64,000 bases of DNA, from contig JAVZMI010000001.1 of assembly GCA_038883335.1 (NCBI GenBank), positions 115,696 through 179,695 on the forward strand, given 5' to 3'. Below, piece by piece: positions 1 to 64,000 of the stretch. A program made the position numbers and the translations under genes. The notes under the pieces are model-generated. The model saw nothing but the letters and a program-made list of their open reading frames with translations, made no database searches and was not told where the DNA came from. The DNA is from Candidatus Bathyarchaeia archaeon (GTDB lineage Archaea; Thermoproteota; Bathyarchaeia; Hecatellales; Hecatellaceae). Positions within the stretch are counted from its first letter, which is position 1, and the number at the start of each line of letters is the position of its first letter.

Positions 1-623
1 GGATGCTTCATCAAACCTTCTTTTAGGTAACCTCGGTTGATAACACCTAGAGCGGCCAAGATTAGCACTAAGACGCTGTAGGAGATGGGGCCTGTGTTCG
101 CGAGAAAGTCTGTTAAGGAATAACCTAGCGAGGTTCCAATGACGACGTTGGTAGGGTCGCTCATCATCGTCGCGCTGCCGCCAATATTTGCGGCGAAGAT
201 TTCAGCCATAATGAAAGGGGTTGGATTGATCTCTAACCCGTCCAATATCTCTATGGTCATGGTAGCCATCACTAGAATAACTGTAACTGCGTCTAGGAAT
301 GAGGAGAGACCCCCTGTGATGAGTGGCAGCGTGAAGAACATTAGTACGGGGTGGTGATCGACTGTCTTTGCAATATGTAACCCGACCCACCTGAAGAAAC
401 CTGCCAGTTTAAGTGCTGTCACTATTATGAACATCCCTGCCAGCAGCCCGAGGCTCTCCCAGTTAATGAAGGATAGAACAATATCACTAGGCACAACCCC
501 GGTGGCTACAACTAGTACGGCGCCTATTACAGCAGCAAGAGTTTTATTGACTTTTCCAGATAAAATAAGCGAGTAAGAGAAGATGAAGATACTGATAGCC
601 GTTAGCTGCATAATTTCAAACAT
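1..623 (-). CDS. ArsB/NhaD-like ion transporter (partial, C-terminus off window)
   Basis: The reverse strand is open from an ATG at 623 to the window edge, about 207 residues of the N-terminal half of a polytopic membrane protein. Several hydrophobic segments are visible. A re-entrant-type stretch contains GGSATMMSDPTNVVIGTS, resembling the Gly-rich D-P-x-N signature of the ion transporter (IT) superfamily that includes ArsB, NhaD and SLC13 carriers. These export arsenite or exchange Na+/H+ or organic anions across the cytoplasmic membrane. The substrate cannot be told from this half. No arsenic-resistance partner genes are visible. The next gene is divergent. Confidence 0.85.
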   Translation of the reverse strand, partial: MFEIMQLTAISIFIFSYSLILSGKVNKTLAAVIGAVLVVATGVVPSDIVLSFINWESLGLLAGMFIIVTALKLAGFFRWVGLHIAKTVDHHPVLMFFTLPLITGGLSSFLDAVTVILVMATMTIEILDGLEINPTPFIMAEIFAANIGGSATMMSDPTNVVIGTSLGYSLTDFLANTGPISYSVLVLILAALGVINRGYLKEGLMKH

Positions 624-852
624 TTACAACACTCAAGCAACAAATTATGTAGACTTAGCAAGGTCTTTGATAAAAAAATTAAAAGCTGATAGAAAAACCA
701 TGAATACGTCTTAGTCTAAGATGCCTCAACCATTTATTTCACGAAATAGTTTAACTTCCTTTCTCCGCTAGCTCAATTTTTATCTGTTTATGCCTAAAAA
801 TCTCTTTGCGAAGCAAAAAACTATATGTCTGAAGCTGGGACGCAGGTAGTAT

Positions 853-1599
853 ATGAGTGAAACCGCACCCGCCTACTATCTCTCGCCTAGAGCTTCTATA
901 GGACAAGGAGTCCTTCTGGAAGGTTATAATGTCATATTAGGTTCGACCACAATAGGAGAGAACAGCATAATCGGCTACCAGACAATAATAGGTTTCCCCA
1001 CCAAGGGTAAGCTCAGTTTAATAGATAAGACAGCTAAAAAACCAAGCAAACCAGCATTTTCGCAGTATGACGAGATAAGTGAAGGTGCAACCATTCATGC
1101 AAATTGCGTCCTCCGCAGCTTTAACGTAATCTACGAAGGTGTAAAGCTAGGTAGACGCGTCGAGACCGGCCATAACGTGATGATCCGTGAAGGTGCAGTT
1201 ATTGGAGATGGGACTATGATCGGCTCAGGCAGTCTTATCGAGGGAGGAGGAGTAGAGATAGGGGTTGGGGTGAGCATTCAATCCGCAGTATTTATCTCTG
1301 CACCAATAATGATCGGAGATAATGTATTCATAGGGCCGCGGGCGTGCTTCATAAACGATAAATACCCTCAAAGCAAGGTGAGGAGGAAGACTGTTGTTGA
1401 AGATGGAGCTGTCATAGGTGCGAACGCAATTATAGGCGCGGGCGTGAAGATAGGGGAAGAAGCTGTTGTGGCGGCTGGCTCGGTGGTTACTAAAACTGTC
1501 CCACCCAGAGTGGTTGTCAAAGGTATACCTGCGCGGCGTTACATGACAAGGAGACAATTCGAGACGAAAAAGAGAGAATACGAGAAGTTATCTATCTAA
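853..1599 (+). CDS. Left-handed beta-helix (hexapeptide repeat) acyltransferase
   Basis: This 248-residue protein is built mostly of hexapeptide repeats ([LIV]-G-x-x-x-x), visible as IGENSIIGYQTIIG near residue 35, IGDGTMIGSGSLIEGG near residue 117 and IGDNVFIGPRACF near residue 152. This is the left-handed beta-helix of trimeric acetyl- or acyltransferases (WbbJ, DapH and sugar O/N-acetyltransferase types). The C-terminus VVKGIPARRYM is the usual end of acetyl-CoA-dependent members. The acceptor, a nucleotide sugar or an amino acid, is not identifiable. It overlaps the convergent Lrp gene by 12 nt and stands alone on its strand. Confidence 0.85.
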   Translation: MSETAPAYYLSPRASIGQGVLLEGYNVILGSTTIGENSIIGYQTIIGFPTKGKLSLIDKTAKKPSKPAFSQYDEISEGATIHANCVLRSFNVIYEGVKLGRRVETGHNVMIREGAVIGDGTMIGSGSLIEGGGVEIGVGVSIQSAVFISAPIMIGDNVFIGPRACFINDKYPQSKVRRKTVVEDGAVIGANAIIGAGVKIGEEAVVAAGSVVTKTVPPRVVVKGIPARRYMTRRQFETKKREYEKLSI

Positions 1600-2130
1600 A
1601 ACATAGGCTATGTCGCCGTTGGATGCAGCTGCGGGTTTATTGGGGCTTCGTCCAGTTTGACCGTTCCTCTCGGTTAAGTTCTGAAGGAAGCATCCTTGCA
1701 GCCAGTCTTGGTAAACTTTGACTATCGGGGAAGTGGCTTCGATGTTAATGTCAAGTTTCCTAATCCGCGATATGATTTCGTTTATCTCTGTTTTATTCTT
1801 GCCTAAAATAAAGATCATCAAACCCGGATCTCCTAATGTGCTGAATAATCTAAAGATCTGAGGTATGCTTGCTATTTCCTTAATTAGGTCGTCCCGCTCG
1901 GTGAAGCCTGGGAAATTCGCACTCACACAGATGTGTTCACTCAAACCAAGTTTCTCCAGATCTAAGAGCACAGTATACTTCTTTATAATCCCTGCCTGCT
2001 CCATTCTTCTAACTCGATAGGCGACTACGTTTGGGTGTATGGATAGGTTTTTACCGATATCCGTGAATGGAACTTTCGAATTCTCCACCAACTCGGCTAG
2101 AATTCTTAAGTCAACATCATCGATAGACAA
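1588..2130 (-). CDS. Lrp/AsnC family transcriptional regulator
   Basis: The 180-residue protein has an N-terminal winged HTH (about residues 5-55, DLRILAELVENSKVPFTDIG and the recognition-helix part IHPNVVAYRVRRM). A RAM-type ligand-binding domain follows (about 65-145). This is the classic Lrp/AsnC layout of amino-acid-sensing archaeal repressors and activators. The C-terminal tail of about 35 residues is not part of the usual fold. The start is TTG, preceded by GGAGG. It lies just downstream of cdvC in the same direction (20-nt gap), so it may be read through from the Cdv cluster. The effector is unknown. Confidence 0.88.
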   Translation of the reverse strand: MSIDDVDLRILAELVENSKVPFTDIGKNLSIHPNVVAYRVRRMEQAGIIKKYTVLLDLEKLGLSEHICVSANFPGFTERDDLIKEIASIPQIFRLFSTLGDPGLMIFILGKNKTEINEIISRIRKLDINIEATSPIVKVYQDWLQGCFLQNLTERNGQTGRSPNKPAAASNGDIAYVLDR

Positions 2131-2149
2131 GGGCGAGGAGCCTCCAGTA

Positions 2150-3277
2150 TTATAGAGCCTTAAATTCCTCGAACCACCTAGTGTAGGACTTTATAACTTC
2201 TTGGGAGACACTCGGCTTTCTCTCTCGTAATATTTCCATGAAGTCGGACATTTTAATCTCGCGAGGTTGCGCCCTACACTTGCCGGCGTCGTTCGACTCG
2301 AAGAATTCTCTGACAGTCTTTATGTGAACACTCTGAAAAATGTCGCGGATATCACTTCCAGAGTAGCCTTCCATCATCTTACTAAGTTCTACAAGATCCA
2401 CATCCTGTGAACACCTCAAATTCTTGAGGTAAATTTTGAAGATCTCTAACCGAGATTGATGGTCTGGGAGTGGAACGTAGATCCTCTTCTGAAATCTCCG
2501 AATGAAGGGCAAGTCTAGAGCCCAGGGTTTGTTTGTAGCCCCGATCACATAGATGTGTTGTCTCTTATTTTTGTTTGAGACGTTGTCCATCTCTGTTAAG
2601 AATTGATTTCTCATTCTAGCCTCACCACCAACCTCTTCACTCCGCACCCCAACCAGCGAGTCGATCTCATCTATGAATATGATCGCTGGCTGGCCCCTCG
2701 CAGAAGCCTTCTCAGCAGATTCAAAGAGCTGAGCCACATTCTTCTCAGATTCGCCTAACCATTTGGACATGACTGAGGCTGCGTCAATACAGTAAAAAAC
2801 GGCATCTATCTCCGTGGCGACCGCCGCAGCTAACAGCGTCTTGCCACAACCCGGCGGCCCGAAGAGGAGTATGCCGGTTGGCCATCCTAGCGGAAAGAGG
2901 TCAGGTCTCTTAACTGGGTAGATTATCGACTCCTGAATCGCCCTTTTAGCGTCTTCAAGATCTGCTATATCGCCCCATTTAACGTTAGGCTTCTCGCTCA
3001 GAACTAGCTGTTCAAATTTGGCTGGGGGAGAGTGGTCGCTCAGCTCTTGCCTAGAAACTCCAGTCTTGAGTTCGTTTACCCGTTTTCTGTAGGCATCTAT
3101 GCGTTCCATGTAGACACGATTCTGGGGCGCGTTAGGGTAAAGACTACAAAGCCGTAGAAGAACCTCGATTGCCTGCTGATATTTCGCGATAGCCATGGAC
3201 TTAGAACCTTGGGTGTCAGAATTTATCGCCTCTCGGGCATACTTTACAGCAAACTGTTCAAGCTCGGTTGATGCCAT
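2150..3277 (-). CDS. cdvC: CdvC: Vps4-like AAA ATPase with MIT domain
   Basis: Residues 1-75 form an alpha-helical MIT domain that binds the tails of ESCRT-III proteins. A linker leads to one AAA module. Walker A is GPPGCGKT, Walker B is IIFIDEID, and a pore-loop-like KWLGESEKN and an arginine-finger region (FIRRFQKRI) are visible. The C-terminal helices match the Vps4/katanin class. It disassembles or remodels ESCRT-III polymers during archaeal cell division and vesicle formation. It is third in a same-strand cluster after two ESCRT-III genes, the usual cdvB-cdvC order. ATG at 3277 is preferred over the adjacent TTG because GAGGT lies upstream. Confidence 0.93.
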   Translation of the reverse strand: MASTELEQFAVKYAREAINSDTQGSKSMAIAKYQQAIEVLLRLCSLYPNAPQNRVYMERIDAYRKRVNELKTGVSRQELSDHSPPAKFEQLVLSEKPNVKWGDIADLEDAKRAIQESIIYPVKRPDLFPLGWPTGILLFGPPGCGKTLLAAAVATEIDAVFYCIDAASVMSKWLGESEKNVAQLFESAEKASARGQPAIIFIDEIDSLVGVRSEEVGGEARMRNQFLTEMDNVSNKNKRQHIYVIGATNKPWALDLPFIRRFQKRIYVPLPDHQSRLEIFKIYLKNLRCSQDVDLVELSKMMEGYSGSDIRDIFQSVHIKTVREFFESNDAGKCRAQPREIKMSDFMEILRERKPSVSQEVIKSYTRWFEEFKAL

Positions 3278-3319
3278 CAAAGTACTTCTACCTCAATAAT
3301 GATCTCAAAGTTGGCTATA

Positions 3320-4180
3320 CTATTGGAGTATTATTTTTCCTTCCTCGCAGAGCCGGTTGATAGCGTTCTTCACGTCCTCGCTAGATACGCCGAGGTCTCG
3401 CGCGCATTTTTCGACGCTCATTTCGCCCCCACAGTCCTTGATGTATTTGTAGATCTGTTCCTCCAACTGCCCCTTAGGAATTGGAGCTGGCTTATATTCT
3501 GTGCCCCCTCCTTCGGTTAAAGCGATAGGAGCTTCAGCGGGTTTCTCAGCTGCCAATAGTTGCTGTGGGAGTTCTGGAAACTTCTCACCAATCTTCTCTT
3601 CCGCTATACTTGACGCCTCTTCTAGGACTTTCTTAGCCTCATCGGAAGTGGCTTCGATGATCACATCTCTAGAGGTTACCTCGCCAGTCTCTACCAAGGT
3701 GTCACTCAGCAGAGTGTTTATATCTTCAAGTTCACGTGAAACCTCTGGGACTACTCCTGCTAACTTTCCTTTAGTCTCCTTGACTATGCCGAGCACCGGA
3801 GACATCTGAACTAATAGATCGCCTACTTCCTCCACTGTTTGAAGCCTCAACAGAACTCTCTCCAATGCGAGTTCTGCAGATATCACTATCTTTGCAATCT
3901 TCCTGATCTCAACGCACTCATTGGCATAGATAGCTGCGTGAGTGTCGTCCTTGGATAATTTAGCGCCGATGCAACGTTCGAACATCTCCCTGTCTCTCTC
4001 CTGCAGTTTTGCAGACATCTGCTGAAGTTTAGTCATCTGCGTGTCGATCCTATACATGGCGTGCGCTATTTTCTCTTTAAGAGGAACACGAGAAATGTGC
4101 ATTTTCTCTTCAACCCTTTCCTTCACAGTTTTCTTTCTTACCCCTCCAAATTTATCAAAAAAGCGAATTTTAACCACCAC
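3320..4180 (-). CDS. cdvB: CdvB: ESCRT-III (Snf7) protein with C-terminal winged helix
   Basis: This 286-residue protein has an N-terminal basic, helical ESCRT-III core (about 20-190) rich in charged heptads. A Pro-rich linker follows, with YKPAPIPKGQ resembling a MIT-interacting motif type 2 (MIM2). A winged helix occupies about residues 236-286. In Sulfolobus CdvB the linker binds CdvC and the winged helix binds CdvA, so this is the likely recruiter of the division machinery. CdvA itself is not in the window. The start is GTG. A 20-nt gap separates it from the upstream paralog. Confidence 0.9.
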   Translation of the reverse strand: MVVKIRFFDKFGGVRKKTVKERVEEKMHISRVPLKEKIAHAMYRIDTQMTKLQQMSAKLQERDREMFERCIGAKLSKDDTHAAIYANECVEIRKIAKIVISAELALERVLLRLQTVEEVGDLLVQMSPVLGIVKETKGKLAGVVPEVSRELEDINTLLSDTLVETGEVTSRDVIIEATSDEAKKVLEEASSIAEEKIGEKFPELPQQLLAAEKPAEAPIALTEGGGTEYKPAPIPKGQLEEQIYKYIKDCGGEMSVEKCARDLGVSSEDVKNAINRLCEEGKIILQ

Positions 4181-4199
4181 CCAAACTTGATCGGTGGCT

Positions 4200-4850
4200 T
4201 TACTTGGAGGTGAACTCCCTTTCCGAAGTAGCTGCTCTGTAGGCTGTTGGCAATTCTGGGAACTTCTCTTTAATGCGCTGTTCAGCTATGGTGCCAGCTT
4301 CATTCAAAATCCTTTTGGATTCCTCGTTTATGGTTGTAACATTGTAAGTGGATCCTGTAACGTCTCCAGCCTCAACGATCATCCCATTCATCATCTCACC
4401 TATCGCAGCGAGCTCATAAGAGACCTCAGGGATGACACCTGCCAATCTACCTTTCAACGCATGTATAACTCCAGATATTGGTGCCATCTCAACTATGACG
4501 TCCCCAAACTCCCTAACAGTCTCAAGTCTAAGTAGAACTCGCTCTATAGCCAGCTGGCTGAGAAGTAGAACCTTCGCCATTTTCCTAACTTCTGCGCACT
4601 CGTTTGCATACATTATTGCCCGTTGGGGGTCCTTGGACAGCTCCGCAGCTACACATTTATCGAAAAGCTCTTTGTCATGATTCTGCATTCTTTTGCTTGC
4701 CTGCTCAAGACGCTCTTGCAACAGTTTCAGTCGATAACTCGCCTGAGAAACTCTCTCCCTCAGAGGTATCTTGTGAACTTTGTCTTCTAACCTCTGGAAC
4801 ATTGAATCTCTAAGTTCTCTATCCCAATTTTTCACCAGGTTGTCTGACAC
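4200..4850 (-). CDS. ESCRT-III (CdvB paralog) lacking the winged helix
   Basis: This 216-residue protein is clearly homologous to the neighbouring CdvB over the helical core: both have an ELSKD/KLSKD stretch followed by YANE-x-x-E(V/I)RK, and both have LAGVIPEVS/LAGVVPEVS. It stops after FPELP, a position also present in CdvB. It therefore lacks the Pro-rich linker and winged helix, like the CdvB1-B3 polymerising subunits of Sulfolobus. It probably co-assembles with CdvB at the division site. The start is GTG behind GGAGGAG. An out-of-frame ATG overlaps it (ATGTG). A TATA-like CCATATATTG on this strand lies around 4913-4922. Confidence 0.88.
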   Translation of the reverse strand: MSDNLVKNWDRELRDSMFQRLEDKVHKIPLRERVSQASYRLKLLQERLEQASKRMQNHDKELFDKCVAAELSKDPQRAIMYANECAEVRKMAKVLLLSQLAIERVLLRLETVREFGDVIVEMAPISGVIHALKGRLAGVIPEVSYELAAIGEMMNGMIVEAGDVTGSTYNVTTINEESKRILNEAGTIAEQRIKEKFPELPTAYRAATSEREFTSK

Positions 4851-5121
4851 ATGTTTCTCCTCCGTTTTTTGTCTGCCACAAAAATCTTTGTTCTTGTCAC
4901 AAATTTTTGCTACAATATATGGCGGAGCTAAAAATGTATTAAGTGTGTGGAAAAGGTCTAAGTAAAAAGAGGGTGATTGTTAAGAGTAAAATTTACAAAA
5001 ATGACTCAAACACTATATAAAGAAATAGTGAAATAGGTTCGAAATTCTGCGCCCGCCCCAATCTTCCGGGATTAGCCGTTTTATATAGTGGGGTAGAACT
5101 TGATGTGTAATAGTAAACTTT
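4851..5121 (-). promoter_or_regulatory. Promoter region of the Cdv cluster
   Basis: This gap separates two same-strand operons. A TATA-like element at 4913-4922 (reverse strand) fits transcription of the ESCRT-III genes with a short leader containing GGAGGAG. Further upstream a 9-nt inverted repeat, CACTATATA (5011-5019) and TATATAGTG (5082-5090), brackets a GC-rich segment near 5050-5070. This could be two further TATA boxes or a regulator site. No RNA gene could be recognised between them. Confidence 0.4.
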
Positions 5122-5757
5122 TCACAACTTTTCAATTCCAAGCTCAATGTCGTCCAGTGGTGTGTGCCTTTTCAACTCCATAAGTATGATTCCCCGCCAG
5201 AACTCCTCTTTAATCGCCTTGTAGTTGAGCGCACTAAATACTCCCTTTAGAAACTTTGAGAAGAGTTCCGTACTTTCACGGGATTGGTTTGGCGCCACGC
5301 ATCTTAAAGATATTGTACCGTCGTTATTAATTGAAAGGTTAGCTTCTGAGATGTTCCAAATGCACGCTTCTAACAGTTTCTTGAAGACGCCCAGAGCGTC
5401 GTTGAAACGGGTTGAGAGGTATTTACCATACCAGACACCGGAAAGATACCATCTTTCCTGTAGGGATTCTTTCTCTAGCGGGTATAATCTACTTATTAAA
5501 TGGTCAAGAGTATCGGCAGGTGTAATTACAGCTCCTGCCTTCTTCATTATCTCTATTAACGAATAAAACTCAACAACTTCACTGAGTGAGAGCTTCAGTT
5601 CGTCAGCCCTAATCGCTTGCTCGAAAATCTCATTAACAAAACCGTATACCGACTTCCCGTCCTTATTTGCAATCTCAATTATCTTTTGGAGTAAATCTCC
5701 TCTCACAGCTATGAACTTCTTATCTTTCTTAGGTGTGAAATCCATTTTATTCTCCAC
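5122..5757 (-). CDS. Unknown protein, N-terminal ribbon-helix-helix-like, paralog A
   Basis: I do not recognise this 211-residue family. Residues about 12-50 (KKFIAVRGDLLQKIIEIANK then VNEIFEQAI) look like a ribbon-helix-helix DNA-binding fold: one strand, a helix, a turn and a second helix. The remaining 150 residues are a mixed domain with WYGKYLSTRF, WNISEAN and FLKGVFSALNY. All of this is shared with the next gene upstream, so the two are tandem duplicates. The genes overlap by 11 nt and are surely co-translated. The pair sits directly upstream of the Cdv promoter on the same strand, so a link with division is possible but unproven. Confidence 0.75.
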   Translation of the reverse strand: MENKMDFTPKKDKKFIAVRGDLLQKIIEIANKDGKSVYGFVNEIFEQAIRADELKLSLSEVVEFYSLIEIMKKAGAVITPADTLDHLISRLYPLEKESLQERWYLSGVWYGKYLSTRFNDALGVFKKLLEACIWNISEANLSINNDGTISLRCVAPNQSRESTELFSKFLKGVFSALNYKAIKEEFWRGIILMELKRHTPLDDIELGIEKL

Positions 5758-6319
5758 GTTTAAAGTCGAGGGAGATGATTCCTCTCGAGATATTCCTACT
5801 AGAAAGTGTATAGCCGAACGAGTCCATGAAGCCGATCATGAACGCCGCCAGTAACGTGGTATTGGGTAAAGAGAGCCTCGAACCTATACATGTGACATTA
5901 CCTCCATCCTTACTCCGAGTAATATTAACCTCGGATATATTCCACGGTAATGCCCGCATAGCCCTCTCAAGAGTCCCTAATGGGCTTTCGCTGGGGAGTC
6001 TTATTTTACAACATCTCCCAAACCACTGCCCAGTGCTACGCCACATCTCGTCTAGCACTTCCTTATCGTTTTCGAATCCTTTATCAAGGATGTAGTTCCA
6101 AAAATTTTCGGTTACTAGAATTAATCCAGCCTCCTTCGCCATTTTAAGGATCAGCTGACTATCTACCACCTCACGTAGACTTTGACCATTCTCCTCGCTT
6201 CTTATGAACTCTTCCAGAACTTCGTTAACCATGCCAAAGAGTGTCACATTCTTCTCTTGCGCAATTTTGCTTAACTTATCTACTAGGTCCTCTCTTGCGG
6301 CGAGAAATTTACGTCTCAA
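5747..6319 (-). CDS. Unknown protein, N-terminal ribbon-helix-helix-like, paralog B
   Basis: This 190-residue partner of the downstream gene begins almost identically in pattern (KFLAAREDLVDKLSKIAQEK then VNEVLEEFI). It keeps the second-domain landmarks GQWFGRCCKIRL, LPWNISEVN and FMIGFMDSFGY, and ends at RGIISLDFKR where its paralog has RGIILMELKR. A conserved acidic/aromatic core with no catalytic signature suggests a regulatory or ligand-binding module, possibly working as a heterodimer with paralog A. The start is ATG. The 6320-6500 gap upstream is AT-rich with no clear gene. Confidence 0.75.
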   Translation of the reverse strand: MRRKFLAAREDLVDKLSKIAQEKNVTLFGMVNEVLEEFIRSEENGQSLREVVDSQLILKMAKEAGLILVTENFWNYILDKGFENDKEVLDEMWRSTGQWFGRCCKIRLPSESPLGTLERAMRALPWNISEVNITRSKDGGNVTCIGSRLSLPNTTLLAAFMIGFMDSFGYTLSSRNISRGIISLDFKRGE

Positions 6320-6509
6320 ATTTTTTCACCACCATACGCCGCACATATGCTAACATTAAACAACTTTTGTGTACAAATAACCTACATTCTCATATTCAAA
6401 ACCTTCGTTTGACTCGTCTATTTGAGAAAAAAATACTCCTCTCCCTGCTATGATGTAGAGCCAATTGGTGAACTAATACCTTGAATAACCCTCCAAACTG
6501 TTAGCAAAT

Positions 6510-6519
6510 TTTTTATATG
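6510..6519 (+). promoter_or_regulatory. TATA box of a leaderless small gene
   Basis: TTTTATATGC is centred about 25 nt upstream of the GTG at 6539, the spacing at which archaeal transcription starts on or next to the start codon. This supports the small ORF as a real leaderless gene. Confidence 0.5.
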
Positions 6520-6538
6520 CTAGTAACGTTAAAGCTTC

Positions 6539-6715
6539 GTGGAAGTATTAACCAATAAAGTTCCCTTTAAGGAGCTTAGACGGTGCAAGTCCAAAGATAA
6601 CAGATACTACCTTTCATGCCAAGATTGTTACGAGGAAGACTATAAGACCTATCTTATCTGCCTAGAACTTTCTAGGAAAGGTATAGAACCTTACGAGTTC
6701 TATGAGACATGGTGA
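6539..6715 (+). CDS. Small Cys-containing protein of unknown function (58 aa)
   Basis: A GTG-initiated frame of 58 codons ends at TGA 6713-6715. The product is hydrophilic and rich in Tyr, Glu and Lys. It carries Cys at positions 16, 27, 30 and 41, including the pair C-Q-D-C, so a metal- or cluster-binding knuckle is possible. A TATA box placed for leaderless transcription is the main evidence that it is a gene. No homologous family is recognised. It stands alone between two reverse-strand operons. Confidence 0.5.
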   Translation: MEVLTNKVPFKELRRCKSKDNRYYLSCQDCYEEDYKTYLICLELSRKGIEPYEFYETW

Positions 6716-6777
6716 GCGGCCCAGTTATGTTGCCAGATCTCGTCGCTCAGGGCGAATCTGACGATCAGGCATGAAAA

Positions 6778-7608
6778 TTACTCCTCGATGTCTTCTATGG
6801 CGTGGTGTTCATGAATAGCTCTCAATCTATGCCGCATAATGGTGTTCTCAAGCTCTTCACGTAGTAGATTAAACAGGTTTTTCTGGCATCGAATAAAGTT
6901 GATATTCGACCTATTTCGCGGTCTCTTCAGATCTACATTAATCAAGTTTTTAACTCTCGCCGGCCTCGCGCTTAACACCACTATCCTATCGGCCAGTTCC
7001 ACGGCTTCGGTGAGATTATGGGTGACTAGAATGAAGACTTTTCCTGTACTCTTCCAAAGTTCCACAACTTCACTCCTCAGGGTTTGAGCGGTGAATTCGT
7101 CTAGTGCGCTGAAGGGTTCATCCATTAACACGATCTCGGGGTCGACTGCCAATGCCCTAGCAAGCCCGACACGTTGTTTCATTCCACCGGACAGCTGTTT
7201 CGGGTAGCTGTACTCATACCCCTTGAGACCGACCAGTTCTATTAGTTCCTCGGCGATCCTTCGTCTCTCAGCTTTTGGGACGCCTCGAACTTCCAGGCCG
7301 TACTCTATGTTTTGCAGAGTATTCCTCCAAGGGAATAAGGCGAAAGACTGAAAGACCATACTGATCTTAGGATGTGGGTGGGTTATTCTCTCACCTCGTA
7401 GACGGATCTCACCTGATGTTGGTGCATCTAGCCCAGCCATCATCCTTAGGAGCGTCGATTTACCACACCCACTAGGGCCTATTACGCAGAAGAATTCCCG
7501 ATCATGTACATGGAAGGAGACTCTGTCGAGGGTGGGGATGTTATGGTTGCCGAGTGGGTAAACTTTAGTTACATCAATAATCTCCAAGCAACGTGTCACT
7601 CGTGCCAC
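6778..7608 (-). CDS. ABC transporter ATP-binding protein, NitT/TauT (SsuB/TauB) type
   Basis: This 276-residue nucleotide-binding subunit shows Walker A GPSGCGKST, the Q-loop MVFQSFALFPW, the signature LSGGMKQRVGLARAL, Walker B IVLMDEPFSALDE and the H-loop His in LVTHNLTEA. The sequence is closest in style to nitrate/sulfonate/taurine importers. It sits in the cytoplasm and powers the permease encoded immediately upstream (13-nt overlap). Residues after 215 form an extra basic C-terminal tail. No periplasmic binding protein lies beside it, so substrate and direction are open. Confidence 0.9.
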   Translation of the reverse strand: MARVTRCLEIIDVTKVYPLGNHNIPTLDRVSFHVHDREFFCVIGPSGCGKSTLLRMMAGLDAPTSGEIRLRGERITHPHPKISMVFQSFALFPWRNTLQNIEYGLEVRGVPKAERRRIAEELIELVGLKGYEYSYPKQLSGGMKQRVGLARALAVDPEIVLMDEPFSALDEFTAQTLRSEVVELWKSTGKVFILVTHNLTEAVELADRIVVLSARPARVKNLINVDLKRPRNRSNINFIRCQKNLFNLLREELENTIMRHRLRAIHEHHAIEDIEE

Positions 7609-8354
7609 CTCCTCACCTTTCCTTCAAGAGTCTGAAAAACAAATCTATCAACGGCTATAGCCAAAATGCCAATTACGAATATGCCTGCGAAGGCGTCTAC
7701 GATTAAACCGTCACTTACTGCCAGATTTATGAACGAACCTATCCCAGCGACGCCTGCGAAGATCTCGATGGCCAATATGATCTCCCAGACATGGTCAAAG
7801 GCTAGCCGGACGCCTGTAATGGTCTGAGGTAGGGCCGCAGGTATGATAATCTTTCTTAGTACGTCCAACCTCCCTGTCCTGAAGATAGTGGCCACGTGGA
7901 AATAGTCGTGTGGGATGTCTTTGACTCCCTCCCTCACTGTGAAGTATAGTAGGAAGAATGAGCTGACCATCGCCATGAAGGTGGCGGCCAATCCGCCGGG
8001 GCCGAACCATAGGACGAAGAGGGGCAGTATGGCAAGATTTGGGAGAGCTCCAGCCATGAGGATTATTGGTGTTAAGGCTGAGTCTAGTTTATCTTTAAGT
8101 CCGGTGCAGATGGCAATGGGAACTGCGATGAATAGCCCTATGAGTATGCCGCTTGTTAAGTTTATGAAGCTGTAGAGTACGCGACATAGGAATGGAAGAT
8201 TGAAGAGATCCAGTATTAGGATTGCGAATATGACGGATGGTGGGGGTACCTCCTGTGCTGGAATGATGCCGATTCTGACTGTAAGTTCCCATCCGAGAAG
8301 GATCAAGCTTAGAGGTATGGTGAATAGATATTTTTCAAATGTGAGCCTTCTCAC
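7596..8354 (-). CDS. ABC transporter permease, NitT/TauT (SsuC/TauC) type
   Basis: This 252-residue protein has about six membrane helices and the BPD_transp_1 coupling-loop region. Visible features are TVREGVKDIPHDYFHVA, RKIIIPAALPQTITGVRLAF and a C-terminal VDRFVFQTLEGKVRRW typical of SsuC/TauC permeases. It starts at GTG 8354 and overlaps the ATPase gene, making a two-gene operon. The matching substrate-binding lipoprotein is missing from the neighbourhood and must be encoded elsewhere if this is a functioning importer. Confidence 0.9.
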   Translation of the reverse strand: MRRLTFEKYLFTIPLSLILLGWELTVRIGIIPAQEVPPPSVIFAILILDLFNLPFLCRVLYSFINLTSGILIGLFIAVPIAICTGLKDKLDSALTPIILMAGALPNLAILPLFVLWFGPGGLAATFMAMVSSFFLLYFTVREGVKDIPHDYFHVATIFRTGRLDVLRKIIIPAALPQTITGVRLAFDHVWEIILAIEIFAGVAGIGSFINLAVSDGLIVDAFAGIFVIGILAIAVDRFVFQTLEGKVRRWHE

Positions 8355-8703
8355 AGTAGCTTTAGCCCTCCCTATTCCGAATTCAGACCGCTCCCTCTAG
8401 GATGGTCGAAACCTTGACCAACAAGCTTTCTTAAGAATCTGAAGGTGAGACTGGAAAACATAAGATTTTGGCTTCTTTACGGATCTAAACTTTAGATCGC
8501 GGCTACATTCAGCGTTTAAGCTGAATTTGTGTATTATACAAAAAATAGTTAAAATGTTCTCTGAGGAAGTAAAATAAAATACATGCCTATTGACAACGTT
8601 AAAAGCTTACAAACCTTCAACCAACGTATATCTACTTGCACCTTCCCATGCAAGATGACTGATCCCAAGCTCTGGCCACGACGTAAATCGAGGGATAGTA
8701 ACT
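8355..8703. other. Intergenic region, divergent promoters
   Basis: No gene is supported in these about 350 bases. AT-rich stretches (around 8520-8590) could hold TATA elements for the divergent ABC operon and the glycosylase gene. GAGGG at 8690-8694 is a good ribosome-binding site for the CTG at 8704. Confidence 0.4.
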
Positions 8704-9648
8704 CTGGTCAATCAGGTCAGCTTCGAGATAAAAATCAAACAGCCTTTTAACCTAAATGAAACCATGCTGAGCGGCCAGACTAATGAGGCCATTTGGTGGA
8801 GGGACACGACTGGATTTAAAGATGTAGAGGTTTGGGCTGGTGTTCCTATAGTGATCGGCATCAACCAGAGGGGGCCAATTGACTGCCCTACCCTAGATGT
8901 ACACATTACCAGCGAGGCGCGTCTAAAAGAGGATGTTACCGGATATGCAACCAAGTATGTGATCTCACTTTTTCGTCTAGGAGATGACTTAGGATTGTTC
9001 TATCGTGAGTTCAGCTCAGATCCTATAGCTGTCTCCTTCGCAACTTTACGCGGACTTCGCCCTATGAAGGCTACAAACCTGTTTGAGAGCCTGATTTGTT
9101 CAATATGTTCACAGAATACTTCGGTTGAGAGGTGGAACTCGATGGTAAGGTTCCTAAAAAGAAGGTGGGGTTGCAAATTCAAGGTCGGCTGCGGTGAGTT
9201 CTATTCGTTTCCTGAACCCCACGTTTTAGCCAAAGCTGAGAAGGGGGAACTTATTATTGGTGGTCTGGGTTATAGGGCTGATTATATACGTGAGGCATCC
9301 CTTGCAGTTGAAAGTAGCCGCATAGACTTGGAGGCTCTACGTGGTGTTGATTACTCAAAAGCATATCATAGATTGTTAGGGCTGAGGGGAGTCGGCCCGA
9401 AGGTTGCGAACTGCTTCTGCCTCTACGGATTGGGTTTCACTATGGCTGCCCCCGTAGATAGGTGGGTGGAGCGTGCGGTTGCGGAACTTTATTTTAACGG
9501 TTGCACTCCCGGGAGGAGTGTGGTGTGTGAGTTTATTCGGCGGAGGTTTGGTGATTGGGCCGGGTATGCGCAATTGTATCTATTCCATCATTGGCGATCT
9601 AAACGTGGGATGAATTACGCAGACTGCGGTAGCTCCTTTTCTAGTTGA
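8704..9648 (+). CDS. 8-oxoguanine/AlkA-type DNA glycosylase (HhH-GPD), probable CTG start
   Basis: This is a base-excision-repair glycosylase of the OGG1/AlkA class. The helix-hairpin-helix LRGVGPKVANCFCLYG contains the lysine matching OGG1 Lys249, and APVDRW contains the catalytic aspartate (Asp268 in OGG1), so a bifunctional glycosylase/lyase is expected. The first ATG (8764) would remove the N-terminal strand FEIKIKQPFNLNETMLSGQ, which aligns with the PFNLxxTLxxGQ opening of the family. The frame is open back to a TGA at 8656 with no ATG, GTG or TTG. CTG 8704, 9 nt after GAGGG, is the best start. It ends overlapping the convergent kinase gene. Confidence 0.85.
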   Translation: MVNQVSFEIKIKQPFNLNETMLSGQTNEAIWWRDTTGFKDVEVWAGVPIVIGINQRGPIDCPTLDVHITSEARLKEDVTGYATKYVISLFRLGDDLGLFYREFSSDPIAVSFATLRGLRPMKATNLFESLICSICSQNTSVERWNSMVRFLKRRWGCKFKVGCGEFYSFPEPHVLAKAEKGELIIGGLGYRADYIREASLAVESSRIDLEALRGVDYSKAYHRLLGLRGVGPKVANCFCLYGLGFTMAAPVDRWVERAVAELYFNGCTPGRSVVCEFIRRRFGDWAGYAQLYLFHHWRSKRGMNYADCGSSFSS

Positions 9649-10573
9649 TAAATTTTCTCAAGCTAAGCTGTCTCGATCCTTCTTTGATTTTGAGAACATG
9701 ATCTACTAGTTCATCTGGGTGGTTGAAGTGTATATCTTTTATCGCGTCGAAGCCCCAGTCTAGACATTTAAGTGCTGAAACTATGCATGCTGTTACAACG
9801 GACTTTGTCCAGTCTTTAGTTAGGGCATATGAGGCGACGAGTGCACCGCACCATGTATCCCCTGCGCCTGTAGTGTCCCGTGGTTTCATAGTTATACCAC
9901 TGAGGGCAGGGATCAACTCGCTCCTACCATCTTCGGTTATTACAGCCCCCAGCTCACCTAGAGTTATGGCGATGCGTCTCCCTTTTATTCTGTGAGCGGC
10001 TGAGGATATGCTATGATCTTCCGCCAGTGCCATAGCTTCCTCCTCGTTTACAATGAAGAGGTCTACGTCATCTGCCAGATCTTTGAGGATTCGTCTATTC
10101 CTATGCGACTTCATATATTCTATACAGCTGTTAACGGAGATCCATGTGCTCGGTGAGATCTTCCTTATGCGCTCTACAAACTTCTGGACTTTTGGAGGGT
10201 GCATAGGGGAAAGGTGGACGTATTCATCTCCACAAAGCCAGCTTGGGGGAAGGTCTGCAACCCTGATCATTTTGCCCGATCCTAACTTAGAATCTAAATA
10301 GGTGGCTCTGAACTTTGCGTCATAAGTTATAGTGAATGATGTTGTAGGCAAGTTAACTCTCTTTATGAGGGAACTTGGTAGTGTTGAGTATATCTGGTGC
10401 ACATAGTTAAAGTCCTTTCCTACCGATGAGATAACTCTGACTTTGTTAGATAGCGTCTTGGCGCCCATGGCCGCGTAGAGGGCAGCTCCGCCTACCTGTG
10501 TACGCTCACCCCACATGTTTCGAATTCTATCTAGTGAGATGTGACCTATGAACAGTAAGTTTGGTGTTGACAT
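9641..10573 (-). CDS. PfkB/ribokinase family carbohydrate kinase
   Basis: A ribokinase-fold kinase of about 310 residues. The N-terminal glycine-rich substrate signature (around TQVGGAALYAAMGAKTL) and the C-terminal PfkB signature DTTGAGDTWCGALV with the catalytic Asp are both present. It phosphorylates a sugar or nucleoside using ATP in the cytoplasm. The exact substrate (ribose, inosine or another sugar) cannot be read from sequence. ATG 10573 is chosen over a TTG three codons upstream. It overlaps the convergent glycosylase gene by 8 nt. Confidence 0.87.
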   Translation of the reverse strand: MSTPNLLFIGHISLDRIRNMWGERTQVGGAALYAAMGAKTLSNKVRVISSVGKDFNYVHQIYSTLPSSLIKRVNLPTTSFTITYDAKFRATYLDSKLGSGKMIRVADLPPSWLCGDEYVHLSPMHPPKVQKFVERIRKISPSTWISVNSCIEYMKSHRNRRILKDLADDVDLFIVNEEEAMALAEDHSISSAAHRIKGRRIAITLGELGAVITEDGRSELIPALSGITMKPRDTTGAGDTWCGALVASYALTKDWTKSVVTACIVSALKCLDWGFDAIKDIHFNHPDELVDHVLKIKEGSRQLSLRKFIN

Positions 10574-10706
10574 CGAACTCAACCGTCGTATCCATGATCT
10601 TAGGAGCGACTAAAAAGGTTTAAAGCCGTCGTAGTTAGGCGGGCATCTGGATCTTACAGCGCGATGGTATAGCTACCCAATTAGATGGGGGAGAATTTCG
10701 CATCAT

Positions 10707-11054
10707 CTTTCAATTCCCTTTGTTGGGATTTTCGCTATGCATCCTTGCCAAAAAAATCACGCAAACATCTCATCACCGGTTTATCTTTCAATTCCCTTTG
10801 TTGGGATTTTCGCTATGCATCTACATGCGGCTTATTGTTCGTCAAAGCGAAAACCCAGCTTTCTTTCAATTCCCTTTGTTGGGATTTTCGCTATGCATCC
10901 TCACGGCTAACGGAGCCCTATAACTTGGACGTTCGCCAAACTTTCAATTCCCTTTGTTGGGATTTTCGCTATGCATCTAAACCCGAAGAGGCCCCGATTG
11001 AACTTATAAAAGCTAAACTTTCAATTCCCTTTGTTGGGATTTTCGCTATGCATC
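10707..11054 (-). CRISPR. CRISPR array, 5 repeats of 37 nt, 4 spacers
   Basis: Five identical 37-nt repeats lie at 10707-10743, 10785-10821, 10863-10899, 10941-10977 and 11018-11054. They are separated by unique spacers of 41, 41, 41 and 40 nt. On the reverse strand the repeat ends in ATTGAAAG, the usual 5' handle of archaeal type I/III crRNAs, so transcription should run right to left from the AT-rich side. The reverse-strand repeat can form a TCCC/GGGA stem with a 6-nt AACAAA loop. cas6 lies next to it; no adaptation or effector cas genes are in the window. Confidence 0.97.
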
Positions 11055-11337
11055 CCGACCTCAGACGCGGTTTATCCAGCAAAGATAACCCCAAGATGAG
11101 GGCAGCCGCGAAAGAGACACCGATTACCCTATAACCGCAAACCAACATATAAAGATAATCGAAAAACCAAAAAACCAGACTCAGTTTAATTCACTGCTCA
11201 AAGCTAAGCTTCAAAGCATATCTCTCCTCTAGGCTTTCAAAATTCACAAATGACGAGATAAAAAAAACATAAGCCACCCATCTTCCATTAGATGGAGAAT
11301 AGGCGAGAGGGGTGGATAATTTAACCGTGAAACTTAG
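11055..11337 (-). promoter_or_regulatory. Probable CRISPR leader and cas6 3' flank
   Basis: The side facing the 5' end of the predicted crRNA transcript is AT-rich between about 11140 and 11280. It contains a reverse-strand TATA-like ATCTTTATATG (about 11149-11159). The first 80 bases next to the outermost repeat are GC-richer and unlike a typical leader. They may include a former spacer whose outer repeat was lost, but no repeat remnant is visible. No gene is supported here. Confidence 0.45.
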
Positions 11338-12135
11338 CTAACTCCTAGACGCAAACTTGGTTACCCCAAACCCCCCCGTTCTATTTCCTCCCACATTTGC
11401 GTATTCTGCAAATCTCGCCAGCATGCATGTGATCTTGTTCCACCAGCTTTCCTTATCCTTCAACTCATATGTTACCCAACCAACAAACCCTACCGCCTTC
11501 TTCTGCTTCATAACTGCCAACCTAGTCCACAGTTCATATTCACTTACGCCCACATTCTTATTCAGCCACTCCTTGTAGGCTAGGTATTCCCCCCTACCAA
11601 ACCGCTTACAGTCACTAAACAAATTCCAAACCCGCATAAGCCCACAGAAAACCTTCACAGCGTCAGGAAACATCCAATGGAAACTGCTACCCAAACTGGC
11701 TAGATAGGTAGGTGTCCTAAAAACCAGACGGAGAGCGTCAGCTGCCGAAGCCTCCTTCTCTAACCCCTCATAACTCTTACAATTCACACTTATGGAGGCA
11801 ATCCTGAAAGACGTATCAAAAACTAACACGCTACCCTGCTTCTCAAAAAACCGAAGGAGGTAATTCGCATACTCGTCTTTTAAAAATCTGAAATGAACCC
11901 GGCAAGGGGCTAGATTATCCATGAGATAACCCTTATCACACCGCGCCTTACTCTTAAACTGTAAAGGTGCAACAGAGTAGGGCTTGGCAACATTCAACTC
12001 ATGCAGCAGCCCAGAAGCACTTGGATCCACCTGCCTCACAATATGCAACAATAAACCCCGCGCCACATGCCCCGTGAAAAACGGCAAAATAACCTCCTTC
12101 TCACCATAAATCTCCAAGCCAACCTCCACAGGCAT
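11338..12135 (-). CDS. cas6: CRISPR-associated endoribonuclease Cas6
   Basis: This 265-residue protein ends with the Cas6 glycine-rich loop ANVGGNRTGGFGVTKF, the hallmark of repeat-processing RAMP endonucleases. The N-terminal ferredoxin-like half includes a His in PFFTGHVARGLLLHIV. Cas6 cuts precursor CRISPR RNA inside each repeat to leave the 8-nt 5' handle. It lies beside the array in the same predicted transcription direction. No cas1, cas2, cas3 or cas10 is nearby, so it must serve effectors encoded elsewhere. Its 5' leader carries a repeat-like element over the ribosome-binding site. Confidence 0.9.
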   Translation of the reverse strand: MPVEVGLEIYGEKEVILPFFTGHVARGLLLHIVRQVDPSASGLLHELNVAKPYSVAPLQFKSKARCDKGYLMDNLAPCRVHFRFLKDEYANYLLRFFEKQGSVLVFDTSFRIASISVNCKSYEGLEKEASAADALRLVFRTPTYLASLGSSFHWMFPDAVKVFCGLMRVWNLFSDCKRFGRGEYLAYKEWLNKNVGVSEYELWTRLAVMKQKKAVGFVGWVTYELKDKESWWNKITCMLARFAEYANVGGNRTGGFGVTKFASRS

Positions 12136-12142
12136 GCCGAGT

Positions 12143-12175
12143 CAACTCCCCCTACTGGGATTCCCTCTAACACTC
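12143..12175 (-). repeat. Degenerate CRISPR-repeat-like element in the cas6 5' leader
   Basis: Ungapped alignment to the array repeat (from its CAATTCCC onward) gives 21 matches of 33, and 19 of 27 in the first part. More than half of the mismatches are transitions. On the transcript strand it keeps TCCC-(6 nt)-GGGA, the same stem and loop length as the crRNA repeat. The sequence GGGGGAG, the apparent cas6 ribosome-binding site (10 nt before ATG), lies within it. It could be a Cas6 binding site for autoregulation or an old solo repeat. Confidence 0.5.
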
Positions 12176-12382
12176 CCTAGTACTCTACACACAAATATCT
12201 ATTAGAACTACCGTAAATGTGACTCTGACTTTCCAAAACGCCACATCAAATATTTATTAGCTTCTGGTTTAAAGGTGCCTCAACCAGCACATTAAAAGTA
12301 CCTGAAGGCAACAGTGTCATCATAAACGTTAAACTGAAGCCACGATAACAAAATCTTTATCAAATCGAAGCAATGTCACCTA

Positions 12383-12403
12383 ACGTTAACATTAAGTTAA
12401 CGT
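12383..12403. promoter_or_regulatory. 8-bp inverted repeat upstream of rpl15e
   Basis: ACGTTAAC and GTTAACGT are separated by ATTAA, giving a perfect dyad about 40 nt before the L15e start. It could be a regulator operator overlapping the promoter or a small leader hairpin. The remaining 12176-12382 region shows no gene; the reverse-strand cas6 promoter (AATAGATATTT near 12195) lies there. Confidence 0.35.
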
Positions 12404-12440
12404 GAGGGCGACCTCGAAACTAAGGAGAAGGGCACGATAG

Positions 12441-12896
12441 ATGTACCGGCAAGTGGCCAAACTTTGGAAGAACCCTGAAAACACTGGGCTCGAAGAGGAA
12501 CTCCGACGTAGAGCAATACATTGGCGGAGAGGCCCGACTGTAGTTCGCGTCGAACATGCCCTCCGACCAAACCGCGCCCACGCTCTAGGTTACAGAGCAA
12601 AGCAGGGCTACGTCATCGTAAGAGTTCGAGTTAGAAGAGGAGGGCTAAGGAAGCAGAGGCCTAGAATGGGGAGGAGACCGAAGAGAATGGGCGTAGTCCG
12701 CTACACCCCTGCGAAGAGCCTCAAGGAGATCGCTGAGGGGAGGGTTGCTAAGAGATACCCCAACCTCAAGGTTCTTAACAGCTACTGGATATGGGAGGAT
12801 GGCAAATACAAATGGTACGAAGTAATTCTCGTAGATCCGCACCACCCCTCAATCAAGAGCGACCCGAAAATAAGCTGGATCGCCGCTAAGCCGTGA
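12441..12896 (+). CDS. rpl15e: Large-subunit ribosomal protein L15e
   Basis: Highly basic, 151 residues, with the L15e core: HALRPNRAHALGYRAKQGYV, RVRRGGLRKQRPRMGRR, YPNLKVLNSYWIWEDGKYKW and VILVDPHHPSIKSDP. It binds 23S rRNA in the large subunit. Many archaeal and eukaryotic L15e proteins run to about 185-200 residues with an RGLTSAG-type C-terminal tail; this one stops at SWIAAKP without that tail. The truncation looks natural because no tail sequence follows in other frames. It heads a run of RNA-biology genes on this strand (COG1325, Rpp30, Pop5). Confidence 0.95.
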   Translation: MYRQVAKLWKNPENTGLEEELRRRAIHWRRGPTVVRVEHALRPNRAHALGYRAKQGYVIVRVRVRRGGLRKQRPRMGRRPKRMGVVRYTPAKSLKEIAEGRVAKRYPNLKVLNSYWIWEDGKYKWYEVILVDPHHPSIKSDPKISWIAAKP

Positions 12897-12941
12897 CACT
12901 TATAGGGGGCCTCATTCTCGTACCCCCCAGACGTGAAGATC

Positions 12942-13403
12942 ATGCCTGTTCGCAGCCTGCCACTAGCCTTCATCGAAGTTAGGGCAATAAGCCACGCTAC
13001 AGAGAACCTTGAGAAAGTTATGACCGCTCTACAGAACGTAATATCTAGTGAGATTCTCGACGAGGTTCAAATCAGCCGAGAGCAGTTGGAAGGTCATTTC
13101 GGGAATCCAATAGTACTCATGAAGGCGAGAGTGAACAGAAAATCAGGAATAAGGAAAATGACTGAAGAACTTTTCAACAGGCTGCCACGGCAAGAACTTG
13201 AAAAATTATCCTCAGACCTAGAGCGGAGAATAGATGAAGATGGCAACTTCTACATTAGGCTTGATAAACAAGCGGCCTATCGAGGTGAAATAAGGCTCGG
13301 CGAATTCGATGTGATTCGTCTCCAATTCAAGTTCTCCCTCCCTAAAAGGCAACGGCAACAGGTGATAGAAGCCAGCCGGCAGCTAATCCTGCAGACAACT
13401 TAG
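12942..13403 (+). CDS. RNA-binding protein, COG1325 (exosome-subunit-like)
   Basis: About 153 residues, matching the small archaeal family annotated as exosome subunit or RNA-binding protein of the COG1325 type. The opening PLAFIEVRAISHATENLEKV and the central HFGNPIVLMKARV with ELFNRL are typical. The fold pairs a ferredoxin-like domain with conserved basic residues for RNA. The neighbourhood with rpl15e before it and RNase P protein genes after it is the usual archaeal arrangement. ATG 12942 is used; an in-frame GTG lies at 12933 and neither has a strong ribosome-binding site. Confidence 0.85.
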   Translation: MPVRSLPLAFIEVRAISHATENLEKVMTALQNVISSEILDEVQISREQLEGHFGNPIVLMKARVNRKSGIRKMTEELFNRLPRQELEKLSSDLERRIDEDGNFYIRLDKQAAYRGEIRLGEFDVIRLQFKFSLPKRQRQQVIEASRQLILQTT

Positions 13404-13416
13404 AGGGGGCTCCTGT

Positions 13417-14139
13417 CTGTCTGCCAAATATGTAGATTTACATGTCAAACCTTCCGTCTCAAATTTGGCGGAAGTAAATGAACTCTTCAGGTGGGCGGGG
13501 CAACTCGGGTATTGTACCATTGGTATATCTCTCCCTCCCTGTACTCCGGAGGGCATCGTAAACAGATTCCATGCTCTGGCCAGAGAGCACGGGCTGGAGC
13601 CGGTGTCTCGAGTAGACCTGAAACCAGAAACGCCAAACGAATTACTCCAATCTCTGAGACGGCTGAGGCGAAAGTATGTGGTGGTGGCGGTAGAGTGTCG
13701 TACAAAACAGGTTGCACGTCAGGCTGCGAAAGACCATCGTGTAGACATCTTAAATTTTCCTTTCACGTACGAAAGGAGCTGGTTCGATATGGCTGAGGCG
13801 GAATTGGCTTCTTCATCTAACGCCAACCTAGAGATTAATATAGTCGAGATTCTGCAAGCTGATAATACAGGCTTACTCAAGATTTTTACCGAGTTGCGGA
13901 GACGCCTAACCATCGCTGAAAAGAGTAGAATAGGCATAGTAGTCTCCAGTGGGGCTGAGTCAGCTATAAACCTCAGAGGACCCCGAGATCTCATAGCCTT
14001 CATCAATCTCTTCGGCTTGAGCCTAGAGAGTTCAAAGGCAGCAGTCTCAAGCTACCCATTGGAGATCATCAAGAGGAATAAGGAGAAGCTCAGTCAATCC
14101 TTAGAGTTAGGAGTTAAACTTGTTAATGTGGGGTTGTAG
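13417..14139 (+). CDS. rnp3: RNase P protein component 3 (Rpp30), probable CTG start
   Basis: A TIM-barrel-like RNase P subunit that works with Pop5 to activate the catalytic RNA in tRNA 5' maturation. Family landmarks include LAEVNELFRWAGQLGYCTIG, a strand ending HRVDILNFPF and the glycine/aspartate loops of the barrel. The first legal start, TTG 13465, would delete YVDLHVKPS, the conserved first strand with its Asp. That stretch is open in frame back to a TAA at 13384 with no ATG, GTG or TTG. CTG 13417 lies 7 nt after AGAGGGGG (13402-13409), which overlaps the stop of the previous gene. Confidence 0.88.
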   Translation: MSAKYVDLHVKPSVSNLAEVNELFRWAGQLGYCTIGISLPPCTPEGIVNRFHALAREHGLEPVSRVDLKPETPNELLQSLRRLRRKYVVVAVECRTKQVARQAAKDHRVDILNFPFTYERSWFDMAEAELASSSNANLEINIVEILQADNTGLLKIFTELRRRLTIAEKSRIGIVVSSGAESAINLRGPRDLIAFINLFGLSLESSKAAVSSYPLEIIKRNKEKLSQSLELGVKLVNVGL

Positions 14140-14140
14140 G

Positions 14141-14500
14141 ATGGTCAAGACTACTAGGAAGAGGTATATCCTATTCCAAACATACCCTGAAAGTAGCAGA
14201 TTCACCACATGTAAAGTTCACAGAGCAGTTCAGAATAGTCTCTTACGCCTCTTCGGAGTCTATGGCCTTAGCCAAGTTAACCTCGCTTTACCCGTACACA
14301 GCGAGAATAAGTGTTTCGGCGTGTTGAGGTGCTCCCACAAACATGTGGGGCTAGTGAAAGCTGCCCTAGTCTTTATTAGAGAGATAGAGGGTAAACCAGT
14401 TGCCTTCCGAGTTATAAGAACATCAGGTACATTAAAATCCCTGATGGAGAAGCTCAAAGGCTCAACATCTTATCCGCTGGAGGCTACCAGCATACTCTGA
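14141..14500 (+). CDS. rnp2: RNase P protein component 2 (Pop5)
   Basis: About 119 residues. The family pattern starts with KRYILFQTYPES and continues with AVQNSLLRLFGVYGLSQVN, VLRCSHKHVGLVKAALVFI and VIRTSGTLKSL. Pop5 pairs with Rpp30 as a heterotetramer bound to the catalytic domain of RNase P RNA. The rnpB gene is also in this window (35992-36307). ATG 14141 starts immediately after the Rpp30 stop, implying translational coupling. An upstream in-frame ATG (14120) inside rnp3 is less likely. Confidence 0.92.
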   Translation: MVKTTRKRYILFQTYPESSRFTTCKVHRAVQNSLLRLFGVYGLSQVNLALPVHSENKCFGVLRCSHKHVGLVKAALVFIREIEGKPVAFRVIRTSGTLKSLMEKLKGSTSYPLEATSIL

Positions 14501-14561
14501 AGATTACTCAATTCTACGGTAACCATAACTGAGATTGCTTCGTCAACAATTCAGGAAGAGG

Positions 14562-14622
14562 TCAGATCGTCGCGTGGTCTTCATGACGCCTTTAGGCGTT
14601 CAGGCTGGGACGACGTCATCAT
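14562..14622 (-). ncRNA. Probable C/D box sRNA (rRNA/tRNA 2'-O-methylation guide)
   Basis: On the reverse strand a perfect C box ATGATGA (14622-14616) is followed after exactly 12 nt by a D' box CTGA (14603-14600). A C'-like GTCATGA (one mismatch) comes 12 nt later, and a D box CTGA lies at 14565-14562. The 12-nt C-to-D' spacing is diagnostic of archaeal guide RNAs. The D'-C' interval forms a small CGCC/GGCG hairpin. The terminal stem is weak. Targets were not determined. It lies in the gap between pop5 and rpiA, downstream of rpiA on its strand. Confidence 0.5.
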
Positions 14623-14680
14623 GCAGGGTTTGAAAGGATAACGTTCCATATTTACTTTTTGTGTATAAACCACCACACGT

Positions 14681-15376
14681 CTACGATTTCACTAACTTTT
14701 CGACGCTTCCATCCTTCTTCCCTACGTAGACCATATCCGCCATGCCTACAAAGAGCCCTGACTCAATCACTCCCGGTATCTTTTTAAATCTCTCCTCAAG
14801 CTCCTTCGGTCTTTTTATAAACCCGCAGTCTGCGTCAACTATAAAGTTTCCATTATCACTCACCACCGGGCCAGCCTTACCAACTCCCTCCCTCAACTTT
14901 AGAGTGTTGCAAAATTTTTTTAGTTCTTCAAAAACTGGTGCCCTAGCGAAAGGCAATATTTCTAGTGGGATTGGGTGGTTCAATCCAAGCGTCTCCACGA
15001 GTTTAGTCTCATCTGCAACTATGATATATTCTTTAGCAACGGAACCGACGATCTTCTCTCTGGTTAGAGCCGCGCCTCCACCTTTAATCAGATTTAAACT
15101 CTCGTCAATCTGGTCAGCCCCGTCTATGGCCAAATCTAACCTGGGGTGCTCATCTAAGGTTGTTATAGGTATGCGTTCTTGTATGGCTAAGAAGAATGCC
15201 TGATATGATGTTGGCACGCATAAAACCCTGATGCCCTCCTCCCTGATTCTCCTACCTATCTCGCGGATCGCATACTGCGCAGTAGTACCGGTGCCCAAAC
15301 CTAGAACGTAGCCGTCCCTTACGTGCTTTACAGCCTCCTCAGCCGCTCTCCTCTTGGCTTCCTCTAGCCAACTCAA
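14681..15376 (-). CDS. rpiA: Ribose-5-phosphate isomerase A
   Basis: 231 residues, the standard RpiA length. GLGTGTTAQYAIREIG forms the phosphate-binding loop, DLAIDGADQIDESLNLIKGG is the catalytic Asp/Gly region, and TREKIVGSVAKEYIIVADETK matches the family. It interconverts ribose 5-phosphate and ribulose 5-phosphate for nucleotide synthesis and the reversed RuMP route used in many archaea. It is transcribed after the coiled-coil protein gene, 8 nt away, probably as one operon. Confidence 0.96.
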   Translation of the reverse strand: MSWLEEAKRRAAEEAVKHVRDGYVLGLGTGTTAQYAIREIGRRIREEGIRVLCVPTSYQAFFLAIQERIPITTLDEHPRLDLAIDGADQIDESLNLIKGGGAALTREKIVGSVAKEYIIVADETKLVETLGLNHPIPLEILPFARAPVFEELKKFCNTLKLREGVGKAGPVVSDNGNFIVDADCGFIKRPKELEERFKKIPGVIESGLFVGMADMVYVGKKDGSVEKLVKS

Positions 15377-15384
15377 ACTGAAAG

Positions 15385-15993
15385 TTAGACCTCCATCTCA
15401 ATCTGTTCAAGCTTTTCAAGCTGTTTCTGGAGATCCTGTCTCAACTTCTCCAGCGTCTCGTCAGCCTTGGTCTTTCTCGGCGTTGGGGGGGTCTTCTCAG
15501 CTACTTTAGGTTTCTCCTCCTTATCTGGAACCGGGGTTGAGGCAGGTTTGATCTCGGCCACACTTTTGGTGATAGATTGGGTGATACCTAAGTCTCGTCT
15601 TATGTCTTCTATCTTCGCATTTAGTTCGGCGATCTTGTCTTGGAACATTTTTAATAGCTCAGCACGGCTTTCCTCAAGTTCATATAGTCCTATCACCCTT
15701 TGGCTATGATTCATCGTCAACTCTAACTTTGTTATGATCTCTTTGTATTTTGCAGCAAGCCGGTCTCTCTCCTCTTCCGTTATTTTACCTTCCGCCGCGG
15801 CCTCGTAGAGGCGTGTGAGGGCATCTCCTATGATTTCTCTCTCGACGCTGGAGATTCTAAATTCACTCTTGAACTTGTCAAGCTCTTCAGGTTTAATGGT
15901 TCTCTCAATCTTAGGGTAGGGAATTGACGAAACTTGCGGGGGCGTCGGAGCCTCTTTATCCGCCTCCTTCTTTTTCCTCCCCCAAAAAGGCAT
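15385..15993 (-). CDS. Coiled-coil protein of unknown function
   Basis: About 202 residues beginning MPFWGRKKKE, followed by a Pro-rich stretch. Helical heptad segments follow (about residues 35-130), then a Pro/Lys/Glu-rich linker, and a final coiled coil ending LRQDLQKQLEKLEQIEMEV. No catalytic motif, membrane segment or signal peptide is seen. The general layout (helical core, Pro-rich linker, C-terminal helix) recalls cytoskeletal or ESCRT-adaptor proteins, but there is no recognisable family signature. ATG 15993 is chosen over a TTG three codons upstream. It is co-oriented with rpiA. Confidence 0.75.
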   Translation of the reverse strand: MPFWGRKKKEADKEAPTPPQVSSIPYPKIERTIKPEELDKFKSEFRISSVEREIIGDALTRLYEAAAEGKITEEERDRLAAKYKEIITKLELTMNHSQRVIGLYELEESRAELLKMFQDKIAELNAKIEDIRRDLGITQSITKSVAEIKPASTPVPDKEEKPKVAEKTPPTPRKTKADETLEKLRQDLQKQLEKLEQIEMEV

Positions 15994-16123
15994 ATTAATC
16001 AATCCATAGCGTCTAGCTAGATAAATGTAAGCTTATTCAAGATTTAAAATTTAAACTATTCTGCTATCCTAAAGGTTGCGTGGCCAATTTAATGTAGAAG
16101 ACAGACGCAAATTGTGGTAATAA

Positions 16124-17050
16124 CTAGGCGGTTGGCGTTTCAACTAATACAGTGTAACCTGCTCCATCGGTTGAGATGACGATGCTACCGTTCAAATCCG
16201 TCCTGTATACGTGAACACCCTTGGTTGCGAGCTTTATAAGGGTCTCCTGGTGCGGGTGTCCATAAATGTTTCCTTTGCCGACACTTATGACGGCAACCTC
16301 TGGGCTTACTGCTTCAATGAACTCTAAACTAGTTGATGTTCGACTACCGTGGTGGCTTACTTTCAGAATCTCACCATCAATGTCTAATCCTGCCCTGATG
16401 ATGCTCTGTTCACCAGAGGCTTCAATGTCACCTGTTAGGATGAATGTAACATTACCCACATCCACCCTAAGCACAATGCTGTTATTGTTACTATCTTTAA
16501 ACTCTAAGGGCTGCGTCGGGGCGAGGACAGTCATTACCGTGATATTGTCCAATTGAACACCATCCCCCCTCTCCGCGACCCTGAGTGCTCTCTGTCTTGC
16601 CAGTTTAATGTAGTCGCGGTAGCTTTGGGTATCCGCCACATCGCCATTATCAAGCACGCTGGTGACATTTAAAACAGTCATTACGGCGACGAGTCCACCT
16701 ATGTGGTCTGTGTGTGGATGTGTTCCAACTACTAGGTCGATCTTGGTTATATTTAGGCTTATAAGGTAGTTTACAACAGCTTTCCCAGCCGATCTGCCCC
16801 CACCGTCGACGAGAACATCTTTACCGTTTGTGTCGATGAAAATGGCGTCGCCTTGCCCTACGTCCATAAAGTGTACCGTAACGTTACTAACTACACCCGC
16901 TAGGTGTCTGGTAGGAGTCGAGACGATGCCTGGTGTCAAAGTTTGAGGGCTTTCCAGGTTTGAGGGAGGCACGAAGCCTAAGGCACCCACGATAACGATC
17001 AAAACCAGAACGCCAACAACTGTGAGACCAATTTTCCTAAGTAAACTCAA
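16124..17050 (-). CDS. Membrane-anchored ComEC/Rec2-like metallo-beta-lactamase-fold hydrolase
   Basis: 308 residues. An N-terminal hydrophobic segment (about 10-28) anchors or exports the protein. The rest is an MBL fold of the ComEC hydrolase type (COG2333): HFMDVGQGDAIFID, VGTHPHTDHIGGLVAVM with the HxHxDH metal motif, ILTGDIEASGEQ and LKVSHHGSRTSTSLEFIEA. The competence membrane channel domain of full ComEC is absent, so this is the stand-alone form common in archaea. It probably cleaves a phosphodiester (DNA or nucleotide) outside or at the membrane. Monocistronic. Confidence 0.88.
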   Translation of the reverse strand: MSLLRKIGLTVVGVLVLIVIVGALGFVPPSNLESPQTLTPGIVSTPTRHLAGVVSNVTVHFMDVGQGDAIFIDTNGKDVLVDGGGRSAGKAVVNYLISLNITKIDLVVGTHPHTDHIGGLVAVMTVLNVTSVLDNGDVADTQSYRDYIKLARQRALRVAERGDGVQLDNITVMTVLAPTQPLEFKDSNNNSIVLRVDVGNVTFILTGDIEASGEQSIIRAGLDIDGEILKVSHHGSRTSTSLEFIEAVSPEVAVISVGKGNIYGHPHQETLIKLATKGVHVYRTDLNGSIVISTDGAGYTVLVETPTA

Positions 17051-17264
17051 ATAAGATCACCAACGTAGCCGCAGCATTTTGTTTCGAGAGGCATCACTGG
17101 TTTAGTGTAACCTCGTCGTGGTGAACTCTATGTGTGCGGCATGCCGTAGTAAGTTAATCATGGTCGCCCTTTCACGAACACTAACCAGCAGGTAAAATAA
17201 TTTTCCAGGATGAAGTTTATAAATTTTGAATGTAAGAAGAAAGAGGAGACATGTATTAATTCCG

Positions 17265-17762
17265 ATGTTACGTGAAATGGACACTATTAAAGGGATCCTT
17301 TTCGATTTAGGTGGTACCCTCATCAAAGAGGGGGGCTGTGAGCTACTTGGCGATGTAGTCTTCACTCTCAACCAACTTAAGTCGAATTATAAATTGGGTG
17401 TAGTATCCAATACGGATACCAAGACTGAAGAGGACGTTAGAAGAATTCTAAGGAAGCTTGGGATAGAAGACTACTTTGACACAGTTGTTGTGTCAAAGGA
17501 TATAGGCTACCGTAAGCCTGATGTACGGATATTCTCTATCGCATTAGAGAGGTTGAGGCTAAAACCTGAAGAAGCCCTGATGGTGGGCAATAGGACGGAT
17601 GTTGACATTAAAGGTGGAAAGGCTCTGGGCATGATGACAGTTCTCATCGATTGGAATAATGAACCACGCAAGGAACCCCTCCCCGCCGAAGAGAACCCCA
17701 CCTACACAATAAACTCGATAGATGAACTCCTTAAGATCCTACAGGCTGGGCGCAGGCTTTGA
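17265..17762 (+). CDS. HAD superfamily hydrolase
   Basis: About 165 residues. Motif I is LFDLGGTLI, with the nucleophile Asp but Gly in place of the usual second Asp. Motif II lies near VVSNTDTK, motif III is the Lys in YRKPD, and motif IV is MVGNRTDVDIKGGKALGM. The cap domain is minimal. It is likely a small phosphatase; the substrate is unknown. ATG 17265 is preferred to a TTG at 17226; AGAGGAG lies upstream and TTTATAAATT near 17213-17222 is a likely TATA box. Its stop overlaps the start of the next gene, so the two are coupled. Confidence 0.82.
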   Translation: MLREMDTIKGILFDLGGTLIKEGGCELLGDVVFTLNQLKSNYKLGVVSNTDTKTEEDVRRILRKLGIEDYFDTVVVSKDIGYRKPDVRIFSIALERLRLKPEEALMVGNRTDVDIKGGKALGMMTVLIDWNNEPRKEPLPAEENPTYTINSIDELLKILQAGRRL

Positions 17763-18322
17763 GGAAGTATCGTTCAGGGTGGGCTGTGTGGATAACAGGG
17801 CTTCCTGGCTCTGGCAAGTCCACCATAGCGCGTCTCCTCGCAAAGAAGCTCGCTAACAAGGGGATTTTAACCCAGATCCTGTCTTCAGATATGCTACGCA
17901 GAAGCCTCACCCCGAGGCTGGGGTATACAGAGAAAGAGAGAGACCAAGTCTATAGTGCACTCATATTCACCGCCAAACTTCTTACACAGAATGGCATAAA
18001 CGTAATCATAGATGCGACTGGAAACCGGAGGAGGTATAGAGACAAAGCAAGGAAAGAGATCGGCAACTTCCTTGAGGCATATCTAAAATGTCCACTTGAA
18101 CTCTGCATTGAGAGGGAGAAAAGGAGGAGGAAACTCTTAGGCGCACCGAGAGGGATCTACAAGAAAGGTTTAAACAAGCTGAGTAGTACTGTGCCTGGTT
18201 TAGGTGCCCCATACGAGCATCCCCTCAACCCAGAAGTAACCGTGAATACTGATCAACTAAGTTGCAAGGATTCTGCGAACAAAATCCTTGAAGCCGTAGT
18301 GTCAAAGTTTGGACTGGAATAA
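17759..18322 (+). CDS. Adenylylsulfate kinase-like protein (CysC family)
   Basis: 187 residues with Walker A ITGLPGSGKSTIARLLAKKL and the APS-kinase-like C-terminal GLGAPYEHPLNPEVTVNTDQ. The classic DGDxxR of APS kinases is replaced here by SSDMLRRSL, and the PAPS-type FTGI segment is only partly kept (PRGIYKKG). The substrate may therefore differ from adenylyl sulfate. It could make PAPS or phosphorylate another nucleotide or small molecule. The TTG start overlaps the TGA of the HAD gene (TTGA), giving a two-gene operon. No other sulfate-assimilation genes are nearby. Confidence 0.8.
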   Translation: MRKYRSGWAVWITGLPGSGKSTIARLLAKKLANKGILTQILSSDMLRRSLTPRLGYTEKERDQVYSALIFTAKLLTQNGINVIIDATGNRRRYRDKARKEIGNFLEAYLKCPLELCIEREKRRRKLLGAPRGIYKKGLNKLSSTVPGLGAPYEHPLNPEVTVNTDQLSCKDSANKILEAVVSKFGLE

Positions 18323-18353
18323 TTACGCTCTGCCATACGGCGCATGCCACAGT

Positions 18354-18854
18354 CTATATAGATGCTAGAATATTTAGAAAGATCGCAGGTTGATAGGAGA
18401 TAAGAAATGTAAAGACTCCTAACACAAAAAAAGTGGCATTCATAACCTTATTTGAAGCCTTGAATAAACCTAGAGCCACCTCTCTATTTGAGAACGGGTA
18501 AAGAGGTTTGAACGGGCTATATGTGAGGAGATCTCCCAATAAATGGCTCACAGTCCCACCGAAGCCAGCAATAAATCCCATCAGTAACCCTAAAGGCTCG
18601 TAAGCGTATCTGAGCAGGATGCCGAGAAAGGCGCCTAGAACAATGCCGAACAGAAGGGTGTGCGTAATGCCTCTATGCTTAATTTCAAAGTGAAGATCAA
18701 TATCTGGGGTTATAGAAAATATTGCCATCAAAATTCCAGTCATAAGAACATAACTCATGTCAGCACCCGTAAATTTAAAAGTGAACATGAAAGGAGAATA
18801 TATAAGAAAAGATATGCCAGCGTGCCCTTCTTTATACAAGGGGTAAACCCTCAA
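18354..18854 (-). CDS. Membrane-bound metal-dependent hydrolase, COG1988/DUF457 type
   Basis: 166 residues with four or five membrane helices. Conserved polar residues of this family are present: PDIDLHFEIKHRGITHTLLF, giving Asp-Asp and an R-G-x-T-H motif, then HLLGDLLTYSPFKPLYPF with the H-x3-D-x2-T pattern. These proteins (YdjM/LexA-regulated type) are presumed zinc hydrolases in the membrane; their substrate is unknown. It lies just before argF on the same strand with a 27-nt gap on the argF side, possibly a downstream cistron. Confidence 0.85.
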   Translation of the reverse strand: MRVYPLYKEGHAGISFLIYSPFMFTFKFTGADMSYVLMTGILMAIFSITPDIDLHFEIKHRGITHTLLFGIVLGAFLGILLRYAYEPLGLLMGFIAGFGGTVSHLLGDLLTYSPFKPLYPFSNREVALGLFKASNKVMNATFFVLGVFTFLISYQPAIFLNILASI

Positions 18855-18881
18855 CTCGCGCTTCTCAACTTCTAAGGAAGC

Positions 18882-19766
18882 CTAAAGCCCAGCCAAAAGT
18901 TTCAGAAGCAGTGCCTTCTGCGTGTGGAGCCTATTCTCTGCCTCCTCGAAAACCCAGCTTTGAGGCGAGTCCAATACTTCTGAAGTTATCTCCAGCCCTC
19001 TCTGAGCTGGTAGGCAGTGGAGGATTATACAGTCCCTCTTCGCAAGAGATAGAAGTTGGGAGTTAAGCTGATAAGGCTTGAAGACTTTGAGACGTTCCTC
19101 CCTCTCAGCCTCCTTACCCAGTGAGACCCAGGAATCCGTAACTAACACATCAGCGTTCCTCGCCGCTTCAGTTGCGTCACGAACTATTGTGGCTCCAGTC
19201 TTGATGCTAGGTTCATATCCCTTAGGCGTAGCGACGACCATTTCCATCCCTAACATCTCTGCACCTTGGATTAGAGAATTGCACACATTTGTCCCATCTC
19301 CAACCCAACCAACTTTAATCCCAGAGAATCGCCCCTTCGCCTCGAAGATAGTGAGCAGGTCGGCTAGGGCTTGGCAGGGATGATGTAGATCATCCATACC
19401 GTTTATGACCGGCTTCTCACAACCCTCGGCTATCTTCTCTATCTGGTCATGGGTGAAAACTCTGGCCATAACCGCGTCGCAGTATCTGCCAAGGTTTTTC
19501 GCCTCATCGCGGATGTCCCCCTTAACGAAGTTTGTATCGCTCCAGTGGAGGTAGATGGCGTGGCCGCCAAGCTGCGTCATCCCGACCTCGAACGAGACTC
19601 TGGTCCGTGTAGACGTCTTCGCGAATAGCATGGCAAGAGTCTTCCCTTTAAGCTCATCAGAGAGGGGTCTACTCTTCAACTCCCTTGAAAAATTAAGGAG
19701 TTCAATCAACTCCGCTTTACTTAGGTCGGCTAATGTGAGGAAATCTCTCCCCCTTAGACTGCCCAT
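18882..19766 (-). CDS. argF: Ornithine carbamoyltransferase
   Basis: 294 residues with all canonical OTC motifs: carbamoyl-phosphate loop KTSTRTRVSFEVG, HPCQALADLL, the ornithine loop TDSWVSLGKE and HCLPAQRGLEIT. It converts ornithine and carbamoyl phosphate to citrulline in arginine synthesis. argG and argH for the next steps are at 59392-62121. It lies near pyrI/pyrB, so two carbamoyl-phosphate consumers are grouped. This is the conventional OTC, in contrast to the divergent paralog at 21432-22418. Confidence 0.96.
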   Translation of the reverse strand: MGSLRGRDFLTLADLSKAELIELLNFSRELKSRPLSDELKGKTLAMLFAKTSTRTRVSFEVGMTQLGGHAIYLHWSDTNFVKGDIRDEAKNLGRYCDAVMARVFTHDQIEKIAEGCEKPVINGMDDLHHPCQALADLLTIFEAKGRFSGIKVGWVGDGTNVCNSLIQGAEMLGMEMVVATPKGYEPSIKTGATIVRDATEAARNADVLVTDSWVSLGKEAEREERLKVFKPYQLNSQLLSLAKRDCIILHCLPAQRGLEITSEVLDSPQSWVFEEAENRLHTQKALLLKLLAGL

Positions 19767-19849
19767 ACAATCCCCCTATAATCCTGTTGCAATTGTAGGT
19801 AGTATTTAAGTCGCCAGCTTAAATCAAGTTTACCATAATTTAGTTAAGT

Positions 19850-21305
<1,456 letters not shown>

Positions 21306-21431
21306 TGAGAGTGGGGGTTGTTAAAGCAGCGGCAAACGCTACCTCCTAATACAAGGTTTGACCGCCAACTCAAGCAAATCTAGAAAGTTGTCTCATGGAG
21401 AAAAAAAGGGAAAGTAGGTCTAGTATTAGAC

Positions 21432-22418
21432 CTAAGCACCCAAGAGCGTTACCATTATGCCCTTTTGGACATGAAGCCTATTCTCAGCCTGCTGGTAGAT
21501 GCGGCAGTTGGGGTGGTCGAACATGTCAGCTGTTATCTCGTTACCCTTGTAGGCTGGCAGGCAGTGCATGATTATTGTGTCCGGCTTTGCGTGTTTGAGT
21601 AGCGCCGCGTTGACTTGGTAAGGCATGAAGACCTTCTTTATGGCTTCTTGAGCTGCCTTCTCTTCAGGCTTGTCCATCGCGATCCATGTATCAGTATAGA
21701 TTACATCCGCATTTTTCACAGCCTTAATCGGGTCGTGTTCAATCTTTAACTCAGCGCCGGTCTTCTTGGCGTGTTCCTTGGCTACATCCCAGTACTTTGG
21801 TAGAGGATACCCGAGACTATCTGGAATTTGGCCTTTGACCTTATCGTAGTCTGGGCAACATAGTATAAAGTTCATTCCCATCATAGTGGCTGCAACGGCA
21901 TTGTCTTGTGCGGTGTTCCCTTGCCCATCGCCCATATAGGCCATAGTCAGACCCTTCAGTTTCCCTTTATGTTCTAAAACCGTGTACATGTCTGTTAGCG
22001 CCTGCATTGGGTGAGCCTCATCTGACATCATGTTAAGTACTGGGACAGTTGAATACTTGCATAGACCCTCTATGGTCTTGTGAGAGTAGACACGAGCTGC
22101 TATCAGGTCGCACATGCTGCTAAGGACATTCGCTTGATCGCGTACATCCTCCCCGAAGATAATGTCCGCCGCCTCTTTCGGATATGCCTTAAGCATTAAC
22201 ATATGACCGCCTAGTTGCGCCATGCCTACCTCGAAAGAGACTCTTGTTCGAAGCGATGGTCTCTCCCAGACCGTTGCCAAAGTCTTCTCTCTTAGTAAAG
22301 GTGGTCTCTGTCCCTTCTTCAACCCGTCTTTGAGCTCTTTCGTCCTTGCATAATACTTGTCCACTTCCTCTTTTGTCACGTCAAGCATCGATCCAATGTG
22401 TTTGACCATATCGTACAT
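21432..22418 (-). CDS. Divergent ornithine/other carbamoyltransferase paralog
   Basis: 328 residues, clearly in the OTC branch (EVGMAQLGGHMLML, MHCLPAYKGNEIT, and AENRLHVQKG as in argF). However, the phosphate loop reads ERPSLRTRVSFE instead of KTSTRTR, HPCQ becomes HPMQ, and the amino-acid loop SWVSxG becomes TWIAMDKPEEK, losing the Ser and Gly. Acceptor specificity may therefore differ from ornithine, or this may be a catabolic/anabolic isozyme. The standard argF is 2 kb away. Neighbours give no pathway. It stands alone in its own transcription unit. Confidence 0.85.
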   Translation of the reverse strand: MYDMVKHIGSMLDVTKEEVDKYYARTKELKDGLKKGQRPPLLREKTLATVWERPSLRTRVSFEVGMAQLGGHMLMLKAYPKEAADIIFGEDVRDQANVLSSMCDLIAARVYSHKTIEGLCKYSTVPVLNMMSDEAHPMQALTDMYTVLEHKGKLKGLTMAYMGDGQGNTAQDNAVAATMMGMNFILCCPDYDKVKGQIPDSLGYPLPKYWDVAKEHAKKTGAELKIEHDPIKAVKNADVIYTDTWIAMDKPEEKAAQEAIKKVFMPYQVNAALLKHAKPDTIIMHCLPAYKGNEITADMFDHPNCRIYQQAENRLHVQKGIMVTLLGA

Positions 22419-22500
22419 CCTCCATTTAGTATGGTAACATGGATTTAGCGGGCTACAGCTTATAATTCTTTCGGTAAACGAGGATTTTACTACAGAATCT

Positions 22501-23082
22501 TCAACGTTTATGTCGGTTTTTGTCTACTTTAAACATGCCGCCGTGTCCAGGGATGATGAAGTCCGCGACCTGGATAATCTCTTCACGTTTCTTCCTGAGA
22601 GAGGCATGGTCGAAGATGAACGGAGGTTCATCTCTCTGGTTACTCCAGAATAAGTCCCCTACTATTGCCACCACACCAGCTTCTCCATCAACAATCACGC
22701 TACAATCATCATTGGAACAGTGACCAGGCGTGGGGATAATCTTGACCTTATCGGTTAGAAGAAACTCACCGCTGTAGAAAGTATACGAGCTTCCCTTGAA
22801 AGATTCAACCCCATCCACAAAGGTTGCACCACTGAAGAGGCACATATTCCCCACATGGTCAGGATGATAATGAGTTATTACGACGTAGTCTATGTCCTCC
22901 GGCGCCAACTCTTCCCCCTCCAGAAGCCGTACGATTTCACAACCTTCACCTGGGCCGCCAGTATCCACCAGAATATACTTGCCCCCATCACTTAAGAGAG
23001 AGACTGTACACATTGCCTCGCAACCATCGCCCCCTTTAAGGAACTTAAACCAGCCAGTTCGAAGAACCTTAACTTCAACCAA
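22501..23082 (-). CDS. Metallo-beta-lactamase-fold hydrolase (MBLAC1-like)
   Basis: 193 residues. The metal motif is ITHYHPDHVGNM (HxHxDH). Downstream ligands are in PTPGHCSNDDCSVIV and IVGDLFW, with IIPGHGGMF at the C-terminus. This compact form resembles MBLAC1/glyoxalase-II-like or lactonase-like proteins. It is a zinc- or iron-dependent hydrolase of unknown thioester, lactone or RNA substrate. It is encoded 6 nt after the HAD gene on the same strand, an operon of two hydrolases. Confidence 0.87.
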   Translation of the reverse strand: MVEVKVLRTGWFKFLKGGDGCEAMCTVSLLSDGGKYILVDTGGPGEGCEIVRLLEGEELAPEDIDYVVITHYHPDHVGNMCLFSGATFVDGVESFKGSSYTFYSGEFLLTDKVKIIPTPGHCSNDDCSVIVDGEAGVVAIVGDLFWSNQRDEPPFIFDHASLRKKREEIIQVADFIIPGHGGMFKVDKNRHKR

Positions 23083-23088
23083 CTTGGT

Positions 23089-23745
23089 CTACCTGCCAGC
23101 GTAGCTTAAAATCTCAAGTAGAGATTCGACGGTCTGGCTGAAGAATAGTTTCACGTTTAGCCTCAACTCTGCTTGTTTATTCTTGAAGGGTTTTTGACTT
23201 TCAACGCTATCCGGCCTGTTTACTATGCAGACGAACTTATCTATGTCGCTTCGCCCTGAGAGTTTACAATGCTCCAAACCTTTTGGATCATCGTCAACCA
23301 CTATGGTTGGTTTGTACTCTGTTTTACTGAGCAGATCCGCCTTGGTAACTTTCCTCTTAAAGGGCTTATACATGAAATCCACACCGGTATGGAGAGGTAT
23401 GCCGTAACCTGTGGTGGCATCAATCCTATCGACCTGTAACCCCTCCCTCTTTAGAATCTCCCCAACTGTGTATGGGTCCTCGGAAGTCCATATAACTCTC
23501 TTAAAGCCCCTACGCTTAAGCTCCTCCATAACCTCCTTCGTTCTAGCAGTGCGGAGGGCACTCTCCGGGTCTGTTAGGACTCTCCTCGTATATTCCTTGT
23601 CCAACAAAATAGACTTTTCAGGGTCCACGCAGTCTTCAGTTATGGAGGTAGCTCTGACAGCGTCTTCCAAGTGCCTCCTAAAGTCATAGGTACCAACTAG
23701 AGTTCCGACGAAGTCGAAGTAAACAGCGGGGATCATTGCTCTCAT
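23089..23745 (-). CDS. HAD-like protein with altered motif I
   Basis: About 218 residues. Motif I is VYFDFVGTLVG: the nucleophile Asp is present but the +2 Asp is Val. Motif II-like VIWTSED and motif IV VVDDDPKG are visible. Loss of the +2 acid is unusual for phosphatases and suggests another HAD chemistry or a binding role. ATG 23745 (or 23736) is favoured over 23796 because a reverse-strand TATA-like TAAAATATC near 23765-23773 is about 25 nt away, implying leaderless transcription. Followed by the MBL gene. Confidence 0.75.
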   Translation of the reverse strand: MRAMIPAVYFDFVGTLVGTYDFRRHLEDAVRATSITEDCVDPEKSILLDKEYTRRVLTDPESALRTARTKEVMEELKRRGFKRVIWTSEDPYTVGEILKREGLQVDRIDATTGYGIPLHTGVDFMYKPFKRKVTKADLLSKTEYKPTIVVDDDPKGLEHCKLSGRSDIDKFVCIVNRPDSVESQKPFKNKQAELRLNVKLFFSQTVESLLEILSYAGR

Positions 23746-23823
23746 TAATATAGTTGGTGATAATGATATTTTAGCCTTCTTAGGTGAAATGCTCATAAGG
23801 CTCAGCTCTACTCAAAATAGTGT

Positions 23824-24804
23824 ATGAGTGGGGTTGAGTTACAGACGCGCCAGTTGGTGGAGGGTGATTACCTCTCAAATATTCTGAAGCGTGAGAAGTA
23901 CCAGTTGATAGGATCACACTCAGCTGTGAAGAAGTGCAGGTGGCTCCACGAGAGCCTTGTTAACAAGCGGCCATGTTACAAGCAGAAATTCTATGGGATA
24001 TCTAGCCACCGATGCGTTCAGATGACCCCTACCCTCTACAACTGTACACTACGCTGTCTCTTCTGTTGGAGGCTCCAACCTAGCGATTTGGGTTTGGAGT
24101 TTGATGAAACTAGATTGGATATGCCGGATGAACCATCATTCATAGTCGAGAAAGCTATTGAGGCGCAGCGGCGCATTCTCTCAGGGTATAAAACACATAA
24201 GAAGATCGACCCAGAAAGATATGGTGAAGCGTTAAATCCTAAACATGCAGCCATAAGCCTATCCGGCGAGCCGACCTTATACCAGTCCTTAGGCGACCTT
24301 CTCCGAGAGTTCCACCGCAGAGGTATGACAACGTTCCTTGTAACTAATGGGACTCAACCTAAAGCTCTAGCGAGGCTCTCCCATGAGCCAAGTCAGCTTT
24401 ACCTCTCACTCTACGCATATGATGAGAGCGTCTTTGAGAGAATCTGCAGACCGCAAGTAACTGATGGGTGGAAGAATATAAAAGAATCTTTAGATCTCCT
24501 CAGAAGTTTCAAGTGCCCCACAGTAATACGCCTAACTCTTGTGCGTGGGCTGAACCTTCAAAAGCCGGACGGGTATGCAAAGCTTATCTTAAAGGGTTGT
24601 AGCACCTATGTGGAGGCTAAATCATATATGTATGTGGGTTTCTCCAGGCGGAGGCTTAGGTTCGAGAATATGCCAACTCACGAAGAGATTCTCTCATTCT
24701 CACGGGAGCTGAGTAGGCTGACGGGTTATAAGTTAATAGACGAATCAGTTGAGAGTAGAGTCGTCCTCCTAAGCAGTATGGATAAACCGAAGAAACTAGG
24801 TTAG
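23824..24804 (+). CDS. taw1: tRNA 4-demethylwyosine synthase (Taw1/TYW1 family, radical SAM)
   Basis: 326 residues. The radical SAM cluster motif is CTLRCLFCWR (CxxxCxxC) preceded by MTPTLYN, exactly the Taw1 context. Extra N-terminal cysteines (residues around 39-62) fit the second Fe-S cluster. SLSGEPTLYQSLGDLLREF is the SAM-binding region. It uses pyruvate to convert m1G37 of tRNA-Phe to the tricyclic imG-14. Genes for the later wyosine steps are not in the window. Confidence 0.94.
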   Translation: MSGVELQTRQLVEGDYLSNILKREKYQLIGSHSAVKKCRWLHESLVNKRPCYKQKFYGISSHRCVQMTPTLYNCTLRCLFCWRLQPSDLGLEFDETRLDMPDEPSFIVEKAIEAQRRILSGYKTHKKIDPERYGEALNPKHAAISLSGEPTLYQSLGDLLREFHRRGMTTFLVTNGTQPKALARLSHEPSQLYLSLYAYDESVFERICRPQVTDGWKNIKESLDLLRSFKCPTVIRLTLVRGLNLQKPDGYAKLILKGCSTYVEAKSYMYVGFSRRRLRFENMPTHEEILSFSRELSRLTGYKLIDESVESRVVLLSSMDKPKKLG

Positions 24805-24918
24805 CTCACTGTAACCCCAATAATTACGGTAGTTGGAGTGAAAGCTTTTAGAGAGTTCTTTAAAACCTCTGAGGCGAAGTCTAAGTATCAGAGGTGGAGA
24901 CAGTCCAAGGTAAGCAAC

Positions 24919-26517
24919 ATGGTTGAATTCGATGTTAAAGCTATAAAGGCTAAAGCAAAGAAAAATTATGAGGACGCCTGGCTCGAGACTAAGGGGCTCC
25001 TAGCAAAAAGAGGAAGATCCATCTTCTGGAATAGGACGCAGGGGAGAACTCATCCAGTCTCAGACATGATCTGGAAGCTCAGACAGATCATCCTATCCTA
25101 CGGCTTCGATGAGATTATAAACCCTGAGATAGTTGAAGAGTCAGAAGTCTACAGGCAATACGGGCCTGAAGCGCCGGTAATTTTAGACCGCTGCTTCTAT
25201 CTGGCAGGTCTTCCTAGACCTGAACTAGGGCTTGGCGGGGGGAAGCTCCAGAAGATAAAGGAAGTAATCCCAAACCTCACCGAGAATGAGACAGAGGAGC
25301 TGAAGCGGATCTTCAGAGCTTACAAGGAGGGAAAGATTGGTGGGGAAGACCTTGTCGAAGAGATAGTCACAAAGCTAAGGGTTAAGACAGAGCAGGCAAC
25401 AGCTGTATTGGCACTTTTCCCTGAGCTGATGAAGCTGCGACCTTTGCCCACAAGACTTGTTCTCCGCTCACATATGACAGCCCTCTGGTTCCCCGTATTA
25501 TCTCGTCTTCAAAACGTTGAGGTGTTGCCCATAAAGAAGTTCTCAATTGGGGTCAAGTATCGAAGAGAGCAGAAACTTGACCCGTTTCACCTCTATGCCT
25601 CATCTGTCGCATCCCTAGTGGTTATGAATGACGAGATAACTTTAGAGGATGGGGAGGAGCTGACAAAGGCTATCCTCCTCGAGTTAGGTTTTAAGGACGC
25701 CAAGTTTGTTGTCAAGAAAGCAACCGGCAAATACTACGCCCCTCAAATGGAGGAGGAAGTCTTCATAAAATTTAAAGATCAATGGGTCGAGGTGGGGGAC
25801 ATGGGGCTCTACTCGCCAGTCTCCTTAGCTAACTATGATATCAAGTATCCCGTATTCAATGTCGGCCTCGGCGTTGAAAGGATCACCATGATTATGCACT
25901 GTGTCAACGACATTAGGGAGTTGATGTATCCTCACTTCTACCTCAAAAAAGAATACGAGGACACAGAGTTAGCGCAGATGATTCAGGTCGCCGAGAAGCC
26001 ATCAACCGTTGAGGGTGAAAAAATATTAGAAGCCATCATAAATACCGCCATACAAAAAGCAGATGAGCCTAGCCCTTGCGAATTCCTCGCCTATAAAGGT
26101 GAAATGGCAGGGAAGAAACTTGAAGTCTTTGTATACGAGCCGGATAATGGCGCAAAGTTGCTTGGGCCCGCAGCCCTAAATACCATCTACGTCTATAACG
26201 GTAACATCTTGGGAATTCCGAAGGCAGGGATGGATAACATCCCAATAATCCGGGAGGCTAGAGTGAGAGGAGTCTCGACTGGGATAAGATATGTTGATGG
26301 AGTGGCTTCCCTGGCAGTCGCGAAGATAGAAAGGGCGGTAAAGGACGACCAACCACTTGAGATCAACCTCCGCGTCAAGATGGTCAAACTTCCGAGCGAC
26401 GTAAATCTTAAAATTAACGAGATTGCTGAGCAGTATATAACTGCCGAGCACAAAAAGATAATGGTTAAAGGGCCAGCTTTCATAGGGATCAAGGCTAAGC
26501 TGACGCCGAAGCAATGA
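24919..26517 (+). CDS. sepS: O-phosphoseryl-tRNA(Cys) synthetase (SepRS)
   Basis: About 532 residues from ATG 24919, the normal SepRS length; a GTG at 24838 would add 27 basic residues. A class II core is visible: GRTHPVSDMIWKLRQIILSY, NPEIVEESEVYRQYGPEAPV, LDRCFYLAGLPRPELGLG (motif 2 area) and VFNVGLGVERITMIMH (motif 3). It charges tRNA-Cys with phosphoserine, which SepCysS then converts to Cys. SepCysS and a CysRS are not in the window. The enzyme is classically known from methanogens and Archaeoglobus, so its presence here is phylogenetically informative. Confidence 0.95.
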   Translation: MVEFDVKAIKAKAKKNYEDAWLETKGLLAKRGRSIFWNRTQGRTHPVSDMIWKLRQIILSYGFDEIINPEIVEESEVYRQYGPEAPVILDRCFYLAGLPRPELGLGGGKLQKIKEVIPNLTENETEELKRIFRAYKEGKIGGEDLVEEIVTKLRVKTEQATAVLALFPELMKLRPLPTRLVLRSHMTALWFPVLSRLQNVEVLPIKKFSIGVKYRREQKLDPFHLYASSVASLVVMNDEITLEDGEELTKAILLELGFKDAKFVVKKATGKYYAPQMEEEVFIKFKDQWVEVGDMGLYSPVSLANYDIKYPVFNVGLGVERITMIMHCVNDIRELMYPHFYLKKEYEDTELAQMIQVAEKPSTVEGEKILEAIINTAIQKADEPSPCEFLAYKGEMAGKKLEVFVYEPDNGAKLLGPAALNTIYVYNGNILGIPKAGMDNIPIIREARVRGVSTGIRYVDGVASLAVAKIERAVKDDQPLEINLRVKMVKLPSDVNLKINEIAEQYITAEHKKIMVKGPAFIGIKAKLTPKQ

Positions 26518-26577
26518 AATTTGGCAGTTTATCTGTGGCTATCATGAACGGTGGCCGATAGCTGAGAGGACTTTAGG

Positions 26578-26826
26578 CTACTTAGTTTCGGAGGAGCTGG
26601 ACGTTACTACCATGGTCAAGGTTGACCGAATGTTGCGCATTTGCCTTATCTTTGAGAAGATATACTCTTTGAGTTTATCTAGAGATTCAGCCTCAACCTT
26701 TACAATTATGTCGTAAATCCCATAGACCACATATACTTCTTTAACGTTTGAGAGTTTCTTCAACTCTTCAACAACTTCCTCCTCGGATCCTAACTCTGCG
26801 TTTATAAGAACAAACGCAAGTGGCAA
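26578..26826 (-). CDS. Stand-alone Lrp/AsnC ligand-binding (RAM) domain protein
   Basis: 82 residues from TTG 26826, with GAGGTG 7 nt upstream; a longer frame from 26862 is less likely. The whole protein is one RAM/AsnC effector domain: LAFVLINAELGSEEEVVEEL, VKEVYVVYGIYDIIVKVEA and IRSTLTMVV. The DNA-binding HTH is absent. It is closely related to the gene at 38468-38710. Such proteins bind amino acids and may modulate full-length Lrp regulators. Convergent to sepS. Confidence 0.85.
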   Translation of the reverse strand: MPLAFVLINAELGSEEEVVEELKKLSNVKEVYVVYGIYDIIVKVEAESLDKLKEYIFSKIRQMRNIRSTLTMVVTSSSSETK

Positions 26827-26987
26827 ACTGTAAGGCACCTCAAAACATGATGAGGGAATCATATATATCTCTGTTTCGGTTCCAACTTCTAGCGAACAAT
26901 TATTCTAACGAATCAGTTGAGTGGAATTCCCTCACCTCTATCAATTGGGCCAGGGCTATTTGTCATCAAAGGCGAGGCTATCCAAGA

Positions 26988-27371
26988 TTATAAGATTAAC
27001 AGTAGGATCATTCCAAGTAGCCAGAGAAGGATCACTAGGAACTTTCTGCGTATGACCAACTTGGATTTGATTGATTTGGAGGTTTTAGCGACCTTAATCG
27101 GCGCCGCCGATATGGTTGCTTCATCGTAAACTGTGTTTCTGTCTAGTGAAGTTACCTTGACGGATGTTACTCCTAACGGAATAGCTCTCTTTGTGAAGCC
27201 TTGTTCTGCAGCCAACCATTCTAACTCCTGCACGAGCTTGTCGCCTCTATAAAACTGGATTAGCACGCCAACCCTTTCAGTTGTATTGTTCCGTATGGAG
27301 ACGCCAGAAGTCATCGCCTGCACTATCTCTATCTTCTTAGGCTGTACCGTATCATCACTTGACGTACTCAC
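26988..27371 (-). CDS. Unknown tail-anchored membrane protein
   Basis: 127 residues. The first about 95 residues look like a beta-rich soluble domain (alternating strands, VGVLIQFYRGDKLVQELEWL). A basic patch and a single C-terminal membrane helix (FLVILLWLLGMILLLIL) end the protein with no residues beyond. This is a tail-anchor layout with the domain facing the cytoplasm. No family was recognised and no enzyme motif is seen. It is monocistronic, and the 27372-27588 gap after its start holds no supported gene. Confidence 0.65.
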   Translation of the reverse strand: MSTSSDDTVQPKKIEIVQAMTSGVSIRNNTTERVGVLIQFYRGDKLVQELEWLAAEQGFTKRAIPLGVTSVKVTSLDRNTVYDEATISAAPIKVAKTSKSIKSKLVIRRKFLVILLWLLGMILLLIL

Positions 27372-27588
27372 GAACTCCTCACCGAAGATATTAGAACTTA
27401 TGATTTCCCTATCAAATAATTAACACTTTCCAGACTTAATTCTTACCTTGGAGCTTGCTGAGGTTGAAGAGCCTGAGTGATTAAATCGCATATAGGCGTG
27501 AGGTATGAAGGTCTCCAATAAAATTGGCTGAAAATAACTCCAGCGTAGCGTACGCATTAATAATATATACTTGTCTTTCCACTCAAGG

Positions 27589-28446
27589 CTAAAGCCATCC
27601 TATTCGTCTCAGGATGAAAATTGCCATCACGGCGATTAATGCTTGAACAACTATCACGGCTGGGTATGCCCACGGTATTCGTAACTCTGGCATATACTCA
27701 AAATTCATGCCGAAGTGGCTTGCAATTAGAGTGGGTATCATAAGGATAAGTGTTAGCGCGGTAAGCCTTTTAACAACATCGTTAAGCCTCTCAATTCTCC
27801 GATTAAGCTCTCTTGTGGTTTGCATCTCATAGTCCCATGCAATTTCTCTAAGCATACTTAATCTATGCCTACATCTATCCAGTAATCCGTTGCTTTCAGC
27901 GATCAGTATGCTGTAGTCGAAAGATAGATACCGCGTTTCAACCTCCCTTATTTGTCTCTCTTCCAACCTTAATAGGATATCATGGAAATCTTCAACTTTA
28001 TCGATGAGGCGTTCGAACTCCAAAGTGAGGTCGCGGTACCGCTTTGCATCAAAATCCTCTTCAAGCCCCCTCATACAGTTTATAAGGGCTTCTAGCTTCG
28101 TCCTGTAGCTGAGTAACACTTTGTTCAATGTTAGAAAGGCAAGGACTGTGCTCTTGCCATATGGCTTGCCATAAACTCTATCGTAAGTTTTGAAGGCATC
28201 CACTGGTGGGGGGCTCTTTGTGTATAAGAAAGCCTCTCTTTCACTCAAGAATAGTATATTATTGAAATCTCCCTCGTAATCTTTGAGGAGCAAGATCAGA
28301 TTCTGATCTGAGCTCTTTAGGAAGTTTACGTTTAATTTGCTCAGAGACTGAAAGTCGAAGATGAACCCTGTCTCATCTACAGCCCTCTTGAAAAGCTCAA
28401 GATCGTCGAAGATCAGAAGCCCAGCTCTATACTCTACAGCCTGCAT
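27589..28446 (-). CDS. CorA-like divalent cation transporter
   Basis: 285 residues. A long helical cytoplasmic domain (about 1-225) leads to two C-terminal membrane helices. The pore motif is intact: GMNFEYMPEL between TM1 (LILMIPTLIASHF) and TM2 (VVQALIAVMAIFILRR). It forms homopentameric Mg2+ (or Co2+/Ni2+) channels. The N-terminal alpha/beta part is shorter and less conserved than in bacterial CorA. Single gene with its own promoter region. Confidence 0.9.
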   Translation of the reverse strand: MQAVEYRAGLLIFDDLELFKRAVDETGFIFDFQSLSKLNVNFLKSSDQNLILLLKDYEGDFNNILFLSEREAFLYTKSPPPVDAFKTYDRVYGKPYGKSTVLAFLTLNKVLLSYRTKLEALINCMRGLEEDFDAKRYRDLTLEFERLIDKVEDFHDILLRLEERQIREVETRYLSFDYSILIAESNGLLDRCRHRLSMLREIAWDYEMQTTRELNRRIERLNDVVKRLTALTLILMIPTLIASHFGMNFEYMPELRIPWAYPAVIVVQALIAVMAIFILRRIGWL

Positions 28447-28584
28447 CCTCCCACCGCGTAACGCTTCTTAAAACTTCATTTATACGCTTATCGGTCAGCA
28501 TGGTCAATAAATTATTCAGGAACCCTAGGGTTTAATGGGTTCAAGAGATTTAAGACGCATTTCGCATTGTTGTGGCGTGCTAGC

Positions 28585-28938
28585 TTAAGTCTTGAATAAT
28601 TTGATACCTTTCTCCACGTATCGCCTATAAAGGTCAGGCTTATCTAGGCAGGTGTCGCAGATACAGTTAAGGGGAATGTCTTGTGTTTTGCATTCACCAT
28701 AGAAACGGCACTCACTGCATGGGAACGATCTCCCGCAAATAAAGCAGCTTTGGGCAAATGTCACCTCCTCACCTATGATCTCAGCTAAGGCAGCCTTCAC
28801 GTGCTCTATGCGGTCTAGGTCGCTGATGAAGAAGGTCCTAGCCTGCCTATCGTAACCTACACCGATCCTCATCAACTCGATAAACTTCTCCTTCCCAACA
28901 AAAGGAAGCTTGAACCCATCCTTCGTTATAACCTTCAA
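28585..28938 (-). CDS. Cys-rich protein encoded with the clamp loader
   Basis: 117 residues. An N-terminal alpha/beta part (1-60) is followed by nine cysteines, including CFICGRSFPCSECRFYGEC and CICDTC, which look like two zinc-binding modules. The family is not recognised. The start ATG overlaps the last codon of rfcL (4-nt overlap), so it is the third gene of the RFC operon. A role in replication or clamp-loader regulation is plausible but only from context. Confidence 0.8.
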   Translation of the reverse strand: MKVITKDGFKLPFVGKEKFIELMRIGVGYDRQARTFFISDLDRIEHVKAALAEIIGEEVTFAQSCFICGRSFPCSECRFYGECKTQDIPLNCICDTCLDKPDLYRRYVEKGIKLFKT

Positions 28939-30203
28939 TCTCTACCCCACCTCAAATCCTTAACAGCCTGTTTAGCCTCCACACCTAGATAGCCAACCTC
29001 CTCCTCACCTAAACCCAGCCACTCAGCTATACGTGAGGCTTCATCCGGAGCTCTCTTAAAAATGAGCCTAAAGAAAGGCAGAAAACTCTCAGCAGCCTTC
29101 CGCTTAGAGAGGTGACATTTGGCACCCACATAACCGCAAATCCTCTCACGGATCTCCCGCTGGCCTCTCATTCGACTTAGCAGGATGAACTTTTGGGGCG
29201 GGAACTTGTAGGCGGCTGGCTGGTATTGGTGCCGCCTAGCCGAGGCTACACCCATAGTCATCTGTTCCAACGCATAGCCGAGGAGCCCATAGTCTTGGGT
29301 TCGTTTTATACGTCCAAAGTAAATATCAGCCCTCGAAAGTTTCTCGTAGGCATTTGCGACTTCCTCAAGATCACCATACTGGTAAGGTAGATTCTCGTGG
29401 ATACTTTGGAAAAGTGTTTCATAGTCTACCTGAGAATCCAGCTGAGATCTTCTTGCCTCTTCAGGGGTATCAGCCAAAAAGATGCCCTTCAATGTCTCGA
29501 ATATACTTAACTGTCTATCACGCTGTTTCTGAATCTTTAGGTCGCTAACCCTTACCTCTCCATGAGGCTCTGCCGCGGCTTGAAGGTCGTTAATCGCAGA
29601 TCTAACATCGCCTTGGCTTCTCACGGCAATGAGTTGTAGAGCATCCTTTTCAGCTTTAACGCCCTCCCTAATACAGATCTCTTCAAGGAGGGCTAAGATA
29701 GCTGGGGGTCTTACCTCGTAGAACCTGATCGCTTCACAGTACTCGCGTAGCCCGCGTACGCGCGGATCATCTGGGTCGTTAGCAATTAGTACAACTGGTG
29801 CTCCCGACTCACTAATCACTTTTGTTACAGCTCCAATTCCACCCTTGTCATCCCGTCCATATATCCCATCGACCTCGTCCAGAAGAATCAGCGTTCCTCT
29901 GGAGCCGTAGAAGAACTGTTCCAGTGATGTCTCTTTTGCCGCATGCCCCGCCACCCTCAACACTGCATCCTCAGTACGAGTATCGCTGGCATTCATCTCC
30001 ACCAGATCGTATGCCAACTCCTTGGCTACCACCTGAACCAACGTCGTCTTACCAACTCCCGGCGACCCGTAGAGTAGGGCAGCTTTGGCGCCAGGCTTCC
30101 AAGCTCGGAGCCATCTAAGAAACTTAACTTTTGCCTCCTCGTTGCCTACAACTTGAGCTATATTCTGAGGGCGATATTTCTCAGACCACATAACTCGACT
30201 CAA
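28935..30203 (-). CDS. rfcL: Replication factor C large subunit
   Basis: 422 residues. WSEKYRPQNIAQVVGNEEA opens the AAA module. Walker A is LYGSPGVGKTT, Walker B LILLDEVDG, and DDPRVRGLREYCEAIRF covers sensor 1 and beyond. The C-terminal domain forms the collar. The usual Lys-rich linker and PCNA-interacting box of archaeal RfcL are absent; the protein ends at DLRWGRD. It loads the PCNA clamp with four RfcS subunits. The TTG start overlaps the rfcS stop (TTGA); ATG 30191 is an alternative. Confidence 0.93.
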   Translation of the reverse strand: MSRVMWSEKYRPQNIAQVVGNEEAKVKFLRWLRAWKPGAKAALLYGSPGVGKTTLVQVVAKELAYDLVEMNASDTRTEDAVLRVAGHAAKETSLEQFFYGSRGTLILLDEVDGIYGRDDKGGIGAVTKVISESGAPVVLIANDPDDPRVRGLREYCEAIRFYEVRPPAILALLEEICIREGVKAEKDALQLIAVRSQGDVRSAINDLQAAAEPHGEVRVSDLKIQKQRDRQLSIFETLKGIFLADTPEEARRSQLDSQVDYETLFQSIHENLPYQYGDLEEVANAYEKLSRADIYFGRIKRTQDYGLLGYALEQMTMGVASARRHQYQPAAYKFPPQKFILLSRMRGQREIRERICGYVGAKCHLSKRKAAESFLPFFRLIFKRAPDEASRIAEWLGLGEEEVGYLGVEAKQAVKDLRWGRD

Positions 30204-31189
30204 AGTTGAATTCCCGTTTTTGCGCTTAAACGTGAGAGCTGTGCAAGTAGGGCACTGAGTTGGATGTCCTCGTTGGCTCCCTCCGCAAGGCGGAAATCAT
30301 ACTCACCGAGGAGATCTATTAGTTGGATTTGAACTTCTGGTGTAACCTTCAAATTAGCTACTTCCCTGTGGATCTGGCGTATGATGTCTAGCCCAGACAT
30401 GCCTTGAGTTGCCATTAACTCGTAGAGTAGCTTCCTAGCCTCAAGAAAGTTCCCGCCGAGCGCTGTCTTTACTATCTTCGAGACCTCTTCAGAGCTCGTT
30501 TGACCAATCACGTTTAGAACGGTTTTTTTATCAACCGTCTTGCCCAGAACAGCTGCGGCTTGAAGAGTATTGATTGAACGCCGTAGATCCCCGTCGCAGT
30601 ATTCTACTATCGCGTCTATGGCGTCGGCATGGAGCTCGACCCTCTCCTTCTTAGCTATAAAACGAAGCTGCTCAACTACCGACTCTCTGCTGAGGGCGGC
30701 AAAACGAAAGATGGCACATCGACTCTGAATAGGCTCAATAATCTTGCTGGAATAGTTACAGACGAGAATGAAGCGTGAGGTGAGCGAGTTTGCCTCCATT
30801 ATACGCCTTAGAGCCGTCTGCGCGTCAGCCGTCATCTGGTCGCACTCGTCAAGGATCACTATGCCAAAAGGCACATTAGCCATCGCACCAGTTATATGAC
30901 GGGTGAAAGTCTTTATGCGCTCACGAACCATTTGAATCCCACGCTCATCAGAGGCGTTAAGCTCTAACGTATAATTCCGCCAACTCTCACCCAAAAGCTG
31001 TCGGGCTACGCAAAGCGCCACCGTAGTCTTCCCGTTACCCGGCGGCCCTGCGAAGAGGAGGTGAGGCATCGTGAGAGGCTTCCTCAAGAAGCCCTTAAGG
31101 CTTTCAACGATGCTCTCATGGTTAACCACCTCGGCCAAAGTTTTTGGCCTGTACTTCTCAACCCACATGACTGCTTCATCTTGACTCAT
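30200..31189 (-). CDS. rfcS: Replication factor C small subunit
   Basis: About 329 residues. Motifs are VEKYRPKTLAEVVNHE, Walker A FAGPPGNGKTT, Walker B VILDECDQMTADAQTALRR and the arginine-finger SRC motif IQSRCAIFRF. It is the AAA+ subunit present in four copies of the clamp loader. Walker B reads DECD, where many archaeal sequences have DEAD. ATG 31189 is used; an in-frame TTG lies at 31201. First gene of the rfcS-rfcL-Cys-protein operon. Confidence 0.95.
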   Translation of the reverse strand: MSQDEAVMWVEKYRPKTLAEVVNHESIVESLKGFLRKPLTMPHLLFAGPPGNGKTTVALCVARQLLGESWRNYTLELNASDERGIQMVRERIKTFTRHITGAMANVPFGIVILDECDQMTADAQTALRRIMEANSLTSRFILVCNYSSKIIEPIQSRCAIFRFAALSRESVVEQLRFIAKKERVELHADAIDAIVEYCDGDLRRSINTLQAAAVLGKTVDKKTVLNVIGQTSSEEVSKIVKTALGGNFLEARKLLYELMATQGMSGLDIIRQIHREVANLKVTPEVQIQLIDLLGEYDFRLAEGANEDIQLSALLAQLSRLSAKTGIQL

Positions 31190-31319
31190 AGATACCCGCA
31201 AAGGGTTAGAGGGCGTTGGGCGTTATAAGGTTAACCGCATGTGCGGTGAGGCTAGCTACTAACGGAGAAGCACTGTGAACAATAGAGCGCTACATTGAAG
31301 ACTGGGTTAAATCTATTTT

Positions 31320-32018
31320 TTGGTGGTGTTAGGTTTGGTTTTAGCCGGAAAGATCTTTAAGGTTAGAGAGAAGATCGATCTTGATGCCGTAGCTGCAAAG
31401 CTGAAGAATTACCGTGAGGAGGAATCCTACACCGAGGGGGATAAAGAGTTTAGGTTGGTGACGGAGTTCAGAGACCTCTCGCTGCGGAGAAATGTTCTCG
31501 AGGGTCTCTATGCTCAGGATAAGATTGTTCATATTCGACACCATGGCGAGCTTGTGCCCGTGCCTAAAACTATCGAGGCGCAATTTGCCTTTACATATGA
31601 GCGAGGTCTACTCCTCCTTACAGTCCTTGAAAAGAAATGGAACGCTAACAATATCGCTAACAGGTTGAGTGAAATAATCTTCGCCACCACGGGCTACATT
31701 GTAGAGGCTAGGATACCCCAAGAGGCGCTACAGCGCTACCATGAGGGCAATCCTGACGGTACAAAGGTGATATTCTTCGATGAAGTGGACATACCAAACG
31801 TCAAGAAACTCTCCCTCTACGGTCCAAGCCTCGCCGACACCGGACTATACTCCGAATACCTTAAGCACGGGAGCATCTGGTATATTGTCATAACCTCTAA
31901 ACGTTATGGGCATATTGTGGGGATAACCCGCGACGGCATTGTCACCATCTTCAACCGGCTTGACCCCTCAGGCTTCTTTAGCTATGTGGCAGAAGAGATT
32001 TACCCACTCGTCGAGTGA
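31320..32018 (+). CDS. Conserved protein of unknown function
   Basis: About 232 residues, not assigned to a family. A mixed alpha/beta soluble protein without membrane segments or cysteines. The middle HIRHHGELVPVPKTIEAQFA and the C-terminal part KRYGHIVGITRDGIVTIFNR look well ordered. Several start codons are possible in a row (TTG 31320, GTG 31323 and 31326, TTG 31335). It is divergent from rfcS and followed by another small unknown gene on the same strand. Confidence 0.7.
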   Translation: MVVLGLVLAGKIFKVREKIDLDAVAAKLKNYREEESYTEGDKEFRLVTEFRDLSLRRNVLEGLYAQDKIVHIRHHGELVPVPKTIEAQFAFTYERGLLLLTVLEKKWNANNIANRLSEIIFATTGYIVEARIPQEALQRYHEGNPDGTKVIFFDEVDIPNVKKLSLYGPSLADTGLYSEYLKHGSIWYIVITSKRYGHIVGITRDGIVTIFNRLDPSGFFSYVAEEIYPLVE

Positions 32019-32127
32019 GTGATTCAGAAATGGTGAATATTTGATATTTAGCGGCGGAATCACGGCAACTGTAAACGTAATGTTTATTATAACTGGTGTC
32101 TGTCTTTACCTCCGTAGTGAATGTTTT

Positions 32128-32445
32128 ATGGAAGAGCTTGAAGGGGAAACGCGGCGTAAGCTGAAGAGTTCATCCAAGTTCGTTAAGATCCCCCTCATAA
32201 TTCATATGGTTATGAAACGTGAGAGTGCCTTCGCACTCCAGATTGAGCATCTTCAGGTGAAGAGAACTACCATCTGTATACCTAGGAATAGTTTCTCCCT
32301 AGAAGCTGAGGAGATTGGCGACTATATAAAAGAGATCTACCCGACGGCTAAGTCCTTCGTCATACAGTATGAGAAAAGAGGCGAGGAAACGGTTCCATTC
32401 TGCGCTCAGCTCTTCATGACGCGAAAGATAGATGAAGTCTTATAG
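32128..32445 (+). CDS. Small conserved protein of unknown function
   Basis: 105 residues from ATG 32128. A longer frame from 32041 would include an unlikely hydrophobic leader, and TTTATTATAA at 32082-32091 is a good TATA box for the shorter form. The sequence is basic at the N-terminus (RRKLKSSSKFVKIP) and then alternates strands and helices (LQIEHLQVKRTTICIPRNSF). No catalytic motif was recognised. Confidence 0.65.
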   Translation: MEELEGETRRKLKSSSKFVKIPLIIHMVMKRESAFALQIEHLQVKRTTICIPRNSFSLEAEEIGDYIKEIYPTAKSFVIQYEKRGEETVPFCAQLFMTRKIDEVL

Positions 32446-32516
32446 CTCTTTAAAAGCCATTCATGGAAACTTAGGATGTCGGGGTCGCCGAGCTTAGAAT
32501 CGCTAGAAACCTATGT

Positions 32517-33965
32517 CTATGCCTCCTCAAGGCTTCTAATGCAGCCAGGGTCTGGATACAAATAATTGCCAGCGTAGCCATAAGCCCTAGCCCTACACCC
32601 GCCACATATATACCTGTAACCGCATCTTCCACAACGCCCCACAAGTTTATCGCGGTTCCTTAAATCGTTAAGTATCGGGGAGTTCACCCAGAGGTCTTCA
32701 AAACGTTCCCTGCGCAAGTTGCCTAGGGGAATAGGCATGAAAACGCAAGGTATGAGAACCCCATCTGGGTTAAGCCCGCAGTAGACCCTCCCCGCCCCAC
32801 AACCGCCAATATAGCCAGCGACCTCCGTAGTAACGTCTGGCAGGTTACCGTAGTGAGTCGTGGGTATTAGTGCAGAGTTTCTGCACTGACTGGCGAACTT
32901 TTCTTTGAGGGTTTTTGAGTGTTGAATACCAACCCGGCTGAATTGAGGAGCAGTGACGAAGATGTTTGGGCCCCCGTTTATCGTGAAGTCTACCAGCTTC
33001 TCGTAGAGGAACTTGAGAAGGTTCTCCCTCTCGGTAGGGCTTAGATCAATGTTTTTGGCATCAAAGGCTCGGCCAGTTGGAATAAAGTTGAAGCAGAGGA
33101 AGCCCTTAGCGCCAACTTCTTCGGTGAAACGGACTATTTCAGGGATTTCTGCGAGGTTAATCTTAGTGGCGGTGGTGGCTATTGTGGTGTAAAGGCCTGC
33201 CTCTACGCTGTTCCTTATACCTTGGATCGCCTTCTCCCATGCGCCGCTAACTCCCCGAAATCCATCATGGATATACGGTGTGACGCCGTCGAGACTTATC
33301 TCCACATAGTGTACAGCCTCAGACAGCTTCTGGGCAGTCTCTTTCGTTAACATCGTCCCATTCGTTGCTATTGAGACATACATGCCGAGATCCTTAGCTC
33401 TCTTAGCCACATCGTAGATGTCCCGCCTCAATAGGGGCTCTCCGCCTGAGAAGGAGATTGAGGTAACTTCAGCTTCAGCAAACTCGTTCACAATCTTCAG
33501 GGCTTCCTCTGTTGTGAGTTCATTGCTTAAACCTGAAGGCTTGGCGTCTTGGTAACAGTGCTGGCACGCCAAGTTGCATCGGTTAGTGAAATTCCACACA
33601 ACAAGAAGTGGGGCTCCTGTGACGAAAGGTTTACGAGGACCAAAATATAGGATACCCTTCAGAAGCGAGACAACACCCTTACGCCAATAGCTCTTGCTTA
33701 TAACATCCTTGATGCTGGAATTTCCAGGTCCCTTCCATTTTTCAGGTTTGACTGTGACTCCTGTGACAAACCTGAGGATACTTAGGGCGATTCTACACTC
33801 AAGGCATTTCTCAATCTTCATTCCTAATAACTCGTCTAGATAGGTATCGATAGGTCTCCTCCCGCATCTTTCGCACTTCTTAATGCAGTACCTTATTAGC
33901 GCCCTCACCGATCCTGTGTTGAGGGCCCTCCGCATTAGTTTGAATCCCGTGGAGAGCTCGGACAC
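32517..33965 (-). CDS. Radical SAM/SPASM domain protein with N-terminal Cys cluster
   Basis: 482 residues. The N-terminal about 60 residues carry two paired-Cys knuckles (CIKKCERC and CLECRIAL). The radical SAM core follows with TNRCNLACQHCYQDA (CxxxCxxC). The C-terminal SPASM region includes GGCGAGRVYCGLNPDG and VGRCGRCGYRYICGGCRARA. SPASM enzymes carry extra 4Fe-4S clusters and modify peptides or tetrapyrroles (AhbC/AhbD, PqqE and mycofactocin-type). No substrate peptide or heme gene is adjacent. The start is GTG 33965. Divergent from moaC. Confidence 0.88.
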   Translation of the reverse strand: MSELSTGFKLMRRALNTGSVRALIRYCIKKCERCGRRPIDTYLDELLGMKIEKCLECRIALSILRFVTGVTVKPEKWKGPGNSSIKDVISKSYWRKGVVSLLKGILYFGPRKPFVTGAPLLVVWNFTNRCNLACQHCYQDAKPSGLSNELTTEEALKIVNEFAEAEVTSISFSGGEPLLRRDIYDVAKRAKDLGMYVSIATNGTMLTKETAQKLSEAVHYVEISLDGVTPYIHDGFRGVSGAWEKAIQGIRNSVEAGLYTTIATTATKINLAEIPEIVRFTEEVGAKGFLCFNFIPTGRAFDAKNIDLSPTERENLLKFLYEKLVDFTINGGPNIFVTAPQFSRVGIQHSKTLKEKFASQCRNSALIPTTHYGNLPDVTTEVAGYIGGCGAGRVYCGLNPDGVLIPCVFMPIPLGNLRRERFEDLWVNSPILNDLRNRDKLVGRCGRCGYRYICGGCRARAYGYAGNYLYPDPGCIRSLEEA

Positions 33966-34171
33966 GACATCCTTCCCTACTGAGCGATTAACCCGCTATG
34001 ATTTTAAAATTTTGCTAAAAAGGTTTATGTAACCTAGATGTTTGGCTTAACAAATTTAAAATGGTTTACTTATTCGGCGCGACCTTATTTTATGCGTCAT
34101 GGCGGGGAAGCTTTACAGTGTTTATTTATGCGTTAGGTGAATTATTTTTTACAGGGAGGCGGCTACTGCCA

Positions 34172-34621
34172 GTGAGTAACATATCCATGATTGACATATC
34201 GAGTAAGCCATCCGCCGTGCGAATAGCCACAGCTTCGGGTTGCATCCACTTAAAGCCGGAGACTGTTGACCGCATAAGAAGGGGAGATGTGGAAAAGGGA
34301 GACCCGCTTGAGATGGCTAAGATCGCTGGTATCCTCGCAGTTAAGAGTACAAGTCAAACCATCCTGCTATGCCATCCCCTTCCAATCACACATGTGAAGA
34401 TTGACGTTAAGATTACGGGAACGCACACGGTTAAGGTGACATCCACCGTGAAGGCTGAGGCTAAGACTGGCGTTGAGATGGAGGCACTTGTAGCTACAGC
34501 CACCGCTCTCCTTAACATCTGGGACATGGTTAAACCTTATGAGAAGAATGAAGCCGGCCAATATCCCACTACCAGAATTACAGATCTGATCGTGGAGAGG
34601 AAGGTTGTTGAAAAACCATGA
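34172..34621 (+). CDS. moaC: Cyclic pyranopterin monophosphate synthase MoaC
   Basis: About 149 residues. MIDISSKPSAVRIATASG, LCHPLPITHVKIDVK (the LCHPL signature) and GVEMEALVATATALLNIWDM are typical, with K-and-D active-site residues in WDMVKPYEKNEAG. It forms the second step of molybdenum/tungsten cofactor synthesis. GTG 34172 is chosen, with GGGAGG 12 nt upstream; the frame is open to 34061 but the extension is not family sequence. It overlaps moaB by 4 nt (ATGA). Confidence 0.94.
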   Translation: MSNISMIDISSKPSAVRIATASGCIHLKPETVDRIRRGDVEKGDPLEMAKIAGILAVKSTSQTILLCHPLPITHVKIDVKITGTHTVKVTSTVKAEAKTGVEMEALVATATALLNIWDMVKPYEKNEAGQYPTTRITDLIVERKVVEKP

Positions 34622-35151
34622 GCCACACATCTTTAGAACATAAACATGAGGCGCCCCGTTCCTTAACCTTCGCTGTAGTTACTATTAGCACCTCAAAGTA
34701 TGAGCGGAGTAGGAGAGGTTTCGAGGTCGATGACCTCTCAGGTGATCTGATAGTTAAATTCCTCGAAGGGGCAGGTCACAGGATATCGTCACGTTTCTTG
34801 ATCCCAGACGATCCTGAGAAGATAGCAGCCACGATTGAAAAGATCATCGAGAATGAGCAAATCAACGCAATAGTCACCACCGGAGGCACCGGCATCGCTA
34901 GAAGTGATGTTACTATTGAAGTCGTCAGGAGACTACTGGAGAAGGAGCTTCAAGGCTTCGGCGAGGCTCTCAGGAGGATCAGTTACGAGAGGATAGGATC
35001 AGCTGCTATCCTCACGAGGGCTATAGCCGGCGTGAAGAGAGGCAAAGCTATCTTCTGCCTTCCAGGCTCCCCTAACGCCGTGGAAACAGCTCTCCATAAC
35101 TTAATCATCCCAGAGGCCCCCCACATCGTAAAACATGCGATGGAGGCCTAA
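34618..35151 (+). CDS. moaB: Molybdenum cofactor biosynthesis protein MoaB/MogA family
   Basis: 177 residues. VTTGGTGIARSDVTIEVVRR is the molybdopterin-binding core (TTGGTG), with the early D of EVDDLSGDLI and the late FCLPGSPNAVETAL. It adenylylates molybdopterin before metal insertion. It is translationally coupled to moaC and runs into truA, whose start overlaps or follows its stop. Together they suggest the cell uses Mo or W enzymes. Confidence 0.92.
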   Translation: MSHTSLEHKHEAPRSLTFAVVTISTSKYERSRRGFEVDDLSGDLIVKFLEGAGHRISSRFLIPDDPEKIAATIEKIIENEQINAIVTTGGTGIARSDVTIEVVRRLLEKELQGFGEALRRISYERIGSAAILTRAIAGVKRGKAIFCLPGSPNAVETALHNLIIPEAPHIVKHAMEA

Positions 35152-35156
35152 CATCC

Positions 35157-35960
35157 ACGCCTCGTTACGCTGTTAGATTTTACTATGATGGCAGAAGCTA
35201 TCACGGTTTCCAGTCTCAGCGATCTGAGCGAACCGTGGCCTCGGAGATACTTAAAGCCCTTAAACAGTCGAAACTAGTTACAGATCCTAGCGCAGCTAGG
35301 TTTCAAGCTGCCTCTAGAACAGATAGAGGAGTCAGCGCCCTCGCACAGACTGTAGCCTTCAGTACCAAGGAACAGTTCTCAACGCCCCGTATCAATGCCT
35401 TCCTCCCCCTGGACATAACGGCGTGGGCTTCAGCCAAGGTTCCAGATGGCTTCAACCCGAGGAAGAGGGCGGAGAGTAGAGAATACGTTTATCTCCATTA
35501 CTACCGGGGTGAAGACTTGGATGAGATGACAACAGCAGCTAAACTATTAACTGGGAGGCATGACTTCCGAAACTTCACCCTTGGTATGGCGCCCTGCCTG
35601 CGAACAATTGATGAGTTCACAGTGAATAGGGAGGGAAGCTTCATCCTCTTCCGGGTCTCGGCGAAGGGGTTCGCTCGTGGAATGGTAAGGAGGTTAGTAG
35701 CTGCCTTGATCGAGGTTGGGCAGGGTAGGAGCAATATCGAGTTGCTAGGCCAACTTTTAGACCCCGCTTACAAGCCCAAAAAAGTTACTAAACCAGCGCC
35801 AGCCGAGAACCTTATACTTTTCGACGTAAAATACAGTGGCATAAACTTTATGGTGGAAAGGAAGTCGCTCAGTAGGCTTATAAGGTGGCTGGTAGGCGGA
35901 TTTACTGCTGGGAGGCTAAAGGGTCTCTGCCTAGAGAGGTTGGGCGGGAGCTATCTCTAA
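35157..35960 (+). CDS. truA: tRNA pseudouridine synthase TruA, probable ACG start
   Basis: About 268 residues. The catalytic motif ASRTDRGVSA with its Asp and the C-terminal FARGMVRRLVAALIEVGQGR match TruA, which isomerises U38-U40 in tRNA anticodon arms. The first legal start (GTG 35235) would delete the first strand RYAVRFYYDGRSYHGFQ, which contains the family YDGxxYxGFQ motif. The frame is open to a TAA at 35097 with no ATG, GTG, TTG or CTG. The only codon one base from ATG is ACG 35157, 10 nt after GGAGG. Confidence 0.88.
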   Translation, partial: TPRYAVRFYYDGRSYHGFQSQRSERTVASEILKALKQSKLVTDPSAARFQAASRTDRGVSALAQTVAFSTKEQFSTPRINAFLPLDITAWASAKVPDGFNPRKRAESREYVYLHYYRGEDLDEMTTAAKLLTGRHDFRNFTLGMAPCLRTIDEFTVNREGSFILFRVSAKGFARGMVRRLVAALIEVGQGRSNIELLGQLLDPAYKPKKVTKPAPAENLILFDVKYSGINFMVERKSLSRLIRWLVGGFTAGRLKGLCLERLGGSYL

Positions 35961-35968
35961 GTTTATTT
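35960..35968 (+). promoter_or_regulatory. Probable TATA box of rnpB
   Basis: GTTTATTT lies about 28 nt before the first base of the P1 helix of RNase P RNA, inside an AT-rich stretch immediately after truA. Confidence 0.4.
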
Positions 35969-35991
35969 CAAACTTGCATTTATTTATTTTT

Positions 35992-36307
35992 GAGGTGGTT
36001 TGGCGAGTGGGTGGGCGGCTTCCCAGCCTTAAGGCTGGAGGAAACTCCGCTCACACGGTGGACCCGCAGCGCCGCAAGGCGCAGGGCGAGAGCCCTAACC
36101 ACAGCACAGAAACGATATGCCCAACGAGATATGGCTATGAGGCGTAGTAAGTCGCCTAGGACCCCGTTGGTTACAGTGCAACGGCTGTTCTGCGGGGTGC
36201 AAGGACGAATAGGCGTCTATGAGCTCCACCCGAGACGCGGGTAGTCCGCTTAGCCACATGCCGCCTAAAACAGAAAGCGGGTTACGGCCCAGACGCCAAA
36301 CCACCTC
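35992..36307 (+). ncRNA. rnpB: RNase P RNA
   Basis: The ends pair in a perfect 14-bp P1 helix (35992-36005 with 36294-36307). Conserved regions are recognisable: GGAGGAAACTCCGCTC near 36037 (CR I), CACAGCACAGAAACGATA near 36100 (CR IV) and AAACAGAAAGCGGGTTA near 36268 (CR V). It is about 316 nt long, GC-rich and without a coding frame. It is the catalytic RNA of tRNA 5' maturation; its protein partners Rpp30 and Pop5 are at 13417-14500. It sits between truA and tsr3. Confidence 0.9.
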
Positions 36308-36337
36308 AACCACGAGAGTTCGAGGTACGCTTTACTG

Positions 36338-36865
36338 TTGAGTAGTAAACTGTTCAGTTTTCCGGTTAAGCTTTACGTTTATGAGATGCGGCAAGATGAC
36401 CCTGAAAAATGTACCTCCGCAAAGCTTCGCCGCCTACGCCTCGCCACTCCAATAACACGAATGTCAAACATTCCTAAACGTGCCGTTGTGCTCAACCCAG
36501 TCTCTAACGACATCTTCTCCCCCGCCGACCGGGATGCAGTAGCACGGTGGGGTCTCGTTGCTATCGACTGTTCCTGGGCGATGTTCAAGAAAGTCTTCTC
36601 TAGAAGGTTCCCAGGCATAAACCGAAGGCTTCCCACTCTCATCGCAGGGAACCCTGTGAATTATGGGCATAGAGCCATTTTGAGCTCTGTTGAGGCTTTA
36701 GCAGCCACCCTCTTTATCGCTGGTTTTAAGATTGAAGCTGAGAGTCTTCTCTCTATTTATAAATGGGGGGCAAGTTTCCTCTCCCTCAATCGGGAGTTGC
36801 TGGAAGAGTATAGTCGAGCACGAAGCTTTGAAGAGATATTGGCTGTTGAGTCTTCATTCTTCTAG
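36338..36865 (+). CDS. tsr3: Tsr3: 16S/18S rRNA aminocarboxypropyltransferase (DUF367)
   Basis: 175 residues from TTG 36338. The N-terminal strand KLYVYEMRQDDPEKCTSAKL carries the family R-Q-D-D-P-x-K-C signature. LNPVSNDIFSPADR, AIDCSWAMF and LIAGNPVNYG match the SPOUT-like SAM site. It transfers the 3-amino-3-carboxypropyl group to a small-subunit rRNA pseudouridine. It follows rnpB closely, so RNA-processing functions are grouped. Its stop overlaps the convergent nnrDE gene by 4 nt. Confidence 0.93.
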   Translation: MSSKLFSFPVKLYVYEMRQDDPEKCTSAKLRRLRLATPITRMSNIPKRAVVLNPVSNDIFSPADRDAVARWGLVAIDCSWAMFKKVFSRRFPGINRRLPTLIAGNPVNYGHRAILSSVEALAATLFIAGFKIEAESLLSIYKWGASFLSLNRELLEEYSRARSFEEILAVESSFF

Positions 36866-38409
36866 CGGTCTTGCTTCACAGCTATGTGCTCCATTGGGTG
36901 TTCTATGACGTAGGGGATCTCTTCTATCAGATCAGTGGGCAAGATGTGGTACCCTTTCTTTCTATAGAGCAGATCGCCTGCCGCGCCATTAACAAAGGCA
37001 CCAGCTACTGCAGCTTCGAAGACATCTACACCTTGAGCTAAGAAACCCCCCACCACGCCAGTCAGAACATCACCCGTGCCTCCCACGGTCATCCCTGGAT
37101 TTCCAGTGAAGTTCAGTTTAACCCTGCGACCGTCAGAGATTACATCCACAGGTCCCTTAAGTAGAACAACCGCCCCAAGCATCTCCGCTGACTTTCTAAC
37201 CTGCCTCGACCTTGCCTCCAGCTGTGGCAGAGGCTCTTCGCCCGTGAGAATTTTGTACTCACCAGCGTGAGGTGTGAGCACTGCGGCTGTAAATTTTGGT
37301 CTCTCCCGCATCCACCCCAACACCTTAAGACCGTCTGCATCTAGGACGAGAGGTTTGTTTGACACTTCAATCCTCCTTAGCAGAGACTCTACAGCCTGGG
37401 TTGTATCAGGGTGGAGACCTAAGCCAGGCCCAATCGCGACGGCAGTAGCTTTCTCGATGAAAGGCGCCACAACAGCCAAGCCGTCTTCAGTAAGATGATT
37501 GTCACTAAGTTTCACGGTTATCAAGTCGGGGGATATCGTTGAGATCGCGTAGGCAACCTCTCTAGGGGCAGCCACATACACCAAGTCAACTCCAGTCTGC
37601 AAGGCTGCCAGTCCAGTTATGGCTGGTGCACCCACATAAGTCTCACTCCCACCTATGACTAGCAGTCTTCCAAAATCCCCTTTATGGGCTAAGTGTGGTC
37701 TGGGCCGACGGACAAGGTATACATCGCCTGGGCCGGCATAAATCTCAGCCTCTTTGGGGATGCCAATATCCACGGTGACCAAATCCCCAACGTAACCTTC
37801 CACAGCCTTAAGGAGACCTCTCTTCGGTTTGTGGAAGGTAACAGTCAAGTTTGCTTTGACAGCCTCTCCCAGAACATCCCCAGTAGAGGCGTCGATGCCC
37901 GTGGGGATATCTACTGCCACACGGAACGCTCTTGTATTGTTTATGCTAATCACAGCCTGAAGGATTGGGGGTGTGATGTTACCTCGGGCACCAGTACCCA
38001 ATAGCGCATCGACTACTATATCGGTTTGAACTTGTGTGGGTAGCATCGTTGAATCTTTCGCGATTAGTGTCTCCACGGTGGCCGTCATTCTGCGTATGGT
38101 CTCCCAGTTTCGCCTAACGTTGGGGTCTGTTATCCGCTCCTCGCAGCCGACAAGTATCACAGTAACCTTAAACCCTCTCGAAGCAAGATGCCTCGCAGCA
38201 ACCATGCCGTCCCCGCCGTTTCTGCCAGTACCCGCGTAGATGGTGCATCTGCTCTCAGGCTTCAGCCTTGAAGAGATTACCTCCGCTACAGCCCTACCCG
38301 CGCACTCCATCAACTGACCCATTGAAACCCCCAAATACTCGGCGTTCTGCTCTATAGCAGCCATTTCTCTGGCACTCAAACCTTCATACACTGTTTCACC
38401 ACCAGCCAT
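36862..38409 (-). CDS. nnrDE: Bifunctional NAD(P)H-hydrate epimerase / ADP-dependent dehydratase
   Basis: 515 residues. The N-terminal YjeF epimerase (about 1-220) shows GTGRNGGDGMVAARHLASRG and VDIPTGIDASTGDVLG. The C-terminal ribokinase-like dehydratase (about 230-500) shows KGDFGRLLVIGGSETYVGAP, VAIGPGLG, LTPHAGE and GNPGMTVGGTGDVLTG. The fusion repairs hydrated NADH and NADPH. It is monocistronic and divergent from the RAM-domain gene at 38468. Confidence 0.96.
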   Translation of the reverse strand: MAGGETVYEGLSAREMAAIEQNAEYLGVSMGQLMECAGRAVAEVISSRLKPESRCTIYAGTGRNGGDGMVAARHLASRGFKVTVILVGCEERITDPNVRRNWETIRRMTATVETLIAKDSTMLPTQVQTDIVVDALLGTGARGNITPPILQAVISINNTRAFRVAVDIPTGIDASTGDVLGEAVKANLTVTFHKPKRGLLKAVEGYVGDLVTVDIGIPKEAEIYAGPGDVYLVRRPRPHLAHKGDFGRLLVIGGSETYVGAPAITGLAALQTGVDLVYVAAPREVAYAISTISPDLITVKLSDNHLTEDGLAVVAPFIEKATAVAIGPGLGLHPDTTQAVESLLRRIEVSNKPLVLDADGLKVLGWMRERPKFTAAVLTPHAGEYKILTGEEPLPQLEARSRQVRKSAEMLGAVVLLKGPVDVISDGRRVKLNFTGNPGMTVGGTGDVLTGVVGGFLAQGVDVFEAAVAGAFVNGAAGDLLYRKKGYHILPTDLIEEIPYVIEHPMEHIAVKQDR

Positions 38410-38467
38410 AAATCAAAAAGTTTAAAGTCTAAGTGTGATATAAGCACAGTTAGACGGGGTTGTCGCT

Positions 38468-38710
38468 ATGCCAACGGCCTTTGTGTTGATCAACTCTGAA
38501 ATTGGAGCTGAAGATAAAGTTCTCCAAGAACTGAAGAAAGTGAATGGTGTCAAGGAAGCCTACATAGTTTACGGCGTGTATGATGTTCTGGCTAAGGTTG
38601 AGGCTGACAGCATGGACAAGCTGAAGGAGTGTATCAGTTGGAGCATTCGGAGACTGGACAAGGTAAGGTCTACCTTGACTATGATCGTCGTAGAGGGCGG
38701 CGTGAAATAG
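38468..38710 (+). CDS. Stand-alone Lrp/AsnC ligand-binding (RAM) domain protein
   Basis: 80 residues made only of the RAM effector domain: MPTAFVLINSEIGAEDKVL, VKEAYIVYGVYDVLAKVEA and VRSTLTMIVVEGG. It is highly similar to the protein at 26578-26826, so they are recent paralogs or a conserved pair that may form mixed oligomers. No HTH is encoded before it. It is located between nnrDE and tiaS, with a 67-nt gap to tiaS. Confidence 0.88.
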   Translation: MPTAFVLINSEIGAEDKVLQELKKVNGVKEAYIVYGVYDVLAKVEADSMDKLKECISWSIRRLDKVRSTLTMIVVEGGVK

Positions 38711-38777
38711 ACCTATAAAAACCAGCCCACCCCTCGAGGTGTGGTGCCTTTCTCTATCTTGGTAGAGCCAGATTGGG

Positions 38778-40139
38778 ATGGTGCCTCAGTTTCACATAGG
38801 TATCGATGATACAGACTCGCTTAAAGGGGGCTGCACAACATATGTTGCTGCTCTCTTGGTTGAAGAGCTTTCAAGGTATAATGTGGCATTCATCGATTAC
38901 CCAAACATACTCAGACTCAACCCAAATATACCATGGAAGACTAGAGGAAATGGCGCCATTTGTCTGAGGCTCAGCCCTGACCCTGCTGAGATTGACACGA
39001 TAAAAGAAGTGGTGATACATTGTGTGGAGCGGAACTCTGACTTGGCATCTGAACGAACTGACCCTGGAGTAGTGTTCTTGAAGGGTGAAGTTCCTGAAGC
39101 TTTGTTAGAGTTCTCTGCAGAGGCTGTCTGTAGAATAGTCAACTTCAAGGCGGCAAATAATATACTGAATAATCTCCCTGTTGAGGCTGTGGCGCTTAAG
39201 GGGCGTAGGGGTATCATAGGTGCTCTCGCAGCCGTTGGGGGACTATTCAGAGGCGATTGTACTTACGAGGCAATAGCTTACAGGTTGCCGGAGAATCGGG
39301 GTAAGCCGAGGATAGTTGACGTAGGATCGGTTGTTGAAATGGATAAGAGGACCAAAGGCTTAACCTTTAATAACATAGACTCCGAGACTGGAAGAATTTT
39401 AATAACCCCGAGGGGTCCAGACCCGGTGCTCCTCGGCATCAGGGGAGAGACGCCGGGGGTGGTGCGTGAGGCGCTGAGCATTGTGAAGGTGTCTGAAGAG
39501 ATCGAGAGGTGGGTTATATTCAGAACCAACCACGGGACTGACAGCCACTTCAAGACCGTCTACAAGATCAATGAGATCCGTCCCTTCCTTCCGGTCGTCG
39601 TCGAGGGTTCTGTTGCAAGCTGGCCTGTCACTATTCCAGGGGGGCATGTGATCTTAACTTTGGTGGATGAAACTGGCGAGATTGATTGTGCAGCCTACGA
39701 GCCCACAGGCTCATTCACGCATGTCGTTAGAATGCTAGTTCCAGGGGATAAGGTTAGAGTGTATGGTGGGGTTAGGAAATCTAGCAAGACTAATCCTCGA
39801 ACGATAAACCTCGAGAAGCTTGAAATTCTGGATGTAGCGGAGAAAGTTAGACTTGTGAATCCGTCTTGCCCTCGATGTATGAGGAGAATGAGTTCTCTAG
39901 GCGTCGATAAAGGGTTTGAGTGTAGGAGGTGCGGTCTTAAGGAGAGAAATTTGAAGAGAGTTAGAGAGGTTGAGAGGCGAAACTTGTCGCCGGGGATTTA
40001 CATTCCACCACCTAGGGCGCATCGACATCTCACCAAACCCTACATGAGGTATGGGCGTGAGAAGACTGGTTCTTACCAACTTAGAACGCTCTCCCTCGCC
40101 GAGTTCTACGGTCTAGGCTCAATCGGCCTCCACAGTTGA
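38778..40139 (+). CDS. tiaS: tRNA(Ile2) 2-agmatinylcytidine synthetase TiaS
   Basis: 453 residues. The opening HIGIDDTDSLKGGCTTYVAA is the TiaS/DUF1743 signature. The ferredoxin-like and kinase-like parts follow (KAANNILNNLPVEAVALKGR), then an OB-fold (GHVILTLVDETGEIDCAAYE) and a C-terminal zinc ribbon CPRCMRR...CRRCGLK. It attaches agmatine to C34 of tRNA-Ile(CAU) so that AUA is read as Ile. Agmatine could come from the arginine decarboxylase at 52374-52976. Its end overlaps the convergent membrane gene by 21 nt. Confidence 0.95.
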   Translation: MVPQFHIGIDDTDSLKGGCTTYVAALLVEELSRYNVAFIDYPNILRLNPNIPWKTRGNGAICLRLSPDPAEIDTIKEVVIHCVERNSDLASERTDPGVVFLKGEVPEALLEFSAEAVCRIVNFKAANNILNNLPVEAVALKGRRGIIGALAAVGGLFRGDCTYEAIAYRLPENRGKPRIVDVGSVVEMDKRTKGLTFNNIDSETGRILITPRGPDPVLLGIRGETPGVVREALSIVKVSEEIERWVIFRTNHGTDSHFKTVYKINEIRPFLPVVVEGSVASWPVTIPGGHVILTLVDETGEIDCAAYEPTGSFTHVVRMLVPGDKVRVYGGVRKSSKTNPRTINLEKLEILDVAEKVRLVNPSCPRCMRRMSSLGVDKGFECRRCGLKERNLKRVREVERRNLSPGIYIPPPRAHRHLTKPYMRYGREKTGSYQLRTLSLAEFYGLGSIGLHS

Positions 40140-40649
40140 CCTACCCCGCTTCAGCATGGCCCCAGCTACCTCGTATGAGATGTCAAAGGTGATTAAGCCT
40201 ACCGCACTTAGCATATTCAGAAGTCCTATTACGGCTAGAAGAACCGCTACCCCCTTCAAGAAAAACCTATACCGGAAGAGCAGTTTAACATACCTCATCC
40301 TCCATGGCCTATCATGGCCAGCCTCGTCAAGGTACGCAGCAACTGAGAGAGCTGTAAGAGCCGGCAAGACTGGAAACTCTAAACCGATAATCACCATTAA
40401 TGCCACTAGAAGAGCTAATCCGGCGGCTAAGTTCCATCTGTCAACTTTGAGTGAGGCTATACAGCCTATAACGACTGCTAGGATGGCTGTTGAGGTGTAA
40501 TGGTCTACATTCACCAGTAGCCAGAAGAGAGATGCGGCAGCGAACGCCGAGGCATAGCCGATAAGGCTGTTGCGTTCTTCTCCGTATTTGTCTGCCATCT
40601 TTAGGAGAATCCCCGCTAAAGCGAACTCGAGAATATGTATCAGATCCAT
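40119..40649 (-). CDS. Polytopic membrane protein of unknown function
   Basis: 176 residues with about five or six hydrophobic helices: SAFAAASLFWLLVNVDH, TAILAVVIGCIASLKVD, LAAGLALLVALMVIIGL, FFLKGVAVLLAVIGLLNML and VGLITFDIS. Charged DEAGHDRPWRMR lies in a loop. The family is not recognised with confidence; similar proteins occur in other archaea. It begins one base before the acylphosphatase stop-side boundary and is probably co-transcribed with it. Confidence 0.75.
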   Translation of the reverse strand: MDLIHILEFALAGILLKMADKYGEERNSLIGYASAFAAASLFWLLVNVDHYTSTAILAVVIGCIASLKVDRWNLAAGLALLVALMVIIGLEFPVLPALTALSVAAYLDEAGHDRPWRMRYVKLLFRYRFFLKGVAVLLAVIGLLNMLSAVGLITFDISYEVAGAMLKRGRSTVEAD

Positions 40650-40964
40650 TTACACATCAGGTGAGGCTGTCAGTCGAGAGTTGGGTATGTCGTAAACTAT
40701 CTTAAACTCTTTGAATTTCCCTGTGTAATCCTCCCACTTGAGCTCGATATCTGTGACATGCGCACCTGGAGGACCCTTGCGGCAATATTGAATCACCTTG
40801 TCCACATTCTCCTTCTCCCCCTCCAAAACGACTTCAACTCTCCCATCTTCAAGGTTCCGGATCCATCCGGTGACCCCTAACCTGCGTGCCTCCTGCTTTG
40901 TATTGTGTCGGAAGAAGACGCCTTGAACCAGTCCGCTAATCCAGAGATGAGCTCTAACCTTCAT
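40650..40964 (-). CDS. acyP: Acylphosphatase
   Basis: 104 residues. The active-site motif GLVQGVFFRHNTKQEARRLG (Arg of VFFR) and the Asn of GWIRNLEDGRVEVVLEG are both present, giving the small ferredoxin-like enzyme that hydrolyses acyl phosphates. It has a C-terminal extension of about 12 residues. ATG start. First gene of a two-gene unit with the membrane protein. Confidence 0.94.
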   Translation of the reverse strand: MKVRAHLWISGLVQGVFFRHNTKQEARRLGVTGWIRNLEDGRVEVVLEGEKENVDKVIQYCRKGPPGAHVTDIELKWEDYTGKFKEFKIVYDIPNSRLTASPDV

Positions 40965-41091
40965 AATCTCGACCGTGAATATAATGCTTCTACTCGAAAT
41001 TAAAAATAGGCAGGAGCATTATATCTATACAGCGCATGTGTGAGAGTTAGAGACCTGAGAGACTGACAGCAAAACACTGACAGTTACCGCG

Positions 41092-41454
41092 GTGTCCATT
41101 GTGAAGATAGTTAGGCATATGGAACTGGAATGGACTAGGAGCACGGGGTACTCGAAAAAGGTTCTCTTAAGAGGTGAGGAAATTAAGTTGAAGGGAGCTA
41201 TAATTCAGCTGGCTGAAGTTGACCCAGGTGAGAAGGAGAAACCTCACTACCATAAGGTGACTACTGAGATCCTCTATGTCATAGAGGGAGGAGGATACAT
41301 CTCCACAGGGGACGGTACACCTAAAATCGAGGCGGGAGATCTAATACTTTTAGAGCCAGGCGACGTTCATTCCGTCGTGAATGACTCTGACAAGACACTA
41401 CTAATCTTGGTTTTCAAGATAAATGCGACAGAAGGCGACAAATACTGGATATAA
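41092..41454 (+). CDS. Cupin domain protein
   Basis: 120 residues forming a single cupin barrel. Motif 1 is EKPHYHKVTTEILYVIEG (His, His, Glu metal ligands) and motif 2 is DLILLEPGDVHSVVND (His). It could be an isomerase, dioxygenase or sugar-binding protein; neighbours give no clue. GTG start at 41092. Followed 49 nt later by the initiator tRNA gene, which has its own promoter. Confidence 0.88.
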   Translation: MSIVKIVRHMELEWTRSTGYSKKVLLRGEEIKLKGAIIQLAEVDPGEKEKPHYHKVTTEILYVIEGGGYISTGDGTPKIEAGDLILLEPGDVHSVVNDSDKTLLILVFKINATEGDKYWI

Positions 41455-41470
41455 TTGGGGGCTAATCGAT

Positions 41471-41480
41471 AAAATTATAA
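41471..41480 (+). promoter_or_regulatory. TATA box of initiator tRNA-Met
   Basis: AAAATTATAA is centred about 28 nt before the first tRNA base, at the expected archaeal position. Confidence 0.55.
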
Positions 41481-41503
41481 GTAAAGCGTAATACTCCTAT
41501 CTT

Positions 41504-41595
41504 AGCGGGGTGGGGTAGCCAGGCTTAACCCGCGGGGCTCATAAGCTCTCTGAGAAACCCCGAGATCTATGGTTCAAATCCATACCCCGCTACCA
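41504..41595 (+). tRNA. Initiator tRNA-Met (CAU) with 13-nt intron, CCA encoded
   Basis: Acceptor AGCGGGG pairs with CCCCGCU, giving the A1-U72 end typical of archaeal initiators. The discriminator A and CCA are encoded. The anticodon stem is CGGGG/CCCCG, supplying the three G-C pairs of initiators. The T-arm is TATGG-TTCAAAT-CCATA. Between A37 (41543) and A38 (41557) lies a 13-nt insert, 41544-41556, at the canonical 37/38 intron site; its CTC/GAG can pair for the splicing motif. Confidence 0.92.
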
Positions 41596-41793
41596 AATTT
41601 AGATATTCTTTTCATCTTTCCCTGCGGAATAAGCATGGATCCTCTCGCAAGTCATCCTATATAGTCGAGAAAATCTGTTACACACATTTTACGGGACTAT
41701 TATTGCTTAGATATGTTGAGAGAGCATCTTTCATGCTATAATTAAAATATAAAAAAATGCCTCACTCGTAAGGATGCCTAAGAGGTTCTTAGA

Positions 41794-42312
41794 TTGAGGA
41801 GCTATCTTGGCACTAATGTGGGGACCTATATTGAGAACCAACTTTTGGGGGCTAAAAAATACGTTAAGATCTGCAGCCCTTGGATTTCGCCCATATATGC
41901 TAGTAGACTTGTCGATCTAGCTAAGAGAGGCGTTAATGTCTGGGTAATGCTTCAAATTCGGGGTAAACCCAATTCTCAAAATGAAACTTTTGACGTTAGC
42001 AGAAAAAGTTACAACATTCTGAAAGAAAAGGGAGGTATACTAAAAAGGGTTATAGGTTTTTTAAAGAAAGAAAAAACTGAACCGATCTTAAGAATAATAG
42101 CTGTTGATTCTGAAAAATATGGGTTCGACTTGGCTCACGCTAAAATTTACGTGGTGGATGGAGAATATGCCGTTGTAGGTTCAGTAAACCTCACCGAAAC
42201 AGGCTTATGGAAAAACCTTGAATACATCTTAGTTTTTGAGGGGTCGGATGCAAAAGTGATAGAAGAAGATTATGATAGGCTGTGGCGAGCTTATTATGGA
42301 GGTTTAAGATAA
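41794..42312 (+). CDS. Phospholipase D-like (HKD) nuclease-family protein
   Basis: 172 residues with one HKD motif, HAKIYVVDGEYAVVGSVNLT (H-x-K-x4-D, then GSxN), so an active enzyme would be a dimer as in Nuc-type nucleases. The N-terminal part (VGTYIENQLLGAKKYVKICS, WISPIYASRLVDLAKRG) matches the PLD half-domain. It might cut DNA, RNA or phospholipid. The start is TTG 41794, 20 nt after an unproductive short ATG frame; AAAATATAAAA near 41745-41755 is the likely TATA box. Monocistronic. Confidence 0.85.
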   Translation: MRSYLGTNVGTYIENQLLGAKKYVKICSPWISPIYASRLVDLAKRGVNVWVMLQIRGKPNSQNETFDVSRKSYNILKEKGGILKRVIGFLKKEKTEPILRIIAVDSEKYGFDLAHAKIYVVDGEYAVVGSVNLTETGLWKNLEYILVFEGSDAKVIEEDYDRLWRAYYGGLR

Positions 42313-42359
42313 AAAAAGGAATACTGTTTACCCTATCGAGTATCTGGCAAACTTGCGTC

Positions 42360-43031
42360 TCAGAGGAAGACCTTAACCTTTACTGTTGCTCCATCAAAGA
42401 GCTTTAACTCGTCCCTAAGGTAGACTGGGGCAACTACCTCCACTACGTCAGGTCCATAATGGCTTCTCTCAATCAGTACTACGGCACCCTTACACTTTCC
42501 CTCCACCACCGCGTTAAAACATTTCAGGGAACCATATGTTCTTTTGTCGTTAGAGAAACCTTCCACGAGGATTCCCGGAGATCTCTCCAACTCTTTCTTT
42601 AAGGTTACATCAGCTAACCTCGAGAGTCTAAGGTTCAAAGTTCCTGGGTAAGGCTTGAAACCTAGCTTGGAAGTAAACTGTTTCATATAACCGTCCTTTG
42701 ATACATAGTAGGCACCCTCCCCTAACCCGCTGAAGAGTTTCCCTTCAATAGAAACAACTCGCCGTCTCCTCCCACGGAGAAGAGCTCCTAGGGCTGAATA
42801 GATCTTAGTCAGTTCCTCCGCACCTTTCCTAGTAATTTCAACATGCTCACCTCGCATGTCAATTCTTCTATCGATATAGCCGCCTTCGGAAAGGCATTTC
42901 AACCATCTAGAAACTGTCTGCTGAGAACAGCCAAGATCCTCGGCTAAGGTAGTTGTAGAAGTTAGGATAGCCTCACTTAAAGCACCAAGCTCTCCAAGCC
43001 TAAGGAGGAGGAACCATAAATACGGCTTCAT
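42360..43031 (-). CDS. ribK: CTP-dependent riboflavin kinase with N-terminal HTH (RibK/RibR)
   Basis: 223 residues. Residues 1-85 are a winged HTH (LAEDLGCSQQTVSRWLKCLS, then a wing GEHVEITRKG). Residues about 92-223 are the archaeal riboflavin kinase (GEGAYYVSKDGYMKQF, GFKPYPGTLNLRL). The C-terminal part uses CTP to form FMN; the fused HTH likely represses riboflavin genes in response to flavin or CTP. No other rib genes are nearby. A 160-nt non-coding gap separates it from the FUN14 gene. Confidence 0.94.
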   Translation of the reverse strand: MKPYLWFLLLRLGELGALSEAILTSTTTLAEDLGCSQQTVSRWLKCLSEGGYIDRRIDMRGEHVEITRKGAEELTKIYSALGALLRGRRRRVVSIEGKLFSGLGEGAYYVSKDGYMKQFTSKLGFKPYPGTLNLRLSRLADVTLKKELERSPGILVEGFSNDKRTYGSLKCFNAVVEGKCKGAVVLIERSHYGPDVVEVVAPVYLRDELKLFDGATVKVKVFL

Positions 43032-43192
43032 ATCGCAGCCTCCGAACCATTTAGGCAGTCGGAAACAAGGTAGCTTCAGGGTAGGCTATAAGCGAATCTA
43101 AAACCAGAAACACCAAGTCCAAGATTAACCCTCTCAAACATTTCAGACAAGGCGGCCTAGGTCTAACATCGATTAATGGTAGCAGGTTTAGT

Positions 43193-43519
43193 TCAGCCAG
43201 TCTTAAGGCCTAAAGCAAGCCCTACAATGAAGCTACCAACGAAAGGAATGTTAGCTGCTAGGATGGATAGAGCGCTAAGTTCTCCCTGGAAAGTTGCCAG
43301 CCATCCCTCAGCTGCCTCTGCGAACTTCTCATATTTTATCTCAATGAAACCTATATATGCAAGATACTGGAGTGCCACAAAAAATACCCCAACTAACACT
43401 ATAAAAATCTTCATTATCTTCTTTAAGGCAAAGCCTACTATGAAACCTACACTACCCCCAAATCCTAACTGAGCAATAAGAGGGTTTATGTAATCCGCAT
43501 TCAATCTAACAACCACCAT
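43193..43519 (-). CDS. FUN14 family membrane protein
   Basis: 108 residues with glycine-rich hydrophobic segments: GFGGSVGFIVGFALKKIMKI, VLVGVFFVALQYLAYIGF and the C-terminal VGSFIVGLALGLKTG. The FxxGxxxG pattern and length match the FUN14 family of small membrane proteins. The function in archaea is unknown; in eukaryotes FUNDC1 is a mitophagy receptor. The start codon at 43519 is preceded by a typical AT-rich promoter region. Confidence 0.82.
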   Translation of the reverse strand: MVVVRLNADYINPLIAQLGFGGSVGFIVGFALKKIMKIFIVLVGVFFVALQYLAYIGFIEIKYEKFAEAAEGWLATFQGELSALSILAANIPFVGSFIVGLALGLKTG

Positions 43520-43651
43520 AGACCCCTAGGGCTAGGCATATGAAATAACCTTGAACAGAGATATCACAATTACACCAAGACCAAGTATATATTGGTTTCA
43601 TGGAGGCTAAATCCTGTAACAGCTCACAGCCGCTAGTTTTTGTTTTAAAAT

Positions 43652-43822
43652 TCAAGTTGAAGATCTCTTCAATTGCGTGATATAGCCCGCAATCTGGTTA
43701 ATTATCTTCTTTGATTTAACGTCCAGCAGCTGAGCTACTGCCGCTTTGTTTGCACCGAACTCATTAGAGAACTTCCCAGGATACTTTTCAACGAGCATTT
43801 TCGCAACTCTTTTAATCCGCAT
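43652..43822 (-). CDS. rps17e: Small-subunit ribosomal protein S17e
   Basis: A 56-residue frame, ATG 43822 to TGA 43652-43654. It reads RIKRVAKMLVEKYPGKFSNE then VKSKKIINQIAGYITQLKR, matching the S17e pattern (IKR...LL-KYP-KF...D-KSK---N-IAGYIT). It is slightly shorter than the usual 60-70 residues, lacking the first few N-terminal residues. GAGGTGA lies 5 nt before the ATG. A component of the archaeal/eukaryotic 30S/40S subunit. It sits alone between the FUN14 and TatD genes on the same strand. Confidence 0.92.
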   Translation of the reverse strand: MRIKRVAKMLVEKYPGKFSNEFGANKAAVAQLLDVKSKKIINQIAGYITQLKRSST

Positions 43823-43925
43823 CTACTCACCTCGTCTCCTAACCCGAATCTTAGCTTATACCTAAACTTCACCTCTCAATAAAATGTTAACTCACTATTC
43901 ACTAATCAGCCGTCTCTATCTCGGC

Positions 43926-44777
43926 TTAAAGGTATAGTAGGCTTCTGAGACCGCTGGAGAGCTTTGGAAACGCTGAGACATTGTTTCTAAGAATCTGAGC
44001 TGCAAGCTCTTGGACTGTTGATTTTTTAATCTCAGCCAGCTTTTCTGTTACATATGGTATTAGGCTAGGCGAAGTCTTCACATTCTTAAAGATGCCACGG
44101 AACTGAACTGGACCGTCTGTCTCAGTCAAGATCAAATCCATTGGCACTCTCTCCGCTATGTTCTGGATGTGCTTAGCATATGTGAGGGAGGGACCAAAAG
44201 TTATGTAATAGCTTTTTTGAATCATCTGATTCAGAAATTCCACAGGTCCACTGTACCAGTGAAGTATCACGCTGATAAGATCATAGGATCCAATGCAGTC
44301 TAGGACAGATTGCACAGCCATCCTTGAATGAATTATCACGGGCAGTCGCATTTTACTCGCAATATTGAGCATCATATGGAAGACTTGGATCTGAGAGCCA
44401 GTAGAACTTTGGCTATCTTTATACATGCCATCTAACCCAACCTCTCCTATTGCCGCCAATTCGTCCTTAACTGAAGCAATATACGCGATAAGCTGTTCAA
44501 CCTCTCCTGGATTCAGTGAGGAGGCACGCCAAGGGTGGATGCCTACGGCCGGGTATATGATGTCCGGAAACTTTGAGGCCAACTCTATGGTGGCGATGCT
44601 TGAATCTAGATCCTCAGAGTTGGCCACAACTGCCACAACGCCTACCTCTCTTGCTGCTTTGAGGATCTGCTGCAGATCATCTTCATACGTGGGGTCAGCT
44701 AGGTGGATGTGGGAGTCAATGTAGTAGGGTCCGATGGATTTCGCTTCTCCATATGTGCTTATCAAATTCATCACCAT
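43926..44777 (-). CDS. TatD family metal-dependent hydrolase (DNase-like)
   Basis: 283 residues. The TIM-barrel metal ligands are visible: YIDSHIHLADP (HxH), AIGEVGLDGMYK (Glu), VIIHSRMA (His), VILHWYSGPVEF (His) and LTETDGPVQF (Asp). TatD proteins are 3'-5' exonucleases or other amidohydrolases; archaeal members are poorly studied. It starts at ATG 44777. Located 103 nt upstream of rps17e on the same strand. Confidence 0.9.
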   Translation of the reverse strand: MVMNLISTYGEAKSIGPYYIDSHIHLADPTYEDDLQQILKAAREVGVVAVVANSEDLDSSIATIELASKFPDIIYPAVGIHPWRASSLNPGEVEQLIAYIASVKDELAAIGEVGLDGMYKDSQSSTGSQIQVFHMMLNIASKMRLPVIIHSRMAVQSVLDCIGSYDLISVILHWYSGPVEFLNQMIQKSYYITFGPSLTYAKHIQNIAERVPMDLILTETDGPVQFRGIFKNVKTSPSLIPYVTEKLAEIKKSTVQELAAQILRNNVSAFPKLSSGLRSLLYL

Positions 44778-44910
44778 TTTTTAATGACACCTGTGTATTC
44801 GATTTAAACTTGTAACTCGGGGAAGAATGCCTCATGCATTGTTTGGTTGAGGTTTTAAGGTGGAAGATCTGAAAAATACTCTACTGCCCATAATTCTTAG
44901 CTATTAAAGC

Positions 44911-44920
44911 TTTTATATAG
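44911..44920 (+). promoter_or_regulatory. TATA box of the histone gene
   Basis: TTTTATATAG is about 40 nt before the GTG at 44956. With start about 26 nt downstream, the short leader would hold GAGGAGGT (44942-44949). Confidence 0.55.
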
Positions 44921-44955
44921 CTTAAAATCCTGAATAAAGTTAGAGGAGGTTAGAT

Positions 44956-45183
44956 GTGGCAGCTAAAGAGATGTCTCTAGCTCCTTTACACAGATTGATC
45001 AAAAAGGCTGGAGCCTACAGGGTGAGTGAAACCGCTGCGGATGAGCTAAGGAAGTCGTTAGAGGAGCTGGCGATTAGAATAGCTAAGGAGGCTATGGACT
45101 ACTGCGCCCACGCCGGACGGAAGACGGTTAAAAGAGAAGACATTGAATTAGCCGTAAAGAAGCTCTTAAAGGAGCAGAGCTGA
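44956..45183 (+). CDS. Archaeal histone
   Basis: 75 residues, a single histone fold: APLHRLIKKAGAYRVSETAA, ELRKSLEELAIRIAKEAMDY, then AGRKTVKREDIELAVKKLL. It forms dimers and extended histone-DNA polymers. It has a slightly longer C-terminus (KEQS) and an N-terminal MAAKEMS that may carry lysine modification. GTG start with a strong ribosome-binding site, implying high expression. The thermosome gene follows with its own promoter. Confidence 0.96.
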   Translation: MAAKEMSLAPLHRLIKKAGAYRVSETAADELRKSLEELAIRIAKEAMDYCAHAGRKTVKREDIELAVKKLLKEQS

Positions 45184-45190
45184 TAAAAAA

Positions 45191-45200
45191 ATTTATATCC
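45191..45200 (+). promoter_or_regulatory. TATA box and strong RBS of the thermosome gene
   Basis: ATTTATATCC at 45191-45200 is about 70 nt before the ATG at 45267. A near-perfect Shine-Dalgarno AAAGGAGGT lies at 45252-45260, consistent with an abundant chaperone. Confidence 0.5.
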
Positions 45201-45266
45201 ACGCACTAGATCTTATTGCACGCCCAAATTAGAAGTTGATCTAGGCTAGAGAAAGGAGGTAGCCAT

Positions 45267-46907
45267 ATGGCAGCAACACAACCGATATTGATCCTAAAAG
45301 AAGGCGCAGCGCGCACAAGGGGGCGTACAGCCCAGAGAAATAATATAATGGCAGCTCGCCTAGTTGGCGAAGTTTTAAGGTCTACTCTTGGCCCAAGGGG
45401 TATGGACAAGATGCTGGTGGACAGCCTTGGCGACGTAACGGTGACAAACGACGGAGCTACAATTCTCAAGGAGATAGATGTCCAACACCCTGCAGCCAAG
45501 ATGATGGTGGAGGCTGCTAAGGCACAGGACACCGTGGCTGGCGACGGCACCACCACCGTGGTTGTTATCACAACTGAACTTCTTAAAAAGGCAGAAGAGC
45601 TTTTAGACCAGAACATACATCCAACGGTCATAGTGGCTGGGTATAAGAAGGCAGCTGATAAGGCTCTTCAGATAATGGACGAAATCGCCATGCCAGTCGA
45701 CGTTAATGATCGTGCGATGTTAACGAAGGTTGCAAGTACCTCGATACGCAGCAAAGCGATAAGTTCAGCACGCGGATCAATTACAGACATTGCAATAGAT
45801 GCTGTGAAGCAGATTGTAGAAAAGAGAGGAGATACATACTTTGCTGACGTTGAACAGGTGCAAGTGGTTAAGAAGGCCGGTGAGAGTCTCTCGAGCACCA
45901 AACTGATCAAAGGGATAATCATAGATAAGGAAGTCGTACACCCGGCAATGCCTAAGAAAGTCGAGAACGCCAAGATACTTCTCCTAGACTTCCCGTTGGA
46001 GATAGAGAAGACCGACATGAGCGCCGAGATCCGTATAAAAGACCCGCGCCAGATGAAAGCTTTCCTCGACGAGGAGACCAAGATGTTAAAGGAGATGGTC
46101 GATAAAGTGAAGGCTACTGGTGCTAATGTCCTACTCTGCCAGAAAGGCATCGACGATGTAGCTCAACACTTCCTAGCAAAGGAAGGCATAATGGCGGTAC
46201 GCAGAATAAAGGGCTCTGATGTGCAGAAGATTGCTAGGGCTACCGGCGCCAAAGTGGCAAACAGTCTCGAGGGTGTTACCAGTAATTACCTTGGTTACGC
46301 GGATCTGGTGGAGGAGAGGAAGTTCGGTGACGACAAGCTGGTCTTTATCGAAGGTTGCAAAGACCCAAAGTCGGTGGCTATCTTCCTACGCGGAGGCCTT
46401 GAACGGTTTGTAGACGAAGCTGAGAGGGCATTCCATGATGCCCTCTGTGTGGTGGCAGACGTGTATGAGCGCCCCAAGATTGTGGCTGGGGGAGGAGCCA
46501 TAGAGACCGAAGTGGCTAAGCGGCTGAGGGACTATGCCGCTCAGGTCGGTGGTAGGGAGCAGCTGGCTATTGAGGCTTTTGCGGAGTCTATTGAGGGTAT
46601 ACCGAGGACGCTAGCTGAGAATGCAGGCTTAGATCCGATAGATATAATTGTCTCACTAAGAGCCGCTCATGAGAAGGCGGAAGGCCTCTGGCATGGTGTT
46701 GACGTCTTCAAGGGCAAGGTTGTCGATATGATGGAGGCTGGCGTGGTTGAACCTCTGAAGGTTAAGGAGCAGGCTTTGAAGTCAGCCGTCGAAGCAGCGT
46801 CAATGATCCTCAGAATAGATGATGTCATAACTGCGGAGAGAACTAAGGGGCCAACAGCTTCGCCTAAACCACCAGTCGGGCCGGCGCCAACAGGCCTAGA
46901 AGACTAA
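45267..46907 (+). CDS. thsA: Thermosome (group II chaperonin) subunit
   Basis: 546 residues. The ATP site motifs are [43 protein letters not shown] and [16 protein letters not shown]. It refolds proteins in a two-ring closed cage and is highly expressed. The C-terminus ends [11 protein letters not shown] and lacks the GGM-repeat tail seen in many thermosomes. Only one subunit gene is present in the window. T-rich terminators follow. Confidence 0.97.
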
Positions 46908-46908
46908 A

Positions 46909-46929
46909 CCTTTTATCTAATCTTTTTTA
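46909..46929 (+). terminator. T-rich transcription terminator after thermosome
   Basis: TTTT at 46911-46914 and TTTTTT at 46923-46928 lie just after the stop codon, the oligo-T pattern that ends archaeal transcripts. It separates the thermosome from the tRNA-Gln promoter. Confidence 0.5.
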
Positions 46930-47015
46930 ATTATTTATCAAAAAGTTCTTCATCCTAGTTTTTGCGAAGAAGGAGAATATAAATCTGTTAACTTACGCTA
47001 TTATCATAGGAGGTT

Positions 47016-47130
47016 AGCCCGGTGGTGTAGCGGCCAAGCATAGCGGGCTTTGGTTCTCTTCGAGAGGAGAAACCCGCCGACGGGAGTTCGAAACTCGGCT
47101 ACTCGAGCGGAAATCTCCCCCGGGCTACCA
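47016..47130 (+). tRNA. tRNA-Gln (UUG) with two introns, CCA encoded
   Basis: Acceptor AGCCCGG pairs with CCGGGCU, with discriminator A and CCA encoded. The anticodon stem GCGGG/CCCGC holds CUUUGG with anticodon UUG at 47050-47052. An 18-nt insert 47054-47071 at 37/38 folds as CTCT-TCG-AGAG. The T-arm GGGAG/CUCCC is interrupted between loop positions 59 and 60 by about 21 nt (47093-47113), folding as CTCG-(6 nt)-CGAG. Removing both gives a regular T-loop UUCGAAU. A TATA-like GAATATAAAT lies at 46975-46984. Confidence 0.88.
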
Positions 47131-47304
47131 ACACATATAAACAAATTAGTTATGGAGTGTAACTCCGCGGAAGCCTCACTTAACCTAAAATAATCATAGC
47201 ATGAAAAGTCTCTGAAGCCACATATATAACGGTCTCAACAGGGCTACCGGTTTCCAATTTTTGGACAGGTTCAGGCTTCCTCGTAGTTGAAGAGGTAGAT
47301 GCCT

Positions 47305-48786
47305 CTACATGTTATGCGTTTTTAACGCTTCATTTATGTTTCTCAAAAACTCTTCAGCCCGTTTGGGCGGTTCAGTAAGTAGGCTTACGCCTACAAATAT
47401 TAGGCTACTTGCGGCTAGACCCCAAACTCCTGGCCAGTGACCTAAGGGGTACCAGCCTGCGATGAGCATCCCTCCAACAATAATTCCACCAATAGCTATG
47501 CTGCTCAATGCTCCAACTGCTGTACCTCTCTTCCAGAAGAAGGCTCCCACAACTGCGGGAAGCTGCATAAGCAGCCCAGCAGACGCCATAGACGAGAGCA
47601 CAGCTATCAGTTCAAGTCTCAGTTGTGCAAATACAAAACATGCAACTGTCATGAGAGGTATCACTACCTTGCCCACCAGTAATTCCTTCTCCTCAGATGA
47701 TAGAGGATTAATTGTCCTGTAGATGTCTCTTGAACACATAGAACTCAATGTGAGCACTATGGAGTTGAGGGTTGAGGTGGCTGCAACTACTATGCCTACG
47801 AATGCTAAGAGAGCGACGAGCGTTGGAGTTCTGCTCAATAGAATAGGCATAGCCATATCCGCGATCTTCAGGTTAGGCTCTACAATCTTGGCGGCCAGAC
47901 CGAAGAGGGTTACTATAATGGTGTATATGAATCCGAAGATCAAGAAACCTCTCACCATGGTCTTTAAGCTCCTAACGTTCGTTGGTATGAAGAGTCTCTG
48001 TGTAACTTGAGGGTTGGTTACGGCGAAGAAGAACCAAGGCAGAGAGAGACCCAAGAAGAGAGTAAACGGCCACTTAACTGTGAGGTGTGAGGGAATAGAA
48101 GACTCGACATTAACTATGAAATCGCCGAAGCCGCCGAAGAATGTGAATATGATAAAGAGTAACAGAAAGAGCGATGTGGCAAGCATTATTACAGCTTGGA
48201 CGGCGTCCGTCCACGCAACAGACCGCATCCCAGCCCACCATGCATAGATAAGAGTAACTCCCGCCACGATAAGGCAGCCTACCATATAGGTTATCGTCCC
48301 GCCTGAGAGGCTTTCAACAAGGTAGCCAATTCCCATGAACTGCACGGAGGCGTAAGGAACAAGCATAACGAGGCATAGGGCTGTGGTTACTGCGCCTACC
48401 AGGGGATTTTCGTATCTCCCGCTCAGCAATTGAGCCGGAGTTATATACTGGTATCTCTTGCCAGCTAGCCAGAATCTCGGAGCGAATAATATTAAGAGCA
48501 TACCAGTTCCGATAAGGTACGTTAACTCGAAACCTAGGCTGGCGACGCCTGTACTATAAGTTAACCCAACAAGGCCGACCATCATGAATGCACTATAAGT
48601 GGTTGCGCTGTAAGTCATCGCTGAGATGAAGCCGCCTAGTTTCCTGTTCGCTATGAAATATTCTGAAACTCCTCTGCCCATCCTTCTCCGTGCTAAGTGT
48701 GACACAATACACCCTGCAACAAACCATATGATGATTGCAAGGTAGATCCAAGTGGCTTCTATCAAAGGCTCTTCACATCCTTCCAA
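47305..48786 (-). CDS. Sodium:solute symporter (SSS) family transporter
   Basis: 493 residues with about 13 membrane helices. Family segments include YFIANRKLGGFISAMTYSAT, FMMVGLVGLTYSTGV, ITPAQLLSGRYENPLVGAV, SVAWTDAVQAVIMLAT and VAATSTLNSIVLTLSSM. PutP/PanF-like carriers import proline, pantothenate, sugars or carboxylates with Na+; the substrate here is unknown. The start overlaps the upstream small membrane-protein gene by 25 nt, so the two form a pair like YhdT-PanF. Confidence 0.92.
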   Translation of the reverse strand: MEGCEEPLIEATWIYLAIIIWFVAGCIVSHLARRRMGRGVSEYFIANRKLGGFISAMTYSATTYSAFMMVGLVGLTYSTGVASLGFELTYLIGTGMLLILFAPRFWLAGKRYQYITPAQLLSGRYENPLVGAVTTALCLVMLVPYASVQFMGIGYLVESLSGGTITYMVGCLIVAGVTLIYAWWAGMRSVAWTDAVQAVIMLATSLFLLLFIIFTFFGGFGDFIVNVESSIPSHLTVKWPFTLFLGLSLPWFFFAVTNPQVTQRLFIPTNVRSLKTMVRGFLIFGFIYTIIVTLFGLAAKIVEPNLKIADMAMPILLSRTPTLVALLAFVGIVVAATSTLNSIVLTLSSMCSRDIYRTINPLSSEEKELLVGKVVIPLMTVACFVFAQLRLELIAVLSSMASAGLLMQLPAVVGAFFWKRGTAVGALSSIAIGGIIVGGMLIAGWYPLGHWPGVWGLAASSLIFVGVSLLTEPPKRAEEFLRNINEALKTHNM

Positions 48787-48956
48787 GGGCGCATATACAC
48801 TATTGCGGAAACTAGGACAATGATAGTTATCAACACCCAGAAGAGGTATGCCCCATAAAAACTTTGAACATCCTTAAGTAGCAAGTAGGGAACTGCAAAG
48901 TCTATGACGACGAAGAACGTGAACCATATGAGCCAGCCAATTTTCCTACCCTTCAT
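48762..48956 (-). CDS. Small two-helix membrane protein paired with symporter
   Basis: 64 residues with two hydrophobic helices (WLIWFTFFVVIDFAVPYLLL and YGAYLFWVLITIIVLVSAI) and basic ends. Small proteins of this shape (DUF997/DUF3311 style) are commonly encoded immediately before SSS-family symporters. The 25-nt overlap with the symporter supports translational coupling and joint function. The gene starts at ATG 48956. Confidence 0.75.
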   Translation of the reverse strand: MKGRKIGWLIWFTFFVVIDFAVPYLLLKDVQSFYGAYLFWVLITIIVLVSAIVYMRPWKDVKSL

Positions 48957-49070
48957 ATAACTACACGCCTAATGTCTCTGTCAAACGACTGATCAAATTG
49001 CAGAATCATACGCCTTTTGATGTTTAAAAAAGTTTGTAAGAAATTCTTCGTAGGGCTGCCTTCGGCTAGC

Positions 49071-49313
49071 TTAGACTACCTGCTGCCCCCTCGGCCTCTT
49101 CTTGAGTTCAAAAGGGACGTTTACCACGCGGATTGCGTTTTGGGAAGAGACTATATATACCGGGTTTCCTAGGGGGTCATGCTGGTTTGTACGGAGAACG
49201 CCGAGAAGGATCGGTTTCACTTTCAATGTTGCTCCATCTTTAAGTTTATACTCACTCCACTCCTCTTTCACAATCTCAAAGTCAACCTCATCTCCTTCAT
49301 GCACATAGGACAT
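49071..49313 (-). CDS. Small conserved hypothetical protein
   Basis: 80 residues, hydrophilic and beta-rich (VHEGDEVDFEIVKEEWSEYK, LKDGATLKVKPILLGVLRT, NAIRVVNVPFELKKRPRG). No cysteines, membrane helix or catalytic motif. The strand pattern suggests a small OB- or SH3-like barrel. No clear relatives are recognised. ATG at 49313 has AGGTTTGT upstream. It is isolated between the symporter pair and an accessory region. Confidence 0.65.
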   Translation of the reverse strand: MSYVHEGDEVDFEIVKEEWSEYKLKDGATLKVKPILLGVLRTNQHDPLGNPVYIVSSQNAIRVVNVPFELKKRPRGQQVV

Positions 49314-49569
49314 AACGACAAACCTCCATACTATACTGAACTTTATCTAATCCAAGGTATCAAAGTTTCTCTCTCCATCACTAGGTTAAACCAGTTTCTA
49401 GTGTGCGAAATTTTGGACAGCTCATGTGGTCTCCAATTTTTAGAAGCTAGCAGATAATTATATGCAACTTGGTTCACCTTCGCGTTACTCTTTTATAGCT
49501 GATATTTAGTAAAATTTTACTTAAGAAAATCTTAAAGAAAATGTAAAGAAAATTGGAAAGTGATTTTCT

Positions 49570-49812
49570 ATGAAAGAAGCTCTGGCCAGCTACAAGGTTA
49601 CCGAGAAGCAGACCAAGACTGGACGGGCATATATCTCGCCTAGGATATACCTGCCCACGAAACTGGTTAGCGACTCCAGCTTCCCATTTAAAGATCCAAG
49701 CCTTAGGGTCCATGTAAAGATAAAGGGGAAGCAACTTATAATCCAGAAAGCTACAAGCCGCCACCTCAAAAAATTCGGCGAGCTGACCGAGGAGCCAGAA
49801 GCCGGAGGTTAA
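49570..49812 (+). CDS. Small hypothetical protein
   Basis: 80 residues, very basic (SYKVTEKQTKTGRAYISPRI, then VKIKGKQLIIQKATSRHLKK). A mix of strands with a possible swapped-hairpin (AbrB-like) appearance, but no definite family. The upstream region is extremely AT-rich (49495-49569), typical of an archaeal promoter, with TTAAGAAAATC stretches. ATG start. It may be a transcription factor or part of the accessory region. Confidence 0.55.
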   Translation: MKEALASYKVTEKQTKTGRAYISPRIYLPTKLVSDSSFPFKDPSLRVHVKIKGKQLIIQKATSRHLKKFGELTEEPEAGG

Positions 49813-50241
49813 AGGAGACCCCTCCAGTCGTGGTTCCATAGAGCCTACACCAGTAATTCGGCGAGAAATGAGAATGTGCGGCTGATAAACCGTGAACCTC
49901 GTCGAGGCTATGACAATCCTAGCCCTCTCATCTTAAATGGTATTACCCGCTCATACACGTTCATACAGGTTTTTCAGCCCCGATCAACCTTTGAGGCGGC
50001 TGAACCTGACATCTTCGAGGCCCTCAAGGTCTCCCTTCACCCGATACCGCGCGCCTCTGACAATCGCTCCACTGCGCTTTAAAACTCAGATCTCGAACGC
50101 CCCCCAAAGTCAAAAATTTACCCCCAAGTTCGGTTGAAGAGACAAGATCTCTTTGAGAAACTCGAAATGTAGAAAATTTTTTGAAGGTAAAAAACCGTAA
50201 ATCTCGTATTAGAAAACTTAGAACCTAATGAGGAGGGAAAA
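49813..50241. other. Gene-poor region without supported gene
   Basis: These about 430 bases carry two overlapping short forward frames (49876 and 49937) that lack ribosome-binding sites, and an antisense frame over the preceding gene. The first 290 bases look GC-richer than the following AT-rich 140 bases, which serve as the promoter region for the next gene. It may be a decayed gene or untranslated RNA; no known RNA signature was found. Confidence 0.35.
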
Positions 50242-50592
50242 ATGAACTCTGTTCAGAAGAAGGGGCCGCAAGCCCAGCCAACAGCTGGAGGGGTGTCAGA
50301 GAAAACCTCCCAAGTGAATTCTAAACCGAAAAGAGTTCTTATCTGGGAAGAACTGAGTAATGAGGAAAAGCTGAAGAGTTTGTGCGACGCGATTGATGGC
50401 TTGAATAACAGATTTGATGAGTTCCAGAAGCGAGCGAACGCGTGGAGTAATGTAGTGGCGAAGGACATAAACAACATCTATTCCCTAATAAACTACAACG
50501 CTGAGCGAGCTAACGCATGGAGTAAGGAAGTGGACGAGAAGATAAACAAAATTATTTTTCAGCTTGCAGCCCGTGGCATATTTATATTTTAA
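50242..50592 (+). CDS. Coiled-coil hypothetical protein with internal repeat
   Basis: 116 residues, start ATG behind GAGGAGGG. The N-terminal 30 residues are polar and disordered (Q, P, G, S, K). Residues about 55-105 contain a repeated unit: RANAWSNVVAKDINNI and RANAWSKEVDEKINKI, 28 residues apart, indicating an antiparallel helical hairpin or coiled coil. A short hydrophobic tail GIFIF ends the protein. The function is unknown. Confidence 0.6.
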   Translation: MNSVQKKGPQAQPTAGGVSEKTSQVNSKPKRVLIWEELSNEEKLKSLCDAIDGLNNRFDEFQKRANAWSNVVAKDINNIYSLINYNAERANAWSKEVDEKINKIIFQLAARGIFIF

Positions 50593-50731
50593 CGAAGGTT
50601 TACTATGAGGGCTCATTTATATCAATAAAACTCGAGGTTTTCAAAGCTGAAATACGCAGAGGTATGCATTAAGCTCTTCGGGCAATTAGTTTTAAATAAC
50701 GAAAGCCACTTGAAAGTTAAGTGGGGAGAAG

Positions 50732-51143
50732 ATGAAAACATCTAAGGTAATTTTAAATGTGCTTATGGTGATTATGGGATTTGCTATATGGTTCTCTATC
50801 TATATGGCATATGAAAGTGGTGAGCTAGTAGTGGTGGGGGGAAGTGCTGTGGATATGGCGCTACTCGGGTTTGTTTTGGGTATACGGTCTCATCCGCGGT
50901 CTCACCCAGAAGAAAGCTGCTCCGCAATCCGTCACTCCTGAGACAGTTAAACCGCCAGCGGCACCCCACAGTCCAATAAAGGTTTCTTTCATACTAACGG
51001 ACTCGGAGCAGGAAGTACTGAATTATATTACCAAGCACGGCGGGAGGATCTCCCTCTCACAGGCGAGTGAGGAATTGGGGCTAAGCGTGGCTAGGTTGAA
51101 GGAGACAATCAATTCATTGAAAGAGAAAAATTATTTAGAATAA
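50732..51143 (+). pseudogene. Frameshifted membrane-anchored winged-helix protein
   Basis: An ATG at 50732 (GGGGAG upstream) opens a frame with an N-terminal membrane segment (VILNVLMVIMGFAIWFSIYM) and a second hydrophobic stretch to GFVLG. The frame then runs into low-complexity sequence and stops at 50941. Skipping one base at 50882 joins it to the other frame, giving YGLIRGLTQKK, a Pro-rich linker and a C-terminal winged helix (EQEVLNYITKHGGRISLSQA, LGLSVARLKETINSLKEK) ending at 51143. It is most likely one gene with a single-base change, a sequencing error or a real inactivation; a programmed shift is possible. Confidence 0.6.
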
Positions 51144-51284
51144 CCTGGAACCTTAGCCTATATTCCACACATCACACAACTCTCTTTAGGAGTTCTTCAT
51201 GGTTGTCATAATGCCCTTTGACCAGTTCATAGATCTTGTTCTAAAGGCAAAACAGTAATTTTCGCATATCATTGGAGGGTCATC

Positions 51285-51446
51285 ATGGAGTTCGCGGTGT
51301 CTCTGATCTTCTCCCAACATGCGATCCTCGACTATAGGTATATTATTAACTATCCTATCTTTGAGGAGAAAGATGTTTTCGCAGTCGCACAGCTTTATCG
51401 GGCCAGTTCTCCTTTTGGGATCTCTTTCACTCTCTCGCGCCAGTAG
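51285..51446 (+). CDS. Possible small protein (53 aa)
   Basis: A 53-codon frame, ATG 51285 to TAG 51446, is preceded by GGAGGG with 6-nt spacing, the best ribosome-binding site in this stretch. The product is hydrophobic at both ends and has no recognised family. It overlaps the convergent winged-helix gene by 52 nt, which argues against it. Kept as a low-confidence call. Confidence 0.3.
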   Translation: MEFAVSLIFSQHAILDYRYIINYPIFEEKDVFAVAQLYRASSPFGISFTLSRQ

Positions 51447-51823
51447 TTAGCTATCATCTCGAGACGATTAGAAAATGTCTCACTGAGTTGGGCTGGCTCG
51501 TTGCGTCTAGTCCTTACTAGGAGACCGCTATTCAGTAGGGCTTTCCAAGTCTGTGAGAGGGTAGTTGCACTGCAGTGCTCCCTCCGACATATCTCGTTTG
51601 AGATGGAAGTAAGCTCCATTCGACGGGTCTTCCTCCGGCTCATCTCACGAAGAAGAACTTCTGCAAGTTTAGCTTTTCTTGGGTTGTACGGGAAGAGCAA
51701 ACCACAAAATATGGCAAGGTCACCTATGCTAGTTCGATCTTCCTCTACTTTGACCGTCACGTAACCATGTCTCCTAATGTAGTCTGCCATATATTCCTTG
51801 TCCTTTACAGTTCTGAACATCAT
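51395..51823 (-). CDS. Winged-helix-like DNA-binding protein, apparently self-regulated
   Basis: 142 residues, strongly basic. The middle (ELTSISNEICRREHCSATTL, SQTWKALLNSGLLVRTRRNE) fits a winged helix with recognition helix and wing. The N-terminal part (YMADYIRRHGYVTVKVEEDR) may be a dimerisation unit. No effector domain is seen. A 15-bp inverted repeat surrounds its promoter, so it probably represses itself. The start is ATG 51823 or 51820. It may control the neighbouring unknown genes. Confidence 0.65.
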   Translation of the reverse strand: MMFRTVKDKEYMADYIRRHGYVTVKVEEDRTSIGDLAIFCGLLFPYNPRKAKLAEVLLREMSRRKTRRMELTSISNEICRREHCSATTLSQTWKALLNSGLLVRTRRNEPAQLSETFSNRLEMIANYWRERVKEIPKGELAR

Positions 51824-51828
51824 CCCAC

Positions 51829-51893
51829 CTCAATTACACCATATGGTATATGGTAGGTTATTTAATCCTCTACCACACTATGGTGTAATTGAG
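51829..51893. promoter_or_regulatory. Operator: 15-bp inverted repeat flanking a TATA box
   Basis: CTCAATTACACCATA (51829-51843) and TATGGTGTAATTGAG (51879-51893) are perfect complements separated by 35 nt. Between them lies a reverse-strand TATA-like GGATTAAATAACC (51857-51869). A third partial copy, AATTACACCAT, is at 51951-51961. The arrangement suggests binding of a dimeric regulator at two sites over the promoter of the 51823 gene. Confidence 0.65.
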
Positions 51894-51961
51894 CCGACCC
51901 CACCGCACGCCATCAAGCTTGATTAGTGCAAAAATATGGGAGGTCCGATGAATTACACCAT

Positions 51962-52373
51962 TCCATGTAATAATGACGTATGGTGGGCTGCTGAAGTTCG
52001 GCATACGAAAAATTGGAGAGGTGATATTGGGTTCAAAAAATCGAAGTCTGCTGAAACTCGTGGTTGTAGCCAGTTGCATCAATATTACATATACAACTGA
52101 TGCCACCAAGTTACTAAACAAAGCATCACTTAACTATGGAAATCTGGGCTTAATTACCAGGGGGTAAAAAGGCTTCAACACCACAGAAAACATACATAAG
52201 CCTGCATGACAGACGATTTTATTTAGACTTTTACCTGTGAGAAGCTTCTGTTATACAACGTTTGCAGTCGCAAAGCGATGAAAATATGCTATGAACTGAA
52301 TCCTATCGACCATTTGTTTTGACTGGAAAACTAGACCGAAACATATCACCTGATCCACTATACCTGCGCTGCA
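51962..52373. other. Intergenic region with no supported gene
   Basis: A forward frame 51973-52167 (64 codons) and a reverse frame 51870-52121 exist, but both lack ribosome-binding sites and recognisable sequence. The third operator-like copy at 51951 directly precedes the forward frame, which leaves open a small regulated transcript. The rest is AT-rich with no RNA signature seen. Confidence 0.3.
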
Positions 52374-52976
52374 TTAGTCCGTCATCGCGACTTTCTGATG
52401 GTTTATAATAGGGCTCTCACTAACTACGGTTCGCCGATATTCCCGCTCCGCGTTTGGTTGGCGTTGAGAATCAGCTTGCTCCCAAGGCACATAAATCAAA
52501 GCTACCACGACACTTCCATAACGTCCCTTTGGAACCTCTAGACACTCGAGCTTACACTCGATGGAAGTTATCTGTAGCTGCCTGATCTTAGCCATCTCTT
52601 GCAATTTCCACTTAAGCTCTCTCTCAATAGCCTCCCTATCTTTGTATCCATGCGCTTCGGCGACTAGCCCATATTTCTGTCCGTCAAGTGTGACGCCCCA
52701 TGCCCATCCAAGCCCAGCCCCTATGGTCTCACCTGGGTCTCCGTCCATTCTGGCTAGAACTGAGAATGTTACGGTGCCTGGGGTTATCTCGCAGTTCTTG
52801 ATAAATTCAGCGTCGGCAGGAAGGATAGATGAGACGCATACAAGGTTACATTGCGCTATTCCAGCCTTCATAAGGGCTGCGTCAAAGGCGTTCAGAGCTG
52901 AGGTGGGGCTGTTGGCTGATCCGCTTGTTACAAAGAACTTCTTAGGCAGGAAGATCCCGTGCGTGGGTTGCCCCAA
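52374..52976 (-). CDS. pdaD: Pyruvoyl-dependent arginine decarboxylase
   Basis: 200 residues, start TTG 52976. PKKFFVTSGSANSPTSALNA opens the family. NLVCVSSILPADAEFIKNCE contains the Ser-Ser self-cleavage site that creates the pyruvoyl group. Downstream, ARMDGDPGETIGAGLGWAWG and GLVAEAHGYKDREAIERELK match. It makes agmatine, used for polyamines and by TiaS (38778-40139). The C-terminus is about 35 residues longer than the M. jannaschii enzyme. Monocistronic. Confidence 0.93.
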   Translation of the reverse strand: MGQPTHGIFLPKKFFVTSGSANSPTSALNAFDAALMKAGIAQCNLVCVSSILPADAEFIKNCEITPGTVTFSVLARMDGDPGETIGAGLGWAWGVTLDGQKYGLVAEAHGYKDREAIERELKWKLQEMAKIRQLQITSIECKLECLEVPKGRYGSVVVALIYVPWEQADSQRQPNAEREYRRTVVSESPIINHQKVAMTD

Positions 52977-53196
52977 TCTTTATCTTTTTGCCTCCAGTGT
53001 AGTTATACAGAATCTAAGAAGTCTAAATTTCGTTATTAAAGCTTTTCCCTACAAAAAATACGTTCATCACGGTAAGCTTTCAGAAATTGATACGCTACAC
53101 GGGTCAATCGTGGAGCCGTAGATTGTTATTAACATATACCTATAAATTTCAACTCTGCCAGCTCTAGAGACCCGTAACTCGGACTAAAGAACAATT

Positions 53197-53766
53197 TTAC
53201 CAAGGCTCATTCTTTTTCCCAATCTTGAACGCTACATAGTTACTCAGGAGGTGTATGAAGGGTGTTATTGTAACCACAACCACGACCGTGAGCCACGTGA
53301 CCTCGCCACCTACAGACACCAGCCGAGTGAATGCCCAAGCAAATACCAACGCAGCTACAACAAAGTCAAGCTGGTCAAGACCCGGTGCAGAGGCGCCCCG
53401 TGGAAGGTTTAGTCTTCTCTTTATGAATGCTCCAGTCAAATCACCCGAGATCGCTCCTACAGAGATTACAAAACCGAACAGTGCGTGAAGCAGGTTAAGA
53501 GAAAATGAGAAGAACTGGGACATAAACAGGTTCACCACGGCAATCTCGCCGAGAGATGCGAGAGTGCCGCAGAGTATACCTCCTAAAGTGCCGTTGACAG
53601 TCTTCCCGTCTCCCAGAATCCTTCGCCCATCAATGAAAACTTTCCCGCCGTCGAGGGGTCTGCCGCCGCCAAGTATAGGGCCCATACCGTTTGCCATGTA
53701 GGCTGGTACTAATATCAGTGACGTGAAAAGGATGAAGTCAGGGTTTGTAAGCTCTTCTAACGTCAT
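53197..53766 (-). CDS. carS: CDP-archaeol synthase CarS
   Basis: 189 residues with five or six membrane helices. The family signature is VPAYMANGMGPILGGGRPLD followed by GGKVFIDGRRILGDGKTVNG, and LGGILCGTL. It activates archaetidic acid with CTP to CDP-archaeol at the membrane, the branch point for polar archaeal lipids. The ino1 gene is 78 nt upstream on the same strand, so inositol headgroup supply is co-located. Confidence 0.95.
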   Translation of the reverse strand: MTLEELTNPDFILFTSLILVPAYMANGMGPILGGGRPLDGGKVFIDGRRILGDGKTVNGTLGGILCGTLASLGEIAVVNLFMSQFFSFSLNLLHALFGFVISVGAISGDLTGAFIKRRLNLPRGASAPGLDQLDFVVAALVFAWAFTRLVSVGGEVTWLTVVVVVTITPFIHLLSNYVAFKIGKKNEPW

Positions 53767-53844
53767 GAATCCCTCTACTACGGTGGTCTCAAGTGTAAAA
53801 CTCTCCAGTTTATTGGAGACAGAGTCAACCCACCTTATAACTAG

Positions 53845-54924
53845 TCAGGACTCTCTTATGCCTTGAATATACTCCTCAACCCAACGTCGAGCCGTGTCTT
53901 CATCTGTTTGGATGGGTGGATGCTTGAATGCGTAGGCTGAAATACTGAGTAGAGGTCCAGAGATCCCTCTATCCAAAGCTACCTTCACAGCACGTATTAG
54001 GTCGATGGCCACCCCAGCGCTGTTTGGTGAGTCTTCGACTGAAAGCTTTACATCGATTTTTATAGGTCGGTCGCCGAATTTTCTACCCTTCAAGTGGATG
54101 TAACATATCTTCGCATCGCCTAGGAATGGAACATAGTCAGAAGGCCCTATCCGCGTTGGAATCTTGTATGGTAGGAGCGAAGTTACTGCCTCAGTCTTGC
54201 TTACTCGCTTAGATGAAAGCCGCTCCTCCACAGTCATGTTCAAGAAGTCAGTATCGCCTCCGAGGTTAAGCTGGTAGGTCTCGTCTATCTTTACACCTCT
54301 GTCAATCATGAGCTTCGTTAAGACGCGATGGAGTATAGTGGCACCTACTTGACTCTTAATATCGTCGCCGGCAACTGGAAGCCGAGCCTCCTTAAACTTC
54401 CTAGCCCAAACTGAGTCGGACGCTATAAACTCCGGGATGCAGTTTACAAATGCGCACCCCGCTTTGAGGCAGGCATCAGCGTAGAACTTTGTGGCTTCGT
54501 TACTGCCGACGGGTATATAGTTCAGCAGCATCTCAGCGCCACTCTCCTCCAGAGTTTTGGCGACATCTGGGGCATTTATCTTACTCCTATCGTAGACTTT
54601 GAAGGGCTCCTCCATGTGAGGCGCTACACTATCGAGTATAGGCGCTGGCAGTACTTCCACACCGAGAGGCTGGACCTCAGCGAACTTGGCACATACGTTC
54701 GGCTCTATGAAGATTGCTTCCGCCACATCCTTGCCTATTTTCAGTCTGTTAACATCAAAGGCTGCGACAACTTTGACGTCTCTAATACGGTAGCCTGCGA
54801 AGACTGTGTGCATCAACCCTGGGACGCAGTCCTCATCTTTCACATTTCTGTAATATTGGAGTCCCTGAATTAACGCTGAGGCGCAGTTTCCAAGCCCTGC
54901 TATGGCGACTCGGATCTGTGAGAT
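53845..54924 (-). CDS. ino1: Myo-inositol-1-phosphate synthase, probable ATC start
   Basis: About 359 residues. Motifs include VGSNEATKFYADACLKAGC, FIASDSVWARKFKEARLPVA, GDDIKSQVGATILHRVL and GGDTDFLNM. It makes inositol-1-phosphate from glucose-6-phosphate with NAD+, feeding archaetidylinositol. The first legal start (GTG 54843) would remove the Rossmann NAD loop VAIAGLGNCASALIQGL. The frame is open to a TGA at 54931-54933. The only AUG-like codons are two ATC; ATC 54924 is 7 nt from GAGGTG. It is in an operon with carS. Confidence 0.88.
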   Translation of the reverse strand: MSQIRVAIAGLGNCASALIQGLQYYRNVKDEDCVPGLMHTVFAGYRIRDVKVVAAFDVNRLKIGKDVAEAIFIEPNVCAKFAEVQPLGVEVLPAPILDSVAPHMEEPFKVYDRSKINAPDVAKTLEESGAEMLLNYIPVGSNEATKFYADACLKAGCAFVNCIPEFIASDSVWARKFKEARLPVAGDDIKSQVGATILHRVLTKLMIDRGVKIDETYQLNLGGDTDFLNMTVEERLSSKRVSKTEAVTSLLPYKIPTRIGPSDYVPFLGDAKICYIHLKGRKFGDRPIKIDVKLSVEDSPNSAGVAIDLIRAVKVALDRGISGPLLSISAYAFKHPPIQTDEDTARRWVEEYIQGIRES

Positions 54925-55072
54925 AGGACCTCACCTCAACACTTAGTAATCCTGTAACTTAAGTCGAGTTGAGCCTATCTAAGATTGATTATTTAAGCCT
55001 ATGCCAGAAGCCTAGGCGCGCAAAGTTTAATTTTAATAAACAAAAAAGGTCTTCATCGGGTCGTTTAGATCT

Positions 55073-55366
55073 GTGGGGGCGTGGAGCTTGGTGTTGACGG
55101 TGCAGAGGCATGGCGTGGTGGTTAACTTCAGGATAGGCCCTAAAACACAGAAGAATAAAGAGTGCCTAGTCAAGATACCAGACATCGATAATGATACAGC
55201 CGCCTCAAGATATATCGGAAGAAAGGTTGTCTGGCTGAGCCAGAAGAGTGGTAAGAAGATAGTAGGCGAGGTTGTCGATATTCATGGTAGAAATGGTATG
55301 ATTAGAGTGCGCTTCCGCAGGGCGCTTCCAGGCGAAGCCCTAGGAGCGAAGGTAGCCATACTCTAG
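55073..55366 (+). CDS. rpl35ae: Large-subunit ribosomal protein L35Ae
   Basis: 97 residues. IGRKVVWLSQKSGKKIVGEV and VDIHGRNGMIRVRFRRALPG with EALGAKVAIL are the L35Ae signatures. It is a small beta-barrel protein of the large subunit with patchy archaeal distribution. GTG 55073 starts the longest form; GTG 55091 is an alternative. TTTAATTTTAATAAAC near 55026-55041 is the probable TATA box. Confidence 0.9.
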   Translation: MGAWSLVLTVQRHGVVVNFRIGPKTQKNKECLVKIPDIDNDTAASRYIGRKVVWLSQKSGKKIVGEVVDIHGRNGMIRVRFRRALPGEALGAKVAIL

Positions 55367-55451
55367 TTCCGCCAGCTTACCAGTTTAAACGATGAAGCGG
55401 CTGAGTTTTACTCGCCTCTTATTTTTACTTTGAACTTAGCGGGTAATTTTA

Positions 55452-56207
55452 CTAAGGAAAGTGCTCACTTAAGTTCACCCTGAAAGTTGAGAGGTAGGGT
55501 AAGTAGCCTAGCAACTCTCCTAAGAAGGCACCAAATTTATATACTGGAACTATCGGGACTCCCGCGTAGACTTTGACAGCTGTCTCCTTGAAGGTTGCCA
55601 CCACGGGTGTTACGTATATCCATCCAGATAGCCCAACTCTAAGCTTAGCGGCTAACTCGTTTAAGCCCTCGACAGAAGAGAGAGATCTCACCCTCTCCAG
55701 CTGGGCTAAGGCAGATTTCTTGATTTCACCGTGCTTCCAGTTGCTACTCCAATGTTTGCAGTCCACCGCCACGACTATTTGACCACATACTCCAACTACA
55801 TCTACCTCATACCTCTTCCTACCAGACTTAAAATAGTGGTGTCTAGTCGTCAAATAATTGCTAAAATTCAAGGCATACTCTATAAACTGTTCAAACTCAC
55901 GCCAGGATATGTGCCGACTTACACCTTCAGCGTCAGCTCCCAGTCTTACGGCTTTGACTGCGATCAAAACTTTATAAGCTGGCTCTATCTTGAAGAATGA
56001 GCCATCTCTCACAGCCAGCTTCTCTTTAACGAGCAGTTCTAAAGCATCCTCTGCCAAGTCTTGCGGCGTGAGACTCTCTTCTGAAAGCTCTTTAATTGTG
56101 AAAAATTCTTTGGAGTTTGTCAAGCGGAGGATGGCAGTCAGTAGCTCTCTTGATTTTGCAGACTCAGCTTTAGAGTTTTTAAGGCTGTAGGAGCTAGACA
56201 GACTCAA
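55452..56207 (-). CDS. PD-(D/E)XK restriction-endonuclease-like protein
   Basis: 251 residues. A winged-helix-like N-terminal part (about 1-75, FTIKELSEESLTPQDLAEDA) is followed by a nuclease fold: RYEVDVVGVCGQIVVAVDCKHW (D-(x)n-D-x-K core) and SALAQLERVRSLS. This resembles Mrr-like or RecB-family restriction domains fused to a DNA-binding module. It may cut DNA in repair or restriction. It ends near the symporter-side gap and overlaps the NifU-domain gene by 14 nt, so the two are coupled. Confidence 0.8.
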   Translation of the reverse strand: MSLSSSYSLKNSKAESAKSRELLTAILRLTNSKEFFTIKELSEESLTPQDLAEDALELLVKEKLAVRDGSFFKIEPAYKVLIAVKAVRLGADAEGVSRHISWREFEQFIEYALNFSNYLTTRHHYFKSGRKRYEVDVVGVCGQIVVAVDCKHWSSNWKHGEIKKSALAQLERVRSLSSVEGLNELAAKLRVGLSGWIYVTPVVATFKETAVKVYAGVPIVPVYKFGAFLGELLGYLPYLSTFRVNLSEHFP

Positions 56208-56424
56208 CTCGCTTTATCCCGGGTACCTGTGCTTTGAGTGCTCTCTCAATCCCCATTTGTAGCGTAAGCCGAGACATAGGGCAACCTCTGCAGGCACCAG
56301 TTAATCTGACCTTTACTACGCCATCCTCTTGAACTTCAACTAACTCTACATCTCCTCCATCTGCTTGGAGGGAGGGTCTAATCTTCGATATAGCTTCCTC
56401 CACTTTTTCACGCAACTGTAGCAC
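56194..56424 (-). CDS. NifU-like Fe-S cluster scaffold domain protein
   Basis: 76 residues, one NifU C-terminal domain. IRPSLQADGGDVELVEVQED and VRLTGACRGCPMSRLTLQMG carry the CxxC cluster ligands. It holds or transfers Fe-S clusters. A radical SAM- and aconitase-rich genome needs such carriers; the leuC dehydratase cluster lies downstream on the other strand. Starts at GTG 56424. Confidence 0.93.
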   Translation of the reverse strand: MLQLREKVEEAISKIRPSLQADGGDVELVEVQEDGVVKVRLTGACRGCPMSRLTLQMGIERALKAQVPGIKRVESV

Positions 56425-56541
56425 CTCTATTGGTCATGTGGGTATAAGTGTGTTGGAGCGTAATTTAAATATTCTTAGATGTTATCCATTAGAAAACTAT
56501 TAGTCTCTACTGTTTAGAGGAGCTTTGGAGTTTGAGGTTCG

Positions 56542-57798
56542 GTGGGTAAGACTATCTCTGAGAAGATCCTTAGCAGAGCTTCTGGAAAGGATGCAGTAGC
56601 AGGGGATATAGTTCTGGCAGAAGTCAACTTCGCCATGGCACATGACGGCACAGCACCCCTAGCAATCAGATCCTTCAGGGAGATGAACGGTAAAAAGGTC
56701 TGGGATCCTAACAAGATTGCCCTAGTGATAGATCATGTGGCTCCCAGCGCCTCTGAAGGAACGTCTATCCTCCACAGAGAGATGCGCCGCTTTGCGGAGG
56801 AGCAAGGGTTGAAGAACTTCTACGATGTAGGTTCCGGAGTCTGCCACCAGCTGATGGTGGAGAGGCATGTGAAACCTGGCTACTTAGTTGTGGGTGCTGA
56901 CTCTCACACATGCACCTACGGAGGCGTTGGCGCCTTCGCAACCGGCATAGGCTCGACGGAGATGGCTGCAGTCTTTATGAGCGGGAAACTCTGGTTCAAG
57001 GTTCCTGAGACTTACAAATTCAATCTAGAAGGTAAACCACCCCCGTATGTTTCATCTAAAGACCTGATCCTTTACCTTGTTGGGCAGATGAAAGCTGACG
57101 GAGCCAACTACCGGGCAGTAGAGTTTGCTGGGGAAGCTACCAAAGCCCTAAGCATAGACGGGCGCTTCACTCTTTGCAACATGGCGGTGGAGATGGGCGG
57201 GAAAGCTGGGCTAGTTGAGCCAGACGAGAAGACAACCGCCTACTATAGGTATCTCGGCATAACCGACCTTGAACCGGTGAAGAACGATGCGGATGCGGAA
57301 TTTGAGGAGGCTTTCTTTCATGATACTTCGAAGATGGAGCCCATGATATCCTGTCCTCCAACTGTCGACAATGTGAAGACGGTTAGGGAGGTTGAAGGAG
57401 TCGAGATTGACCAAGTCTTCCTTGGATCCTGCACAAACGGTCGTTATGAGGATCTAGAATTGGCAGCTAGGCTATTGAAGGGTAAAAAGATACACAAGAA
57501 GGTACGTATGATAGTTGTCCCAGCTTCAAAGATGATCTTGATGAAGGCTATCAGGGAGGGGCTCATGGAAATCTTCCTAGAGTCTGGTTGTGTGGTCTGT
57601 AACCCTGGATGTGGCCCCTGCGTAGGCACACACCAAGGCATACCGGCGCCTGGAGAAGTGGTCATCTCTACATCGAACAGGAACTTCGTGGGCAGGATGG
57701 GTTGCGATAAGGCGGACATCTATCTCTGCTCGCCCCTAACAGCCGCAGCCTCAGCCGTCAAAGGCAAGATAACCGACCCACGAAACGGGGGAATTTAA
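56542..57798 (+). CDS. leuC: 3-isopropylmalate/homoaconitate dehydratase large subunit
   Basis: 418 residues, aconitase family. VVGADSHTCTYGGVGAFATG and GSCTNGRYEDL plus CVVCNPGCGPCVGTHQGIPA provide the three cysteines of the 4Fe-4S cluster. It isomerises 2- and 3-isopropylmalate (leucine) or homocitrate (lysine/other); sequence alone does not decide which. It heads leuC-leuD-leuB and the arg/aro genes. The start is GTG 56542. Confidence 0.93.
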   Translation: MGKTISEKILSRASGKDAVAGDIVLAEVNFAMAHDGTAPLAIRSFREMNGKKVWDPNKIALVIDHVAPSASEGTSILHREMRRFAEEQGLKNFYDVGSGVCHQLMVERHVKPGYLVVGADSHTCTYGGVGAFATGIGSTEMAAVFMSGKLWFKVPETYKFNLEGKPPPYVSSKDLILYLVGQMKADGANYRAVEFAGEATKALSIDGRFTLCNMAVEMGGKAGLVEPDEKTTAYYRYLGITDLEPVKNDADAEFEEAFFHDTSKMEPMISCPPTVDNVKTVREVEGVEIDQVFLGSCTNGRYEDLELAARLLKGKKIHKKVRMIVVPASKMILMKAIREGLMEIFLESGCVVCNPGCGPCVGTHQGIPAPGEVVISTSNRNFVGRMGCDKADIYLCSPLTAAASAVKGKITDPRNGGI

Positions 57799-57799
57799 A

Positions 57800-58312
57800 G
57801 TGGGTAGTTGGAAACTGTCTGGTAAGGTATGGAAATTCGGCGACGACATCAACACTGACATTATAATTTCTGGAAAATACAAATTCAAAACCCTCGACAT
57901 GAAGGAATTAGCGTCACATGCGATGGAGGCCGTCGACCCTGAGTTCGCGAAGAAAGTGACATCTGGCGACATAATCTTCGCTGGAAAGAACTTTGGATGC
58001 GGCTCATCACGGGAGCAGGCTCCGAGGGTGCTCAAGGAATTAGGGTTAAGTGCGGTGGTGGCCAGCTCGTTCGCACGGATCTTCTATAGAAACGCAATCA
58101 ATATCGGGCTCCCACTTATAGAGTCTAAGGAGGCCGTAGAGGAGACTGAGACTGGCGATATGGTATCTATAGATCTTACCATGGGTACCATCAGAAACGA
58201 GACAAAAGGAAGGAGCTACAGCTTCACACCAATACCGACTTTCATGCTCGAGATCCTTCAAAGTGGTGGACTGGTAGAGTATCTAAAGAAGAGAGGAGGC
58301 TACAATATCTAA
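57800..58312 (+). CDS. leuD: 3-isopropylmalate/homoaconitate dehydratase small subunit
   Basis: 170 residues. KVWKFGDDINTDIIISGKYK and AGKNFGCGSSREQAPRVLKE with FARIFYRNAINIGLPLIE are typical of LeuD/AksE swivel domains. It pairs with the large subunit directly upstream (1-nt gap) as a heterodimer. Substrate specificity (leucine versus lysine/2-oxoadipate pathway) remains open. The start is GTG. Confidence 0.93.
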   Translation: MGSWKLSGKVWKFGDDINTDIIISGKYKFKTLDMKELASHAMEAVDPEFAKKVTSGDIIFAGKNFGCGSSREQAPRVLKELGLSAVVASSFARIFYRNAINIGLPLIESKEAVEETETGDMVSIDLTMGTIRNETKGRSYSFTPIPTFMLEILQSGGLVEYLKKRGGYNI

Positions 58313-58339
58313 GCCACCGCCTGAGACTAGGTGAAGTTC

Positions 58340-59347
58340 ATGGGCTACAAGATTGCTGTAATACCCGGAGATGGAATTGGGCCTGAGGTAACCAACTCAG
58401 CGGTCCAAGTTCTAAAGGCGTTAAATTTAGACATGGAATTTGTCATCTGTGAAGCTGGCCTTAAGAGTTGGGAGAGATATGGGAAGCAGCTTACCGAGGA
58501 GATGCTTGAAGTTATCAAGCGTTCAGACGCTTGCCTAAAAGGCCCAACTCAAACTCCTGAAGGACCTGAGAGCTATAGGAGCGTCGCTGTAACCCTACGC
58601 CAGACACTCGACCTCTATGCCAATGTTCGCCCAATAAAGTCGAGGAAAGGTGTCCCCGCCCTCCATCAGAATGTCAACTTTGTCATAGTTCGCGAGAACA
58701 CTGAGGGTTTATACGCTGGAATAGAGGAACGTAAAGGCGAAACTGCCTTGGCGGCACGGGTCATCACAAGAAGGGGCTCAGAGCGCATAGCACGGTTCGC
58801 CTTCGACTTAGCCTTAGCCGAAGGAAGAAAGAAAGTGACGATAGTTCATAAAGCCAACATATTAAAGATAACTTGCGGCCTCTTCCGCGAGGTTTGCCTA
58901 GAGGTAGCTAAGGGCTACCCCAGCATTGAGGTGGAGGAACTCATGGTTGACGCCGCAGCACACAGAATCGTGAGGAGACCACAAGACTTAGATGTACTGG
59001 TAACTACGAACCTCTTCGGAGACATACTCTCTGACGAGGCGGCTGGGGTGGTTGGTGGACTAGGCGTCGTCCCCGGGGCGAACATAGGTGCGCGGCATGC
59101 TATGTTCGAGCCTGTCCATGGTGTCGCACTTAAGTATGCAGGTAAAGGTGTCGTAAATCCTTCAGCTATGATATTGTCCGCTGCTATGATGTTGAAATAC
59201 TTGGGCGAAGAGAAGAATGCATTGAAGCTTGAAAGGGCGCTGGAGAAAGTTTTAGAGGAGGGTAAAGTAGTCACAAAGGACTTAGGCGGCAACGCGTCAA
59301 CCCAAGCGATGACAGAGGAGACTATTAGAATTCTGGAGACCCTCTAA
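58340..59347 (+). CDS. leuB: Isopropylmalate/homoisocitrate/isocitrate dehydrogenase family
   Basis: About 335 residues of the beta-decarboxylating dehydrogenase fold. GDGIGPEVTNSAVQVLKALN, NVRPIKSRKGVPA, FVIVRENTEGLYAGIE, TIVHKANILKITCGLFREV and LFGDILSDEAAGVVGGLG show the Mg and substrate sites. The R-E-N-T-E-G-L-Y-A-G motif is shared by IPMDH, HICDH and some ICDH forms. Co-location with leuCD favours leucine (or lysine) synthesis. ATG 58340 is preferred over GTG 58331, with AGGTGAAG upstream. Confidence 0.9.
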   Translation: MGYKIAVIPGDGIGPEVTNSAVQVLKALNLDMEFVICEAGLKSWERYGKQLTEEMLEVIKRSDACLKGPTQTPEGPESYRSVAVTLRQTLDLYANVRPIKSRKGVPALHQNVNFVIVRENTEGLYAGIEERKGETALAARVITRRGSERIARFAFDLALAEGRKKVTIVHKANILKITCGLFREVCLEVAKGYPSIEVEELMVDAAAHRIVRRPQDLDVLVTTNLFGDILSDEAAGVVGGLGVVPGANIGARHAMFEPVHGVALKYAGKGVVNPSAMILSAAMMLKYLGEEKNALKLERALEKVLEEGKVVTKDLGGNASTQAMTEETIRILETL

Positions 59348-59391
59348 GTTTTCCAAGCAAGTCTTATTAGTCTTTACAGGTGTAATCGCGG

Positions 59392-60603
59392 ATGGGTGTG
59401 ACTGATTTGGAAAAGGTAGTTTTAGCATATTCAGGCGGCTTAGATACCTCGGTAATACTCAAATGGCTCATCGACCGTTATAACGCTGAAGTAGTTACGT
59501 TAACTGTCGATGTAGGCCAGCCCCTAAACCCACATATAGTAGAAGAGAGAGCTAAAACCATTGGCGCAGTACGCCACTACCACCTAGACGCCAGAGAAGA
59601 GTTCGTAACCAACTACATCCACCCAGCTTTGAAAGCAAACGCTATCTATGGCGGAAAGTACCCACTCTCCACGGCTCTCTCGCGTCCCTTGATCGCGTCG
59701 AAGCTAGTGGAGGTGGCTAAGAAGGAGAACGCCACAGCCGTGGCTCATGGCTGTACCGGGAAGGGAAACGACCAGGTCAGATTTGAGGTTACTATAAAGG
59801 CCTTGAGGCCGGATCTCAAGATATACGCGCCTGTGAGGGAGTGGAAGATGAGCCGGAATGCGGAGATCGAGTATGCAAGGGAGCATAAGATACCCGTCCC
59901 GCTTGAGAAGAGCATATACAGTGTCGACGAAAACTTGTGGGGGCGTTCAATAGAGTGTGGCCCTCTTGAAAACCCAGAACATGAACCCTTGCCAGAGGTA
60001 TATGAGTGGACTAAACCCCCCGAGAAGGCACCCGACACACCGGAATATATCAGCATCGAGTTTGAGTGTGGAGTTCCAAAAACTGTTAACGGTGAGACGC
60101 TAGGCAAAGTTGAGCTCGTACAGCTATTAAATAGACGATGTGGGGAGCATGGCGTCGGCAGGATAGATCACATCGAAGATAGACTGGTTGGCATAAAATC
60201 CAGAGAGGTTTACGAGTGCCCCGCAGCAGTCTGCCTAATCGACGCACACAGAGATCTGGAAAAATTAGTCTTGACAAAACATGAGCTCATATTCAAACAG
60301 AGCGTCGAGGCGCAATGGTCTTGGCTTGTATATAACGGATTGTGGGTTGAACCTTTAAGAGAAGACCTGGAGGCCTTCATAAACAATACACAAGTTCGTG
60401 TGGAGGGCGAGGTGAAAGTTAAACTATTCAAAGGCAGCGCCTCTATAGTTGGAAGGTCGTCGCCAAACTCTCTCTACGACCTTGGCCTGGCCACCTACGA
60501 CATCAGCACAACTTTCGACCAGTCTGCAGCTGCCGGTTTCATCGAACTCTGGGGGTTGCCCACACGAGTCGCAAGTCGCCTCAGGTTGGAGAAGGGCAAA
60601 TAG
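59392..60603 (+). CDS. argG: Argininosuccinate synthase
   Basis: 403 residues. VVLAYSGGLDTSVILKWL is the ATP-pyrophosphatase P-loop. VDVGQPL, GCTGKGNDQVRFE and YSVDENLWGRSIECGPLENP are family markers. It joins citrulline and aspartate in arginine synthesis, followed by argH 13 nt later. Together with argF (18882-19766) the window covers the last three steps of the pathway. Confidence 0.97.
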   Translation: MGVTDLEKVVLAYSGGLDTSVILKWLIDRYNAEVVTLTVDVGQPLNPHIVEERAKTIGAVRHYHLDAREEFVTNYIHPALKANAIYGGKYPLSTALSRPLIASKLVEVAKKENATAVAHGCTGKGNDQVRFEVTIKALRPDLKIYAPVREWKMSRNAEIEYAREHKIPVPLEKSIYSVDENLWGRSIECGPLENPEHEPLPEVYEWTKPPEKAPDTPEYISIEFECGVPKTVNGETLGKVELVQLLNRRCGEHGVGRIDHIEDRLVGIKSREVYECPAAVCLIDAHRDLEKLVLTKHELIFKQSVEAQWSWLVYNGLWVEPLREDLEAFINNTQVRVEGEVKVKLFKGSASIVGRSSPNSLYDLGLATYDISTTFDQSAAAGFIELWGLPTRVASRLRLEKGK

Positions 60604-60615
60604 GGTTGGAGTATA

Positions 60616-62121
60616 ATGGCTAGGGGGTTGTTGAAGGGGCGCCTCGAGAGGAGGTTAGCCGAGGATGCTCTTGACTTCTTGGTGAGGGAGGACCTCGAAT
60701 GCGACCGCCAACTGGTGGAAGAGGATATCCTATGCAGCGAAGCTCATGCCATAATGCTATGGAAATGTAAGATAATCACCCGCCCCGTTCTCAGAGAGCT
60801 CCTGAAAGCTTTAGAGAAGGCCCGTAACCTACATGCTGAAGGGAAATTCAAATTAGAACTCAAACTTGATGATGTCCATCTAAACCTCGAGGACTTCGTC
60901 ATTCGTGAAGCTGGGATGGATGTTGGAGGGTGGCTCCACACAGGTAGGAGCAGGAACGACCAGATAGCTACCGACATGAGACTCTATCTCCGAAGAGAGG
61001 TGAACGAGATATCAGGGCTTATTGTAAACCTCTTAGAGACTATCTTTACTCTGGCTAAGCGACACTTCTCCACGGTGATGCCGGGCTATACCCACTTGCA
61101 GATAGCCCAACCCATAACCTACGCCCACTGGCTTAGCTCTCTCGCCGAGATGCTCCTGCGAGACCTAGACAGGTTGGAAGGGATATATGCGCGCATAAAC
61201 ATGTGTCCACTGGGAGCTGGCGCGCTAGCTGGGACAAGTTGGCCGATAGACAGAAAGATTACAGCTGAGCTGCTGGGTTTTGATGGAGTTCAAATAAACT
61301 CCCTCGACGCTGTAACAGCTAGGGGGGAGGAAGCGGCTGACATTCTCGCAGCCTTATCAATCTTGATGGTCCACCTAAGCAGGCTGGCTGGGGATCTGGT
61401 CATCTGGAGCTCCTACGAGTTTAGGATGGTGGAGTTGGACGAGGCTTACGCCACTGGAAGCAGCATCATGCCCCAGAAAAAGAACCCAGATGTAGCTGAG
61501 TTGATTCGAGCTAAGGCTTCAAGTGTTCAGGCTCAGTTATATTCAGTTCTTAGCTTGGTGAGAGCTCTGCCCTCAGGCTACTTTAGGGATCTTCAGGAGA
61601 CCAAGCCGGCGGTTATGAGTGCTATCGCTACAGTTAAAAGAACCTTGGATGTGACGCAGGGGATGCTGTCGACTTTGAAGGTGAACAAGAAGAGAATGCT
61701 CGAGTTAGCAACCTCCAACTACTCGACTGCTACAGATCTGGCGAACATGCTAGTGAGAGAGAAGGGTATTCCCTTCAGGTTAAGCCACCAGATTGTTGGG
61801 GCAGTGGTGAGGAATGCTTTGGAGGCAGGTGTAACCATGGCTGATTTGAAGGCGGAAGCTGTCATAGCAGCCGCCAAGATGACCGCAGGGAAAGAGATCG
61901 TCATCACCCAAGATGAACTCAGAGATGTTGCCGACCCACTTAAGAGTGTTAAGGCGAAGAGGAGTATGGGCAGCCCGAACCCCCTAGAAGTTAGAAAGAA
62001 CCTCAGAGAACTTCAGAGCAGACTTAAGAAGAAGGCCAGAAACCTAGCGGAGAGAGTAGGGAGAGAGAAGAAAGCTGAAAGCGTTCTCCACGAGATGGTC
62101 GAGGCAGTCATTTCAAGTTGA
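60616..62121 (+). CDS. argH: Argininosuccinate lyase
   Basis: 501 residues, fumarase/aspartase superfamily. DVGGWLHTGRSRNDQIATDM, MPGYTHLQIAQPITYAHWL and TGSSIMPQKKNPDVAELIRA (the SSxMPxKxNxx signature) are intact. It cleaves argininosuccinate to arginine and fumarate. A basic C-terminal extension of about 40 residues (KKKARNLAERVGREKKAE) exceeds the bacterial form. It overlaps pheA by 4 nt. Confidence 0.97.
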   Translation: MARGLLKGRLERRLAEDALDFLVREDLECDRQLVEEDILCSEAHAIMLWKCKIITRPVLRELLKALEKARNLHAEGKFKLELKLDDVHLNLEDFVIREAGMDVGGWLHTGRSRNDQIATDMRLYLRREVNEISGLIVNLLETIFTLAKRHFSTVMPGYTHLQIAQPITYAHWLSSLAEMLLRDLDRLEGIYARINMCPLGAGALAGTSWPIDRKITAELLGFDGVQINSLDAVTARGEEAADILAALSILMVHLSRLAGDLVIWSSYEFRMVELDEAYATGSSIMPQKKNPDVAELIRAKASSVQAQLYSVLSLVRALPSGYFRDLQETKPAVMSAIATVKRTLDVTQGMLSTLKVNKKRMLELATSNYSTATDLANMLVREKGIPFRLSHQIVGAVVRNALEAGVTMADLKAEAVIAAAKMTAGKEIVITQDELRDVADPLKSVKAKRSMGSPNPLEVRKNLRELQSRLKKKARNLAERVGREKKAESVLHEMVEAVISS

Positions 62122-62966
62122 ACCCCACACCACTTAAAGTAGGATATCTGGGCCCTGAGGGAACTTTCTGTGAGCAGGCGGCTAAGAGGTACTTTGCAGG
62201 TAAAGACGTGAATCTTATCGGTCTAGATACAATCCCAGAAGTCTTCAGGGCTGTTGAATCCAGAAGCTTGGATTTGGGGGTTGTCCCAGCAGAGAACTCA
62301 TATGAGGGTTCTGTTAACTTGACCCTCGACCTACTCTACAGAAACAATGTCAAGATGTGCGGAGAGATAGAGGAACCCATAGTTCACCACCTCATCGTTA
62401 AGCCAGGTACAGGGCTGGAAGAGATAAAAATCATCCTCTCCCACCCACAAGCCCTAGCACAGTGTAGAAACCTCATAGCTCAAAGATTTCCCACGGCGAA
62501 AATTAGAGAGGTAGAAAGCACTGCTGCCGCAGTGATGAAGCTAAAGAGTTTGAAGAGGGCAGCTGCTATCGGCTCCGAAGCGTCTGCACGCGCCTACGGC
62601 ATGCAGATTGCTCTCAGAGAGGTTGGAGATGTTCCAAAGAATATAACTCGCTTCATTGTCATCGGCACAGCTGATTCGCCTCCAACTGGTAACGATAAAA
62701 CCTCAGTGATCTTCGCAACCGAGAACATCCCTGGAGCCCTCTATCACGCATTAGCTCCTTTCGCCGAACGAAGGATAAACCTGACAAAGATTGAGTCCCG
62801 ACCGATGAAGGGGAAGGAGTGGGAGTACATCTTCTATATGGACTTCGAGGGTCACAGAACTGAGGAGAAGATCCTCGGGGCGTTAGAAGAGCTTAGAGGA
62901 ATCTGCTGTTTCCTCAAGGTACTAGGTTCATACCCAAAGGCTAGGAAGACTACGAATAACAGCTAG
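62118..62966 (+). CDS. pheA: Prephenate dehydratase with ACT domain
   Basis: 282 residues. Dehydratase domain (about 1-180): YLGPEGTFCEQAAKRYF, PAENSYEGSVNLTLDLL and the NITRFIVIG motif. The ACT domain (about 190-275) has ESRPMKGKEWEYIFYMDFEG, the phenylalanine-binding ESRP. It makes phenylpyruvate and is feedback-inhibited by Phe. The TTG start is coupled to the argH stop. It converges with tyrA, overlapping by 4 nt. Confidence 0.95.
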   Translation: MNPTPLKVGYLGPEGTFCEQAAKRYFAGKDVNLIGLDTIPEVFRAVESRSLDLGVVPAENSYEGSVNLTLDLLYRNNVKMCGEIEEPIVHHLIVKPGTGLEEIKIILSHPQALAQCRNLIAQRFPTAKIREVESTAAAVMKLKSLKRAAAIGSEASARAYGMQIALREVGDVPKNITRFIVIGTADSPPTGNDKTSVIFATENIPGALYHALAPFAERRINLTKIESRPMKGKEWEYIFYMDFEGHRTEEKILGALEELRGICCFLKVLGSYPKARKTTNNS

Positions 62967-63841
62967 CTTATAGCTCTAAGTGCTGCGTAAAACTTCTCAT
63001 AAGCCTTCTGGAAATCTGGGTCGAGTGCCAGGTGGGCTTTTGCCTCCTCCAGAAGTTTTTTCACGACAACCCTGTCTCCACTTGATACGGCATCCCCCAG
63101 CCTCTTAGCAATCTTCAAGGTTTCAACCAGAAGCCCTTGAAAAGCCATGTTACTAGTCTGAAGTTGGGCTGAGAGATTTAGATCTTGAAGTGTACTCTCG
63201 GCTACAAGTAGCTGAAGGGTGAAGGTTGTTCCAGCCATTTTTTTAATATCGTTAATAGTCTCAGGGGGAACTGTTAAAGCGAAAACTGCGTTCAGGAAAT
63301 GTGGCAACGCCAAGACTAAAGCCATAATCCTATCATGGGTCGCACCATCTGGAAGTAGGTGAACCACAGCCCCTTCTTCTTCAAAGAGCTCAGTCAGCTG
63401 GTGAACGACAGTAAGATCCCCCCTCACCGGTATGATGATTACCTTCTGACCATGCATCGACTCGGCGCCAGGTCCGAACATAGGGTGAACACTCGCGGTT
63501 CTAGCGCCCAGCTTTGAAGCTTCCTCTAAAGCTTCGATTATGCTACTCTTCACGGAGGCTATATCAAATAAGATGGCCCCCCTCCTAACACTCCCCCTCA
63601 GTTCCCTTATAACTCCAGCCGTGGTTTCGATCGGTGTCGCCACAAGGATAATGTCAGCTTCTGAAGCCGCCTCACGATTGGCTTTTGCGAAACCGACGCC
63701 AAGTTCGTTAGCAATTTTCTCAGCCTTCTCAAAGCTCCGACCTGTTATAGTTACGCTGTAGCCCTTATTACTGAAGAATCTGGCAAACCAACGGCCCATT
63801 CCCCCAGTCCCGCCTAGGATTGTGATTTTCTCCTTAGCCAT
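62963..63841 (-). CDS. tyrA: Prephenate/arogenate dehydrogenase
   Basis: About 292 residues from ATG 63841, with AGGG upstream; an upstream TTG at 63901 is unlikely. ITILGGTGGMGRWFARFFSN is the NAD(P) Rossmann loop. IILVATPIETTAGVI and SVHPMFGPGAESMHGQKVII carry the catalytic His and the substrate region. It makes tyrosine precursors from prephenate. The C-terminal helical part (DAVSSGDRVVVKKLLEEAKA) is a dimerisation or chorismate-mutase-like extension. Divergent to the window edge. Confidence 0.92.
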   Translation of the reverse strand: MAKEKITILGGTGGMGRWFARFFSNKGYSVTITGRSFEKAEKIANELGVGFAKANREAASEADIILVATPIETTAGVIRELRGSVRRGAILFDIASVKSSIIEALEEASKLGARTASVHPMFGPGAESMHGQKVIIIPVRGDLTVVHQLTELFEEEGAVVHLLPDGATHDRIMALVLALPHFLNAVFALTVPPETINDIKKMAGTTFTLQLLVAESTLQDLNLSAQLQTSNMAFQGLLVETLKIAKRLGDAVSSGDRVVVKKLLEEAKAHLALDPDFQKAYEKFYAALRAIS

Positions 63842-64000
63842 ATGAAACCCTGGGATTCTTGGATCGTAGAGAATCTTTAACAGCCCCTCGAGACCCGACA
63901 ACCGGGACGGCGATGCGGAGGCGAAGACTCGACCAGAACATGCAGCAGTCTTGAAACCGTTAACATTTAATCACTATCTTTTTTACGTTTCAATGCATTC
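63842..64000. other. Upstream region of tyrA, end of window
   Basis: The last 159 bases hold the promoter side of tyrA and the flank of a gene outside the window. AACATTTAATCACTATC near 63962-63978 is AT-rich. No gene is supported. Confidence 0.4.

Follow-up and report, generated by a model that had tools for sequence, protein, structure and literature searches.

Probable initiation at near-cognate start codons in conserved genes of a bathyarchaeial genome

Four conserved genes in a 64,000-nucleotide stretch of a bathyarchaeial genome (the whole stretch is called the window below) lack an ATG, GTG or TTG codon ahead of their family-diagnostic N-termini, and we consider it very probable that they are genuinely initiated at near-cognate codons by the normal methionine initiator tRNA, helped by a Shine-Dalgarno (SD) sequence. 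This best explanation, read from sequence, draws on the missing ordinary starts, the alignment of the proposed codons to the starts of relatives, the placement of the SD, the recurrence of such cases, the conservation of near-cognate starts in two species pairs, and a normal initiator tRNA and anti-SD. An earlier note on this DNA had claimed that the four genes have no legal start before their diagnostic N-termini; open frames, translations and homology to relatives agree with that claim at all four, and the codons that it named (CTG, CTG, ACG and ATC) are those read in the sequence (Table 1). According to the list of open reading frames and their translations, the frame of the OGG-like gene spans 8659-9648(+) with its earliest ATG, GTG or TTG at 8764, that of Rpp30 spans 13387-14139(+) with TTG 13465 as the earliest such codon, that of TruA spans 35100-35960(+) with the earliest at 35235, and that of Ino1 spans 53845-54930(-) with GTG 54843 as the earliest. 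In Rpp30, the conserved KYVDLHV stretch precedes TTG 13465, and in Ino1 the Rossmann motif GLGNCAS precedes GTG 54843 and so lies 5′ of the earliest legal codon. Across the four sites, not a single ATG, GTG or TTG stands between the upstream in-frame stop and the conserved N-terminal sequence, each proposed start is one base off AUG, and no ordinary in-frame start lies near the N-terminus. NCBI translation table 11 admits ATG, GTG, TTG, CTG, ATT, ATC and ATA as starts; it thus includes the CTG and ATC seen here, and ACG, proposed for TruA and other genes, is absent from it.

Table 1. Positions of the four genes, their SD sequences and the initiator-type tRNA in the window
Feature	Coordinates	Strand	Details
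OGG-like HhH-GPD DNA glycosylase	8704..9648	+	Proposed start CTG 8704-8706; Pfam HhH-GPD, E=3.4e-9
SD GAGG of the OGG-like gene	8690..8693	+	4-nt match, aligned offset 16
RNase P subunit Rpp30	13417..14139	+	Proposed start CTG 13417-13419; Pfam RNase_P_p30, E=2.7e-31
SD GAGG of Rpp30, overlapping the TAG of the upstream gene	13403..13406	+	4-nt match, aligned offset 16
tRNA pseudouridine synthase TruA	35157..35960	+	Proposed start ACG 35157-35159; Pfam PseudoU_synth_1, E=2.5e-26
SD GGAGG of TruA	35142..35146	+	5-nt match, aligned offset 16
Initiator-type tRNA, anticodon CAU, with intron	41504..41595	+	ARAGORN; only copy found in the genome
Myo-inositol-1-phosphate synthase Ino1	53845..54924	-	Proposed start ATC 54924-54922; Pfam Inos-1-P_synth, E=1.9e-32
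SD GAGGTGA of Ino1, with the TGA doubling as the in-frame stop upstream	54931..54937	-	7-nt match, aligned offset 15

The genome (G000; 1.22 Mb in an 18-contig draft, 98.9% complete) was compared with relatives, none of them of the same genus and the sister, G001, of the same family. The proposed starts coincide with those of orthologs exactly in TruA (TTG in G001, ATG in G003 and G010) and in Ino1, whose ATC aligns with the initiator methionine of all six aligned orthologs, encoded there by ATG or TTG. To within one codon they also coincide in Rpp30 (TTG of G001) and in the OGG-like gene (ATG of G003), and given an identity of only about 32% to G003 we regard the latter as the weakest case of the four. 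In the further Ino1 loci open to automatic reading, an ordinary start is nearly always no more than about two codons away from the aligned position (a tally that passes over about 12 loci whose motif did not match and a few whose N-termini are longer); the nearest Ino1 loci in the named collection belong mostly to Candidatus Bathyarchaeota. The four near-cognate codons are themselves not conserved, the relatives having legal starts. When the N-termini are aligned to homologs, as the earlier note had advised, homology begins upstream of the earliest legal codons in all four genes. This bears on the alternative that translation begins at a downstream ATG, GTG or TTG and that the conserved upstream residues are dispensable. 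Such codons do occur 16-27 codons further on; however, the upstream protein sequence is conserved (alignment scores of 44-112 for Rpp30, Ino1 and TruA), a truncated Ino1 would lose its NAD-binding GLGNCAS motif, and SD matches at the downstream codons of the four genes reach merely 2-3 nt. We judge a downstream start very improbable. Readthrough of a stop codon, or a programmed frameshift, after initiation at a legal start further upstream could draw on the GTG TTG AGG TGA that stands in frame just upstream of Ino1, and on a possible CUA-anticodon tRNA listed by ARAGORN, but this TGA belongs to the SD, the in-frame stops upstream of the four sites are TGA, TAA, TAA and TGA and never TAG, and homology to the starts of relatives sets in at the near-cognate codon. 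Readthrough or frameshifting appears exceedingly improbable.

Initiation at the near-cognate codons themselves agrees with the placement of the SD. The 16S 3′ end of this genome reads GATCACCTCCT, a normal anti-SD, and among 304 of its conserved genes with a homology-supported ordinary start, the most frequent SD offsets are 13-16. All four genes keep this usual spacing, which upholds the earlier note's claim of a purine-rich ribosome-binding site before each codon. An SD of at least 4 nt precedes 11 of 11 curated near-cognate starts against about 62%, a comparison that is biased, as the list was partly picked by eye with the SD in view. For Rpp30 and TruA, a same-strand gene of at least 90 codons ends just upstream; the OGG-like gene and Ino1 have none, and translational coupling can therefore not be a requirement.

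The phenomenon extends well beyond the window. We matched stop-to-stop frames between genomes, covering about 0.85 Mb of G000, 0.8 Mb of G001 and 0.4 Mb each of G010 and G012, both of the same class, and sought conserved N-termini upstream of the earliest ordinary start. This survey, which the earlier note had proposed, yielded about 16 hand-curated near-cognate starts in G000 (counting those of the four window genes), about 10 in G001, 3-4 in G010 and 1-2 in G012; some entries in the curated list are a matter of judgement, and genes lying outside the window were named by reading their sequences. The starts in G000 are mostly CTG (ArgS, Rpp30, OGG, an MFS gene, an aIF2-alpha-like gene and others), with some ACG (TruA, a RimK-like and a glycerol-1-phosphate-dehydrogenase-like gene) and ATC (Ino1 and a PAC2-like gene), and one ATA (a membrane pyrophosphatase-like gene). 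Those of G001 include CTG in AtpD-like, aconitase-like and HisS-like genes, ATT in an RpiA-like gene and ACG in a NuoM-like gene, and those of G010 include CTG in TatD-like and DUF763-like genes and in ArgS. The CTG of the AtpD-like gene of G001 has a legal TTG at the same codon in G000. ArgS, which has GTG or ATG at this codon in relatives, starts with CTG in both G000 and G010; an ATC start of a MobB-like gene is common to G002 and G004 (about 67% identity), and a CTG start of a nucleotidyltransferase-like gene to the loci L186 and L208.

Two further tests address the identity of the codon. When the in-frame codon was chosen by SD placement alone, in start-less genes whose homolog starts within three codons, it was CTG, ACG, ATT, ATC or ATA in 17 of 27 genes against a background of 8.2% (p=1.3e-12). 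A strict screen, which demands an SD-supported ordinary start in a homolog and no ordinary start nearby, returned CTG 15 times, compared with 0.66 occurrences per codon outside the near-cognate set; AAG (3 occurrences) and AGG (4) are still found at SD positions. For the diphthine-ammonia-ligase-like gene C1_1_-_85039, a TTA start was dropped because of poor SD spacing. In unfiltered flagging and a locus-based version of it, antisense shadow ORFs and the conserved flanks of close relatives obscured the result, and the stricter tests were used instead.

The spectrum of codons bears on cytidine-to-uridine editing of the mRNA before translation, which would turn CUG into UUG and ACG into AUG and thereby make the commonest classes legal. 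Editing of ATC would, however, yield ATT, which is no ordinary start either, and the ATT starts of G001 and the ATA start of G000 contain no C to edit. No such mRNA editing is known from archaea, and we hold this alternative to be highly improbable. Much the same can be said of ordinary start codons destroyed by sequencing or assembly errors, for which one could point to the 18-contig draft and to the legal starts of sister genomes at the four genes. For about 320 genes to have lost about 16 starts, the error rate would have to be about 2% per base, and over half of the genes would then be broken, but a split is seen in only 1 of 399 conserved G000 genes (369 kb). Moreover, errors would scatter over codons, yet a concentration on CTG is seen, and damage is not even over genes; two of the near-cognate starts are found again in another species whose genome was assembled separately, and the presence of the habit in relatives likewise makes sequencing error unlikely. 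That errors should fall on four start codons, which the earlier note had thought implausible, is thus indeed very unlikely. Of the situation that it had weighed against its own reading, legal starts in sister genomes together with a one-base error here, the first part is found, whereas the second is opposed by the intactness of genes and by the two conserved near-cognates.

Given that near-cognate initiation is the favored explanation, we considered how widely it is shared. Relaxed start-codon choice in the lineage, as the earlier note had suggested, receives backing from the recurrence of cases genome-wide, in the sister G001, in a further family and elsewhere among Bathyarchaeia, and a habit shared across at least part of the class is supported. 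By the strict test, about 19 separate cases emerge from about 970 testable genes in Bathyarchaeia (L186 being counted as bathyarchaeial by the similarity of its Ino1), compared with 0 of 78 in other Thermoproteota, 0 of about 106 in other genomes and 0 of 139 genes on rhizobial plasmids. The plasmids served as a bacterial control to which only the strict test was applied, since the looser flag was dominated there by GC-rich shadow ORFs. At equal rates, a split of about 19/970 against 0/about 320 would arise with a chance of about 0.004, a value calculated from the counts for controls that are small and not closely matched, and we regard the difference as modest, suggestive rather than conclusive. 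It is conceivable, though rather doubtful, that archaea at large use genuine near-cognate starts just as often and that these have been overlooked, a rival to lineage specificity only. Gene callers do not look for such starts, table 11 lists CTG, ATT, ATC and ATA as possible ones, the controls are small, and the rate varies inside the class, with few cases in G012. Against this stand the absence of strict-test cases from every control set and the ArgS loci outside Bathyarchaeia, none of which has a near-cognate start where the start could be judged.

As to how near-cognate initiation might proceed, SD pairing would place the small ribosomal subunit, and the ordinary methionine initiator tRNA, with its CAU anticodon, would accept a one-base mismatch, mostly in CUG and also in ACG and AUH, so that translation would begin at the near-cognate codon with insertion of methionine. 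An altered initiator tRNA with another anticodon finds no counterpart here, the sole initiator-like tRNA found carrying CAU. Since ordinary starts in the same 304 genes of G000 are just 45% ATG, 32% TTG and 23% GTG, CTG resembles a fourth NTG start of lower frequency, a single transition away from TTG. On why the lineage tolerates such codons, we infer, tentatively and with somewhat less than even confidence, that Bathyarchaeia or families within them may have evolved a relaxed start-codon check, with CUG as a regular fourth start and ACG and AUH as a tolerated minority, affecting several percent of the proteome and possibly acting via aIF1 or other initiation factors.

Non-ATG/GTG/TTG starts are rare in bacteria, where infC and pcnB of E. 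coli begin with ATT and some such genes are autoregulated. The cases described here resemble them in SD-placed initiation, a codon one base off AUG and a normal initiator tRNA, but concern several percent of conserved genes instead of a handful, are mostly CTG and include ACG. In eukaryotes, near-cognate initiation (CUG, ACG and AUH) occurs by scanning and mostly at upstream or alternative ORFs; the codon classes are the same and CUG is again the commonest, whereas here the near-cognates are the sole starts of main genes and stand beside an SD. Near-cognate starts are thus already known, and what would be new is how often they occur in conserved genes of one archaeal class, with CTG predominant and ACG among the codons used; we found no reports of such starts in Bathyarchaeia in the open-access literature. 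Gene callers such as Prodigal allow ATG, GTG and TTG only and would therefore truncate these proteins in annotation. If our reading is right, a few percent of the conserved proteins, ArgS, Ino1, TruA and Rpp30 among them, have wrongly set N-termini in the automatic annotation of Bathyarchaeia, which are known mostly through assembled genomes, and these organisms would offer natural systems for studying how start-codon fidelity, and the factor that sets it, evolves in an initiation machinery of the archaeal/eukaryotic type.

In Sulfolobus, aIF1 promotes discrimination against non-canonical starts, as summarized in a published review (Hasenohrl 2006, 2009, cited in PMC8211752). An aIF1 is likewise present here and is close to solved archaeal aIF1. 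In one loop, the aIF1 of family f1 has Asn in place of the Gly of the other sampled aIF1 proteins, which is no more than a lead. This Gly-to-Asn change does not track with the rate, as G010 has Gly yet shows near-cognate starts.

Apparent near-cognate starts were also found outside the genome under study, and two of them are shared by pairs of assemblies. The apparent ATC start of a MobB-like nucleotide-binding gene is common to two species of one genus (G002 and G004), and the apparent CTG start of a nucleotidyltransferase-like gene is kept in two assemblies. In a further compared genome, G010, a TAG stop immediately precedes the apparent CTG start of ArgS, a gene with an apparent CTG start in the genome under study too.

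Coordinates of the apparent near-cognate starts and of the initiator-type tRNA
Feature	Position	Strand
MobB-like nucleotide-binding gene, apparent ATC start	L017:444 onward; L018:278 onward	+
Nucleotidyltransferase-like gene, apparent CTG start	L186 from ~2574; L208 from ~2078	+
ArgS of G010, apparent CTG start	L317	minus
Initiator-type tRNA, anticodon CAU, intron-containing	window 41504-41595	

No second copy of the window's CAU initiator-type tRNA was found in G000, the genome under study. With introns allowed, ARAGORN also predicted a Pyl-like tRNA with anticodon CUA in the sampled stretches of this genome, a prediction that is probably a false positive.

Within the RKW-G-K/R loop of the initiation factor aIF1, every sampled member of family f1 (L063, from G000, and L057, L059-L062 and L064) carries Asn at a position that is Gly in the other sampled Bathyarchaeia and in solved archaeal aIF1.

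Follow-up and report, generated by a model that had tools for sequence, protein, structure and literature searches.

The 5' leader of the cas6 gene in the window (the whole 64,000-nt stretch of DNA analysed here) contains an element resembling the repeat of a nearby CRISPR array, and the presumed ribosome-binding site of cas6 overlaps it. Judged from sequence comparison, this element is probably, although far from certainly, an autogenous operator, by which Cas6 would control its own production through a repeat mimic. Two features of such an operator are present, namely a ligand-like element in the mRNA and its overlap with the ribosome-binding site at a fixed distance from the start codon.

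The cas6 gene and its surroundings

The window derives from a 1.22-Mb archaeal genome (G000) that is 98.9% complete. The cas6 product matches the Cas6 families PF10040 (52.4 bits, cut-off 25) and PF19308 (25.1 bits, cut-off 23.9), and its score against TIGR01877 (51.4 bits) lies under the cut-off of 58.65. The nearest relatives of this gene are found in Bathyarchaeia bins. Homologues in other Bathyarchaeia are 57-73% identical to the window Cas6 and share an invariant MP start, from which the cas6 start codons were assigned. His45, which we take to be the catalytic residue of the window Cas6, and Lys51 are invariant in the family (motif LHE..KPYS, 14 sequences aligned). In addition, the N-terminal LHE motif containing His45 is profile-aligned to the LHE motif of the solved Cas6 4c98.

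The features discussed here are listed in Table 1. Other arrays sharing the repeat core are present elsewhere in G000. From what is known of Cas6, recognition should involve the 3' part of the repeat, with cleavage immediately 5' of the 8-nt handle ATTGAAAG; the predicted cut site in the leader is derived from this usual handle length.

Table 1. Positions of cas6, the array and the leader features in the window.
Feature	Positions	Strand	Remarks
cas6 CDS, 265 aa	11338..12135	-	start ATG at 12135; PF10040 and PF19308 matches
CRISPR array, five 37-nt repeats GATGCATAGCGAAAATCCCAACAAAGGGAATTGAAAG	10707..11054	-	same strand as cas6, downstream
CRISPR-repeat-like element, cas6 5' leader	12139..12175	-	ungapped 37-nt match to array repeat, 22/37
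Conserved core AATCCC-AGTAGG-GGGAGTTGA	12142..12162	-	hairpin plus TTGA; kept in relatives' cas6 leaders
Presumed Shine-Dalgarno sequence GGGGGAG	12146..12152	-	from sequence; overlaps hairpin 3' arm
Predicted Cas6 cut site, if any cut	12146..12147, between A12147 and G12146	-	counterpart of the GGGA/ATTGAAAG junction of the repeat

In some relatives cas6 heads a series of cas genes. At L082 it is followed by cas3 and a cas7/csa2-family gene, all on the same strand, and at L083 by genes matching Cas5 and Cas3, so that control at cas6 could also affect the operon. G000 itself holds a second cas6 (L004:2801-3606, contig C2), which is split by a frame change over two reading frames, has cas3 directly downstream and may be a pseudogene or an assembly error. 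Its leader carries the element GAATCCCATTGTGGGAGTGATTTGG immediately 5' of the start codon.

The leader element resembles the 3' half of the array repeat

The window cas6 leader reads GTTAGAGGGAATCCCAGTAGGGGGAGTTGACTCGGC-ATG. The original prediction had described in it a sequence matching the array repeat at 21 of 33 positions, with the stem and 6-nt loop kept and the ribosome-binding site inside, and each of these points is confirmed. The 21 matches fall in the first 33 positions of the full-length alignment, the stem is formed by TCCC (12160-12157) and GGGA (12150-12147) around the loop (12156-12151), and GGGGGAG lies inside the element about 10 nt before the ATG.

The likeness covers only the repeat's 3' half, with the hairpin and TTGA, and the repeat 5' GATGCA was seen in none of the cas6 leaders. 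The handle is partly kept, as GTTGA or GTGA in place of ATTGAAAG. At the base following the stem (+1), the 25 intact leaders all have G, and the 13 repeats of the profile described below all have A. Comparison of leader loops with the repeat loops of the same genomes revealed no tracking. The repeat copies found around the window element do not include it, and it does not belong to a series of regular identical repeats with spacers, as array repeats do. In Rfam, the leader has no match and the array gives weak, sub-threshold CRISPR-DR17 matches.

The original prediction would have failed if such similarity were common in shuffled sequence or in this genome, and it withstood this check. When the 60-nt leader was shuffled 20,000 times with its dinucleotides kept, 22 matches were reached once, and 11 of about 800,000 non-array positions (400 kb of G000) score at least 22. 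The chance of such a repeat match is about 3e-4 to 1e-3 per leader, and the match by itself is only moderately unlikely by chance; the element is more than chance because it is conserved in the cas6 leaders of relatives. The pattern AATCCC-N4-7-GGGAGT occurs once in the window, with 0.04 occurrences expected. The exact core TCCC-N6-GGGA-N-TTGA is found in G000 in the arrays, in the window leader and at one further place (G000:C5:56646-56664, minus strand, TCCCATGCTGGGGACTTGA), the sole other exact non-array match in the genome.

A two-arm profile was used for scoring because the 5' arm falls out of register in a 37-column repeat alignment. It was trained on 13 array repeats alone, with no leaders, and its background consisted of 787,638 host-genome positions from which arrays and cas6 leaders had been removed. 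With this repeat-only profile, 8/36 leaders (7/33 in the unbiased set) score above the highest background position. The window leader reaches 13.2 bits, a score of which about 4e-4 are expected per leader. The top-scoring matches in leaders end 1-4 nt 5' of the start codon.

The element is conserved in Bathyarchaeal cas6 leaders

A search for cas6 in genus-, family- and order-level relatives gave no match beyond G000, and class and phylum were needed. The cas6 genes were gathered by protein search from 398 genomes of the phylum, a GTDB contig set and one viral contig; most genomes compared are metagenome bins. The counted set consists of leaders from class-level relatives, with about 47% Cas6 identity or more, and comprises 33 leaders after removal of duplicates and of L128, L137 and L139, which had been found through the element pattern itself. 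Conservation upstream of cas6 in relatives, the check originally proposed, is borne out in this non-redundant, protein-homology set, in which 22/33 leaders carry AATCCC (or GATCCC/AAGCTC)-N5-7-GGGAG. Four further leaders have an altered hairpin (L033, L089, L091, L108), and in L089 (CCTA/TAGG) and L108 (TCCT/AGGA) the stem, inspected by eye, is kept only in a shifted register. The element is absent from the remaining seven (L024, L026, L030, L031, L093, L097, L105), and at least some genomes of element-less leaders have the same repeat kind (G149, G351). To link array repeats with genomes, patterns restricted to TTGAAA endings were searched, and in several element-bearing genomes no array was found in this way.

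Among species that have the element, identity is 91% over the 14 arm bases, an upper bound given that the set was selected for carrying the element, and 31% over the 40 upstream bases. In the same comparison, third codon positions are 47% and first plus second codon positions 75% identical. This bears on the idea that the element is a relic or solitary CRISPR repeat, for which drift would be expected, yet it is better conserved than the first and second codon positions. Arrays do lie near some cas6 genes (the window; L100, L107, L109), and since cas promoters are repressed by CreR RNAs, which resemble crRNAs (PMC12737573), the element might also be pictured as the 5' repeat of a CreA/CreR-like crRNA gene. 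The handle, however, is followed by the start codon and coding sequence of cas6, with no free spacer, and the element always stands in the cas6 sense, so that a relic or a crRNA gene is a highly improbable explanation.

Mapped on the protein tree, presence of the element requires 4-5 changes, which fall together in the Bathyarchaeal Cas6 clade, a pattern compatible with an old origin and subsequent losses. Leaders outside Bathyarchaeia, in the limited set of genomes covered, are without the element. A plasmid search returned distant Cas6 only, mostly cyanobacterial, and a viral-contig scan with a single protein gave no match. A pattern scan of viral contigs gave 34 matches, by rough estimate about the chance level.

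The pattern ATCCC-N3-9-GGGAGTKGA, searched in 257 genomes of the class, gave about 75 matches, and a reversed-pattern control also gives a substantial rate. Flanks were read for 30 of these matches, and every convincing gene starting just downstream is cas6; two other frames near L127 and L134 (180 and 327 aa) look like pieces of longer genes. Among leaders with flanks read, the element is tied to cas6.

The element is anchored to the translation start

GGGA lies 9-12 nt before the start codon (sd 0.95, 25 leaders), and between a TATA-like motif and the element the distance is 38-54 nt (sd 4.6, n=18). The tight spacing to the start codon and the loose spacing to the TATA-like motif indicate that the anchor is translation, which fits a function in the mRNA. 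Moreover, the TATA box usually lies 25-27 nt from the transcription start, which places the element inside the transcript. The same measurements weigh on a function in DNA, in which the palindrome TCCCA-N4-TGGGA just past the promoter would bind a dimeric transcription repressor of cas6. Although a near-perfect inverted repeat is present in many leaders and lies downstream of the TATA-like motif, we regard such an operator as improbable, because the spacing is tighter to the start codon than to that motif, conservation on the 3' side (GTTGA) is asymmetric, the palindrome corresponds to the hairpin plus flank of the repeat, and no other gene start has the palindrome in the flanks read.

The sequence GGGAGTTGA is able to pair with the 16S tail. 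The usual sites in 345 leaders of G000 are GGAGG (55) and GGTGA (45), and GGAGTTGA occurs once in the 345. Where a cas6 leader has GGGAG close to the start, ATCCC lies 4-8 nt upstream of it in 24/25 cases; the corresponding counts for other GGGAG sites are 9/1,036 in G000 (cas6 leaders included) and 6/557 in the flanks of relatives. The need for a Shine-Dalgarno sequence thus leaves the 5' arm unexplained, as this arm is found in about 1% of cases elsewhere. Element-less leaders mostly have GGTGA-type sites (L024, L030, L031), and in L026 and L093 the proximity of the TATA-like motif makes a leaderless mRNA probable. The element therefore appears to be an addition that has come to serve as the ribosome-binding site.

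A covariation test gave no signal (the score was reached by 127/500 shuffles), and is uninformative because the stems hardly vary. The folding stability of the leaders is ordinary (z -0.01 to -1.65). A nearly invariant stem with ordinary stability suggests that sequence rather than stability is constrained, as expected of a protein-binding site. These observations also concern the possibility that a hairpin at the ribosome-binding site tunes translation alone or via another factor (temperature, a ribosomal protein), the repeat likeness being coincidental. Such a hairpin would account for the pairing of both GGGAGTTGA and GGGAGTGA with the archaeal anti-Shine-Dalgarno sequence, for the overlap of the hairpin with the Shine-Dalgarno sequence and for the change of GTTGA to GTGA in some leaders, which suits ribosome pairing and not the repeat. 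It nevertheless seems unlikely in view of the nearly invariant stem with no covariation, the ordinary stability, the atypical site GGAGTTGA, the tie to cas6 and the detection by a profile made from repeats only. In particular, the leaders display neither the unusually stable nor the covarying structure characteristic of a protein-free RNA thermometer or sequestering hairpin.

A possible mode of autogenous control

In the autogenous operator that we favour, the cas6 mRNA leader would mimic the half of the repeat recognised by Cas6, with AATCCC-loop-GGGA plus TTGA, and the 3' arm of the mimic together with the following G would serve as the Shine-Dalgarno sequence. Free Cas6 would bind the leader hairpin and block ribosome loading. 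Alternatively, Cas6 could cut between GGGA and GTTGA, thereby separating the start codon from its ribosome-binding site. Plentiful pre-crRNA repeats would compete for Cas6 and relieve the block. Cas6 output would thereby follow the repeat supply, as with ribosomal proteins and their own mRNAs.

The original prediction, that Cas6 could act on its own mRNA and so tie its level to crRNA supply, is partly supported. The binding or cleavage by Cas6, the sign of the regulation and the titration that would link it to supply are what we infer from the leader sequences. Cleavage is less certain than binding, since with G instead of A at +1 the element is perhaps bound but not cut. GGGAG requires this G, which may in addition keep the enzyme from cutting. 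The handle and the 5' part of the element diverge from the repeat; haloarchaeal Cas6 processes strongly degenerated repeats in creA (PMC8501985), so such divergence alone does not exclude recognition. Evidence against an operator consists of the seven element-less leaders, the partial handle, the lack of loop tracking and of covariation, and the ordinary folding. For a wider proposal, in which Cas6 would repress its own translation throughout Bathyarchaeia as a one-protein homeostat measuring free repeats, with the A-to-G change making the operator bindable and poorly cut, we consider the chances to be even.

Relation to known systems

How cells adjust their Cas6 supply as pre-crRNA amounts change is not well understood. 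Closest in mechanism are the autogenous operators of ribosomal proteins, in which an mRNA mimic of the natural ligand lies over the gene's own ribosome-binding site and the ligand titrates the protein. The cas6 element likewise is a ligand mimic over the ribosome-binding site of its own gene; it differs in that the protein is a CRISPR endoribonuclease, for which cutting besides blocking is possible, and in that binding is putative.

The crRNA-like guides CreR and CreA use their spacer part to steer Cascade or Cas12a to promoters by base pairing (reviewed in PMC12737573; primary data in PMC8501985). Both they and the cas6 element involve a degenerated repeat outside arrays, near cas genes and for control, and the crRNA pool would act as a competitor that makes expression depend on repeat supply. 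In contrast to these guides with a spacer, cas6 coding begins at the place of the spacer, and the likely level of control is translation of the same mRNA. Assignment of the element to CreA/CreR was considered and rejected, as the start codon follows 9-12 nt after GGGA in 25 leaders and a free spacer-like part is missing. The best reading of the sequences is that the element represents a repeat-mimic regulation distinct from CreA/CreR.

Synthetic Cas6/Csy4 repeat switches have been placed in 5' UTRs in PERSIST (PMC9095627) and 5' DREDGE (PMC12191184), where a CRISPR endoRNase acting on a repeat in the mRNA alters expression. These are engineered, whereas the cas6 element would be a natural counterpart that acts on the enzyme's own gene and is merged with the Shine-Dalgarno sequence. 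Racr RNA anti-CRISPRs are virus-encoded solitary repeat mimics that inhibit CRISPR-Cas (PMC10651486). The cas6 element shares with them the solitary repeat mimic, but belongs to the leader of the host's own cas6 rather than to a viral inhibitor.

Judging by its title, a 2023 survey by Shmakov and co-workers (doi 10.1093/nar/gkad495) treats repeat-derived regulatory elements in CRISPR-Cas loci. In our literature search, which did not extend to the content of this survey, we found no report of Cas6 regulating its own mRNA or of a natural Cas6 operator. If true, the proposed control would form a feedback loop that works directly at translation and needs no guide, in contrast to the transcriptional loops known so far, which are crRNA-guided, and a CRISPR repeat would have been re-used as a gene-control element in mRNA. 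The operator idea can be checked with one protein and one short RNA.

Incomplete and solitary copies

A solitary repeat-like sequence, GATTCAAAGGAAAATCCCAATAAAGGGGAGTTGAAAC, is present at L123:89-126 (G439:C41), with no array around it in the stretch examined. The viral contig L111 (IMGVR_UViG_3300031898_000278) encodes phage capsid, cement and portal proteins and ends in a cas6 5' part with the element (7960-8348); it may be a provirus beside cas6 or contain a virus-borne cas6. Truncated or interrupted cas6 copies in which the element is still present were observed in L139 at about 1500 (G008:C33) and L128 at about 1500 (G463:C12). In L109 (about 8001-8570), only the N-terminal part of cas6 (residues 1-68) occurs with the element, and CRISPR repeats follow close behind; the same genome holds another cas6, that of L089 with the altered hairpin.
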